NCBI GenBank assembly: GCA_903813345.2
Contig: CAIIXF020000004.1
Location: 9,124,196-9,188,195, forward strand
Reading direction: 5' to 3'
Origin: Owenia fusiformis
Lineage: Eukaryota > Annelida > Polychaeta > Sabellida > Oweniidae
Length of the DNA stretch: 64,000 nt
Program-made: the position numbers and the translations under genes
Shown here: in pieces, positions 1 to 64,000 of the stretch
Layout of the letters: each line of letters opens with the position of its first letter
Numbering within the stretch: the first letter of the stretch is position 1
Notes under the pieces: generated by a model
The model's database searches: none
Told to the model about the DNA's origin: nothing
The model's input: only the letters and a program-made list of their open reading frames with translations

Positions 1-333
1 ACCGAAACTTCTCTTGAATACTAGATGAATAAACTTTGAATAAATGAGAATTGGATGCTGAATCTCTGAGTCATACATTTACAGTTTAAAACATCAGAAC
101 ATTTTTGTATTAATGGGATCCATTCAATAATATCCTCGATTTGAAAGAAAGGGAACATTTAATGTTTGATTTAATGTTTGATGTTTTGCATTATTGGATG
201 GCCTGATTCCTGGAACCCCAGGTGCTATTTTCTAAATTTTAGTCAAGATTTTTGTAAAAAGAGTACAGCTGCTGAAGCTTAACTGAAACTGAGAAATGTC
301 TTTTATAATAGTGTGTCAGTAAAAATGGTATAC

Positions 334-578
334 AGTAATACCTGTGTAAGTGGAACACCTTTGGTACCCCTAAAAGTGTTCCTCTCGGGAAGTGTTCCAC
401 TTACAGAGATCCACCTTACAATAAGTCAAGGTTGAAAGTATTCTACTTAGTCTATGGAGGTGTTCCACTTAATAGAGGCTCATTTAGCAATAAGTCAATA
501 GGTTGCAGGACTGTAAAAAGTGTTCCACTTAAAGAGCTGTTCAAAGAGGTGTTCTATTTTACAGGTTTCACTGTATTT
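334..578. mobile_element. Small inverted-repeat element, GTTCCACTT family, copy 1
   Basis: A block bounded by ACAGTAATACCTGT and its near inverse ACAGGTTTCACTGT, next to TA at each end, filled with repeats of GTTCCACTT and its complement. The structure suggests a non-autonomous Tc1/mariner-type element, by inference from the TA flanks. Related copies lie near 16.4, 20.9, 21.1 and 37.0 kb. Confidence 0.6.
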
Positions 579-894
579 AGCTCACTAGTGAAATGTTTGT
601 GAAATAATTTACCAAGTTATCCACATCATTCCAGATAACAGCAGAATTAATAAAATACTCATAAAGTTTTAAACACATAATATTACATTACATCCTGTGC
701 CAGTGGCAAAATATGACATTAATGTTCCAAATGTTATAAAGTATCACACTTATCAGAATTCATATGCATGCTTTTATGATTGCATCGATGATGTCTGTTT
801 ACGTGATATTAAATCATTACATTATCAAATCATTGAACAATTGTTAAGCAAGGTTCACTTTTGATATAATCGTAACTTAAGATTCTGAGAAAAC

Positions 895-1006
895 CTAATC
901 GTTGTATAAATCATACATAAACTCACCTTTGGGGTTCTTCAATTTCTTTTTTCTTTCTTCATCTGGCTCTTTTGGTAAAGGTTTCATATCTACCGGATTA
1001 GCGTCT
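895..1006 (-). CDS. Exon 2 (terminal) of the 68-residue candidate gene
   Basis: The reading frame continues from the acceptor CAG to the TAG at 897-895 and gives 37 codons, starting DANPVDMKPLPK. The first 30 or so bases of this exon, with the acceptor, recur in every unit of the neighbouring array, but only this copy carries the rest of the exon and a stop codon. Confidence 0.55.
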
Positions 1007-4000
1007 CTGAAAGTACAAATATATAACATGATTAAGGTAGCTAAAGAGGTAAAGGTTTCATATCTTCGTCTCTGAAAGTACAAATATAAAACATGATTAA
1101 GGAGGCTAAAGAGGTAAAGGTTTCATATCTTCTAGATTAGCGTCTCTGAAAGCACAAATATAAAACATGATTAAGGTGGCTTAAGAGGCACTGCATATTT
1201 GAGTAAGAACATGATTAAGGTGGCTAAAGAGGCACTGCATGAATAAAAAAGATGATTAAGGCGGCTAAAGAGGTAAAGGTTTCATATCTCCTGGATTAGT
1301 GTCTCTGAAAGTACAAATATAAAACATGATTAAGGAGGCTAAAGAGGTAAAGGTTTCATATCTACTGGATTAGTGTCTCTGAAAATACAAATATAAAACA
1401 TGATTAAGGAGGCTAAAGAGGTAAAGGTTTCATATCTACTGGATTAGTGTCTCTGAAAGTACAAATATAAAACATGATTAAGGTGGCTAAAGAGGTAAAG
1501 GTTTCATATCTACTGGATTAGTGTCTCTGAAAGTACAAATATAAAACATGATTAAGGAGGCTAAAGAGGTAAAGGTTTCATATCTACTGGATTAGTGTCT
1601 CTGAAAGTACAAATATAAAACATGATTAAGGTGGCTAAAGAGGTAAAGGTTTCATATCTACTGGATTAGTGTCTCTGAAAGTACAAATATAAAACATGAT
1701 CAAGGAGGCTAAAGAGGTAAAGGTTTCATATCTACTGGATTAGTGTCTCTGAAAGTACAAATATAAAACATGATTAAGGTGGCTAAAGAGGTAAAGGTTT
1801 CATATCTACTGGATAAGTGTCTCTGAAAGTACAAATATAAAACATGATTAAGGAGGCTAAAGAGGTAAAGGTTTCATATCTACTGGATTAGCGTCTCTGA
1901 AAGTACAAATATAAAACATGATTAAGGTGGCTAAAGAGGTAAAGGTTTCATATCTACCGGATTAGCGTCTCTGAAAGTACAAATATAAAACATGATTAAG
2001 GAGGCTAAAGAGGTAAAGGTTTCATATCTACTGGATAAGCGTCTCTGAAAGTACAAATATAAAACATGATTAAGGTGGCTAAAGAGGTAAAGGTTTCATA
2101 TCTTCTAGATTAGCGTCTCTGAAAGTACAAATATAAGAACATGATTAAGGTGGCTAAAGAGGCACTGCATATTTGAGTAAGAACATGATTAAGGTGGCTA
2201 AAGAGGCACTGCATGAATAAAAAAACATGATTAAGGCGGCTAAAGAGGTAAAGGTTTCATATCTTCTAGATTAGCAACTCTGAAAGTACAAATATAAGAA
2301 CATGATTAAGGTGGCAAAAGAGGCACTGCATATTTGAGTAAGAACATGATTAAGGTGGCTAAAGAGGCACTGCATGAATAAAAACATGATTAAGGTGGCT
2401 AAAGAGGTAAAGGTTTAACATCTACTGGATCAGCATCTCTGAAAGTGCAAATATGAGTACATGATTGAGGTGGCTAAAGAAGCACTGCATATTTGAGTAA
2501 GAACATGATTAAGGTGGCTAAAGAGGCACTGCATGAATAAAAACATGATTAAGGTGGCTAAAGAGGTAAAGGTTTAACATCTACTGGATTAGCGTCTCTG
2601 AAAGTACAAATATAAGAACATGATTAAGGTGGCTAAAGAGGCACTGCATATTTGAGTAAGAACATGATTAAGGTGGCTAAAGAGGTAAAGGTTTCATATC
2701 TACTGGATTAGCGTCTCTGAAAGTAAAAATATAAGAACATGATTAAGGTGATAAAGAAGCACTGCATATTTGGGTAAGAACATGATTAAGGTGGCTAAAG
2801 AGGCACTGCATGAATAAATACTTGATTAAGGTGGCTAAAGAGATAAGGGTACATGATATAGATGGACAAATTAAGGTAACCTTAACTTCCTCAACTTCCC
2901 AGAGTATTCAGACCAAATAAAACAAAGACGATATTTATCAAGAGTTTAACATTTAGATTTACAACAGGTTTATAACAGGTTGTTTACTTCTCTCCTGTTG
3001 TTGTTTACAGAGTAAATGCTAAATTTGTATCCTATAACAACTCAGGTGTTTATTTAATTAGATATAGGATCTAAAATAAGATAATTAGAAATTGTAGTCA
3101 CGACTCTTCAATTATCAAAATACACCAAGGTTATCTTTTAGAGTACAGTGAACAATATTGTACCTAAAAAATGTATTGAGCATGGTCAAAAGCTGATCAG
3201 TTCAGGATTTTAATACCATGAAACATTCCTGAAATTTTAAATCAATCTGTTGAGCAGTCTGGCTTGAATTGCACAGCCAAGAAAAGTGAGATGCAAAACT
3301 AACATAGAGATGTTGTACCTTTTAACAGGCATGTTAGAAACTGAAATATCAAAGTTATATTTATACCTTAAAGAATTGTCGGCTTATCTCCATTTATATT
3401 TGTTCACTTCCCTTATCATTCACATATTTAATAGTGATGTGATGTGTGATCCGTGTATTCAGATAAGAGACAAAAATGGTTTGAATTGAAACATTCCACA
3501 AAAGTAGACTTATATTCCACAGATGATCATCTTCCAGTTATTGGGTATTACGAAAGAAAGAAGATGTAATGCATATCAGAATGGCCATTGGCCCAAAAGA
3601 CATTTTTGATTTCAAAAAAACCAATTTGCATTTTCTCTAAAAATATCACTTGGAGTTCTCATGTTAAAGAGGACAATCCAGTGGAGCATGCCCTGATTAT
3701 TTGGAAGGATCTAAATGGGATACTACCCTGCGCGCACAGTCTAGTTCAACTACACTCTGCCTACTAGAGACCATATTACAGTCTAGTAGCCCTGCCCCCA
3801 CGACGGGTATCGGTGACAGTTTGGGTAATAAATCACTTCTGACCTAGGCGCTGACCTTTCTTCCACCAACAATCAGCGAGCTTGAAGAAACATACGCCAA
3901 ATGAGTGCTAATTAAATATGCGCATGTCATTGGTCTATTCCGGGCTCAACGATGACGACAGAAGGAATGACCATATATAGAACGTCGGTCAAATTTGGCC

Positions 4001-4386
4001 GACAAACACTGATTGGCCCGGTGAGTTCACAGGTTTTTTTTAGTTTGAAAAAGTGAAGACGAAGCTCTCTTTTAAGAAGTGAAGTCAAACGAATGCAAAG
4101 GGTAATGGGATAAAAAAAGAAAAAAACAAATCTATCATGAAAAAATGTTACCACTAAGAAACCTATTGCAATTAATAACCAAAAGTGTAACATTTTGGTA
4201 CAAACATATAGAACTAAACACTTTTTGGTGGTGACAAAATAAATAAAAAATGCCATCCATATTCCATAAAAGTGTCATCCACTACACTCACCTATTAAGA
4301 ACTGGACTAACTGGGTTCGCGGAGGTTGACGCTCCCGAACTGTCCAGATGATATATCCCAGAATTCCTTTTGACGTGCCACTTCAT
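895..4386 (-). CDS. Candidate two-exon gene for a 68-residue hydrophilic protein
   Basis: I do not recognise the protein. Proposed exon 1 is 4386-4292 (begins MKWHVKRNSG, ends with two bases of an Arg codon before a GTGAGT donor) and exon 2 is 1006-895 (preceded by a TTTCAG acceptor, ends FMYDLYND then TAG). The phases fit exactly: exon 1 ends in phase 2 and exon 2 supplies one base, restoring Arg. An in-frame TAA lies 15 bases upstream of the ATG. The product is charged, with a Lys/Glu-rich C-terminal half (KEPDEERKKKLKNPKGEF) and no membrane segment or signal peptide. Its intron of about 3.3 kb contains an array of about 19 copies of the exon 2 acceptor region and a dispersed repeat. The joining of these exons rests on phase and splice consensus only; additional exons could exist. 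Confidence 0.5.
1007..2870 (-). repeat. Tandem array of partial exon 2 copies (unit about 74 bp, plus longer variants)
   Basis: On the minus strand each unit reads: intron tail, TTTCAG acceptor, about 30 bases of exon 2 (through DMKPLP), then a spacer ending ATCATGTT. I count about 19 copies of the acceptor core TCTCTGAAAG (plus strand). Units in the middle (about 1.3-2.1 kb) are about 74 bp and almost identical; from about 2.1 kb they alternate with a derived spacer carrying the word GCACTGCAT. Nearly every copy keeps the CAG acceptor. Confidence 0.9.
3726..4100 (-). mobile_element. Dispersed repeat, inverted relative to 31314-31685
   Basis: About 370 bases match, in inverse orientation, the block at 31314-31685. 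Shared landmarks include the run around GACGTTCTATATATGGTCAT, a TTTGGCCGAC segment, CCCGTCGTGGGGG and a CTCTACT...AGAGTGTAG end. No coding capacity seen. It lies in the intron of the 68-residue candidate gene. Confidence 0.75.
4292..4386 (-). CDS. Exon 1 of the 68-residue candidate gene
   Basis: ATG at 4386-4384 opens 31 codons followed by AG and a strong GTGAGT donor. Ser/Ala/Pro-rich (SSGASTSANPVSPVLN). It lies about 190 bases beyond a dispersed repeat at 3726-4100. Confidence 0.45.
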
Positions 4387-7300
4387 AATTTCTTTTATTT
4401 ACATTCGTAATTACAATAACTATAAATGACGTTCAAATATATGCAATTACCCGACAATTATCCAACAAATCTTATCCCTCACTTATAGTAAGAAGTTCAG
4501 TTAAAAACAGATTATATTCTGTTGACTAAAAATAGATTTTCATCTTAATTGTAATCTTATAATGTTCCAATTATTAAAAAGAGTGATTCATATTCACATC
4601 TTTGTCTTTAGTTGTCTTGTGATTTAACTCTCAGTTTCTATCTACTGGCTTGTATTCTCTTACGAAGCTACTATCTCATTTGCTTAACTACAGCGAACCT
4701 TAACTTTCTAAATGTTGTATTCCACCCACTTTAATTGCATCTTACATTCAAATTAAGTGTGGTTACCTGTACTGGACAGAGCTCATGTCCAAGTTATGAT
4801 AAGGACCCAAGCAGTAAATCAACCCTTGTTGCTATAATTCTTCGCTGTATCCACTTCTATTCTAACCTATCTGTTCTTCTTGGAAAATTATATTTTTGAC
4901 ATTTCGGAACAATTAGAAAGATAACATATATTATATAATGTAAATATAATTTCACTTATCTGCTATGTGGTATTTATAAAAAAACTCATTTAGTAATTTT
5001 AGTCCCCGGATGATTTATTTTAGCTTTATCAAGCCCTTCAAAGAAAAAATAACTGTTCCTAAAGTATTGCATAATTACATTTTATCTTTAGTTTAAATAA
5101 ATCTTGATTTTTATATGATAAACAATTAAAAGTTCATCAATAGCAATAATGCTAGATTCAAAATTGAATACAGGAAAATATGGTAGAATTTCTGAAAGGG
5201 AGGGTTGAGAACTTTGAACATGTAGTTAAATACTTGGTTTTTATCAATTTCATATTTGTTTATCACTAAAAGTTTCAGGACAAACTATATACAAAGTATG
5301 ATCTAAATGTTGACCCCCCCCCTCCAATGACTATATGAGCAACATAAAATTAACTGCCAGCATATGATTCCACTAAGGCTTAAAGGTCCTAAATTTTGTT
5401 CTTATCAATCTGAAGGCAAATATCTATATTCATCTTCATATAGATGAAAAACTATGCCATCTATAAATTGATTTTGTTTTAAATTCATATTCTGAATGAT
5501 TTACAATAAATAAAGGAAACATATTGATAAAAAAAAACTTAATCATAATTTCCAAATTATATTTTTCATATAAATAACTAATTTGAATTTTGTAGTTTCA
5601 TGATTTTCGGAGATTTGAAATATTCTTATTTGATTCATACACATATGAATTTTGTACTGTTGCTTTCATACTTTCATATAACATCATTTAGTATTATCTA
5701 AAATGTGAATCAAACAGGTATGTTCAGGATATATTATCATTGTGCAACCATAGCAACATGATGGCTGTATAGAAGATGTTTCCATGGTAACAAATGTAAA
5801 CACAGGTGAGAGTGAGATAAATCAGTTATCACACAGGTGTTTATTCTTATTTCAAAGCATTTTACATTTACTGCATTTAAATGTTACTGTACATTTTTCC
5901 AAAAGGAATCTGGCCTTTAAACGAGTACTGAAGGACCTAAATATCATGAGCTGATAGACAGGGAGGGTATATTAATTGTTACATTTGGTCCTAAATACTC
6001 CTATGTACACTAATTGTCCTAAATTTTTCACCATCTTGCTCCCATGATTGAGTATCATACCCCCATAGTTGAACATGTTTCCATGAAAAGAGCAAAATTA
6101 TCCCCCCCTCCTCCCAGTTAATATTCTTGAAAAGCACAAAGATCTTTTGAATGTTATCTGACAATACAGGTGGCATTCAATGAGTAACTATTAATAATTT
6201 AGTAATATATGTCTTTTATTGACTCTTTAGATGTCATATCATGACATATTAGTCACTATTAGGTAGAGCAGTTCTTCCCATTGTCGTGTTGAAGAACTGA
6301 TATCTTTATCCTGGCTAGGACCATCCAGTGCCAGCCTTTTATCGAGTTAGCAGCACTCTAGTAATCGCCGGTAAAGGTCAGCAGTCATAGGTCAAAGACA
6401 AATCACAAGAAGTGCTGTGATCTGGGTTTGAACCCAAGACATCTACTTTTCAGCCTGAAGCCAGTAATAAATTCGTAAAAATTCAATTAACACTGTTGAG
6501 GGGGGCCAAAAGCATTTTAAAAGCATTTTATTAACTACTAACATGGCAATATAAGAGTGAGTATCAGATTAACATTAATCTCCCTACCTTTTCTTTTTCA
6601 TCATGATGTACAATCTTGACCTTGACCTTCAATGTTTGACCTTGACCTTCAGTGATGAGTGACCTTGGTCAATGTTCCAGAATCACTAAAATACTCCAGA
6701 TATTCAAATTGAACTCAAACTTATATGTATGTTTTTTATATGTAGTTTCATTAACATATGTAAAGGTATGTGTATACATACTAAGGTTGTCGAGTGTTAA
6801 GGAGTGTACAGTTAATATTAATTGCACTTTGTTCGACCTGTTAAAAAATGTTGATTTAAAACAATCGTGAAATATTGAATATGACTACGGCTCTTTATCA
6901 GATATGCAAAAACATAGACAGGAAGTGATTATGTTCCGGTATATATTGCTCAATAAATATTCCATCTTGGAGAGATTTCAAACAATTTCTAGTTCAAAAG
7001 TAAACTATGAAAGGTAGTTTCATTTATCAACGATTGAGTATGGAATCTAGGAAATATGAATCATCATATAACAATTAGTTAAAACTATTACAATTAAAAT
7101 TTAGACCATTATTAGTATTATTCTTATTCCAATTTGCGATTATTTTATTAAAGTTTGGTTATAGTTTTTTATAAATTTATTGTAATGTATTAAATTGTTT
7201 GTTTTGTTTGGCTCAGTCAATAAACCCAAAATTAGAAATTATAAGAAAAATATAATAAATACATTGAATATATTTAAAGCAAATCTTGGTTATATATTCA

Positions 7301-10300
7301 AATATATATATTCATTGCCATAAGAATTCTGAATTCTGATTCATTGTGAAAATTGCCAAATGGAAAACTGAAATTTTACAATTCACTCTTTGTTTTTGTT
7401 ATGGCATGTTTTGGTATGACTTACAAATTTCTGTTACATACTCTTATAACTATAATACCATTAAGTTTCTGTTTCAACTTTTCTCACTTAACCATATGTG
7501 CTATGTAAACATATAACATGTGACAAGCTGGGACCATTGACAATTTGACATACAATACACACATACAATACACACCAACTTGAAAAATATGCAGATATGC
7601 CATCTTTTTACCAAAGTCAAAGACATAACTTAATATTTATGGTCAATGTACCTTACAGGCAGAATCAGATCTATAGGGGAGACAAAAGTACAAGCAAAAT
7701 GTTAGACAATTGACCTACCAATCTATTCCAAATACATTGTTGTAAAATTTTTTAGTTTTCCTGAAATAAAGTTTGCACTTTTGTTATTTTTAGAAAATAG
7801 ACAAGGAATGACATGAGCCAAAAATATTCTAAAATATGGGATGATCTCCAAGTACCAAAGTTGCTAAATAACAAAGTTGTTTTTGTTATGTTGGGGGAGT
7901 TCAATAGTGTAAAACTGTATGTATAATTAACATGTTGAGAGGGAGGGGGATTAACCTGTTAAACTAAATCAGCTGTTTCCCACAAACAAATCCTTAGAAA
8001 ATATGAACACCTTACTTGGCGCCTCCTTACCTCTTGCATAAAGACGACTTAGCCAGGTTGACCACAGCTCGGACCATACACAACATTCACAATGTAGCGG
8101 CACAATGTATATTTGCAAGCCAATAAAGAAGCACAATGAAGTAGCACAATGTATCTTGATCACCTAATTTTCTTTTCCTTGGATGTTTACTTGAAAATGT
8201 TTATGACCACAGTAAGTTTAAACAAAGTTATGCATTAGTAGTTATTTAAAACATCTAGCATCAGCACAGTGTGTAACATCAAAGTGTCTTCCAGAAACAT
8301 TTTAGATTATATCCATCCTAAATTTTATCACTACAGTATATCGAGCACAAAATATCTCTCAGGTGACTCCTTCCTTTGACCATTTAAAGTAAATATTACA
8401 TGTACTTGGGTTGTCTTTTAGTTCTCATCAGTGTTTGAAATTGTTCATTAGCTTATTACAAAGTATCCAGAGTGAAAAAAACAGTCGATCGAAATTACTT
8501 CCTTAGGATGCAAATGTTTATTTTCATCCGTGCTATTAAATCAAGGTATGGTTTCTAGATTGCCAAGCATGGATTCATTAGTCTACATTCATAAGAATTG
8601 CCCTAATCTCAGCTCCCAAGTGTGATTAAATAATCCAGGATCAATGTTTGAGAGATACTGTTATTCAAAATAGTCTGTGTTATTCATGATATTCTGTGTT
8701 ATCCATAATATTCGGTGTTATTCATGAAATTCTATGTTATTGATGATATTCTCTGTCGTTCATGAAAATCTTTCTTACTCTAGATGTTACGTTATAAATC
8801 TAAATTTTATTCGTTATTTTGCCATAATATGTTGCTATCTGATACTATGCCCATAAGCATTTCACTGAAAATTCTGTCTGCATTCTTATGCCATGAGGTA
8901 GATGTGTTAACGAAAACTGTTATATGACGGTCTTATATATAAAGGATTCACCTCTTTGATGTTATTGTTTACATGTGATTCACTGGCCTCATTTTCATAA
9001 CTTAGCCTCATTCTGGATATTGGCAGACGTCTTGCGAGGCATGCGTCACCGAATTATGAATCAGGGAAAGAGTGGTTTGACAACAGATAATTTCTCAGTA
9101 CTCTATTAGATTATGACCCGTACAAATAATCTTATTCTGGCTCCCCTCTTTTCAATCCATATTCCACCCCAGAAAAAAGGCAAAATAGCAAGGAATATTT
9201 AATCAGATTGAGTAAAGTTCGTTTTAATACATTCTATGTTTTGAGGTATTGGCTGTAATTATTTGAATCAATTGATTAAATCGATACATCTGAATTGTTT
9301 TTTTTAAATTGCACAGGAGTATATTATAAGTATATTGATTTATGTTCATAGCCCTGCAGAGTGTCTGGCCTTTTTCCACAGAATAAACTAATATGATTTG
9401 TAATGTCATGAAATAATATTATGAAATCTCAAAATAAATCTGATTTCATTTTGCCCTTATATGTTGCTGAAAACAATTGTATCTTATTTACAGTGGCTGC
9501 CTTTTTTTAATTTTTCATAGAATTATCGAGAGATAATATGGCAGGAATTCAAACTTTGAACAAAGGGCAAGAGGAGGAAACACAAAAACTTGATCTCTTG
9601 CCTGAGGGGCCAAAACTCGTTTTGAAATATGAAATTAACCCAAACTCATATGAAACTTACTGACAGTCATTACATCTTTTGTATTGCAACTTATAATATC
9701 CCTGACATAAGTTTTTCAGATGAAGTTTCAGATGACTAGCTCTAGATGCACTTTTATGCACAAAAATTCATACTTTTGAAATCAAGGGGGAAATATATTT
9801 GACACACTGTACATGAGGTTTCATTAGTAACTGGCGCTTTTCTCTGGAAAGTTGCCTGTTGTTTTGATAAATTTTCCAACTGTTTCCATGTTTAAATTAT
9901 ATGTTTATGGTTTTCATTCACTTTGATTATGGAAAGAAATTCCTATTACACCCCTTAATACTAGAAAAAAAACAAAAAAAAACATAAAACGAAAGTCATG
10001 TTTGACATTGTTTCACATAGTCCTAGTTTCTCTAATGCATTTAATTATACTAGAAAATGAAAAATGAAAATACTAGAAATTAACATATTTAAAACATATT
10101 CAAAATCATGTTTGACATTGTTTCACCTAAAACCAGGTTCTCTTAACATATCAATCACTGTGACTTAACATGGGTACCAATAGCTCGAAATGAAAATACC
10201 AAAAACACATTTATTTAAAATCATATTTTCGACGTTATTTCACATAAAACCAGATTCCCTAACATATTAATCACTGTGACTGCTGCAATGTACTTGCAAT

Positions 10301-13300
10301 AACATGAGTACCAGAACCTCTGGTTAATCATTAATGCTTCAGGAAATAGTATCTCATCAACTCACAAATGACTCATACAGCAAAATCTGTTTCATGTAAG
10401 CACCATGGGGACCAGATTAATAATAGTAGACCTATGTTAGCCTTACTAAAGTGTAAATATAGGGGGGGGGGTTCTATAGGAAATAAAATGTGCTTGATTG
10501 TAAGGAAAATGGGGTCCTTCATAAACACTTTATTTAATAATTTAACAGTATTTTCTCAAAGCCAGAAGTTCTTTTGATTATTTCTCCATAATAATTTTGT
10601 TTATGATTTTTGATTTTTTTACAATTTTGTTTACAATTCACAAATACATTTCACTGGCAGACCCATACCCCCCCCACCCCAGTGGGCCCAGAAAAAAAAA
10701 TTGGGTTCAAACAAAAAATTTGTAGGGTCTCAATTAGTGGGCCTTTTGGACATTACTGGCCTTTTTGGCCCTTTTTAGGCCAAATTATCAAAGAATGAGC
10801 TCAAAACACAAATTACCCTGGTCGTCTCCCAATTGGAATCATATTCACTTGGTCATCCCCTTTCATACCCCGAATGAGTTTTAACTGAAACCCTATGCCT
10901 TACCTTGACAGTGTACTGGTTAGTCTGACGGGAGGGGCGGGGGGTTTCTCCCCTTCTTCTAAGTCTGATGACATCACAATGTGTCCCAGTCACCTTTCAG
11001 TGACTAACTGAATATCTGCAATCATAAATAACACTGATACAATATACAGCTTTCTAAAATGATGGCCAATTGTACATTCAGGAGAATACCCTTTGTAAAT
11101 CATTGTTCCAGTGCCCTGATGTATAACTGAATTGAGGAATTTAATGCTTGCAGGTAACCCATAACTGATTAAATCAAATATGAGTCAAAACACAGTTCCT
11201 TTGATTTCATTTCATTCATTTTTGAAAACAGGAATTTTGAGCTGGCATTGTTGCCGCAGTATTGTTTTTTAAGTTTTGATATAATCTTGTACATCCATTT
11301 GAATAATGTAAGAATACGCTGTCCTTTAAAAAAATTATTAAATGTATCAATGGTTGATATAATTTACTCAAGTCTCTAGTACTTGGCTAGAGGTGATTTC
11401 ATCTGGAGTGAACTCCATTTGAAAAAAGCTGGCTGCCGTGTCATAAATTTATTGAATATTTTAAAAATCGCCAGATAAATAAATCATTAATTAAAACGGA
11501 ACCGGCTCGGCTCCTTGATGAGATATGACATGATTTCATCAGCATTTCGTCTAAAATTAAAACAAAATGGCTCCAAGAAAAATGGCGATGTTCGAAAACT
11601 GGACGAAATGTCGTTAATGTCTGACATTAGTAACTGGCTGTAAATTCTCAGTTGGCAATCCAGAAGATGTGAACTAATACACTGATCACTTTATGTGTGT
11701 TTTGGAATTTTTGGTGAGGTAATAAGACCAAAAGTCGCAATTCAAAATGTGATATGGAAAAATGGCGGACATATGGTTTCAAATTTTATGATATGACCAG
11801 TTGTTCATGCAGGAATTTATCTTTAATGGAAGGCCACGACACAGTGGCCTTAGAAGAAGGTAAGATACAATATCCAGTGGGGTATAGGGCAAAGGGGTGT
11901 AAAGTTGACGTGTGAGGAAATGTTGACACTTACTTATTAGAAGTAGAATTTCCGTTTTTGGCCATGTTTAAATTCTGGAAAAATTAAAATCTTGCGAGCT
12001 CTCAAACCATGCTAGAAAAATACACCCCTTCGCCCTATTGCCTAAAATAATTCAAAAAATTAATAGAATATCGAATATTCTTCAAAACGAGGTACCTGGC
12101 AAAGGTTATCTCACCTAATAACGTGTTCTCAATAAATGATACTTTCACGTAATGAGACACAACAGTCATTAAACTGTAACTGAATTTAGATCTATCAGTT
12201 TCTGTTAGATATTCCTCGCCCAGAGTGCAGCCTGTCTACAGCAGCAGGTCTCAGATTCAATTTGAGAGGCTGATCCCTGTTCCTACCACATTTAAAGTTA
12301 AGTCACTATTTTGAATATACTGTTCTTCATTAACATACCATCTAAACAGTGAATAGTACTATCTTTCAGCAACAGATAAGATATTCACTGTGAATCTGAA
12401 TGAGTCATTTCACCGGTTCGGAAATGCCAAATTTCAAAGTAGTACTGTTCGATATATCACCACCTAAAACCGCTCAAACCTTATCAACCTTTGCAATACA
12501 TACAAGTCCAAAGGTTGACGAAGTTTCGTCTAAATCGGATAGAGGTAAATAAGTAAATACTAGAAAATGAACTTACATTGAAAAGTTTTTTGTACACAGG
12601 AAGTCAATATGGCGAAGTCTCGTTTAACTCTCGCATATGCGCGAGATCAATAATCAAACGGCAACGCCACTGCATAGAATAACCCCAGGAACATTTTTTC
12701 TCCCGGGATATGTAATACCACAAAGAAATAAGGTGAATATGTAGATTGAAAACAATAACGGTTCATATAAGCATATAGTTTGCACAACTGCAAGAGATTA
12801 TCATCATATTTTATTCAAATTCTATCACTGTGCAGTGTTCTGTCAATAGCACTTGCACTAATGTTTATTGTAGGCCTACAAAAAATATCCGACTTGAAAA
12901 ATATATTGATATGATATGATGTATACTGCAAAGTTATCCTTTTCACAAAAATAAGACTAAAATTGGTCATGCACATTTTTCTCATTTTCAAGGGGTGCAA
13001 ATGGATTTTCAAGCGGGTGCAAGCATATGCCAAGGGGAAAGTAGTAGTAAGCTTAATATTGAAACTTACGGGTTGACAACTTCAGTTGAAAGTCTTTCAA
13101 AAACTTGAAGTCTTGGCTGGTCCTTACTGTGGTATCAAATTATATTCCCAAATCTCTCTAAAATCTTCTTCAAAGTGTGATTATTGATTTTTTCAAATCA
13201 TGTTCATCTGAACACGTATGGGTGGAAATACCCCATAATAAAATTAATCAAATACATATCGTTTATCGATTGATGCTGTGTCGTTTTGTATTATTGTACG

Positions 13301-13876
13301 GTGTAACATTTTTTACCACAAAAAGTCGTTAAATAAATTATTGAGAATAATTCAAAGTGAAGTTTGTAACCTTTGGTCATAAGTCAATCCGAAACTACTC
13401 TGACATTCCTTGTTGTACAATTAAAATCAATTTCGCATTTACCAGAATTGAAACTCACTTTCCAGAATTTTACAATAAAAGGAAGTGGGTGGGTCAAGGT
13501 GACAATTAAAAATCATTCATGAAAGTAGTCTATCGCATAGCGGGACTGTTATTTATTCCATGTCTCAAAAGTACTGTTCCAATGTAGTAGGCTTAACAAA
13601 ATGATCAATTGCTACATGTAAAGAAATTAATTGTTGATGATTTGAAATTTATTTTTTGAAAATTTGTCACAAAGGTTTTTGCTCGTTTCGCTTTTATAGG
13701 AAATTAGCACGAGGATATAAATAAAAGTTACACGACTTTTCTCATAACTCAACTAGTCCCCTTGAGAGTGGAGTGTCAACATATTGAGGTGTTATTTAAA
13801 TAAAAGAGAAATTAGCGATCACTGGTAAACACTCATAATTTACGTATCAGTTACATTTAAAATAAATCAGCCAAAA
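4387..13876. other. Intergenic, no supportable gene
   Basis: Both strands show only short open frames without splice-compatible partners. Contents: a possible tRNA-like promoter box near 6.43 kb, a degenerate 24-bp-scale repeat of TGTTATTCATGA at about 8.65-8.76 kb, A- and T-rich tracts, and a short inverted pair (GGGCAAAGGGGTGTA at about 11.89 kb against TACACCCCTTCGCCC at about 12.02 kb). The last bases are the presumed promoter and 5' UTR of the coiled-coil gene; I see no convincing TATA box. Confidence 0.5.
6424..6435 (-). promoter_or_regulatory. Possible pol III B-box (SINE remnant)
   Basis: The minus strand reads GGTTCAAACCC, matching the tRNA/SINE B-box consensus. No intact tRNA cloverleaf is seen around it, so a decayed SINE head is the most I can suggest. 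Confidence 0.3.
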
Positions 13877-14447
13877 ATGTCTAATATTAAGAAACTTTTT
13901 ACGGGGAAGCTAAACAAAGTTTCCCAAAAGGGTAAAACGAAAAATTCTCAAAATAAGCGACGTCCTTCTGGGTTCATTAATGATGGTGAAAACATTGATG
14001 TCTTTTTTGAAACAGTATCGGAGGATGCCAAACGTAAACAACGTCGAAGGGGAACGATAGATTGTACACCAATCCACACCAATGTAGGAGTCACACCAAT
14101 CCACACCAATGTAGGAGTCACACCAATCGACATCAATGATGAAGTCGATGGCGTTTGTGATATTAACACCAATGAGCACATCAATAACGCTGACAAAACA
14201 GCAGAAAATGCAATGCATAATCAAACTGATACCACCAACAAATCAAATCAAACTATTCATGAAACTGATCATATAACGAGTAATGGAAAGCAACACGCGA
14301 ATGATTTGGAAAATGAATTTGCAGTTGCAGATGGGGACGAAATCACGGGTGTTAATAATGTCACAAAGGAGAAAATACAAAAGAAGCCGTTACAGAGAGA
14401 AATCAACTTAAGTCTTTCATCAGCGAGCAGCAGCACGTCATGTAGTG
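13877..14447 (+). CDS. Coiled-coil gene exon 1
   Basis: ATG in an AAAAATG context opens 190 codons plus one base before GTAACG. It contains an in-frame 27-bp tandem duplication. The open frame running past the donor to 14524 is intron read-through. Confidence 0.75.
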
Positions 14448-17400
14448 GTAACGTAATTAATTTTTATGTTATGATTTCTATTTACAAATTCAAAATTATA
14501 TTAAAATCATGGAATTCTCGTTAAAACTTGAGCATTAAAATATGAAATCTAAATACGTTACCATCCTGTTTTTGGTGTTTGCTTAGTTGTATCTTTTGTT
14601 TTAATATACAGGGTCAGACTATGAAATCAACAATGAGGATTGGAGAGGATCCGTCACGTGTGAAGATAACGCTACTAGTGGACCCGGTGGTGGTGTTTCG
14701 CGACACATGTATGACACAATTAACATGAGGAACGATGATAACATTGGGGTATTGCATTTTAGTATATATATTTTTTTTTAAATAGTCTTTATTCAGCTTT
14801 TGGTCATTTTACATAACATAAACAATGACATAAAATAGATAATTCATACAATTTTCATTTTAATAGTTTTGATACAAATCCACTCTGAACAATAAAATTC
14901 CACTTTGAACAATAAAATACATTTTAGTATATCAATTAACTATTGGGGTATTTCTTTAAAGTGTTTTATGACATTATCGAGACAAAGTGTAATATTGAGA
15001 TATTTCTTGAAAGTATCTGATGAAAATATTGAACTATTGCTTGAAAGTATCTAGTGGCATTTTAGACGTTATTAAGAAGGTACGTATCATATACGAAACT
15101 TGACTTTTGCCTGAAAGTGTGCTCCAGATGGCGTTTTCGGGCATTGCTTGGAACTCCGGGCTGGAACTATTGATATCGTGATCGAAAGTGTCTTATAATA
15201 TTTCAAGGCATTGTTTCAAAGTATCTCATGGAACTGTTCAAGTACTCCTTGCAAATATGTTGTGTTATTTTTGAGACATTGCTTCAAAGGTATCTACTGA
15301 AAGTTTTGCTTGAAAGTATATTGTGATACTAATGAAGTAATGCTTGAAAGTGTCTTATGGTACTGTCAAGAATTTTAGACATTGCTTGAAAGTATTTCAT
15401 AACACTGGTGAGAAATGGCTCCAACGTACATATGTATCTCGTGTAACCTTATCCGAATAGCCACGTGTACCTGTCACTATCTACTTTTTTTCTTTTCTAT
15501 TTGCTTCATGTTGTAAATTTCGAATGATCACCCAAAATGTTAGATATACATTTTACCATGAAATGCAATATGATATGCTCTACATGTGATGAATCACGTC
15601 TTTAATCGAATACACGTGTAATAATCATAATCTACTTAACATTTTTTAATCATTAAACAATACCTCATTTAAGGCCTCGAGGGCAAATCATCTGATCTCC
15701 AGGGGGGGGGGGGGTCATACCGTATATTCAAAGAAGAAACCTTTATGTTGGGTTTGGAGGGAGGAAAAGACACATGCCATATAGGATTCGCATTTTTGAA
15801 TTAAAATCTTTGATAGAAGAGAAAAACTATTTTGGGACTAATGATTGATCTGAAGAAAATTGAAATAATCAGATCGAATATAAGAAACCAATGTCGCCAA
15901 AATCAAATGGTCCGCACATATTGAGCCTGAGCACTTTACATACTTGACACTTGAGGAGAATCACTCTCATCGGTTTACATGAAATCATCATGACTTTTTC
16001 ACACCCAACTCTTAAAAATCTTCCTGTAACGTAACGTCATGTATATTTCAATTGTACCTTCTTTGTACGCCTCCAAACCACCTGTGCTTCATGTCACATG
16101 AGTTTCATATGAAATGCTCATATTTAACATCATATAATATGAGATAAGAGTTTACAACAAGGGGAAGATATATCAAGACATATACTTGCTATTTGTGAAT
16201 CATTTCAGTGAAAGATAATCAGCCTTTGTAAAATGCTCGGTTCAGCATTTCCCTTAATAGAAATTCGAACTTTTGTCTTTGGAGAAATGTATTTTATGAC
16301 ACCCAAATTCACTCATAATTCTCAAAGGCGCGATAGAAACAATGAGAAAACATGTTTATGAAAAGATGGCAGTAAACTCAACATGTAAGTACACTAGTAC
16401 AGTACTGTAAAACCTATCCAAGTGAAACACATGTGGCACCTCGAAAAAGTATATTCCACTTGAGACGTGTTTCACTTAAGAGGCACATTTAACATTATGT
16501 CAGTTGGTCTTGGGGCTCTGAAAAGTGTTCCACTTACAGAGGTGTTCCCCTTCTAGAGGTGTTTCACTTTAGAGGTTTCACTGTATGTAGGCCATATCTG
16601 TAAAATATGAACTGCACGGCTGCCATCTTTATATATGTCTAAAACCTAATTCTGATGTTCTCTTCTCCTCTATGTTATCTTGTTGTTCTGGCAAAAATCA
16701 TTTCATTTACAATTATACAGTATTAACAATATAATATGATTTATTTGTACTGATGCCCTGTTAGGGCCAAACGTACAACCAAAATTAAAGAAATAAAGTA
16801 CAGCAAAAACAACAAGGCGATTATATGCAATGAATTTGAGTAAAATAATCCGATTAGCAGTCAAACCCTACTTGTTGCTATTATAGCCACTCTCCATATT
16901 CATCTTCTGAAGTGTATTATGCATAGGCTTAGGTCGATAGAAATAATTTTCAAATAAATAAATAGAAAAATATAATACTGGATTCTGTTGGTGCTGCCAT
17001 CTTTATATCGGCCCAAAATCTATACTATTATGACATCCATTTAACAGGACAAGGATGAACTGATACGGACGTTGAGGAAACAGCTGAGCATAACAGAGAT
17101 CAAGCTGCAGGAGGCGACAAAGAGTGAGGTGCTGGCCAACCAACGGAAGATCAGCCTTATGTATCAAGTTGAGGAGAGGGACGAGATTAAACGAACCTAC
17201 CAGCGAGATGTGGTGAGTGATGTTGGTCACTGGCATCGGAAATATCTAAACACAACCTTGTGTCCTTGTTGCTACGCACATAAAAAAAGTCAATCAAATA
17301 TTTACCATGTGGTCCTTTTAACTCTCAAAGGACCGGATTGTTTTCATACCAAGTTTTTCACTTTCAGTGCATCAATTTTGTGGATTACATGTTATATTAT

Positions 17401-19207
17401 GGTAAAGTACATTGTTTTGATGGCAAAGAAGAGATGGAAATCTTTAAAACGATATCTTCATCTTGAAAAAACACAACTGGGAAGATATTTTTCTACTTTT
17501 GGGAAAACAGCCATCATGGACTTAAATTCTCTGGTTGATATATCAGCCAGCAGTCCTTTAAGGGTTAAGAAAAAGTTCAAAATGTTTCACAATAAGGGTT
17601 TTGTATTTTTGTCCTACCCTGTACAATAGGTGTTTATACATAATTGGTTTAAAATGGACTGGACGGGTATCTATATTTATATGTATAAAATGCTCTATAT
17701 GTTCCCACTTGAGGATGAGTCTCAGAAGACAATAGAAAGACTATCCAAGAAGATTATAACTCAAGAAGATCAGTTGTTCCATCTTGAAGACACCAATGAA
17801 GAACTTACTGCTAATCTCAAAGAGGCCAATGCCAAGTAAGAAATGCTTAACGTCATATAAAATGTTTCTTTTGTTTAGGCATGGGCTTAGATGTTAATGT
17901 CTTCATCAATGATGGTTTCAAAATTTTTAAGGTCTATTAAGGTCTTCATACTTATATTATGGTTCTAAAATTAGGTCTTCACAATATATTGCTTACATTT
18001 AGGTTATCAAGTTATGTTTGGATTGTTTAAATGAATACTAGTCAAAATTATAGTTAAAATAGACAAAAATCCTCAAATAATGGATGAGTCAAAGTAAATA
18101 CATCTTAGTGCTGCCATAAGGAAACACAGATGGCATATATTGTACACGTATGAATGGAAAATAAATTAACTTCATGTTATGTAGGATGAAGCAGAACAGT
18201 GTATTAATGGCTGCCACTGATGATACCCTGAGGGAGCTTCAAGAGGAAAATAAGCACATATTACATCAAAATGTAATTCTTGAAGAAAGTGTTTCAAAAC
18301 TGAAAGACCAAAAAGAAGGTTAGGAATATTTTTTATGATTTAAGTACAAAGGGAACCAAGTATTTTTAGTTAAATGCCTACTTGTTTATTAACAGAACGA
18401 CATAGATTCATTGAAGCATGGCATCAGACCAACAAGAAATGACCATTGGGCACGAATCATTGTAATACCCATTATGAAATCCATGAATCAAATAGGCAAA
18501 TTAGGATGAATTTCATAAACTTAAAAAAATTTTCATCAATAAATGATATCTTAGGACTATGGTGCCATCATATTACCAGAAAAAGGTTCAAAGAGGGCAA
18601 CAATTGCAAACTACCCAATTTAGCTTTACAATGGAGTTGTACATGTAGGTCTAACAAACAATGTGTCATTTTAACATTTGTAGTTATGGACCATCAGAAG
18701 TGGGAACTAATTCAAGAATTGAAGGAAGTCAAAGCCCAACTAGATAAGGAGAAAGCAAGAGTGACTCAACAAGAAAAAGAAATCAGTCTTCTTAAAACAA
18801 GCCTTAAAGCAATAAAAACCAAGATGGAGGAACAAAAGCATCCAACTAACGAGCTCAAACTTGTGTTGAAAGAAGGGCTCACATCTTTGAGAGATGATAT
18901 CCTCAATGGACAAATCAGTCCAATAGATGGAGCCACTGTATTTCAAGATGGCCACCACAAAGGTCAAGGTCAAAGAAGAATGAGTGATTTTGAAGTATCT
19001 CAGCCCAATAGAAGAGGCAGTTTAACATTGATGGGGAATATAAGCAATCGACGAAGGCATAGTGAACAGCTTGGACAGCTGCCACTTAGAGGGCGGAATG
19101 GTTTGCTTACTCGTAGAGGAAGTGAGGTTCCTATTCCATGTATTCTAGAAAAAGATATAACTGATCTGACTGAAGAACACCTAGAGATGAAACACTATTT
19201 TGTGTAA
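13877..19207 (+). CDS. Six-exon gene for an unrecognised coiled-coil protein (about 550 residues)
   Basis: Exons: 13877-14447, 14612-14748, 17048-17212, 17714-17835, 18185-18318 and 18684-19207; every junction has GT/AG and compatible phase. Residues 1-190 are hydrophilic and low in complexity, with a basic start (KKLFTGKLNKVSQKGK), a three-copy TPIHTNVGV repeat near residues 67-90 and an Asn/Thr-rich stretch. About residues 237-460 form long heptad-like helices rich in Glu, Lys, Leu and Gln (for example EELTANLKEANAK, KAQLDKEKARVTQQEKEI), typical of coiled coils. The tail is Arg/Gly/Ser-rich with RRGS-type motifs (NRRGSLTLMG, TRRGSEVP), possible basophilic-kinase sites by inference. No signal peptide or membrane segment. 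Role unknown; a cytoskeletal or scaffold protein is a guess. The 17714 start of exon 4 could instead be 17720. Confidence 0.75.
14070..14140 (+). repeat. In-frame 27-bp tandem repeat in exon 1
   Basis: The unit ACACCAATCCACACCAATGT plus AGGAGTC occurs twice exactly and a third time diverged (ACACCAATCGACATCAATGA), encoding TPIHTNVGV, TPIHTNVGV, TPIDINDEV. Confidence 0.9.
14612..14748 (+). CDS. Coiled-coil gene exon 2
   Basis: Acceptor ATACAG; GG completes the Gly codon left by exon 1. Encodes an acidic segment (SDYEINNEDWRGSV) and a Gly-rich stretch, ending in phase 0 before GTATTG, a weaker donor. Confidence 0.65.
14749..17047 (+). other. Intron 2 of the coiled-coil gene, repeat-bearing
   Basis: About 2.3 kb with no exon seen. 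About 14.94-15.43 kb holds a degenerate tandem series of GCTTGAAAGTATCT-type units spaced roughly 50-60 bp. A run of 14 G lies near 15.70 kb. A GTTCCACTT element lies at 16.40-16.59 kb. Confidence 0.6.
16400..16590. mobile_element. Small inverted-repeat element, GTTCCACTT family, copy 2
   Basis: Starts TACAGTACTGTAAAACC, ends GAGGTTTCACTGTA, with internal GTTCCACTT repeats; same family as 334-578. Intronic. Confidence 0.6.
17048..17212 (+). CDS. Coiled-coil gene exon 3
   Basis: Acceptor TTTAACAG, donor GTGAGT, 55 codons in phase 0. Encodes helical, charged sequence (DKDELIRTLRKQLSITEIKL). The open frame extending to 17629 is intron. Confidence 0.85.
17714..17835 (+). CDS. Coiled-coil gene exon 4
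   Basis: Encodes DESQKTIERLSKKII and onward in a heptad-like pattern and ends AA before GTAAGA; the next exon supplies the G for Lys. The acceptor is the AG at 17712-17713 after a mixed tract; TCTCAG six bases later is an alternative start. Confidence 0.75.
18185..18318 (+). CDS. Coiled-coil gene exon 5
   Basis: Acceptor TATGTAG, donor GTTAGG. Encodes MKQNSVLMAATDDTL followed by a helical LRELQEENKHILHQ stretch, ending in phase 1. Confidence 0.75.
18684..19207 (+). CDS. Coiled-coil gene exon 6 (terminal as read)
   Basis: Acceptor TTTGTAG; TT completes the Val codon. Encodes the last helix (QKWELIQELKEVKAQLDKEK), a linker and the basic RRGS-rich tail, to TAA at 19205-19207. The stop overlaps a possible donor (TTT then GTGTAAAG); splicing there would remove it and could extend the protein. 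Confidence 0.75.
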
Positions 19208-19724
19208 AGGCAGTTTTTTTTCTAGAATTTCTAACAACGGGCTAAATAAATGAAAACAACAGCAAAATCAATGGAAATCATTTTAACATGGAAATGTTGA
19301 AAAGTCCCTAAAAACAATAGGCGACTGTGAAAACCAGTGAAAATCACCTGTTGCCTGCTGCTAATGAAACCACTGAAAAGCATTAAACATTTTAACACTT
19401 CTTGTACAATGTTATGCCATATCTTATACACTTTTGAAGTATTAGTAAAATCATAAGTTTACTGACTTTGACTATTCAAATGAATCTTAGATACATGTAC
19501 ATGTAGTTGTCTTTCATGCACACAATAGTTTGCTAGGAATTATTTTAAAATCAAACGTTCAGCACTGTTGGCCCCACTATAGGAAAATGTACCCAGTTCG
19601 ATCAAGCAGGGCCTGTATAAGAAACTAAAATATATATTTATTTTTTTGTAAATAATTTCAGTTTTGACTTATTGGACTATATAATGTACTCAGCATGCCA
19701 AAAATGTAATCAGATCTTCAACAC

Positions 19725-19881
19725 TAGTCTGCTCTTCCATCTGTAAAACGTTCATTTGGAATGGATGAGCAGTTTTACAAGAATTTTGATGACAATGTTT
19801 ATATGACATCACGTCTGCCCATCCACCCAGCAGCACAAGACAATGCCAATACACTTTGGAACCTTCAACTTGAATGTACCT
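19725..19881 (+). CDS. Possible 3' coding exon of the coiled-coil gene
   Basis: After AACACTAG there are about 52 open codons (SALPSVKRSFGMDEQFYKNF...) to a TAG. The start is phase-compatible with a donor at TTT/GTGTAAAG in exon 6. Composition looks protein-like, but the acceptor lacks a good pyrimidine tract. It could also be 3' UTR or a remnant. Confidence 0.3.
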
Positions 19882-19963
19882 AGAATCTCAGTTGGTACGG
19901 GATACATGTGTTTGGAATTGGGAGGTTTTTGGATAGAGTGTTTGCCCTGAGGGAAATATGAGT

Positions 19964-20228
19964 AAAAGCATCTTTGAACAATGACGTTTTAATGCCAATT
20001 GGTACCATTGGAAAGTTACCTGTTTATAAAAATATAGGTGGATATATTATGTCAGACAGATGTGACCAGTGCTTATACGACTCATATAATAAACCGCTAA
20101 GGCCAAAGCCACTAGTGACATCTATTTATCTATCCAAAGAGGAAGTTCTTCCAACAGCACACTCCAAATCCTTTCAAAAAGAAGCAACTGTACATTTTGT
20201 TAAATGTAATTATGTATTTATATTTTGA
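19964..20228 (+). CDS. Possible second 3' coding segment
   Basis: An open frame with protein-like content: PIGTIGKLPVYKNIGGYIM, then MSDRCDQCLYDSYNKPLRPK and LVTSIYLSKEEVLP. The CxxC-bearing stretch is unlike the low-complexity intergenic frames nearby. A splice from GAAT/GTACCT at about 19.87 kb to GAG/TAAAAG at about 19.96 kb would be in phase but uses weak sites. Family not recognised. Confidence 0.3.
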
Positions 20229-20859
20229 CCCCAGTATAAGTATATATTACACATCATATATAAAAAATTAACAATACCTTTTGATATATTGTAAATGAAT
20301 GTAAATATAACTAAATCACCAACAATCATTCACAGTTACTGCAATATAAGTAAAACAATACACAGTATACTATGTTAACAATATACACATGTTAAGTTTA
20401 TACAAAGACAATAATTTTATCTCCTATAAAACAAATACAATTTATTAGATCTAGAGTATCTATCGGTATCAATTTTGGATTATTAAGAATGGTGAAGTCA
20501 ACTCTAAGAGTTTTTCCTAAATTCCTATAATAAAAGCGTTAACTCTCAACTTACTCTCGTACATGTGGATAACAGAAATACATTTTACAGATATTTCAGA
20601 AAAATCACTGTACCATAGTAATGTTTCATTATTAAGTAACCGGGCAAGTACAGGTAAAATAAGTAAAAGGTAATAATGGATTTCTTTAAACTTTTTAAAC
20701 AATGGAATAATAACACAGTCTTTCTTACTGAGACAAGCATCAAACATAAATGTGTCACAAACCAAAAAGGTTTGAGTTAGAAAACTACATTTCTTATTAA
20801 AAAATGTTTAATCTGTAATCATTTCAAAATCTTTTCCTTGAAAATTATTATTCAATACA

Positions 20860-21036
20860 GTAGAACCTGCTAAGTGAAACACAGTCAGTGGAACATCTCA
20901 CATGTGGAACAGTGTTTTTAAAGTCCCACGGCCTATTTACACCATGTCAATGAACCTCTGGAAGTGGAATACCTCCCAAGTGGAACACTTTTTAGAGGTC
21001 CAAATGGTGTTCCACTTACACAGGTTCTACTGTATT
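20860..21036. mobile_element. Small inverted-repeat element, GTTCCACTT family, copy 3
   Basis: Bounded by ACAGTAGAACCTGC and CAGGTTCTACTGT, TA-flanked on the right, with internal AAGTGGAACAC and GTTCCACTT repeats. Confidence 0.65.
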
Positions 21037-21139
21037 ACATTTTTAGGTGTAGCTCTTATTTAACATTTGCCATTTTAAAAAATTCTTAAAGAAAAATATG
21101 AACATGTCATGAATCTTCTGATTTAACACAGTCAACTAT

Positions 21140-21512
21140 ACAAAATAAAACCTGTCTTAGTGAACACCTCTATCTACACTCCAAAAATCAAATCTGATTT
21201 TTGACGCTGTTTCGGTGCCAAGTTACAGTACGTTTCGGCACCAAATGGACTGACTAGTCCAGTGCCAAATTTTGGAGTCGAAGGGTTTCAGTGCCGGAAC
21301 GGTGCCAGAATAGCGCCAAATTTTTTCGATACTGAAACGGCGCCACATTATATTGGCTGTGTAGTGAACACTTGTGTACAGAGAACACCACTTCAAGACA
21401 AATTTTACATTGACTCCTGTAAAAACCCTCTCAGCTGTGAACACCCACCCACAATGAACACTTGTTGTGACTCCATAGGTGTTCACTATACACAGGGCTT
21501 ACTGTATTCCCC
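21140..21512. mobile_element. Related inverted-repeat element with an internal insertion
   Basis: Outer parts are AAACCTGTCTTAGTGAACACC and repeated GTGAACACTTGT to GCTTACTGTATT, a diverged version of the GTTCCACTT family. The middle (about 21.17-21.35 kb) carries a different sequence rich in TTTCGGTGCCA and GGCACCAAA in both orientations, suggesting a nested insertion. Confidence 0.5.
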
Positions 21513-21729
21513 AAAATACCTCAAATTGACATGCCCATTTTATTAAATAAATAAACTATGTAATACATATATTTATATGTAAATAATATATAAATTGATC
21601 AGTTGTTTGGTTTTAGGGAATGTAGTGATAAAGAAGAGATACATCAGCTGTATGTTATAATGGAGACTATATTTGTTATTAATTAAGCACTAGGTGTTTG
21701 AGTTGTTTGGTTTAGGTCATTCAAATGCA

Positions 21730-22045
21730 ATATTAAACTGATGTCCCAAATGGTCCATAGGCCCATTTTAAACCAATGTCCCAAAAGGCCCATAGTAAAC
21801 TAATGTCCCAAAAAGGTCCATATTAAACTGATATCCCAAAAGGCTCATATTAAATTGATTCCAAATGGCCCATATTAAACTGATGTCCCAAAAGGCCTGT
21901 AGTAAAAATTTGTCCCAAAAGGCTCATATTAAACCGATGTACTAAAAGGCTCATATTGAACCGATATTCCAAGGGCTTGTAGTAAACCATTGTCCCAAAA
22001 AGCCCCAAAGGTTCATATTAAACTGATGTCCCAAAAGGCCTGTAG
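21730..22045. repeat. Minisatellite, unit about 27-30 bp
   Basis: Degenerate tandem copies of ATTAAACTGATGTCCCAAAA followed by GGCCCATA, about ten units. Confidence 0.85.
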
Positions 22046-22454
22046 GCCTGCTTGAAGTGTTTTGAAACATATCAGTAGTTTATCCTATTTCCGCATAAAG
22101 CTGAGAATGGCATCATAATCAATAGGCCTGCATAGCGTGAGAGTCAATGACTTTTACACACTAAAACATTTCATTGTGCTTTATGTGTAGAAGGTCAATA
22201 TTTTCTGATATCATATGTTCCGAGTATTCTTGGGTTTCCTTAGACCAATGATCATTTTCTTGTGAAACTTATTAAATTGAAATAAGGGAAACATTTTGTT
22301 TTTTGCTTTGAAAAACATTGGATATTGAGAGTCCAATACTGTAAGTTTAGGGTTCAATAAGGTCTAACAAACAGGGAAGGAAATATAAGGCTCTGGGCCC
22401 TCTTAATATAATAGTTTCACAAATTATGTTTGTAGTTTAAACCTAGCCTAGCCC

Positions 22455-22820
22455 TAAACTCTGATAAATATATGTGGTAAGTTTATTCCTCCTTGGTAAT
22501 ATCATGGGCTTTCAAGAGTTGAAAGCCCATGGTAATATCATACATGTAGCTCTGCGAATCCTGGGAAATTATAACTTCGTATTCGGAGCACATTCCTCTA
22601 GTGCAAGGAAATCTCATTTGACGTCTTATTTGATCGTCACACTGGTTTTTGAGAACTCTGATAAATATGTGTGGTAAGTTTATTCCTCCTTGGTAATATC
22701 ATACATGTAGCTCTCTGAGAATCCTGGCAAATCAACTACGTATTCGGAGCACATTCCTATTGCAAGGAAATCTCATTTGACTTCTTATTTGATCGTCACA
22801 CTGGTTTTTGAGATATACCA
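22455..22820. repeat. Tandem duplication of the exon 15 end plus 3' UTR, two copies
   Basis: Two copies (about 22.46-22.66 and 22.66-22.82 kb) share TATTCGGAGCACATTCCT, AGGAAATCTCATTTGACnTC, GATCGTCACACTGGTTTTTGAG and TTTATTCCTCCTTGGTAATA. On the minus strand the shared part includes the last codons (SQKPV), the TGA and 3' UTR. Confidence 0.9.
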
Positions 22821-23033
22821 TGAACATGTTCCGTTTCAGATTCCTGGTCTGAAAAGTCAACGAGAATAAATTCATCTTCCTCGGCATCCACCCAATTCTC
22901 TACCTGGTGTGTCCTGGATTTTATGTGGTGAGTCATGGCATGATCTGGCCGATCGGAATGTAAGTCAGTGTTGGCGTTGAAGCTGGCAGTGACTGGGCTG
23001 GGGCTTGTATGACCAGCACGTTGCCTCTTTGGC
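22796..23033 (-). CDS. TMCO3: TMCO3 exon 15 (terminal)
   Basis: Acceptor CTTTCAG, 79 codons, TGA at 798-796 of this kilobase. Encodes the cytosolic tail, beginning [14 protein letters not shown] and including an acidic [16 protein letters not shown] cluster. Its 3' end and stop codon are duplicated downstream at 22.46-22.66 kb. Confidence 0.9.
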
Positions 23034-26000
23034 CTGAAAGAGTTAAATATAAAAACATGTTTACAAGATTCATGACAAATACTTTTTAGACTGCGCTAAG
23101 GGAGTGCTGATTCTGAAATAATATTCTTACATTTTTCATGTTTATCATCTTTGTGTGCATAATATGGCCTAAAGTGTCATCCACCTCTATATCTGTATTT
23201 TTCACGAAATGTTTGAAAATAAATAAATGAAATTAAAGAAAATGAAATGAATAATAAACAAAGCATTTAAATTTCATTCCATTGAAGTATCTTATTCTAG
23301 ATTGAGCATTCATCTATTTTCGATAGGGACATTTTAAACATAAATGAATACAAAATGGTGTAGAAATATGAGAAAAGTGTATATACGCTAGACTACCCAG
23401 ATAGCAAGAAATGTATTCACTACCTTTAAGTCCCAATAGTGATGTTATAGGTGTCCCATAGCTAGCTCTATGTTAGCCTGCAAGATGCAGTGAAACATGG
23501 ATGAACATTATAATTCAAATAAATTTAAACAATAAACACTTGTAAAATAAAAGCGTGCATGCATTTTTCAGCTTCATTGTGGTCAGTTTAAAATGTCTTG
23601 ATGACTCTTTTTATTGGGAGAAATTAAACACCAAATTATTTTAATTTTATTTTTTATAAATATCTAACCACAATGCAGCTTTAAAGAAAGTACAACTGTA
23701 TATATGAAATAGATGTACACATGCAATTTTTAAAATTTTAAAAATCAAACTAAAACTTTATAAACAAAATTAAAAGGTCAATGTACAGCAGAAACAACAT
23801 TAAGTGCTTACAATGTAACATGCCAGGGCTGCCAAGTTGCCGAGGGGGTTCACTTTTTAAAAAAATCTATCGGGGTTCACTTTTAACAACTTTGGCCCAA
23901 AAAGGATCAAAATCACTTGAAAGGTGCTCAGAATGGTGAAAAACTGTATGATTTTGAAAGAAGGGGTGGGGGGGGTTCATGCTCATGTATAACCAAAATT
24001 TTTTAAAGTAGGTAAAGATGTTAAATGCAATTCAAATTGATCATTAATAAAAAAGATGTTTTAATCACTTTTCAAAAGTAGGTATACATGTAGGTAAGTT
24101 TGCCCCAACTGCCGAGGAATGGATCATGTGGAAAAATTGGATGCAACGATCAATTTATATTTGTAGGATGCCTAAGGTTGTCACAAAATAATTAAAAGTG
24201 AGCAAGAACTAGTCCCTTTCCAATGGTATTTTGTTTCTAACAATATTTTTAACTTATGAGTTTGATAGAAGATTAAAAGTATTCAAATGTCAACTGTTAT
24301 TCATAGCTTTGGCAGGATAGTTGATATGTATCATCCTATTAGAAAAATTACTGATATTTTGAAAGGGTGAAAATATATTTTGAAGAGTACAAAAAATATG
24401 TGAATGGAAGTACATGCATATCCCCTTTAGAGATACTGTCAATCAAGAAGGCTATTACCAGAGTTAAGATTTATGCAGTAGTGATCTCCCTAGTATGATC
24501 TTAATGGTTAAGGCTTGCACCCACCTGAGAATCCATTTGCACTCGCAAAAATAATGTAAAAAAGGCAAATTTTGACCAAATGTAGTGTACTCTAAATTGT
24601 GAAAATAAGAATTTTGCCCCCTCTTGAGAAAAAATCATAGAGAGAACACTGCAAAGTTTATAGATAGTATAGTAGAGAGTATATAAGCGTGCTGCATTCA
24701 ATCACAATACCTATTATGCGGAAAGTTTGTACCTTCGAGACCTCAGTTGCCATAGAGACATTCTCCAGAGAACTGGTGCCAGAATGAGGCTCAGTGTCGT
24801 CACACTCAGAATGAGAAGATAAATCTGGAATCAATCAGAATCTTGGATTAAATGTAGAACAGTACATGTATAAATAATTCTTAATGCAATGATCAACAGT
24901 ATGCATTCAGTAGGCTCATTCAGCCTCAATGTCTTCAGGTCTTGGTGACTATTTGTTTATTGGGAATACCCTCTAAGACTGTAACAAAGTTTGAAGTAAC
25001 CCTAGATTGAACAACTATTCATTTAAATATGGTCAGTAAAATTGAGTAAAGGTAGAGACTGGCAGACCACAGTCTAAGTTCAAATAGGATTCAGTGCAAG
25101 TTCATATTGAATATTTCAAGTTAAAATGAGTGTGGAATTTAACGTTTATTTTTTCTACTCTAAGCATACTTCATACACTTCTCTAGAAATGAGTCCTAGC
25201 TGCCTTGCTCTAGAGCCAAACACAAAGGAGAATTCGAATTGGAATTTTTTTAAGTTAAAATGGGAGTGTCATCCGATTAGATTTTCTTTGCCAGAACATA
25301 CCTCTCTAGAAATGAGTCCTAGTTGCCTTACTCTAGAGCCAAACACAAAGGAGAATTCGAATTGGAATTTTTTTAAGTTAAAATGGGAGTGTCATCCGAT
25401 TAGATTTTCTTTGCCAGAACATACCTCTCTAGAAATGAGTCCTAGCTGCCTTGCTCTGGAGCCAAGCACAAATGAGATTTGAAATTGAATATCTTAAGTT
25501 AAATGGTAGTGGATTAGATTTTCTTTGCCAGAACATACCTCTCTAGAAATGAGTCCTAGCTGCCTTGCTCTGGAGGCAAGCACAAATGAGATTTGAAATT
25601 GAATATCTTAAGTTAAATGGTAGTGGATTAGATTTTCTTTGCCAGAACATACCTCTCTAGAAATGAGTCCTAGCTGCCTTACTCTAGAGCCAAACACAAA
25701 GGAGAATTCAAATTGTAATTTTTTAAAGTTAAAATGGGAGTGTCATCTGATTAGATTTCCTATGTCAAGACATACCTCTCTAGAAATGAGTCCTAGCTGC
25801 CTTACTCTGGAGCCAAGCACAAAGGAGAATTCAAATTGTAATTTTTTAAAGTTAAAATGGGAGTGTCATCTGATTAGATTTCCTATGTCAAGACATACCT
25901 CTCTAGAAATGAGTCCTAGCTGCCTTACTCTGGAGCCAAGCACAAAGGAGAATTCAAATTGAATATCTTAAGTTAAAATGGGAGTGGATTAAATTTTCTT

Positions 26001-29000
26001 TGCCAGAACATACTTCTCTAGAAATGAGTCCAAGCTGCCTTGCTCTGGAGCCAAGTACAAACGAGAACTCACTGACTTGTGCCAAACCGGCAGCTACTAT
26101 CCACTTGTAGTGTTTAGCTGACTTTGGAAGTAGGAGACCCAACACAAACACACTTGTGAAGAACTGAAAAAAATGAGATTATTTCACTTAAATGCAAAAT
26201 TCAATTGGGTTCTAGTGTGCATATCTACAGCTACAATCCACTTGTAGTGTTTAGCTGACTTTGGAAGTAGAAGACCCAACACAAACACACTTGTGAAGAA
26301 CTGAAAAATGAGAATATTTCACTTAAAGGAACAGTATTAAACAGTGGACTGGTGTGCATATCTACAGCTACTATCCACTTGTAGTGTTTAGCTGACTTTG
26401 GAAGTAGGAGACCCAACACAAACACACTTGTGAAGAACTGGAAAATGAGAATATTTCACTTAAATGCAAAATTCAATTGGGTTCTAGTGTGCATATCTAC
26501 AGCTATAATACATTTGAAGAGCTTGACTGAATTAGAAAATTAGACAAGCAACACATATATACATCTGTGAAGATCTGTAAAATACATATAAGTACACTGT
26601 ATAATATAATTATACAAGAACACAAATGTATACAAAATGTCCCCACCAATGGGTGATCCCATCAAATGGTTATCCTGAAAATGAGTAGACAAGACTTTAC
26701 TGACACAATTTGAGGACGAAAAGTCAAAAATGGCCGCCTTAAAATTTACCCAGAATCCCCCAAAATTAGCTAGTTCTAGATTTTCATACTAAGAACCACC
26801 CCTGAAAATTTGAAATTGATCCGTCAAACAGTTAAACAAGACTTTACAGACAAGATTTTAGGATGGAAAATCCAAAATGGCTGCCTTGACATTTACCCAG
26901 AATGTCAAAAAACTAATCAGTTCTAGATTTTCATACTAAGAATCATCCCTGAAAAGTTGAAATTGATCTACCAAACGGTTCACCTGAAAACGCGTAGACA
27001 AGACTTTACAGACAAGATTTTAGGACAGAAAATCCAAAATGGCTGCCTTGACATTTACCCAGAATGCCAAAAAACTAATCAGATCTAGGTTTTCATACTA
27101 AGAATCATCCCTGAAAATTTGAAATTGATCTACCAAACGGTTCACCTGGAAATGCGTAGACAAGACTTTACAGACAAGATTTTAGGACAGAAAATCAAAA
27201 ATGGCTGCCTTGACATTTACCCAGAATGCCAAAAAACTAATCAGATCTAAATTTTCATACTAAGATTCATCCCTGAAAATTTGAAATTGATCTACCAAAC
27301 GGTTCACCTGAAAACGTGTAGACAAGACTTTACAGACAAGATTTTAGGACGGAAAAAACCAAAATGGCCGACAATAAAAAAGTGATTACGAGTTTTTGCT
27401 GATTTCCTTTTACAAAATTATCACATATAACTACTGTTAACAATAACATAGGCTTTTTCAACAAAGTACACCTGAAATTATTTATAAAGCTACTAAATAG
27501 TTAAAGTATGAAAACTCAAAAACACCATTCAATATGATACAAAGTATTATCGCACGCTAACTTTTCTTCAGACATTCAAAATGGCTGACATGACTAGGCT
27601 AACAGGTCCAAAACCTAATCAGATGTAGAATGAAGTGAGCTGAACAAGATGTTAAAGTTTTAAAAGCAACTGTGAAGCCGTTTTTCTTAAAGTTTGCAGA
27701 CAAGGATTTTAGCATTTGACCTCAAAATGGCCGACAGGAAGTAGCTATCGAGTTAATTTTTTGTCATCCACATCTGTATGCACTCACAAGTTATTCCTGA
27801 AAATTTGAAGGTGATACCTGTAGCGGTTTTGGAGAAAACTGCCGGACGTACGGACGGACAGACAGACAACCAGACGGACAGACAGACAGACGGACGGATG
27901 AATGGACGGACACTATGTGGTGGGGACATAAAAAGCATAATGTAATAGGGTATTTGTATTGGCTTTACATGCATCTGCAATTGCTATCCAAATATAGGTG
28001 GGGGAGGGGGTGGCCGAGTAAGACAGGGAGTTTATAAGTGTCATTTGACAATTCATAATTTCAATTTATAGGCCAGTCAACTTGGTGTTGGGTGTAAAAT
28101 AGTATTCAAGGTATCAAATTTTGAACTAAGTGCAGCTGCAATGAATTGAGTAAATTATGCAATAGGGTTCACTTAATTAATTCCTCATTCCATTGAGTGT
28201 ATTAACATCTTTGCAAGTGTGCTTCAGAGTGTCAATTCCCAAATAGATTGGTTCTACCCCACTGCCTTTCTGCTAAAGAGATCAATACCTTAAAGCCAAC
28301 AACTGCCATTGTGAGTGTGGTCAAGATTGTCACTTCATATGCCAGGAATGATGGAAACACATGGAGACCTGAAATACATGTATATAGTAAATAAACAAGT
28401 AGTGCCCAATTTAATCTAATGCACTATTTTCAGGTAAATAAAAACAGTATTCCAACACACACAATCACAACATACTACAATTGTTCAGTAGTGGCAAATT
28501 AAGAATTTCTGGGGAAAAAATATGATGTCACGAACAGAATTTGAGTTATGGATTTTATATGGTAATGAGTTTCGATCCCATCATTAAATGAAATGGCAGT
28601 TTAAACTTACCGATTGAAGCAAAGAAAATTGAACCGAGGAAGTTTTTGATTGGTTGTATAAGTGAATCAATATGCTCTGCTAAATGGTGCCCTTGTGCAC
28701 TGACTAGAATCCCAGCAATAAAACACCCCAGCTCCATGGATATATGTAGGAAGTTGGTTATCTGAAATTGAAGAAAACACATTAGTTTAAGTCTACCCTG
28801 ACTACCAACACTACCTCCTTCACCTCGAGGGGCTCTGCTGGGGAGTTCTTCAATCATTGTCAATATAGTAAGATTCTTGCTTTATTTAAGAGATCTTTAC
28901 CACATTCTCTCCAATAGCTGTCACTTTTGTTGCAAATAAGGCATTTTTGGCAAGAAAAATTCCCATACATGATATTCCTTGGGATTTTTGACTTCTCTCA

Positions 29001-32000
29001 TATATGGGTGCTCTTTGTAATGGGTTACAATGGAAATTTCAATTTTAAAAGCGCCCTGAGCCTTTTTACGGCGAATACAGTATTTCAAAAATGTGACAAT
29101 CACATGATGCTAATAGCGATGAATTGCATAAAACGATCACATGATGCCAATGACAACTAAGTTCTATGATGCCAATGGCAACTAAGTTCTATGATGCCAA
29201 TGGCCACTATGTGTAAGGAACAATCGTATGATATGACAATGAAGAACAAATGCATTAAAGAATCATAATGTCTAATACTTCATGATTGTATGTGTTTTAG
29301 TCATTCAAGTTCCTAATAATGTTGTTTTCATACTCACAGTAAGCATTAAGAAGGCTATAGATATAGTAGCCAGCATGGTCAATTCATTACTGTCTTTCTT
29401 CACCAGGTATCTGTAGAATGGGCCAACAGCATACTGAGCTAGCAACCAGGCCAACATAACTGTCACACAGAGAGCTGAAATATAAACAAACATAGCTATA
29501 AACCAGGTCAATATCACTTTCGTTCTTCACCAGGTATCTGTAGAACGGGCCAATAGCATACTGGGGTAGCATCCAGGTGATGTATGGGGGAGGCGGACAA
29601 AACACTATATATGTTCACATTGGATTGTGATTTTGGATAATTTGGGGTTTCACTTCCTTATGGCTGGTGTCTCTTGGATGTTTTTTCTCTTGCCATGTTC
29701 TATAACCATATTTGGTGTTTTTCTGTTTGCACTGTACTACATATTTAGCAAAAAGCCATTTAAAGGCCCACTATACTTAATTCAGAATAAAAAAAAATTC
29801 GCATAGAAAAAGAGAGATCATTAGACATGCATGCACATGTTAAATAAAGTAAATTATTTTTAATAACTGTTGATTTAAAAGATGGCGACACTTGTGTAAA
29901 AATGAATGTATCGTGTAATACAAACAACTTTGCCATTTTTCAATGTCATTGATAAAAACTTGATATATAAAGCTTGACAGAAAATATTTTTGGATAATTT
30001 ATTTTAATCTTTGATGTAGTCCGTTTGAGCTGTTGTTGTTGGTGTCAAATGAAAGATCAGGTTCTGAAATTCAAATTTAAGTATTTATTTTGCCCAAAAA
30101 GGTTAAAAATATGCAAAGTGGGCCTTTAAGTATAAAATAAATACTGTTCACTCGACAGTTCTATAAGTCAAACTTACCCCCTCCCAACTGTGCAAAAAGA
30201 ATCATAAACTGCAGAAGTGGTCCCTCTGAGGAAGTTCCATGTTGGGCTAGAGTGGGGAGTAAGGCTATTAAAAGGCCCAGCAGGACATCTTGCATGATCA
30301 GGATGCCCAGTAATACAGTGCCATAATCTGTGCCTGAAGGTAGATATAAAAGAAACATTTAGGCACTGAAGTAAGATGACATGGAAAATTAGAAGGCTGC
30401 ATGGTGTAACAATGTTTGAATAGATGAGGTGTTTTTTAAACTGATGCATTTAATGTCAAACAAATGTAGATCGCAGCAATGGAGGTCAGTAATAAGCTCC
30501 TATATGGAAAATGTGGCCGAGAATGATGAAGAACTAGCTTCAAAGTAATGTTTTTTTTGTGGTGTAGTTAGTTTTGATATGCTACTAAAGTTTGGGCAAA
30601 GGGTGATAATAGTGCATCACTCCTACGTATTACCTTGAATTAATGTTATACTTCGCAAAAATGTAACACGTCTGAACAACCCCCTACTTGTTGTCATTAA
30701 AGCACATATTCCCCAAAATCTGGTGAACTTCATAAAGTGTTGCAATTAAAAATCTGCATGATCATTAGTTGTGTTTCTAAATAGAATATGTTAAATTAAG
30801 AGCTATCACTCCCTTTCTTCACTGCTTTTCTCATCTAGTTTCAACCTAAAGGTTTACCTTGTTCAGTTTAATGAGCTCTTATATTATAGGTGGATTTATT
30901 TGGTGTTTGGTACAGCTTATAAATTGTTTTCCAATTTTGTTTTCTTTTTGGGTTGCATCAAAATTAGTGATAAATATAAATTAATCAGATTCAAAAAAAA
31001 AAAAAATTCTTACTTCAAAAATAAATGAATTAAAGCTGAAAATATATTGTTTATGTTAAATTTCGCAAATAATCTTCCTTTTATTTGGTCAAATTCAAAT
31101 ATATTTCCCTTCCTTGACCCTTTACCAAAATGAATTTGTCTCAATTTTGAAGGTGCTAGATTCTAGCACTACAAACCTAATTTTAAATGACTGCTTCCAT
31201 ACAAATACCTGCATCCTCATACTATTGAACCCATGAAATTCACGCTAGAATCTAGCACTACAAACCTACAAATACCCGCATCCTCGTACTATCGAACCCA
31301 ATAAATTCTACCCTTTGCATTCGTTTGACTTCACTTCTTAAAAGAGAGCTTCGTCTTCACTCTTTCAAACTAAAATAAACCTGTGAACTCACCGCGCCAA
31401 TCAGTGTTCGTCGGCCAAATTTGACCGACGTTCTATATATGGTCATTCCTTCTGACGTCATCATTGAGCCCGGAATTGACCAATGACATGCGCTTATTTA
31501 ATTAGAACGCATTTTGCGTATGTTACTTCAAGCTCGCTCGCTGGTTGGAGAAAGGTCAGCGCATAGGTCAGAAGTGATTTATTACCCAAACTGTCACCAG
31601 TACCCGTCGTGGGGGCGGGGCTACTAAACTGTAATATGGTCTCTACTGGGCAGAGTGTAGTTTAACTAGACTCTGCACGCAGGGTAAAGAAATTCACTTT
31701 CTTTAAGAAAAGAATAGGGTCATGGGCGTAGTGCTATATTTCTAAGTAATACACCATCGCAGGAACAGTAATTGAGAGAAGAAAAAGGAGCGTTTAGGGG
31801 GGTCTGGGGGGTTCCCCACAGGAATATTTTGAAATTAGGTTTTATTTAGAGCGAATTTGCAACCCTCTGGTACGCCTGTGCGTACCAAGCATATCGGGCG
31901 CTACGCCTATGAGGGTTACACACATTTTATTATCTATTAACTAAAAATGCAGCTTTTAAATTTTGTTATTTCAAACATTTGCCCCTTGCTAAAGTCAAAA

Positions 32001-35000
32001 CAGAAATGTTTGTGAGTACTTTGAATTTAAAAAATAAGCAATCAAATGTATAATGTGCAGCAAAGCTGTGGCCTTTTGTAATTTAGGGAGTTTCAGCCAT
32101 GTTAATTTTTCCGAAAATAACATGGCAGAGAAGTATCAAAATACCAGAACAACGGCAACGCCAAAGCGTAGCGAATCCCATCGAACAGAAATGGCTGGCA
32201 TTTTTACAAACGAAGCGCAAATATCATAAAACAACACACCAGAAAGGCCACCATTTTCAAAATGGTTGCTTGGAAGAAATAATATGCTTTTAAGTAGCCA
32301 CCACTAAAATTTTTGAAAAATCGCACACGTACTTGTAAAATAACACACATAAAAATGATGGTCATTTTTCAAAATGGCCGACTACTCCCCAAAGTTTTAT
32401 TAGACAATGTGCCATGCTTAAAGTATTCACATATCAAATATGAACAAAATCGCTCCACTACTTTTCGAGTTATAGTAAAATACGTTAAAATGGCGGCCAT
32501 TTTTCAAAATGGCCACCTTCTACCAAAAGTGTCTTAAGACAGTGTGCAATGCTTATAGTATTCACACACCAAATATGAACAAAATCGCTCCACTATTTTT
32601 CGAGTTACAGCAAAAATCGTAAAATGACGAGTAAAGGCCGCCATTTTTCAAGATGGCTGCCATGTGCTTTTTTAATATTTACATTTGTAGCATTATTAAT
32701 GTCCTTTATAATCTTTTTACATTTAAAACATATTGCTATTACAGTTTTACATATTGCACCTAAATTACTGTAAAATCGTCACTAAAATGGCCACCATTTT
32801 GAAATGAGCGGCCATTTTGAAAATCGGCTTTCGAGCAGAACTTCTACCCCCATAGGGTATATGTGTACAAAATATTAACAAAATCGGGCCAACGGTATTT
32901 GAGTTATTGCCCGGACGGACGTACGGACGTACGTACGGACGGACGGAGGCGTTCCCTATATCCCTCCTAACTTCGTTCGATGGGATAATAAGAGGACACA
33001 GATATGATAGCTAACCTAGAAAACAAACTAAAATATACAAAAGTTAGGATAAATATAAATTAATCAGATTTAAAAAACAAATAATTATAACTTGAAGAAA
33101 TTAATTAATTAAAGCTGAAAAATGTATTGTATATGTTAAATTTTACAAGTTAACTTCCTTTAATTCAGTCAAATTCATATATATTTCCCTTCTTGACAAA
33201 GCTTCTTTCGTAAAATCATTGACTCAATTTTGAAGGTGCTTTAATCTAGCACTATAAACTTAGTATGTAAACGTAGATACATAAAACATTAGCATCTTAC
33301 CACTTATGAACCCAAAAATTCATGACATCACAAATATGAAAAGAACTACACACTAATTATTGACTCATTCAATAGTTGAACAATAAACACAAATAAATCA
33401 AATAGTAGTACAATTTGGCAACCGTTTTAATATGACAGTTTTGCCGATCGAAAAATATTGCATCAAAGGAATTCTGGGCGATAGGGAATAACAAAATATT
33501 GCTTGTAGGCGAGATCAGACAACTTTGACATTCAAGCAGATATCGGACAAATTCATAAAAATATTGTTTTGAACAATGAGACCAGTGATTATAAATTCTG
33601 GAGTGTGCTCTCTGAGGTCCACATGGAAAGATTTCAATTATTTCAAATTTTGACATGGATTTGATTTTAAATGCTTCTAAATGAGCTTCAAACACTTACT
33701 ATGATTTCTTTTTGTAACATTTTGACTTCCTCAATTCATAAAAAGAACATCATCACTTTTTACTAGTCTTGAACTACTACAATATACCAATTATTTTGGA
33801 GATGTAATTAAGGCACTAAATGTAAACATTTCTTCACCATCAGTCATACCTAGCAGGTTAACAGTTGCAATATTATAGTTGTAACAACTAACGTGTGTAA
33901 TGTGTAAATTGTATTTAGTTATTTTTCTCCTAATAATATGAATCAAATTAGACAGCCATCTGCTCACACAGACACAAGCACACTTGCACAACCCACCACA
34001 TCCACAAGACAACTACAAAAAAATAAGATTTTAGAATTGCGAATTCCTGCAAAGCAGCCATTTTGAATTTTCTGAGGTACAAATCTGAAAAATAATACCA
34101 TAATTGTGATCTACTCCAAAATTCCTTCAATTTGAGTATAATATAGCCATACTTTGAAGGGATCGAAAAATTATTGCGATCGAAATCGTACATAAGACGG
34201 CCATTTTGAATTTTACGAGGCTCGAATCAGAAAAAAAGATACATATTTGTAATCTACTCTTAATTGCCTTTCATTTGAGTATAATAAAGCTATACTTCAG
34301 AAAGATCTAAAAATTAGCGAAAGAAAGAAAGACCTAAAAATCTGTTTTCCTGTCCCCCCATACATGGCACCTGGGGGTCAGGATGAAAAACACGGAATAT
34401 ATGTGAAATAGATAAATGTTGTGAATACACTTCCAAAATTTCAAACAATAATATTCATTACTTTGGTTTAGAATGAAAAATTTATGATTTTTGCAAAAAA
34501 GTCCCGTCATTTTTAAAGCGGCGGCCATCTTAAAAAAAAAATTTTGCGTAAAACTATTTACCAATATACATCTTTCAACAAAATATGAAGAAAAACTGTC
34601 AACTAGTATTTGAGTTATCTTCCGGACAGACGGACTGACTGACTGACTGACTGACTGACGGACAGACGGATGGACGGAGGGCTTCACTATAACCCTAACG
34701 AACTTCGTTCGTTGGGATAATAAGCCACACGGTGAACAGAATCGCACCCTTGAACAGAATACACTTTTCGGTAAAAGATATACTAATGTATTACAAAATA
34801 TGTGAAAATTGGAAAGATTGACCGTTTAGTTATTTCTAAAAAAATGTTTTAATTTAACATTGTTCTCAATGGGAAATTCTTTTTTATTTTTTGAAACAAG
34901 CCTTCACAGACATGATTTTAGGACAAAAAATCCAAAATGTCTGCCTTAACATTTACCAAGAATGCCGAAAAACTAATCAGTTCTAAATTTTTATAGGTAG

Positions 35001-38000
35001 AAACATCCCTGAGAATTTCAAATGAATCCCTCAAACAGTTTGGCTGGAAACCTGTAGACAAGCCTTGACAGACAAGATTTTAGGATGGAAAATTCAAAAT
35101 GGCAACCTTAACATTTTCCCAGACTGCCTAAAAACTAATCAGTTCTAAACTTTCATAGGTAGAAACATCCCTGAGAATTTCAAATGAATCCCTCAAACGG
35201 TTTAGCTGGAAACCTGTAGACAAACCTTGACAGACAAGATTTTAGAACGGAAAATCCAAAATGGCGGCCTTAACATTTACCCAGAATGCCGAAAAACTAA
35301 TCAGTTCTAAACTTTCATAGGTAGAAACATCCCTGAGAATTTCAAATGAATCCCTCAAACGGTTTAGCTGGAAACCTGTAGACAAGCCTTGACAGACAAG
35401 ATTTTTTGGATGGAAAATCCAAAATGGCCGCCTTAACATTTACCCGGAATGCCGAAAAACTAATCAGTTCTAAAATTTCATAGGTAGAAACATCCCTGAG
35501 AATTTCAAATGAATCCCTCAAATGGTTTGGCTGGAAACCTGTAGACAAGCCTTGACAGACAAGATTTTAGGACGGGAAATCCAAAATGGCCACCTTAACA
35601 TTTACCCAGAATGCCGAAAAACTAATCAGTTCTAAACTTTCATTAGTAGAAACATCTTTGAGAATTTCAAATGAATCCCTCAAACGGTTTAGCTGGAAAC
35701 CTGTAGACAAGCCTTGACAGACAAGATTTTAGAACGGAAAATCCAAAATGGCGGCCTTAACATTTACCCAGAATGCCGAAAAACTAATCAGTTCTAAACT
35801 TTCATGATTAAAAACATCCCTGAGAATTTCAAATGAATCCCCTAAACGGTTTGGCTGGAAACCTGTAGACAAGCCTTGACAGACAAGATTTTAGGACGGA
35901 AAATCCAAAAATGGCCACCTTAACATTTACCCAGAATGCCTAGAAACTAATCAGTTCTAAACTTTCATAGGTAGAAACATCCCTGAAAATTTTAAATGAG
36001 TCCCTCAAACGGTTTGGCTGGAAACCTGTAGACAAGCCTTGACAGACAAGATTTTAGGACAAAAAAATCCAAAATGGCCGCCTTAACATTTACCCAGAAT
36101 GCCGAAAAACGAATCAGTTCTAAACTTTCATAGGTAGAAACATCCCTGAGAATTTCAAATGAATCCATCAAACGGTTTGGCTGGAAACCTGTAGACAAGA
36201 TTATTCGGGACGCCTGCCCGCCCAACCGCCCGCCCACCCACCCGCCCGCCTGGCAAACTGATTACAATATAGCACCTGAGGGTGCGATAAAAACGTTTCC
36301 AAAATGCAAACATGGCATTAATATGCAAAATGTCATCACCTGCCATTTGTTACACGCAACAAATGTCAAATGCCAAACGGGAACCATTATCAATATGCAC
36401 TTCTGGTGGTGACATAAAAAACTTCTTACCTTGTGACATTTCTCTCTCTTTGTTTGAAGACAGAAATCTAACGACAAGGGGTGTACTTGATAGTGATAAA
36501 CAAGCAGCAATGAACGCACTTTCACTGTGTGATGCATACACTATGTTACCAAGCAACACACCAAACGCAACCATAATTCCCATTATGGAAGCACTGCCCA
36601 GTGTAGCAACTTTTAGCACCTGAAACCAACGTTTTTTTAATTTATTTAATCCACTTCGTATTAGTATAGTTCATATAATAGTAAAGTTCATTGTATTACA
36701 TCAAATTCAATGATTGATTAATTGTTGAAAGTTTATTTAAAGGAACATTCACGCGGTCCTAACTTCGACCGTTAATTTAAAAAAACGGTGCAGTATGAGA
36801 CTCGTAATCCTTGATTTTCAAACATCCGGTAGGTCAAAAATTCAAATTAACTGTCGAAGTTAGGACCGTGTGATATTGTATAAGATAGATTCTAACTTGA
36901 AAAGTGATGTCACTGTTCTATTTTCTTACCTTCTTCAACTGATCAGGTGAAAACTCTAATCCAACTGAGAAGAGGATGAAAAACACACCAAACTCTCCCA
37001 ATGTCTCTAACTGCACCAATGACTGAAATATAGAAACATGTATGCACAGTAAAACTTGTCTAAGTGGAACGCCTTAGTGGTACCTCTTAAAAGTGTTCGA
37101 CTTGTGAGGTGTTCATTTAACATTTAGTTATTTGGTATTGGAACTCTGAAAAAGTGTTCCATTGACAGACGTGTTTGATTTCTGGAGGTGTCCAACTTCA
37201 CTAGTTTTATTGTATTATTAAAAGGGATTCTATCGGCACAAGTTTTTTTTTCATTGAGAATTGAAATAAAAGGATAATTACAATACAAAATGTCTACACC
37301 TGGCAACACCTGGTATTATTGAGTGAAAACATCTTATCCTTAGTGGCTTAATTAATCATTGCAATTTAAATACAAGGATATCCAAAAAGTAGGTTTCCAG
37401 TTATTCAACAATCTCTTTCTGTAAAATGTAAACATACTTTTGGGTCACCCTGTATAATTTCCAGTTATTCAAGAATCTCTTTTTGTAAACTGTAAACATA
37501 CTTTTGGGTCACCCTGTATAATTTCCAGTTATTCAGCAATCTCTTTCTGTAAACTTTTTTTTTTTAAACAATAGGTTTATTTCATTGATATATTTTTCCT
37601 GTAAACTGTAAACGTACTTTTGGGTCACCCTGTATAATTTCCAGTTATTCAACAATCTCTTTTTGTAAACTGTAAACATACTTTTGGGTTACCCTGTATA
37701 ATTTCCAGTTATTCAACAATCTCTTTCTGTAAACTGTAAACATACTTTTGGGTCACCCTGTATAATTTCCAGTTATTCAACAATCTCTTTCTGTAAACTG
37801 TAAACATACTTTTGGGTCACCCTGTATAATTTCCAGTTATTCAACAATCTCTTTTTTTGTAAACTGTAAACATACTTTTGACTCACCCTGTATAATTTCA
37901 TACCTTTAATGTGTTAAACCCTGATGGTCCCAATATTATTCCACTGAGGACATATCCAAACATTGTTGGGAAATGGAGCGCTGTACATAGCCAGCCAAAT

Positions 38001-41000
38001 AGGAAGGATAGCAGCATTAAATAAATCACATCCTGAAAAGACAAGGAGGTTATTTACTGTTAGGGATTGGATTTGAGTTTATTCAGAGGGAGTACTGCTA
38101 CATGTTTTTAGGAGAACTTGTACTTGATATTGTATAGTTGTGGTCCTTAAGAGATTGGTTCTCCACTTTTAATTGTCCAAACAAGAAGAATGGCAGAACT
38201 AAATAAATCACATCCTTAAAAGACAAAGAGGTCATACATATACTGCTAAATGTTTTTAGGAGAACTTGTACATATTGTAGAATTATAGATTAGTTCTCCA
38301 CTTTTAATTGTCTGATCAAGTATAAAGCTCCAGTATAAGGCAAATACTGTAGTTGTTATAAGGTCTCAGATGAAACCAATTGAGACTTTAAGGCAACAGT
38401 TATCCCTGGTTGTTATAGTATTACATGTTCACATCCAAGTTTTCATAACAAATGAAGCTTAACATCCCTAATGTTTTGTACATGTTGTATTAACCATGTT
38501 CAGGAATAGTAAAATTTCTAATGTTAATGATTTCAAATGACTGCTACTTTAGCTGTAGCTATGCCCCGGTATGTTATTTTTTGTTCCCAAAAATCTGAGG
38601 CAAAAGTACTTCTGAGTACTTAGCTCTGTTGTGTATTGGTATTATTCTATTCTTATTATTCATCACAATATTTAAGGATTTAGGCCCTGGGTGCAGCATT
38701 GAGTGTTAATTTTTGGAAACAATGCCTGAAAGGAATGGTTATTCTACAATGCATCGAGTCTTGAGTCTTGGGCTTAAATTCTTTTCATACATTGCAAAAT
38801 GTTTTTCTACCATCACTTAAAAGATATGAAATTACTAATCAAAGAACATATTTTCAATGAAAATTTTTGCAAGGGTCAAGCTATAGAGTGTTAATTTTTG
38901 GAATCAATGCTTGAAAGGAATGGTTATTCTACAATGCATCAAGTCTTGAGTCTTGGGCTTAAATTCTTTTCATACATTGCAAAATGTTTTTCTACCATCA
39001 CTTAAAAGATATGAAATTACTAATCAAAGAACATATTTTCAATGAAAATTTCTGCAAGGGTCAAGCTGTCAAAGCATCAAATTTCAATATGTAGAGTCAA
39101 GTTGTCAACCTTGACAAGCACTCAAGAAATGACCTTGGATGCAGTGATTGTTTATATACTGCACAGCAGTTAAATAAAATACTGTGTTTGGATTGGCTGG
39201 AATCAGACACACCCTGCCTAGCTACTGTGTGAATAATATGATAACCTGAACAGGGTTTTCACCAGGAAATTTTTAGACCCTGGATTTTTAGCGATATTGT
39301 GAATACTTGCGAATACTTCTCCCCATGTGAGATCAGAGATAATAATCATTCACCTGTATTAAATGATGGTCCTCATGAGGTACTGTAGAGTCCTTTCCCT
39401 TTGATAGGACAAACTGATTGTCTCTGGAATCTACCAGCTTCATCACTTCCATGCCTTGATCATCGCTCTTATTGGCCTGTTCATTCGCTTGGTCTGTATC
39501 ACGGTCATGTAGCCGTATCACTGCTTCAATGTTGTTTCCTTGCGCCTGAAATATAGTGCAGCAGAGGTCAAGGTCTTAAATCACAAGGTTGCAGCTTTGC
39601 ATACATTTTTGTAACCATTTACTGTAACGTATCAGTAAATGGTTAAAAAAGTGTAACAACTGGTTACAAATGCCAACCAATGAGTTAAGCCATCACAAAA
39701 AATGCTGAAAATTAGAATGACACTGATAATATGTTTAATAACGACTTCTCGGTAGTGACATAACAAGAAAATCCAGTGAAAATGACACTAGAAAAATATG
39801 AAGGCCATAATGTTATTTTGACAGAACTGATTCACGTCCACTTTTTATGAAAATACTACTGAGTGAAAGACAATGAACAAACTACATGTAGTGAATGCTC
39901 AAACTTCGGTCCATAGAACGAATGGCTCTGCCCACTTCGTGGGGGCCCTTCGTAAAAATACCTTATTAGCTTGTTCTTTTACTGCATTGTCAAATATATG
40001 ATCATCCAGGTCATGTTCAAGCTGATCTGCTGCCTTTGCCACTTGGTTAAGTATATCATCTATAACTCCCTCTATCTTAGTGCTTGAGTTTAGATGCTTC
40101 AGTCGCTCCTAATTTAAACATTGGTGTATATACACATATAAAATAGGTAATTATCACTATTAAATAGGTAACAACAATATGTGAGTATGTTGGTGTTTTT
40201 TAAAATTAGATATCTAGTGAGTTTTCATAGTTTCCGAGCCAGTCAACTGAAAATATTAGTAGGAAGCCATTTCAGCTCAAAATTCAAATTCAATGGTATA
40301 GTACAGATATCATATGCTAATCATATCATTCACAATGCCAATCATATGATAGATACACAATGCCAATCATATGTCAAATAGTGCTTGTCAAATAATGCAT
40401 GATGCCAAGCATATGATCCATGATGCCAATCATATGAGATACTCTACCTGAATGTCAGCCTTCTGCTTCTCTGCATTAAGTAAAGCATTGTATTCTTGTT
40501 CTTCTTTCAAAGTGGCATCTCTAAGAGCCTCAAGTCTCTGCTTGCTTGACTGAAATGTTTAAAATGGTTCGTTTACTTAAGTTTAAAACTCTGCCCCCCC
40601 CCCCCTCCCCTCGTATACTTCTTTCAAGTAGTATCTCTAAGAGCCTCAAGTCTCTGCTTGCTTGACTGAAATGTTTAAAATGGTAAATAAATGTTTACTA
40701 AAATTTAAAGCTCTGCGCCCCCTCCCCCCCTTCTCCCCTCATATACTTCTTTCAAAGTAGTATCTCTAAGAGCCTCAAGTCTCTGCTTGCTTGACTGAAA
40801 TGTTTAAAATGGTTTGTTTACTAAAATTTAAAACTCTGCCCACCCCTCCCCTCGTATACTTCTTTCAAGTAGTATCTCTAAGAGTCTCAAGTCTCTGCTT
40901 GCTTGACTGAAATGTTTAAAATGGTTTGTTTACTAAGATTTAAAGCTCTGCGCCCCCTCCCCCCTTCTCCCCTCATATACTTCTTTCAAAGTAGTATCTC

Positions 41001-42349
41001 TAAGAGTCTCAAGTCTCTGCTTGCTTGAATGAAATGTTTAAAATGGTTTGTTTACTAAAATTTAAAGCTCTGCCCCCCCCCCTTCTCCCCTCATATACTT
41101 CTTTCAAAGTAGTATCTCTAAGAGTCTCAAGTCTCTGCTTGCTTGACTGAAATGTTTAAAATGGTTTGTTTACTAAAATTTAAAGCTCTGCCCCCCCCCC
41201 CCTTCTCCCCTCATATACTTCTTTCAAGTAGTATCTCTAAGAGTCTCAAGTCTCTGCTTGCTTGACTGAAATGTTTAAAATGGTTTGTTTACTAAAATTT
41301 TAATGCTCTGCCCCCCCCCCCTCTCCCCTCGTATACTTCTTCCAAAGTAGCATCTCTAAAGAGTCTTGAGTCTCTGCTTACTCGACTGAAATGTTTAAAA
41401 TGGTTTGTTGTAGTAAACTGAAACGGTACCTACAATTTCAATTTTGGTATAGTTTGTCCCCTCTCCCCTTATACATGTATATACATTTTGTATTTATCAA
41501 AATTTTAAAATTGATAGATTTGTTTTTACCCCTCTCTTCCTAACAAAATTAAGATTGTTCTTCCAAAACTTTGACAAAATCGACTCCATTCTTAACTGAA
41601 ACACCACTTTTCAGATCATATAAGATCATCACTGACCTGTTTAATATTTAGAAAATCCCTGTAGTTCCCTTTCAAAGCATTATCAAGCCAGTCCATGGAG
41701 GTGAATATTAGAACCTCACTTTCGTTAAGTTCCTTCATAAACGTGTTGAAGACATCAGCCTGGTAATGGCGTTCATCTATAGGAATGTTTTTATTGGCCG
41801 ATGTTCTTTTCACATACTCGACCAATCTTTCTATTGCAAATTTTTTGCGTCGAAGTAAGGTGCCCAATCTGAAAAATAAATCTATGTTTTCACAAAAGTT
41901 AACACTGATTTATTGTATATTTCTAAAACGGATCAATAATGAAAATCATTTTAGAGAAATATTTATGTTTATTAATTACTTTACACTTTAGACTCCGGAA
42001 AAGCTATTAGACTCTGGAGCAAGAGGGTCTAAAGAGAATCTCCAGAGTCTAAAAGTGAGAACCTTGACAATACTTACTTTTGGAATGAATTCTTTTTCCA
42101 CTCATAATGTGTCTGAACTGGCTTTGGCACTGGAGGTTTCACTGGGGCTGGTTCAGCTTGTCTCTTCTGAATGTTCAATTGGTGAACTTTCACTATATGG
42201 TGACCAATATCCGCTTGAACTGTCTCAGTCCCCGACCAGATCACAACAATCCCTATGTAGATGACAGACCCAATACTCATGCAGGTCAAAATCCTGGATG
42301 ACATTTTGAGGAATCCTACATCGACTAAATTTCTGCTTTTACGACGCAT
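22796..42349 (-). CDS. TMCO3: TMCO3-like transmembrane and coiled-coil cation/proton antiporter, 15 exons
   Basis: The translation of about 786 residues has the TMCO3 plan: an N-terminal hydrophobic segment (about residues 14-35), a hydrophilic region with coiled coils (about 91-315), then a CPA2/KefB-type Na+/H+ exchanger domain of about 12 membrane helices (about 316-705) and a hydrophilic acidic tail. Conserved features seen: [50 protein letters not shown] (with the membrane-buried Asp), [23 protein letters not shown] and [20 protein letters not shown], each matching the family as I know it. The vertebrate protein is near 680 residues, so the N-terminal half is somewhat longer here. Expected role: monovalent cation/proton exchange in a membrane; substrate and location are not shown by sequence. 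All exon phases fit. Several introns contain tandem copies of exon edges. Confidence 0.95.
24733..24824 (-). CDS. TMCO3: TMCO3 exon 14
   Basis: Encodes the last membrane helix, [20 protein letters not shown], and a short basic segment; ends in phase 2 (AG) before GTACAA. Confidence 0.9.
25165..26013 (-). repeat. Seven extra tandem copies of the exon 13 donor half
   Basis: The exon word GAAATGAGTCCTAGCTGCCTT (plus strand, allowing variants) recurs at about 25186, 25312, 25433, 25546, 25662, 25783, 25904 and finally 26020 in the real exon; spacing about 115-126 bp. On the minus strand each unit encodes part of [19 protein letters not shown] followed by an intact GTATGT donor. Confidence 0.93.
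26014..26163 (-). CDS. TMCO3: TMCO3 exon 13
   Basis: Acceptor CAG, 50 codons, donor GTATGT. Encodes a helix ([13 protein letters not shown]), HYKWIV and the conserved [20 protein letters not shown]. It is the only place where the acceptor half and the donor half of this exon occur together; extra half-copies flank it on both sides. Confidence 0.92.
26230..26580 (-). repeat. Extra tandem copies of the exon 13 acceptor half
   Basis: Units of about 136 bp at 26241-26303 and 26377-26439, and a decayed one at about 26511-26578, repeat the exon 13 start on the minus strand (CAG acceptor, TTCTTCACAAGTGTGTTTGT through KWIV) and then diverge into GTAGATATGCACAC instead of the rest of the exon. Confidence 0.9.
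26690..27375. repeat. 162-bp tandem satellite, about five units (intron 12)
   Basis: Unit landmarks: AAAATGGCTGCC, CATTTACCCAGAATGCC, AAAAACTAATCAG, ATCCCTGAAAATTTGAAATT, GACAAGACTTTACAGACAAG. The same unit forms the array at 34.88-36.20 kb in another intron of the same gene. Confidence 0.92.
27376..27930 (+). mobile_element. Dispersed repeat ending in a GGAC microsatellite
   Basis: Two further AAAATGGC(T/C)GACA motifs lead to TTTTGGAGAAAACTGCCGGA, a (GGAC/AGAC)n tract at 27842-27910 and TATGTGGTGGGGACATAA. Similar ends occur at about 32.91-32.99, 34.62-34.72 and 36.2 kb, suggesting one retroposed or amplified family. Confidence 0.6.
28289..28368 (-). CDS. TMCO3: TMCO3 exon 12
   Basis: GT completes the Gly codon of exon 11; encodes [15 protein letters not shown] and [11 protein letters not shown]; donor GTATTG. 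Confidence 0.92.
28611..28761 (-). CDS. TMCO3: TMCO3 exon 11
   Basis: Encodes [20 protein letters not shown] and SIEP-like [20 protein letters not shown]; donor GTAAGT; ends in phase 1. Contains the Glu of SMELGCF conserved in the family. Confidence 0.93.
29338..29474 (-). CDS. TMCO3: TMCO3 exon 10
   Basis: Encodes a helix ([20 protein letters not shown]) and the next ([13 protein letters not shown]); donor GTGAGT. Confidence 0.93.
29500..29582 (-). pseudogene. Partial tandem copy of TMCO3 exon 10
   Basis: About 127 bp from the real exon, a copy of its middle encodes [17 protein letters not shown] with silent and conservative differences from the exon ([17 protein letters not shown]). It has no matching acceptor and lacks the exon's 3' half, so it should not be used. 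Confidence 0.85.
30178..30333 (-). CDS. TMCO3: TMCO3 exon 9
   Basis: Encodes [20 protein letters not shown] with the conserved QD, and [17 protein letters not shown], then a helix; donor GTAAGT, phase 1 end. Confidence 0.93.
31314..31685 (+). mobile_element. Dispersed repeat, second copy (plus orientation)
   Basis: Matches 3726-4100 inverted, from ATTCGTTTGACTTCACTTCT to the GCACGCAGGGTA end. Differences are scattered substitutions and short indels, consistent with an old mobile family. Confidence 0.75.
32000..33000 (+). mobile_element. AATGGC-rich dispersed repeat with GGAC tail
   Basis: Successive motifs such as TTTTTCAAAATGGC and AACAAAATCGCTCCACTA repeat at roughly 120-bp spacing, ending in GAGTTATTGCCCGGACGGAC, a GTAC/GGAC tract, and TAACTTCGTTCGATGGGATA. 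No intact ORF. Confidence 0.6.
34020..34735 (+). mobile_element. AATGGC-rich dispersed repeat with GGAC/CTGA tail
   Basis: Same architecture as 32.0-33.0 kb: CAGCCATTTTGAATTTTCTGA and CGGCCATTTTGAATTTTACGA units about 130 bp apart, then GAGTTATCTTCCGGACAGAC, a short microsatellite and GAACTTCGTTCGTTGGGATA. Confidence 0.6.
34880..36260. repeat. 162-bp tandem satellite, about eight units (intron 8)
   Basis: AAAATGGC(C/G)GCC or close variants recur at about 34934, 35097, 35259, 35421, 35583, 35745, 35908 and 36071. The unit matches the intron 12 array at 26.69-27.37 kb. The array ends in CCCGCCC-rich sequence at about 36.21-36.25 kb. Confidence 0.93.
36280..36425. repeat. Dispersed repeat abutting the exon 8 donor
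   Basis: GCAAAATGTCATCACCTGCC, ATTTGTTAC and TGGTGGTGACATAAAAA match 42.93-43.06 kb (AAAATGTCACCACCTGCTAT, TTTGTTGGTGACATAAAAAC). The repeat ends within a few bases of the exon 8 splice donor. Confidence 0.7.
36430..36619 (-). CDS. TMCO3: TMCO3 exon 8
   Basis: Encodes [20 protein letters not shown], a helix, and [20 protein letters not shown]; donor GTAAGA, phase 1 end. The open frame on the opposite strand at 36312-36623 is its shadow. Confidence 0.93.
36930..37022 (-). CDS. TMCO3: TMCO3 exon 7
   Basis: Encodes [20 protein letters not shown] and [10 protein letters not shown], phase 0 at both ends; acceptor TTTCAG, donor GTAAGA. Confidence 0.93.
37044..37218. mobile_element. Small inverted-repeat element, GTTCCACTT family, copy 5
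   Basis: ACAGTAAAACTTGTCTAAGTGG to TTCACTAGTTTTATTGTATT, with internal AAAGTGTTCCA words; diverged. Lies within 25 bases of exon 7's acceptor. Confidence 0.55.
37375..37895. repeat. 61-bp-scale minisatellite in intron 6
   Basis: About eight units of TTTCCAGTTATTCAACAATC, TCTTTCTGTAAACTGTAAAC, ATACTTTTGGGTCACCCTGT. It abuts the exon 6 donor but does not include exon sequence. One unit is split by a T-rich insertion near 37.56 kb. Confidence 0.92.
37904..38032 (-). CDS. TMCO3: TMCO3 exon 6
   Basis: 43 codons, first helices of the antiporter domain: [36 protein letters not shown]. Acceptor TTTTCAG, donor GTATGA. Confidence 0.93.
38033..38300 (-). repeat. Partial tandem copy of the exon 6 acceptor region and upstream intron
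   Basis: About 182 bp upstream of the real acceptor, the minus strand repeats AAGGATGTGATTTATTTAGT then departs; the neighbouring intron word GTTTTTAGGAGAACTTGTAC is also duplicated (38.10 and 38.25 kb). The copy's acceptor has become AAG. Confidence 0.8.
38701..39067. repeat. 185-bp direct tandem duplication in intron 5
   Basis: Two near-identical copies, 38701-38885 and 38886-39067, from GAGTGTTAATTTTTGGAA to GCAAGGGTCAAGCT. No exon sequence included. Confidence 0.93.
39354..39545 (-). CDS. TMCO3: TMCO3 exon 5
   Basis: 64 codons, hydrophilic linker between coiled coil and antiporter domain: [20 protein letters not shown], ending EDHHLIQ; donor GTGAAT. Confidence 0.85.
39962..40108 (-). 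CDS. TMCO3: TMCO3 exon 4
   Basis: 49 codons of predicted helix: [36 protein letters not shown]; acceptor AATTAG, donor GTATTT. Confidence 0.88.
40448..40549 (-). CDS. TMCO3: TMCO3 exon 3
   Basis: 34 codons of coiled coil: [34 protein letters not shown]. The 5' half with the acceptor is the unit of the array at 40.6-41.4 kb. Confidence 0.9.
40590..41405 (-). repeat. Seven extra tandem copies of the exon 3 acceptor half
   Basis: Units of about 115-128 bp. On the minus strand each contains CATTTCAG, TCAAGCAAGCAGAGACTTGA (or a one-base variant), then CTCTTAGAGATACTACTTTG and a diverged continuation running into a G-rich tract. One copy (about 41.02 kb) reads CATTCAAGC and has lost the CAG; the most distal (about 41.37 kb) is the most diverged. 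Confidence 0.93.
41637..41868 (-). CDS. TMCO3: TMCO3 exon 2
   Basis: One base completes Lys, then [20 protein letters not shown] ... [19 protein letters not shown]; helical and charged. Donor GTCAGT. Confidence 0.9.
42078..42349 (-). CDS. TMCO3: TMCO3 exon 1
   Basis: ATG at 42349 with an in-frame TAA six bases upstream. Basic start ([11 protein letters not shown]) and a hydrophobic segment ([19 protein letters not shown]) that could be a signal peptide or anchor, then a Pro-rich linker ([14 protein letters not shown]). Donor GTAAGT, phase 2 end. Confidence 0.9.
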
Positions 42350-43436
42350 CACTTATAAAGCTATACTGTGATGACATATTTGAGTATTCGGGGAATTAAT
42401 CCTTATATTTCTAAATGAGTTTTTTTCAATTAGTATTGTTTCAATTTTAAATCCACTTGTTTATTGAGCTCATCCTGTTGTGGTATAGTCCAAAAACCGA
42501 TCAATTTATTGATTTCACACAGTCGCATTTTGTATTGTTGTAGTTTAACAGATAGAGATATGTTTAACTGATATCCTAATTTCAAATATGTTTTTTTTCA
42601 ATTCAAGGCCATAAAAAACAATACAGTTCAACTTCTGGATGATCCCATTTGCCGTGCGTGTATATGGGTTCACATGTATGGTATATCAATCCTGGAATTG
42701 TTATTGCAGGAAAGTACCAGCACAATGAATCTTTTGTTCATCATCTGTAGTTTAAAATCAATTTAATGCTTCAACATATTTTCTCAGTACTTATTCCATA
42801 GTTCAACTGGTATTAAACATAATTTGATCCATTGTCTGATGACTGCAGTTTCAACCATTTTCAGCATTGGACAATCTGAAAGAAGAAAATAAATTGTTAT
42901 GATAATTTATTCAACAAGGCATTAACGTGTAAAATGTCACCACCTGCTATTTGTTACAGATGCTGAATGCCAACCACCTAATGATGGTGGCCAAACACCA
43001 TCCACAAAAAAGTTGGAGACTAATATACATCACCACTTTTGTTGGTGACATAAAAACCTTAGCAAAATACACAAAACTTAATACATGACGTATGCTGTTG
43101 TATCCATCCAGCCTCAAAATGTGCCAATAAGGTAGCTGCCAAGTGGCAATGTGTGAATAGCGCAAGTTGAGGCATTACATTATAGGCCCTGTGGAGTACT
43201 ATTTGTAAATTTCTCATGCAATCTTACATGTAGCTAATAATCTCCTTAGTATAATTATTGATAAAATTGCATTTTGAACATTTCCCAAACCAAGCAAATA
43301 AGCATAAAACCCAGAGGTTTTTTAATATGATTACAGCCCTTGGCCAATGATTTCACTGTTAAGGTTTATGAAAACACAGAATGAAATCCTGTGTTAAGAG
43401 GCTGATGTGAAAGTCAGTCCACCGTGGGGTTTGAAC

Positions 43437-43448
43437 CTACGACCCCTC
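43437..43448 (-). promoter_or_regulatory. Possible pol III B-box (SINE remnant)
   Basis: The minus strand reads GTAGGTTCAAACCCCACGG, a good tRNA T-arm/B-box match, with an upstream GACCATTCGCCTGG that may be a decayed A-box. No full tRNA fold is evident. Confidence 0.4.
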
Positions 43449-43665
43449 CATTTCCAGGCGAATGGTCTATGAGATTTTAAGAGGTAAAATCCAAACAGTT
43501 CTGGGAACAGGCATTTAAAGGTATCTATCACATCTGTTATGACTTTACTGGCCTGAGAAAGAAAAATCCATAATTAAATAAGTAATTTGCAAGTCATGTC
43601 AAATTAAACTGCAAACCATAAAACATATTGATTAAAATAGAAAACTGTTCATGCAATTTGTCTGG

Positions 43666-44073
43666 AACCTTCTACTCTTACCGCTCTGATTTAAACAAAG
43701 TTCTCAATTTCAGTGAATATTCCAAGTACTGTAAAATTGCAGAGTTAGAAATTTGGTGAAATATATGGCTCTGTACTACTGTTTCTCTTGTGATTGACAA
43801 CAGTTATGCTATTATACAGCTAATAAGAATATTTTTATTTTTTTGTAAATCAATTTTGGCATCATGCATAACCTTCTACTCTTACCGCTCTGATTTAAAC
43901 AAAGTTCTTAATTTCAGTGAATATTCCAAGTACTGTAAGATTGCAGAGTTAGAAATTTGGTGAAATATATGGCTCTGTACTACTGTTTCTCTTGTGATTG
44001 ACAACAGTTATGCTATTATACAGCTAATAAGAATATTTTTATTTTTTTGTAAATCAATTTTTGCATCATGCAC
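43666..44073. repeat. Recent 204-bp direct tandem duplication
   Basis: Copies at 43666-43869 and 43870-44073, starting AACCTTCTACTCTTACCGCT and ending CAATTTTnGCATCATGCA; only a few base differences. Confidence 0.95.
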
Positions 44074-45800
44074 ACTCTCCCAGTATATTTGAATCAAATC
44101 AGCCTTGCACTATTTAGTTAACATTAGAAATTACTTGAATTGGGATTCTTTATCATTATTGATGATAATATAATCACCCCTTTTCCATACAAGATTGCCT
44201 ATCCAGATATGTGCCAATATGCTACGAGACCATTTTATCCTATTAGCTCATTCATTCCATTCTTTTTCATGTATTCTTGCAAGAATTCACCAAATCTAAA
44301 TAAGCATCGATGATCTAAAAATGGCAAATCTGCAAAATTTAAATGCCACCAAATTAAACCACAATTTACAGTATGTACTGTAATTCGCTCAGATAAGCAA
44401 GGAGGAAGTCTAGATTATGAGTTGATTTAATCAGAAGAACACATAGTAGTAAGTAGATTTAGTCAGTATTAGCAAGGATGTCCTTGGTATTAGTAACATT
44501 ATAATTATTATATAATCAATTTGTAAGCAAGAATGTAGGGTTAAAGTTGAGGTGAACAAGAAACCAACATTAGAATGAATTTGTCCAGTATGTTACACTA
44601 TTCAAAATATTATTGATTAAAAAATCAAAATTTTGGCTGGGCTTAAATGTTATTCTTATTCTTTTTAACCATTCAAATGTTCTATAACCAATTGTAAATT
44701 TCAAATTTGACTTCGTTGTCAACGAGTCGTATTAAGCGAGATACATGAACAGGTAATTCAAATGGAAAAAAACAACCATTGGTACGGTAGTACCACCCTA
44801 TCATACCAATCCAAGAGGGGAAAAACCCAAGGGTCCAGAGAAGACATATGACTATAATGTAAATCTGTATTGAGAAGACAACATTGCTGATTGGTCAAAT
44901 TGAAAGACTAATTTTATATAAAGGTGCAACAATTATTGCGGGGGGGGGGGGGGCATTCAACGATCATCGACCAGTGTCAAAATATATTTAAGTTTGGATA
45001 TTTCATCAAGACTATCTACAATGAAACACCCTGGATGAACATTATTTCAGCTGATATTCCTCTTGAATCGGATGGATCTTAAAAATCAATCTAAGCTCTG
45101 GAGTTTCCCCCCTCTTATACATGTTCTGTCCATTATAAGTAGCTGTGATTATCAAGGGTGGAATTTGAATAATGACAAGTGTTTAATTTTTCCATTGAAC
45201 TTGGTAAGACCATTGAAATGTCAGCAAATAGAGCTTGTGCTATTGTTTATTATGGAAATACAAATATACCTAACTTTAAATAAATATTGATATGACATGG
45301 CATAACATGGAGAAATAGCGCAACTGATTTGGGCTTGTGCCATATACATATTGTACAATGGCATTTGACCTTGCACCCTTTAACAGCATTTCAAGTTAAT
45401 TCCATGCAAAAACAGTTTCTGCTTGTTAATTAATTTGTTTCAACTATTGAAATTCCTCCATCTAAATACACATACAGTAAAATTTTAAATGTTTGTAAGT
45501 ACTTTGAATTTAAAAAGTAAGCAATCAAAGGACCATGTTGAAACAGTATGATGATAGAACAGTATGAAAATAGTAACATTTATACATGTCGTAACTTTTG
45601 TCTAATTTAGTTTGTTTTGTAGTTTAGCTATCATACCTGTGGCCTCTTATATTTTGATGCTTCTCTGCCATGTTATTTTCGGAAAAATTAACATGGCTGA
45701 AACTCCCTAAATTACAAAATTAAAATCTTGCGAGGTCTAATCTCGATCCATGCGAGAAAAGCTTCCCCTAGATCGGAAATTAGAGCAAATAAACAACAAG

Positions 45801-45955
45801 GTGTCAAACACAGGAACCTGTATCAACACCTGACAGTGACATTTATTATACATGTTGTATAAGAGATTTATTCCCAGGGTTCTGTCACCAATAGATGTCA
45901 CTGTAACTGTCAGGTGTTGATACAGGTTCCTGTGGTGTCAAAGTTATCACACAGG
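45801..45955. repeat. Short inverted repeat, arms about 45 bp
   Basis: GGTGTCAAACACAGGAACCT and GTATCAACACCTGACAGTGAC at the left are inverted at the right (GTCACTGTAACTGTCAGGTG, TTGATACAGGTTCCTGTGGT). Confidence 0.85.
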
Positions 45956-45979
45956 TCGAAGTTACCCCAAAATGGTCTC

Positions 45980-46520
45980 GATTATCCCGTGCCAGGACTA
46001 TAGTCATGCGAACGTCTTATTCTTTTGCCTGTACGATTACAACATGGGAGAATTTTCTACGCTTCTTACACTTAAGATACCTATTTCAATAGATTCCTTG
46101 GTATTTTAGCATTCTTTTCGTGTAGTTGAATCCACAATTGTCTGGGTTTATCGGCAGAACAAAGAAATTTTCGTTCTTGATCGCAACATTTGCGTGTAAT
46201 ATTTAACTTATTTCAACCGTCAAATTCTTCCATTTATTGGTTATCCGGGCCACTTCCGGGTCAGTCAAACTGGGAATCCCCTTTTAAATTCAACTGCCAT
46301 CTTGGAAAGTGATGGAATATCTCTCGATGAAAAAGAAAAATGTTCCCATTCTGCCGATATACCCAAACAATTGTGGATTCAACTACACGAAAAGAATGCT
46401 AAAATACCCAGGAATCTATTGGTATCTTAAGTGTAAGGGGCGTAGATAATTCTCATAAGTTGTAATCGTACAGGCAAAAGAATGCGCTCGTTACAGGACT
46501 ATAGTCCTGGTACGGGATAA
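45980..46520. repeat. Palindrome, arms about 200 bp
   Basis: Left arm from TTATCCCGTGCCAGGACTAT through CTTTTGCCTGTACGATTACA to CACAATTGTCTGGGTTTATC; right arm is the inverse, ending ACTATAGTCCTGGTACGGGA. Loop about 120 bp. Probably a non-autonomous inverted-repeat element. Confidence 0.85.
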
Positions 46521-46851
46521 GGTCTCGACATTACACCCCTTCGCCCTATTTGTGGACCAATCTGAAATGGGACAGCATCTTCTCCAATCAATTGAGGTTG
46601 GGCCTTGCAGCCGAAGGTAAGCCATACAACCGAAGGTAAGCCATACAACCTAATTTTGCCGATTCAATCTGACGGAGAATGCCGAGCCTCTATTTTTGAC
46701 CAATTAGAGGCGTCCTCTTCACATTCGTGGTACCCTCGGCCGACTTCGTTTGCAAAGAAAAGCTTCAGCAATCTTCGGCAATCTCCGCTTTTTCTTGAGG
46801 AATCTTCGGTTGATTGCCAAAAGTTAGTCATATAAATCCGACCGTTATATG

Positions 46852-46990
46852 ATGTTCTTCGATATTCCTAGTTCTTATTTGGATATTTATTTTTTATCAT
46901 TTTCTTTGCATATACGGTGCTCGTATGCAAGAAAATAAGAAAAAATAAATATCCAAATCAGAAAAAGTAACAATAGATAACATCATACGA
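46852..46990. repeat. Inverted repeat, arms about 60 bp
   Basis: CTTATTTGGATATTTATTTT with CATTTTCTTTGCATA is mirrored by AGAAAATAAGAAAAAATAAA and TATCCAAATCAG. Small loop near 46.92 kb. Confidence 0.7.
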
Positions 46991-47096
46991 GGGTCAGATT
47001 TTGACTACCAAAAGTCGACACCCAATAAAAATCATGACCTTACTTCCTGCGAAAGCTATTTGGATTTTGATATAATAGCTTTCCCACGGAGCATTT

Positions 47097-47577
47097 GGAC
47101 AGCTCAATGATCGTGACCTTTGAAACCGAATTAAGTCGATCCGCGGCTTACTTTTGGTCTCTAACTGTGTCTTACATCAGTATCATCAATCCGTGTAAGT
47201 ATTGGAGCGCTGGAATACTTCTTTTTCGATCAAGACTTGTAATTGTTAGTCGAGTGAATCGTTTTACTGCCAAATTCCAATATGGCGGTTTCTGCTCGGA
47301 CATTTTCGTAAATCTCCGGAGGTTTTCCGAACCTAACTAATTCTCAAAATTCATTTCGTTCGTTGCGTATCTCGCACCTAGCAAACCGCCATATTGGAAA
47401 TAGGTCTAAAAAACTTTCACTCGATGAACAATTTACAAGTCTTGATCGAAAAAGAAGTACTCCAGGGCTCCAATACTTACACGGATTGATGATACTGATG
47501 TAAGACACAGTTAGAGACCAAAAGTAAGCCGCGGATCGACTTAATTCGATTTCAAAGGTCACTATTGATCAGCTGTT
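47097..47577. repeat. Palindrome, arms about 195 bp, loop about 90 bp
   Basis: Left arm contains GTGACCTTTGAAACCGAATT, CGATCCGCGGCTTACTTTTG and CAATCCGTGTAAGTATTGGAG; right arm is its inverse. Both arms, read outward to inward, encode near-identical frames (ELSRSAAYFWSLTVSYISII) followed by a GTAAGT, so the open frames here are mirror copies of one sequence. Confidence 0.85.
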
Positions 47578-47650
47578 CACTTCTCCGTTTGAGAGCCATA
47601 AGTTTCAAAATCTAACATGGCTCTCGAAGTGAGTAATCATGACCAAAATT

Positions 47651-48949
47651 CACAGGGGCTTGTCTCGAGGCGTCAGGCAAGCCCTCCGATGAGTCTACTG
47701 CTTATTAATAGTATTAAGGGTGGTCGGTTTTGATGCTACCTGAAATTTGTAGAAAATGATTGTCAGATATATCAAGTAAAAATATATGGAATCCTTTCAA
47801 TAATCGACATGCTGATTCAAACAACACTACAGAGTAAACTTACCTAAAATGGTAGCAATCCATCCACTAGTTGCTGAGATGTGTGAAGAACATGTAAGGA
47901 AGTGATTAAATTTAATTGAAAATGCAAAACACGACAATTTTCACCCTCAAATTGTTAGCTCCAGAGTCGATTTCTTCCTCAAGACACGTCCACTGTTAAA
48001 AATCGGTAGTTCCTAGAGTTCTTTGTTTACTTAGGTTCATTCCCGTATATTATTTTTAACGAAGGACAGCCTATAACGACTGCTATACGAAAAATAGATG
48101 CATGAAATTATGTTTCGAAACTGAAAATGTGTTCCATGCGCAGTTGCGTTCAATCCAGCAATTTGATTAGTTCATATTATATGAACGCATGCGCAATGAC
48201 CACATATTTTTCTAGATAGATGTCACTTGCGTTCATTATTTCACACCAGTCCATTCCCATGATGCACTTAATATTGCGGGAATATTTTTCCTTTAGTGAT
48301 AAAACAAATTACTCTCATTTTCGAAATATGTTTTCCGTTCCTTGGCAATAATCTTTCATTTGGTACCGATCCAACCGCCGAAAAGTAATTCGAATCGTTC
48401 TGAATCGTGGGAATGAAGTACTTTCTTTTTTGCGCATGCGCATAGAACACGGGATATTCGGCCATTTTTCAACTTTCAGTTTCGAAACATAATTTCATGC
48501 ATCTATTTTGCGTATAGCAGTCGTTATAGGCTGTCCTTCGTTTAAAATAATATACGAGAATGAACCTAAGGAACCAAAGAACTCTAGTAACTACCATTTT
48601 TTAACAGTGGACGTGTCTTTGGGAAGAAATCGACTCTGGAGCTAACAATTTGAGGGTGAAAATTGTCGTGTTTTGCATTTTCAATTAAATTTAATCACTT
48701 CCTTACATGTTCTTCACACATCTCAGCAACTAGTGGATGGATTGCTACCATTTTAGGTAAGTTTACTCTGTAGTGTTGTTTGAATCAGCATGTCGATTAT
48801 TGAAAGGATTCCATATATTTTTACTTGATATATCTGACAATCATTTTCTACAAATTTCAGGTAGCATCAAAACCGACCACCCTTAATACTATTAATAAGC
48901 AGTAGACTCATCGGAGGGCTTGCCCGACGCCTCGAGACAAGCCCCTGTG
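47651..48949. mobile_element. 1.3 kb inverted-repeat transposon with 8-bp target duplication
   Basis: Ends CACAGGGGCTTGTCTCGAGG and its exact inverse, within arms of about 475 bp (47651-48128 and 48475-48949) and a loop of about 345 bp. CCAAAATT flanks it directly on both sides (47643-47650 and 48950-48957). No transposase frame, so non-autonomous. The 8-bp duplication is the length used by hAT and some other DNA transposon superfamilies; the CAGGGG core near the tip would be hAT-like, but that assignment is inference. Confidence 0.92.
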
Positions 48950-49657
48950 CCAAAATTGTATCGTATATCTGACGTAAGTTTCATTATTATGCTACAGGTA
49001 CTACCACATAAGAACTAGTTATACGATTTCATGGAAACGCAAGTATATAGAGAGATCTTACCTAAGGAAACCATCTAAACGAGAGAAAAACGACTGGAGG
49101 TAAACATTTTGTTTTCCCAATTATAATTTCCCTTCAAGAACATGCAAATCGCTATATCCACGTGGAACTCGCATTAGCAGAGATGTAGTTTCGTTTTGTG
49201 TAACTAGTTTATGGCCCGTCCCGGGAGCAACGTTCTGCCAGTGCATTATAACAGTAAACACGGTGATACATACAATTCATTCAAATCATAAATATGTTTT
49301 ACGGATTTTGATATTGAACAGATATGATGATACGTGGTTACATGATTGTTAATTATTTTTCATCCCAAGAGGAAGGGAGATGCCAGATAACAGAATTTTT
49401 ATTAGGAAATAAGACGGTATTTTCTATCCCCACTTGAAAATTAGGAAAATCGTGAAAATTGCCATATTTTGACCAATTTCGGTCTGAAATGATTGTGAAG
49501 ATTAGATTTTTGCACCCATTTGAGAAAAATTCCCTTGGAGAACACTGTGCAACCGGGGGTGTAGCATCTAGCATGGGTTTTCAAGAGCGGAAAGCCGACG
49601 ATTCTAATGGGTTTTATCATGACGCTTTATCACATGAGATCGTCTGTGGAGTAGGTT

Positions 49658-50918
49658 CCCAAACGCTCCTACATGCACGACGGAGCGTTTCATTTACGCG
49701 GAAACGCTCCGGAGCGAAATAAAATGGCGGCTAATGAAGATTCCACTATGACCGTAAGTATTGTTTCTCTCGTTTCTCATCATATGTTATGGTGAAATAT
49801 TATGTACCATTCGATGAACAATACCGTGAGGAAAGATCTTATTTATTCAACTTCTGGTGGTAAACTATTATTTGCTTGATCAAAGCTCCGTAGTGTAGAT
49901 CGAACGAATCTGAAGATGACGATTTGACCACAAATTACGAATTAAACTAGTATTTATATGAAAACGTCAATATTTCTGCAAAGTAGTAGATCACAAACTC
50001 GTATATATTCTCATTTCCTAAAATCCCAGTCCAAATCCATTACTTGTTCTCGAGAAATCGCTTGTTTTCCTAAAAACGCTCCTTCGATTTAGAACACAAT
50101 TTTAGAAACTCTCTACCATTTTGTTTTGATATCATTTTCAGATTATTAGAGAAGAGTTCCGAATCGAATCTATCTCTCAAAAACGTGTTGTACTTGTTAG
50201 GCAAATTGAAACATCTGAACCTGTAGGTGCTAAACGTGCAACTAGCTGATTTAAGCCTACATTAGATGATGTCATGCCTACATGTGTGCTTAATCATAAA
50301 ACTATGAAAAAAACTAAAATTTATATGTGAATTAATCTTTCTTCTTTTGATGCCAAGGGGTATAATAGATCTTTTCTTTCGCTTCCTGAAAGGGAAAGAC
50401 AAGCTATATATTTCCTAAACTGATCTAGACTACCGGAGCGTTTCCAGTTCACTGTGTTAACCAGATCGGAGCGTTTCTTGAATATGAGAATGTCATCATT
50501 TTTAAGACTGGATTTTCGATCATCAAATCACTATTACGATAATGTAGGGTGCGTTGAAGCATTGGAATTTGACTAAAATATACGTTGGTGCTCTAATCTT
50601 GACTCAACTAATCACATGTATCGACAAAAGGGGTTTTGACCGGTAGAATGACAAATACGTTTTTGAATTTTGATAACTATACTGCTTCGTCCAGCTCTTC
50701 CTAATTGCTTCAACCGTCAACAGCCAGCCAAGTACAACATGAATATCACACCCATCGAATGGTATACTCGAAATATGGAACTCATACCTCTTATTCCCAT
50801 TATTGGGGAAATCGTCAGATGGCTCATCATTCCCGCCAGCCAGTTTTCCTACTCCGGAGCGTTTCCTTGTTTACTTTCAGTAATGAAACGCTCCGTCGTG
50901 CATGTAGGAGCGTTTGGG
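49658..50918. mobile_element. 1.26 kb inverted-repeat element with repeated GGAGCGTTT motif
   Basis: Left end CCCAAACGCTCCTACATGCA, CGACGGAGCGTTTCATT is inverted at the right end (ATGAAACGCTCCGTCGTGCA, TGTAGGAGCGTTTGGG). The 9-mer GGAGCGTTT or its complement occurs at least seven times, mostly near the ends and twice inside (about 50.43 and 50.47 kb), as expected of transposase-binding subterminal repeats. No clear target duplication. Confidence 0.75.
49724..50249 (+). CDS. Possible two-exon 45-residue frame inside the inverted-repeat element
   Basis: ATG at 49724 gives MAANEDSTMT then GTAAGT; a TTTTCAG acceptor before 50142 continues in phase with IIREEFRIESISQKRVVLVR to TGA at 50247-50249. 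Both splice sites are strong and the frame is unusually good, but the product is tiny and has no family I recognise. An alternative donor GTAGGT within exon 2 leaves room for further exons, none of which I found. Confidence 0.3.
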
Positions 50919-53562
50919 TTATACACCGTGGTTCATGGATTGGTAGTTAGACACGCACAGGTATTAAACATTTTCTACATGTCTTATCTCACCAAAGAGA
51001 ACATCGGTTGCTCCAGTGGACCCCTACAAAAAAAGAAAATGGCAATTTAGCAATGTTTATTGAAAAACTAAACAAATTATGTTTGAAATGCTTAGAATGT
51101 ACATTGGCTCTACCACCTCTGATAGAGCCCATGGAATGTACAATGTAATTTATTAAAAATCTGGAGGTGAGGGGGAAGACCCTAGGAATGGTGACTTAAA
51201 CATGGAGTGTAACAACTTTTATTTTGTAGGATCGGCGTTCGGCGCCCACATTAAGGGGCTGACGTGAGTCATCGTCGGCACCAGCGTCAGCGTTCGGCAG
51301 ACCTAAGTGGTAACAAATTGGTACTACACTTTATCATTTGCAATAGCCTATATGACTTACAAGGTGGTCACATTTTGTTATGCTAATGCTATGCTTAAAT
51401 CTTGCTTTTCAATGTTATCACTTCCCTTGCATCGCATACGATCAAATTTGATCTTTTGTCTGATCCTTATCGAAAATTGTCAGAGCAACCATGTCGGTAT
51501 AATATCGACAGTACAGCACGTTCACATGTGTTTGTTGTGTAAAATGTTTTAAGTATCTGACAATACTAAAAGCAATATAATGTCAGAGATAATGTTAAGA
51601 TCTTAACAAAACAATTAAATGTCAACTTTAGAATGATTGATTTCTCGCGAAAAGTTTATTTGTCTTTACGGTCGGTTGGTAATAAATGGCACGGGTCAAT
51701 TGATTCCACCGGCATCTCCCATCGTGTATGCTGCACCACGGAAACATCTTTTTTCATCCGCTGGGGTCCGTTTTTGGTACATCAACTTACGATTCCTAGA
51801 AAACTTTGCTAGTCAACTACATTGCTGCCATCTTAATATCGTTCTAAAACCTATGGATGATTCGCATATTATTGCACTACGAAAAAATAAATATATCAAT
51901 CTTGCTGGGTTTCAAAATAATTACGATTAACTGGACAATGTCAGTGACGTGACTGCTCCAATTGAAAAACGGACCCCTGTGTCAACGTGATGACTTGTAT
52001 TATAATGGTAGATCTCCAGTACTAAAAAGGTTAACATATTCAGTATCAGGCGCCACATCTCATATTTCTATGTGTTGTTTGCTTTTTATATGAAACTATT
52101 GTCTAGATCGAGATTATCTCTAATACATGAATCGGTCCTGTTTTTGATGCCTAGATTCGTAATACGATGATAAATACAATGTGTCATTTATCAAAATGAT
52201 TCAAATCTAGCTAGGCCTGCTCGGAGCTGGTGTTTTAAATATCTTTATTCAAATTATTTATACCACCGAGCGAAAAGAATAGCAAACTTATCCCAAAGTG
52301 CCCAAATAATGCTGTTGACAGGACGTATATCAGGGGGCGTATATCAGGAGAATCATAAAATCAGGTTTCTTAAAGTACGTGTACATATACTAAACATAGT
52401 TCGAAATTATCAAGTTACACAATAGATTTACATTCCAATGTTACAACTTTATCTTTATTTTTTTCAAAAATGTAGACTTACGTAAGCTTCTGAACCTTCT
52501 GAGGTCTACTCAATTTCTTTTTAAAATGCTGATAACTCAGTATGCCCATCATTTGTAAAAACTTGAAGTTAGTCAAATTGTATCTTATCTTTCTGCTTAA
52601 TCAGGGTTCCTCGTGCTTGTGGTGTATTTCATTACCGTACTACCAGAATATGCAGACGCCAATCAACATTTACTATACGTACGTAATTGAATACGTTTTT
52701 ACGAGAACGTACGTGAACGTTTGCTATTATGACCCCAAGATTTCTATTCCCCTCTCTAATTAACCTTCCAATTACAACAGTCTTCCCTACATCTATTACT
52801 TTATACGACAAGTAAATATTATGAAGGAAAGGACGAATATCAACAGTAACACAATTCTACACGTTCACGTCCACGTTCTCATAAAACGTGCACTTAACCT
52901 TCCTAATAACCCTTTATTTTGATGATATCACAAATCGTATCCCAAATACCATGTACACTTATATAGAAAGCATTCTGACTAAATGAGAAATATCCATAAT
53001 AATCGTATTCATAATAATCTTACATCATCCCTCTATTTTATGTTCCCTTTCATGTCTTGTATATTGAAGGTGTGGATTTCATGGGGAGGGGTACACAAGG
53101 GCATGATACTGTAAAAGTCACTAAATTTTCACTGTGCCTTTAATTTAATTTAACGTTCTAGCCTCTAGCGAAAATAGTGAAACTTAGGGCACCTTGAAAA
53201 TTTGGGCTTTTACAGTAAATGACATGAACCTACATTTTCCAAAGCAACATACCAGATGTTGAATATATAAGTGTGTGTTCTAACCACATGTTTTAAAAAC
53301 AAACAATTTAACTTGTGAAAAGATAAAAAATTGTGATTCACAAAAATTGAAGTGATCTGATGCGCATAATTGAAATAAATTATAAGAGGAACAACCGTTA
53401 AATTCTTGTTGATTCAGAAAACGTGTCACTTTTTATGCGTGATGTCACATGTATAAAAATCGAGGGCGATATGAATCGAGTATAAACTAATTTATGTCGA
53501 GACTAAGTTGTCTGACAAAATAAAGAAAACTGCAAATACATATATGCGTTTAACAGTAATGG

Positions 53563-53781
53563 TCAATCCAAATCCTCCTCCCTCAAAAACTCACTTGATT
53601 TCGTTTTATACTCTTTAAAGTATCTTTGCAATTTAAGCTCAAACAAACCTGGCCATCTTGTCACTTTTTCAAAATTCCCTTTAAACAAAGAATTAAGACG
53701 TAGGGCCCCAACATCCACTTTACGTATCGATGGTATCAAAACTGTCAAGGCCTGTTGTTGAAACTTCAAAGAGTGGGTCAC
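53563..53781 (-). other. Isolated protein-like open frame, possible exon
   Basis: 72 codons open from just after a TAA to TGA-type stop at the low end. There is no ATG at its start; a CAG acceptor lies before ALTVLIPSIRKVDVGALRLN, and a GTGAGT lies after KEYKTKSS. Composition (RWPGLFELKLQRYFKEY) looks more like protein than intergenic frames nearby, but no partner exon or family is recognised. Confidence 0.25.
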
Positions 53782-55734
53782 TTAACAAACAACATTCATC
53801 AAAATGACATCAAGTTATCACTGCACCTTTCAAAAGAAATGTTACTTGGACGTTTTTAAGTTTTTGATTAAACGTACGCGTTCACATGTTAATTTGAGTG
53901 TTTAATTTGACAAGGCGAGTAGATATGTATTTCTGACACACATTTTTGCAAATACTGGTCGACTGTATGATCCATTTTTGTGGGCGTGAAGTCAACGCTG
54001 TAATTCTACTCGCCACTCACTGGATTAATACCCGTGTGTGTGTGTCATTTTGTAATTTGAGAGACAAATGATATAAAATTTAAAAAATTGGATGAATACA
54101 CAGTAAATTGATGGGAACATAATTCTGTTTGTAGTTTTGATAAACATATATGTTTTGCAGACTTTTAACGAGCTGATCAGGATTTTGGTTTCCTATAAGC
54201 TATAAATCTGACAGCATAACTAGGCCTACGATTTTAACAACTGTAAATATCAAGGAAATGACTACATTCGGATATGAGTGGGAACTTTTACAATAGCTAA
54301 CGAATATACACTTGTAAAAAAGTTTTAACTCGGTTAAATGACAAAAATCTGCGCATAAAGTTGTCAACCAAGAAAAGTGTGACTTAAAACATATAGACAG
54401 CTGGATTTATAAACCCGGGGCAATTATTACAAAATTGGACTGGCGATGATTCATTAATTTGATTAAATTAGGCAACTATAATAAGTGACCAGTTAATATA
54501 TAATATTACATCGAATGATTATTGACCTCCGGGTAATAAACATCAAATTAGGGAATAGGGGCCTATCTATATACAAGTATACGAGGATTGAAATCAACCG
54601 CTCAAAAGTTGAAGAAACTGCGCGAGTAGGCTGTGGAGTGTTATTACTATAGCTAAAATATAAAGAATATACGAAAATAATTTCAAAACAGATGCCGACG
54701 TCTGAAGACCTTGGATTACAAAAGGATTCAATTTTATGTTGATTTGGAATATACAAAGAGATAAAAGGAATATCTTGTTAAAACAGAAAACAACAATCAA
54801 GAGATGGATGTTCAAATTGAACGTAAGTAAATAATCATTACGTAATGACAATGTGATGATCTAATTACCCCATTTGGGGTCCTATCGGTAACAGTTGTCG
54901 TCATCAAATATGTGTTGTTTTGTTTTTCAAAATAATACCAATTTTATCTCATCTGACTAATGGTATGTCGCTTTTTATTCAACAACCAAAAAGTAGCTGA
55001 CATTGTTCAAGTCAATGGTGATAGATGGCGTTTGGTTATCAACGGAATAACATCACAGCGTATTTTTTGTTACCGAGTCTTTTGAAATGACGTTTTTATG
55101 AGAATTGTTACGTGAACGTGAAATATCATGACCCCAGGGCGCCATTTTGACTCAATACAGCAAACAAATTACAGGAAGGAAAAATGAATTCCCAGAAGAC
55201 CATGATTCTACAATTTAACGTATAAGTTCTGATCCCAAACCTCATTTGCGAAATAAAATGGCCAATGAGTAAAGTATTTAAAAAACAAACATTGCCGTTA
55301 GTTACGTTGTCATGTACACTACCATTATCAGTTATTTCGTTGCCGGCATTGACATATTTATTTGGTCGTTGATTATTGAGATAAAGTTGTCGACCTCTGA
55401 CAACCCCACACACAACTGCCCCTTATGGTACCCTGAATCACTATCAGCTTCAGTTAGCCTAAAAACCCTCTCACTATTACAGATGAACAATTTCGTTGCT
55501 GGCGAGGGCTATAAAAATATCAGTACGTGTAGTCGAAAATGATAGGTTAAATAAACGCTTGTTTATATTCTTACTGCATATATTCTGATAGGATGATCGG
55601 TTAATCAAAGAGCTCATTTTAAGAGTGAAAACGTATTCCAGGTCTCATAAAGGATAGACTTAGTATTCCCAACTCATCGGTATAAAGTTACGGATATTCG
55701 GCAAGACATTTATAGAAATTAATGTCACATTAAT

Positions 55735-55940
55735 TTCCTATGATGACAAAGACATGATAAAAATGAACAGATGAAGGGTTTCTGTTTTTGAACACCCTGT
55801 ATTTGAACGCCATCAATCTGAACACCTTTCTGTGTGAACACTTTTTCCGTTCCATTCTTCAATACGTCATTGCTTTCTATGTTAAAAAACTCGAATGTGG
55901 ACATGTCAACGTGAACAAACACTTCTGGTAGGTCCCAGTT
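55735..55940 (-). other. Isolated protein-like open frame, possible exon
   Basis: After CTACCAG the minus strand reads VFVHVDMSTFEFFNIESNDV, LKNGTEKVFTQKGVQIDG, followed by CAG/GGTGTT. Possible exon of an unrecognised gene or chance frame. Confidence 0.2.
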
Positions 55941-58808
55941 GCGTTTGGGTTAGTTAAGTTTTACTGTCATTTCCTTTTATAAACAATAACAAACAAAATA
56001 TCAACATAACCTAAGACTATCTGTTTGAGTGCGACGAACAAAATGAACTAATGAATCCGTCATATCAAGGCATACGACCAAATGCCTAACACGGCCATTT
56101 ATTGCTTTTTTCCTGAAAAGAGAGAGTTTTACTACCTTTGCAATAGTTCTGTTTCGCCTCTTAAAAGAGAGATTCAGTACTAGCTGCTCTGGCACCCAGG
56201 GGAGAGCTCTTCGTAGAGTAGACAACAGGAAATTACAAATGCAAACCCGGATAAATGGCCTTAATTTTAATTTTAATTGTATATCATTTATTTGAATTAC
56301 AACCACCTGGTATGCTTATGTAATATAATGCTAGAATGGAGGAGACGGCTCACTCTTTATCACAGGGTTGAATAAAGTGCCATGACTTATCAATTTCATA
56401 AGTTTATGCCCAGATAATAGCACTTAGTCACGAGTGTATTCACCAAACTCATGATGATTTGACGATGGCCTCATTCAATATAACACCTTCACAAATTAAA
56501 CAGTATGACATATTGTATGATCAAACAAAAACGTCTCAGTTATAGTTTTTGAAGTGTCATCGTAGAAATATAAGTACAAGAGCCTTATTGGTATTTTTAC
56601 TTATTTCAGTCTCCGCTTAGGCCTAATGCTATAGTGACATCTATCTTTTGAATGAAAGAATATGGATTGTTCATGTCCCTGTTTCTAAAAAATATCAGGT
56701 TTCGCTCAGAAACAGCACATCCAGCAATATGCAAATAATCGTTATCAGATTGATTCCTCGCCTGGCCAAAAAGTATAAATAGAAAAATGTTAAAGCCAAA
56801 AGAGTCCATCATTTCATTCTACAAATGTGATGGCCTCGTCATGAAAGTGAAACGAAACTCTCAAAAAAGAGTAAACTGACATCTGAATTGGAGATCGCCA
56901 AACATAGAAAACATCGATGTTATGTATTTTGCTGATAAAGCCAATGATATATTGCTCAGGTACGGTCTGTATATAGCCTCTCGTCACCATATAGCTCTGG
57001 TTTTAACGGGGTTCTTATTTCTCAATTGTCTAGTAAATCATTGATATTTGGTCAGTTTTGCCCCAAAACACAATTACAGAATACAATAGTACATTGCACA
57101 AATATACGTCATATTATCACTAATATGTTTGGAAAGGAAGCACGAAAAAAGCATTGTTAGTTGATGCACGACTTTATATCCACAGATTTGACCTATACAT
57201 TGATCTATGGCGTCTATTAGACCGGGTGCTTTTCTGCAAAAGGTCGGCGTTTAGTGTTAAAAGTGTTCTGACAAGTGTTTCGTATGTAACTTTTTATGCT
57301 GAATCCAAAAAACCATGTTGGCAAGCTGAAATATGATTATTTAACCCTTAAAATACCATGTTAGTCCCCCTACCCCCAAAATTCACCACTATCAGGGGGA
57401 AAAAATTCATCAACCTAAAATAACTTTGATTTTATTGTTTTTGTAAGTGAAATACATGGACATTGTATAAAATAAACATTTGAAGTATGAATGATACGGA
57501 TTACCCTTAAGAAATTTGAATAAAAGCAAAAAGTATGTACCCCAGGGGGCAAATTTATGACCCATTTTTTACTTTTCGTGTCATAACTTTTTTATTAGAC
57601 AATGATGGATGCTAAAAAAATCCATGTAAAAGGCATAATACCTGGTTTACTAATCCTGCAAGAATCAAAGTAATTTCTTTGATAATTGCCTTGAAAAAAA
57701 TTAGTGAATTTAAGAAAAAATGACATTTTAGCTGGGACTGATTTTATGTGTGACTATAACTGACCCCTATTGCTTTAACATTTATCCCTCTGTGTTCATA
57801 TATTTAGCATTTTAAAATAAATCTAAAATATAAAACTTATTTTAGCAAAGTTTTAGGAAGATTTAAGCTTTTTATCATGTTCAACTATTAAAAATTCATG
57901 AAATATGATGTCTAAAATTGATAAGTTATACGTATACCCTTGGAAGACCCTTATAATTTCTTATTTATGAACATATTTGTACCAATATTAGTTTTCTAGC
58001 TTAGACAAATGATGTATGATATATCCTGGCTTGGCTTTCTGGTGGTTTGAACAATCTTTTAAGTGTTATCATTGAAAATTCATTCTTAAATCATAGGTCT
58101 GCAATCGATTAAATTCATGTATACCATTAGTATCATTCTACTATGAGCATAATTGAACTAGCTATGATTTCATAGATTAGTTGTTTGATGTATGACATAT
58201 TCCAAGCTGACTTTCTGGTGATTTTAACCATCTAAGAGGCTTAATCATTGAAAACCATTACAAATAAAGGTCTAAACGGACAGTATTAAGGTAGACTATT
58301 AGAATACCCTTATTAAGTCCAGGCTTAGAGTATATTGTTACCTACTACTGTCTCATAGCTTGGAGGTTTGATATATATCATATTCTGACTAGTTTTTCTG
58401 CAGATTTGAACCACCTAACAGGTCTATAATCATTGAATATACTTAATATACTAGGTCTAAAATTGAAGTATTCAATAGAACCCTCTATGATAAATTCAAA
58501 AAAGATTCAGAATGACATTAACCTCAACACTGGATCTGAATCAGAATTACAATTCTTCATAGAGCTGAACTAGGAAGACAAGGCTAATTTCATTCTAAGC
58601 AGCCTGACAATTGCATGAAGTGAGAGCAAAAGTACCAATGATTCATACAAATCTTCATTTTATGGAGTTTTCTTCCCTGTACAATGTTTAGTCATATTAA
58701 AAAATCCCCCCCCCCCTGTCCCCATTTACCTTTCTGTGTTACTCTTGGAGTTAAGGCAGAAATTCTTGACAAATGGCGTATACTCACTTTGACAACATTT
58801 TGAATTAG

Positions 58809-59225
58809 TGGGATGTTTCAGTTAATGAGAGTTTTTGCAGAGTAGCAATTTTTGGGCAATTTAAATCCAATAGGACCATATTAAGGGGAAATTCAAAAAA
58901 GATTCAGAATGACATTAACCACAACATTGGATCTGGAAATCAAATAAAGCAACTGATTGATGTGATCTCGGATGACTCTTGTAAATCAGAATTACAATCC
59001 TTCATAGAGCTGAACAAGGAAGACAAGGATTACTTTTCATTCTGGTAGTAATACATGGACATGGTCCAAATCTTGATACGCTTCACCATAGCCCAAAGAA
59101 AGGGAAATTGGGAGCTTCATCTCAATGTATTTCAATGCATGAATCCTTTTTTCATGAGATATGACCACCAAAAGTATGCAAGATGGGGCACAGTACACTT
59201 CACTGCTGAAGTTTTGCTTCCTTGA
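58809..59225 (+). pseudogene. Captured gene fragment in the foldback loop, plus-strand part
   Basis: Two consecutive frames: 58809-59048, ending KEDKDYFSFW then TAG TAA, and 59052-59225, including MDMVQILIRFTIAQRKGNWE, LHLNVFQCMNPFFMRYDH and KYARWGTVHFTAEVLLP. The two frames are in register and read as one protein broken by two stops. From memory this resembles a multi-copy, uncharacterised invertebrate protein family with a GNWELHL...YDHxNYAR motif; I cannot confirm the name. Parts of it are repeated directly at about 58.49-58.60 kb and inverted at 60.12-60.36 kb. Confidence 0.6.
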
Positions 59226-59369
59226 AGACTGTAGCCAAATCCTAAGGTGTAGATGCAATTGATGCTAATTTGTAAGAAGGATCATACATTGGAAATATTA
59301 CGGTTGGCATTTCAATGCCATTTGTTAAACAGTTAAGGAGTAGAGTACATTTGAGTTGGCTTGAATGTT

Positions 59370-59975
59370 TCATTCGTCAATGAGGGCTATAGGAAAAGAC
59401 ATCAGCTCATGTTTCATGATTTCATTGATGCCCACAGGTCTGTGGTTAGCTTTATATGCAGTGATAAGATTCTGCAAAACATTCCTGTCTGCCTTAACAA
59501 CTTTCTGCTCGTTTATATTGGGATTAGGCATATAGTTTAAAAAATGTTGGTGCTTGCTCAGTAGATCAAGAAATGTTGTGTCTTTCATTTGACCCTGTTG
59601 GTATCAACCTCTAAGACACAAAGACATCCAGTTGTTGTTGGCCAAACTGTCGAGCCTGTTGATTGTTTCTGTGAGTACATCTTTTGTACATATACTTTGG
59701 AGATTAAGTAATGGATCTTCTGAAAACATGCCAAACTTCAGCAGCATGTCACATATTTTATCTTCTTCCATAGATTCTTGTTTTGATTTGCAAATTACCA
59801 CCCCCCCTCTATGGAATCCCAAAAGGCAAGTCCAAACATCATTCTTGTTTGGACTCCCCATGTGTGACCTAAGATTATACCCCGGTGCCCATCTATTCAA
59901 TGCAGATATTGTCTTTGTGTTATGCCTACAATTCTGCCACCCTTCTAACCAATAGCATACTGGCATTGGGGTCAA
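59370..59975 (-). pseudogene. Captured gene fragment in the foldback loop, minus-strand part
   Basis: Two minus-strand frames, 59975-59604 (…KDVLTETINRLDSLANNNWM) and 59588-59370 (…NHRPVGINEIMKHELMSFP), are separated by 15 bases and a frame break. They look like a later part of the same protein family as the plus-strand fragment (an NNWM segment followed by an HRPVxIxEIMKxxL segment). Opposite orientation to that fragment implies an inversion inside the loop. Confidence 0.55.
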
Positions 59976-62249
59976 TCAACTTGGTTGATTGAATTTGCAG
60001 AGCCTTTCACCACATAGTTCAATGCAAGAATCCTCGCTCAACTGCAGCAGGTACTATATTCTAATAGTTAGTGCATTTCCTCTAAGTTTACTGTGCCACA
60101 CCTTCCATAATTTTTTGGTGGTCATGAAATAAGGGATCATGCATTGAAATGCATTGAGATGAAGCTCCTAATTTCCCTTTCTTTGGGCTTGGATGAAGTA
60201 TAGCAAGATTTGGACCAGGTCCATGTATCAACACCAGAATGAAGTTAGCCTTGTCTTCCCTGTTCAGCTCTATGAAGGATTTTAATCCTTATTCAGATCT
60301 AATGTTGAGGTTAATGTCATTTTGAATCTTTTTTTGAATTTTCATAGAGGGTTCTATTGAATACTTCAATTTTAGACCTAGTATATGAAGTATAATCAAT
60401 GATTAGACCTGTCATTGGTTCAAATCTGCAGAAATACTAGTCAGGATATATCATATATTAAACCTCCGAGCTATGAAACAGTAGTAGGTACCAATAAACT
60501 CTAAGCCTGGAAATAATAAGGGTATTCTAATAGTTTACCTTAATACTGTCTGTTTAGACCTTTATTTGTAATGATTTTCAATGATTAAGCCTCTTAGATG
60601 GTTTAAATAAACAGAGAGTCAGCTCGGAATATGTCATACATCAAACTAATCTATGAAATCATAGCTTGTTCAAGTTGATTACTTTGGTCAATCTTGCATA
60701 TTCTGCTTTAATATTTCAGAATTATTTACTTCATTTAATGTGAATTTTGTTGTGAACATTTAATGATTATATGCTTATATAGTAAAAAACTACAGCATTT
60801 TACAACACATGCCCCATGTGGCCACCACTCCAGCCAACGAAGCTGTTGATGACTCTCCTACACATACCAACATGGATTGCAAAGCTTCTGATGAAGCTAT
60901 CCACTTAAAATTGAAGAACATCTGAGAATTTGTCTGACACTAGTTTTACTTCTCTAGATAGATTTTAGTCACGCCATGGACAATTGAACAACTTCCTTCG
61001 CCAGATTTGATTGTGCATGTAGAGGAGTAGTGGCCACATTGGACATATGTTGTAAAGTGCTGTAGTTTTTGACTCCACAGGCAGATTATCATGAAACTTT
61101 CACAACAAAATTCATATTGAATGAACTGAATAATTCTGAAGTTTTGAGGCAGAATATGCAGGATTGACAAAGTTAATTAACTTTTCTTCGGTCCTGTTTT
61201 TGGACACCCTGTACCAGTAGAATGATACTAGGCTAATGGTATACTTAAATTTAATCGATTGCAGACCTATGATTTAAGAATGAATTTTCAATGATAACAG
61301 GATATATCATACATTATTTGTCTAAGCTAGAAAACTAATATATGTACAAATATGTTCATAAATAAGAAAAAATTATAGGGGTCTTCCAAGGGTATATCAA
61401 TTTTAGACATCATATTTCATGAATTTTTAATATTTGAACATGCTAGAAAGCTTAAATCTTCCTAAAACTTAGCTAAAATAAGTTTTATATTTTAGATTTA
61501 TTCTTAAATGCCAAATATATGAACACAGAGGGATAAATGTTAAAGCAATAGGGGTCAGTTATAGTCACACATAAAATCAGTCCCAGCTAAAATGTCATTT
61601 TTTCTTAAATTCACTAATTTTTATCAAGGCAATTATCAAAGGAATTACTTTGATTCTTGCAGGTTCAGCAGACCAGGTATTAAGCCTTTTACATGGATTT
61701 TTTTAGCATCCATCATTGTCTAATGAAAAAGTTATGACACGAAAAGTAAAAAATGGGTCATAAATTTGCCCCCTGGGGTACATACTTTTTGCTTTTATTC
61801 AAATTTCTTAAGTGTAATCCGTATCATTCATACTTTAAATGTTTATTTTATACAATGTCCATGTATTTCACTTACAAAAACCATAGAATCAAAGTTATTT
61901 TAGGTTGACGAATTTTTTCCCCCTGATAGGGGTGAATTTTGGGGGTAGGGGGACTAACATGGTATTTTAAGGGTTAAATAATCATATTTCAGCTTGCCAA
62001 CATGGTTTTTTGGATTAAGCATAAAAAGTTTCATAAGAAACACTTGTCAGAACACTTTTAACACTAAACGCCTACCACATTTCCTCTAGATGAAAATGCA
62101 CCTTGTCTATATGATAAAGTGCAGCTTTTCATATTGTACTAAAAATGTATGTTATAAATTACAATACGTTCAAAAAGTTCCCCTGACTAATCAGGAATGG
62201 CATTTCAATCTCACGATAATACGATAACAAATCACAATTTCCTAGGTCG

Positions 62250-62690
62250 ATTTTCAAGCCCAGTTATCAATTATTAAGTCATGTACTATAAATATACAAT
62301 ACAAGGATTGTTCTATAATATACAATAGATTGTTCTGTTCGGCCGTGAGAGACCTCGTTGTTGTACAGTATTGTATATTATTGATTTTGAACACAATACG
62401 TTTTTTTGTGATTTTCGTGTTTTTATAGCCCTCATTGCACAGGACACAGTAAAAACATTATTGTAAACATAGAGCTTTTGTGTTATGTGTTTGACGCGGG
62501 TAGGAATAGAAATCAGAGATAAAAAAATTGAGTCGATACACGAACGATCGCGTTTCAGCTATTAGATACAGGGCAGCATACCTTTAGGGTTGGATCATAG
62601 TACAGTACATGACGCTCTCTTATAAAGACGAAAAATAAGACAATTTGAGAGGGTAAGTTCAACAAATAAAATTTGATCAAGTCTGAAATA
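62250..62690. other. Spacer, no feature seen
   Basis: AT-rich sequence with TACAATA-type words and no open frame or repeat that I can support. Confidence 0.4.
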
Positions 62691-62699
62691 ATTCACTTG

Positions 62700-63828
62700 C
62701 TACCTATGAGTGTTCATAAGGCGAGTGATATACGAATGTTCATTAGGCGAGTAATATAAGAGTGTTCATAAGGCGAGTTATATACGAGTGTCCATAAGGT
62801 GAGTTATATACGAATGTTCATAAGGCGAATTATATACGAGTGTTCATAAGGCGAGTTATATACAAATGTTCATAAGGCGAGTGATATACGAGTGTTCATA
62901 AGGCGAGTGATATACGAGTGTTCATAAGGCGAGTTATATAAGAGTGTTTACAAGGAGAGCGATATACGAGTGTTCATAAGGCGACTGATATACGAGTGTT
63001 CATAAGGTGAGTGTTTTTTAATTAATTTTTTTTTATTTCAAAGAAAAAACATGATTATGAAAGAAACAAAGCACATGTAAAAAAGTTTCTTATTCAGTCA
63101 AAGATTAGTAAAATAATATACTGGGAATTTGTTCAGAACCTAGAAAAGAATTTAAAATATATAGAAGGATGGAAAAAAGATCTAAATTTTTCACTCAATC
63201 AAAATGATTGGAAGAAGATAAATAAACTTAACAAACTGAGTGACTATGAACTAAAATCATCTTTCACTTACAAAGTCCTTCATAGATGTTTTTGCAACTA
63301 ATACATACTTAAAAACGTGTGAATTCATAGAGTCAAACATTTGCACTTTTTGTAATGCAAATCCTGAAACGATTTGCCATCTTCTGTATGAATATACTAT
63401 TGTAAATGCTTTATTAAATGATATTAAACAATGGCTCCCTTTAGAGCTCACATTGCTATGTAATGTATTGAAAGGACCTGAGAGTATAAATTAAAAAACA
63501 ATCATCCTAAATAATATGCTATGTATTTTTAAAAGGTATGTTTATTTGTGCAAATAAGGAATATTTGGCAAAGGCGATAAGTGGAAAATCATGGAAGCAA
63601 AATTAAACAAATGATCGTGATGATTTTTTCCTAATGGTATAAAATTTCTTAAACACTAACGTTTGACCAATAATACTGTATTTTAAAATGTAGGTTTACC
63701 ATGTACCTGTATTGTAATTGTTTTTGCAATTGTTTTAACTTGATTTTCTTTGAAATAAAAAAAGGCGAGTGATATGCGAGTGTTCATAAGGCGAGTTATA
63801 TACGAGTGTTCATAAGGCGAGTGATATA
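62700..63828. repeat. 26-bp minisatellite, interrupted
   Basis: About twelve units of GAGTGTTCATAAGGCGAGTG plus ATATAC run from 62.70 to 63.01 kb; about three more follow at 63.764-63.828 kb. The interruption is the LINE-derived insertion. Confidence 0.93.
63014..63763 (+). mobile_element. Degenerate 3' fragment of a non-LTR retrotransposon (LINE)
   Basis: The plus strand encodes pieces of the C-terminal region of a LINE reverse-transcriptase protein: WKKDLNFSLNQNDWKKINKL, then after a frameshift ESNICTFCNANPETICHLLY, which fits the C-x2-C...H zinc-binding motif (zf-RVT) with its last Cys replaced by Tyr (HLLYEY). It ends in CTTTGAAATAAAAAAA, an A-rich tail. Stops and the frameshift make it dead. 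Confidence 0.8.
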
Positions 63829-64000
63829 CTGCATGCACAATAACTAAAACAGAATAAAAAATAAAGTTCGTCTTAGCTCAAAAAGTTTATTTTCTTCTGC
63901 TGCATTAAACATCAGTCTGAAACCTACACAGACTTTTTAAATTTGAGATCCAATAACAAATTGGATTTTTAGTAGGTGGCCAGGATCAACCATTTATTAC

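Follow-up and report, generated by a model that had tools for sequence, protein, structure and literature searches.

The locus considered here raises the question of why tandem arrays should lie across exon edges, and what becomes of the splice sites that are duplicated with them. The window, meaning the whole stretch of 64,000 nucleotides that was analysed, had been the subject of a preliminary description that listed exon-edge copies in two minus-strand genes, and all of the copies listed are present in the sequence. They had been counted as six duplications or arrays; these exist, but the list holds seven items.

Tandem arrays in the window

The larger of the features is a minus-strand gene (22796..42304) with 15 coding exons and 771 amino acids, in which every intron is GT-AG. 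It encodes a Na+/H+-exchanger domain (PF00999, E 1.2e-54) and is called TMCO3-like here; the name comes from the preliminary description and is presumably appropriate. The exons described below are defined by splicing, and they and the copies at their edges are all given on the minus strand. Exon 3 (40448..40549) carries an acceptor array (40494..41417) with about 7.7 copies of a unit of about 118 bp, and the AG is kept in six of the seven unused copies. Exon 6 (37904..38032) has an old tandem duplication across its acceptor (37995..38325), consisting of one copy at an offset of 182 with the AG kept. Exon 13 (26014..26163) is affected on both sides: its acceptor array (26091..26583) has 3-3.6 copies of 137 bp with AG in both of the scored copies, and its donor array (25180..26067) has 7.4 copies of 123 bp with GT in all seven scored copies, the median score of which is higher than that of the real donor. 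At exon 15, the stop codon and 3' UTR are duplicated (22457..22829, offset 161) without a splice site. Exon 10 (29338..29474) also has an old duplication (29377..29577), which had been described as an internal copy. The copy itself is clear, but its offset of 129 indicates that the original unit reached across the acceptor, now unrecognisable in the copy, so that it is probably an old acceptor duplication rather than an internal one.

The other array belongs to a gene that had been described as encoding 68 residues, with the array at the acceptor of its exon 2. The array (974..2842, minus strand) is present, with about 20 copies of a 74-bp unit made up of the intron end and the ~33 nt with which the exon begins; it ends in the acceptor of the last exon, and AG is kept in 18 of 18 scored unused copies. 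The gene is only putative, because its last exon (895..1006, minus strand; acceptor at 1006/1007, stop codon at 897-895, open frame) has no Pfam match and a search for its first exon gave no convincing candidate.

Not all arrays in the TMCO3-like gene are of this kind. Units of 162 bp are repeated off the exon edges in intron 12 (26836..27368) and in intron 8 (34896..36199), a tandem pair with a 185-bp unit and abrupt breakpoints lies off the edges in intron 5 (38701..39067), and an array with a 64-bp unit in intron 6 (37394..37899) starts 5 nt beyond the last base of exon 6. The contrast drawn previously with ordinary minisatellites outside exons was based on two arrays; six arrays in this gene alone lie off exon edges. 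An exon edge is spanned by three of nine arrays, where 2.25 are expected (P 0.40), so the edge arrays of this gene, taken alone, are compatible with chance.

Edge arrays in a genome sample

The frequency of edge arrays was determined in the same genome, over 72 regions surrounding 220 exon matches from five conserved families: CCT (60), MCM (28), adaptin (38), and cullin (39), each with every match included, and myosin (55). The myosin figure derives from 92 matches, of which 18 were excluded with a myosin gene that has a cluster of repeated exons (C9:37.977-37.994 Mb), and a further 19 of the remaining 74, lying in single-match regions, were also left out. Exchanger exons were left out of the sample. 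The expectation was obtained by placing each array at random within its own region, in 20000 draws.

An exon edge is spanned by 15 of the 36 sampled arrays, against 6.1 expected (P 8/20000). The preliminary description had looked to a comparison with shuffled placement, and on these 72 regions it gives an excess that is significant overall but not in each part: the first sample has 12 of 25 arrays at an edge (4.5 expected, reached in 3 of 20000 draws) and is the main source of the excess, while the second alone has 3 of 11 (1.6 expected, 3796 of 20000 draws), which is not significant. Other thresholds point the same way, although the result is weaker for periods of at least 60 (11 of 25, 5.2 expected, P 110/20000), and omitting matches longer than 400 bases together with two loci on contig C222 leaves 14 edge arrays of 35 (5.3 expected). 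These counts amount to a 2-3-fold excess of arrays at exon edges.

The sampled edge arrays comprise eight at acceptors and seven at donors; the window sites with recognisable splice-site copies comprise four acceptors and one donor. Arrays touch 16 of the 220 exon matches, including two that are touched by the single array at L031, one of which crosses an intron. None of the sampled arrays falls inside an exon match, where 3.4 are expected. Arrays off the edges are about equally frequent in the two samples, with 13 in 158 kb and 8 in 106 kb. The exon matches have a G+C content of 41%, compared to 35% overall, and array-touched edges number eight in the 60 exon matches of CCT genes and one in the 55 of myosin genes. 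Of the 16 rows giving introns beside edge arrays, 9 are truncated where the region stops, and intron length is itself raised by the arrays.

The units of the edge arrays look locus-specific. None of the 15 matches another fetched locus or the window, compared to 3 of the 21 other arrays, and an origin from a dispersed satellite or a transposon is therefore unsupported. In genome searches, the exon 3 unit and the small-gene unit were each found at the home locus only. The search with the exon 13 unit does not imply uniqueness, as the 40 candidates scored, of 1354, were filled by a dispersed repeat from the flank. Breakpoints are abrupt and without a long pre-existing repeat in the four two-copy duplications examined. 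Tandem duplication of whole exons was also considered and rejected, because only one edge is copied in the stretches read of the 15 edge arrays. The assembly contains no second haplotype copy of the exon 3 or the small-gene array, and contig C222, considered as an allele of a sampled CCT gene, was rejected as such, being none of the fetched loci.

Decoy copies of splice sites

The observation that most copies retain their splice dinucleotide is borne out: AG or GT survives in 115 of 125 recognisable unused copies overall, and in the window, where splice-site copies can be recognised at five sites, in 34 of 35. These 125 were selected for ungapped resemblance to the real site, which under-counts decayed copies, and copies of one array are not independent. 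Counted by rows, 93 of the 125 decoys score no more than 1 bit below the real site, on splice-site weights that are approximate. Preservation is not universal: at L023, GT is kept in none of four scored copies, and L048, although counted as an edge array, adds nothing to the 125 because none of its copies passed the threshold of similarity to the template. The decoy dinucleotides are preserved about as well as the neighbouring bases, and thus neither purging nor special upkeep is visible.

The real site and its nearest decoy are a multiple of three apart in only 3 of 19 arrays, and for this reason splicing, judged from the sequence, probably ignores the decoy copies. In 18 of the 19, a frameshift or a stop would result if the nearest decoy were used, the exception being L031, where its use would give an open in-frame insertion; preservation of the reading frame as a sign of function was accordingly rejected. 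A survey of splice sites found that, when similar acceptors compete, the one lying upstream tends to win, a preference that is significantly weaker with long introns (PMC9225289, as far as its available text goes). By that preference the acceptor decoys, which are upstream, should compete with the real site. The earlier suggestion that half-exons are tolerated is supported, since arrays are absent from the interior of exon matches, the dinucleotides are mostly kept, and few spacings are multiples of three.

Origin of the arrays and comparison with known systems

Arrays of this kind have been described in amphioxus as mirage minisatellites, in the genes for Adh, troponin C, the globins BflGb6 and BflGb9, and PGBD5, and their authors judge regular splicing to be undisturbed, in the portions of these papers available (PMC3087553, PMC3902484). 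Compared at the level of sequence, the arrays here share the anatomy of those mirages, a precedent absent from the preliminary description. In both, the unit lies across an exon/intron boundary (here at exons 3, 6, and 13, the putative small gene, and the 15 sampled arrays), acceptor and donor sides are both affected, and many but not all copies have AG or GT. Unit lengths overlap, at 10-160 bp in amphioxus and 48-186 bp in the present sample, and copies of the BflGb6 mirage are 81-100% identical (PMC3087553, PMC3902484). Mirages also vary in length from one haplotype to another. The host here does not fit a cephalochordate, unlike the animals of both papers, and a cephalochordate host is not a defining trait. 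Its genome has 498 Mb, probably 12 chromosomes, and 35% G+C, whereas B. floridae has 19 chromosomes and the G+C content of B. belcheri is 41.3%; of contigs C1-C12, all but C2 were seen, at 32-62 Mb each and ~442 of the 498 Mb in total. A search for COX1, intended to place the phylum through a mitochondrial contig, gave no match in the assembly. What the present sample adds to the amphioxus accounts, as far as these are available, is a frequency among exon matches and a test against random placement.

Other known systems are less similar. In primate-specific human paralogs, variable internal tandem repeats of the minisatellite type alter gene structure and are in some cases at an exon-intron boundary, but their units average ~30 bp, half are in coding sequence, and the authors, in the part of the paper available, stress exon elongation and new introns (PMC2812944), while a series of intact decoy sites beside an unchanged exon is seen here. 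Intron gain by tandem duplication also begins with a short intragenic tandem duplication, but there the duplicate becomes a new intron, as described in the accessible text of the two reports (PMC2891723, PMC4974935); here an existing boundary lies within the unit and no new intron is seen. The intronic minisatellites related to splicing in Caenorhabditis elegans are within introns and, in the sections available, not across exon edges (PMC4039745). The duplicates here also have exon sequence repeated beside its own exon in common with tandem exon duplication that yields mutually exclusive exons. In that system whole exons are copied with both splice sites, whereas here only one edge is copied.

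The reading preferred, with a probability of roughly 0.75, is that the arrays are mirage minisatellites, that is, short tandem duplications that arise at random and are then filtered by selection, with a residual excess at edges. A short tandem duplication with abrupt ends would arise by a mechanism such as the fill-in of staggered nicks. With units of ~50-190 bp, one exon edge would be included by chance, and amplification would follow later within the intron. The array would then be expanded and homogenised by unequal exchange, as copy identity suggests. Selection would remove arrays inside exons, and those that are intronic or include a single edge would persist. To judge from the reading frame, the spliceosome would stay with the copy that adjoins the intact exon body, and working-looking decoys would be ignored. 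The residual 2-3-fold excess would reflect either a bias of breakpoints towards exons or a bias in retention.

The alternatives differ mainly in how they treat that excess. Given abundant tandem duplications, some units should land on exon edges without any excess, and the TMCO3-like gene and the second sample fit this expectation; the whole sample and the first sample depart from it so far that pure chance, proposed in the preliminary description, is an unlikely explanation for the genome even though it suffices for the one gene. The mutational bias also proposed there gains from the excess, which suggests a bias towards edges. In one form of it, the exon edges of germ-line-transcribed genes would be hot spots of duplication, for example through transcription-linked nicks at the step in base composition between exon and intron. 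The higher G+C of exon matches and the more frequently touched CCT edges are in keeping with such targeting, but the difference between CCT and myosin genes is small in number and post hoc, donors and acceptors are struck alike, so that no single splice signal is the target, and off-edge arrays are about equally frequent in both samples. Directed duplication of edges is a rather doubtful proposal.

It is very unlikely that the copies are functional, whether by regulating or reinforcing splicing through their multiple sites or by supplying alternative protein segments. The widespread retention of dinucleotides and the in-frame insertion predicted at L031 would be expected of functional sites, but the dinucleotides fare about the same as adjacent bases and all other nearest decoys would disrupt the message. 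That the assembler inflated or invented the arrays is more improbable still. Some arrays have near-identical copies (99% matches at L037), which makes the assembled copy number unsafe there; copies in many others are diverged, however, with matches of 81% in the small-gene array, 90% at exon 3, and 83-90% at exon 13, units differ between loci, and the same pattern is seen at 15 arrays of the sample.

Half-exon arrays, known from a few lancelet genes, appear to be frequent in this genome. Mirages are thereby placed in a genome that does not look like that of a lancelet, with a first frequency of 16 in 220 sampled exon matches. Genes that carry them include members of the CCT, MCM, and adaptin families, in which choice of a decoy would usually destroy the message. 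Serial near-identical splice sites that differ mainly by position are a natural test of how the spliceosome chooses a site, and candidate rules include proximity, measured across either the exon or the intron, and exon enhancers. A broader generalisation, put forward only tentatively, is that in certain animal lineages short tandem duplication preferentially strikes exon edges, with several percent of exons lying amid up to ~20 equally strong decoys that the spliceosome reliably ignores. If edges are indeed preferred targets, then decoy arrays would be a recurrent genome-wide feature beyond lancelets and a source of intron change.

Tandem copies in the TMCO3-like gene

The 15 exons of the minus-strand TMCO3-like gene (window 22796..42304) can be joined in a single frame of 771 codons, every intron is GT-AG, and residues 307-682 of the protein match the Na+/H+-exchanger domain PF00999 (E 1.2e-54). 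The name TMCO3 comes from the preliminary description and is consistent with the human protein. All of the tandem copies listed there are present by Tandem Repeats Finder, self-comparison, or direct reading, and they do mostly keep the splice dinucleotide: 34 of 35 unused copies (those other than the real splice site) have it across the five places in the window where splice-site copies are recognisable. At exon 13, the donor copies outscore the real donor in a simple weight matrix (median 9.3 versus 5.4).

Overlap with exon edges had also been called notable within the window. When exon positions were taken from the splicing of this gene and the units of arrays with a period of 40 or more were placed at random, three of nine arrays lay over an exon edge and 2.25 were expected (P 0.40); the claim is therefore not carried by the window alone. 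The copies at exons 6, 10, and 15 are outside this nine-array list.

A 64-bp array (window 37394-37899) starts 5 nt beyond the final base of exon 6, so this exon is flanked by an old acceptor copy and, at its donor, by this array. Arrays of 162 bp with similar units lie in intron 12 (26836-27368) and intron 8 (34896-36199) and, since a 161-bp array in a sampled genome region (L033:2585-3077) also matches the window, all likely belong to a dispersed minisatellite family. A dispersed repeat (26576-26700) occupies the DNA immediately upstream of the exon 13 acceptor array; among the matches scored in the exon 13 search, 39 of 40 sit elsewhere in the genome and cover this stretch only. A long palindrome (57242-62076) has 682-nt arms (57242-57923 and 61395-62076) that are 96% complementary, with additional inverted pairs between them. 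A 27-bp repeat of 2.7 copies (14066-14138) falls within a plus-strand open frame of 231 codons (13829-14521), and is thus an in-frame 9-residue repeat if that frame is coding.

Edge arrays in the genome sample

Exon matches of the CCT, MCM, and adaptin families, picked without regard to repeats, were taken together with 1 kb of flank at each end (46 regions, 169,839 bases). Cullin and myosin (26 regions) were added after the first result was known, giving 72 regions, 278,162 bases, and 220 exon matches in all. Each unit was randomly placed within the region it came from, avoiding exon interiors; the exon edges are ends of profile matches, near but not always on true splice sites, and the null shares these ends. 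An exon edge falls within 15 of the 36 arrays, where 6.1 are expected; a count of 15 or more came up in 8 of 20000 draws, so edge overlap does exceed random placement in this sample. The first sample has 12 of 25 (4.5 expected; 3 of 20000 draws) and the second 3 of 11 (1.6 expected; 3796 of 20000 draws). With periods of 60 or more the count is 11 of 25 (5.2 expected; 110 of 20000 draws), and in the whole sample the observed number is above expectation under each threshold setting tried. None of the arrays in the 72 regions is contained in an exon match, versus 3.4 expected.

Eight edge arrays are on the acceptor side and seven on the donor side, and in the stretches read each unit joins part of an exon to part of an intron at a splice site or the remnant of one. 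Acceptor arrays include nine copies in a CCT-family gene (L035) and about four in a myosin-family gene (L069); donor arrays include about twenty copies in a different CCT-family gene (L032), and thirteen (L045) and seven and a half (L037) in adaptin-family genes. Separately, at C9:37986009-37994334 twelve successive same-strand matches all fall at about positions 18-84 of the myosin-head profile; they probably represent alternative exons in a gene for muscle myosin.

State of the unused copies

In total, 125 unused copies from 20 arrays or copies (5 window, 15 sampled) were scored. To qualify, a copy needed at least 60% ungapped similarity with the dinucleotide itself excluded, and decayed copies are therefore missed. 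Among copies picked in this way, AG is kept in 59 of 62 acceptors and GT in 56 of 63 donors; no copy in L048 passed the threshold, and GT is missing from all four in L023. Compared base by base, the dinucleotide is preserved about as well as its neighbours. By count of scored rows, 93 of 125 score no more than 1 bit below the real site. Nothing in the sequence suggests that the copies are meant for use: the distance to the nearest copy is divisible by 3 in only 3 of 19 arrays, and only L031 would give an open in-frame addition, so use would mostly break the message.

Known systems, origin, and survival

Amphioxus mirages, described in two reports (PMC3087553, PMC3902484), are tandem repeats across exon boundaries in the Adh, troponin C, globin, and PGBD5 genes, and the edge arrays here appear to be the same phenomenon. 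Mirage copies often have AG or GT, haplotypes differ in length, the authors judge splicing undisturbed, and the cause is given as unclear. In primate-specific human paralogs, variable tandem repeats that lie at exon-intron boundaries have been considered for intron formation (PMC2812944). No report of mirages beyond amphioxus was among the matches listed from open-licence literature, mostly titles and abstract starts, which is weak evidence of absence. The genomes differ: G+C is 35% in the present loci and 41.3% in B. belcheri, and chromosomes are likely twelve here and 19 in B. floridae (amphioxus values from PMC12373286). The assembly totals 498 Mb in 525 contigs, with the window at C4:9124196-9188195; eleven of contigs C1-C12 are 32 to 62 Mb each (about 442 Mb), and twelve chromosomes are therefore likely. 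These values are close to the 505.8 Mb and 12 chromosomes of the annelid Owenia fusiformis (PMC9977687).

The arrays probably begin as local duplications, for which abrupt breakpoints are expected, rather than by exchange between older repeats. The two-copy duplications in L016, L008, and the window (38701-39067 and 43666-44072) end abruptly, and none of these four has a long direct repeat at its breakpoints. Copy identity suggests later amplification and homogenisation, and survival would require splicing to stay with the exon-proximal copy. In a survey of alternative splice sites (PMC9225289), the nearest sites across the exon are favoured where introns are long and the nearest across the intron where they are short; acceptors of similar strength show a strong upstream preference, significantly reduced in long introns. 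This makes the acceptor arrays both a genuine puzzle and a test of site choice. The half-exon arrays are real and wider than the preliminary description reported; they are of an already known kind, and in the genome sample they show an excess at exon edges.
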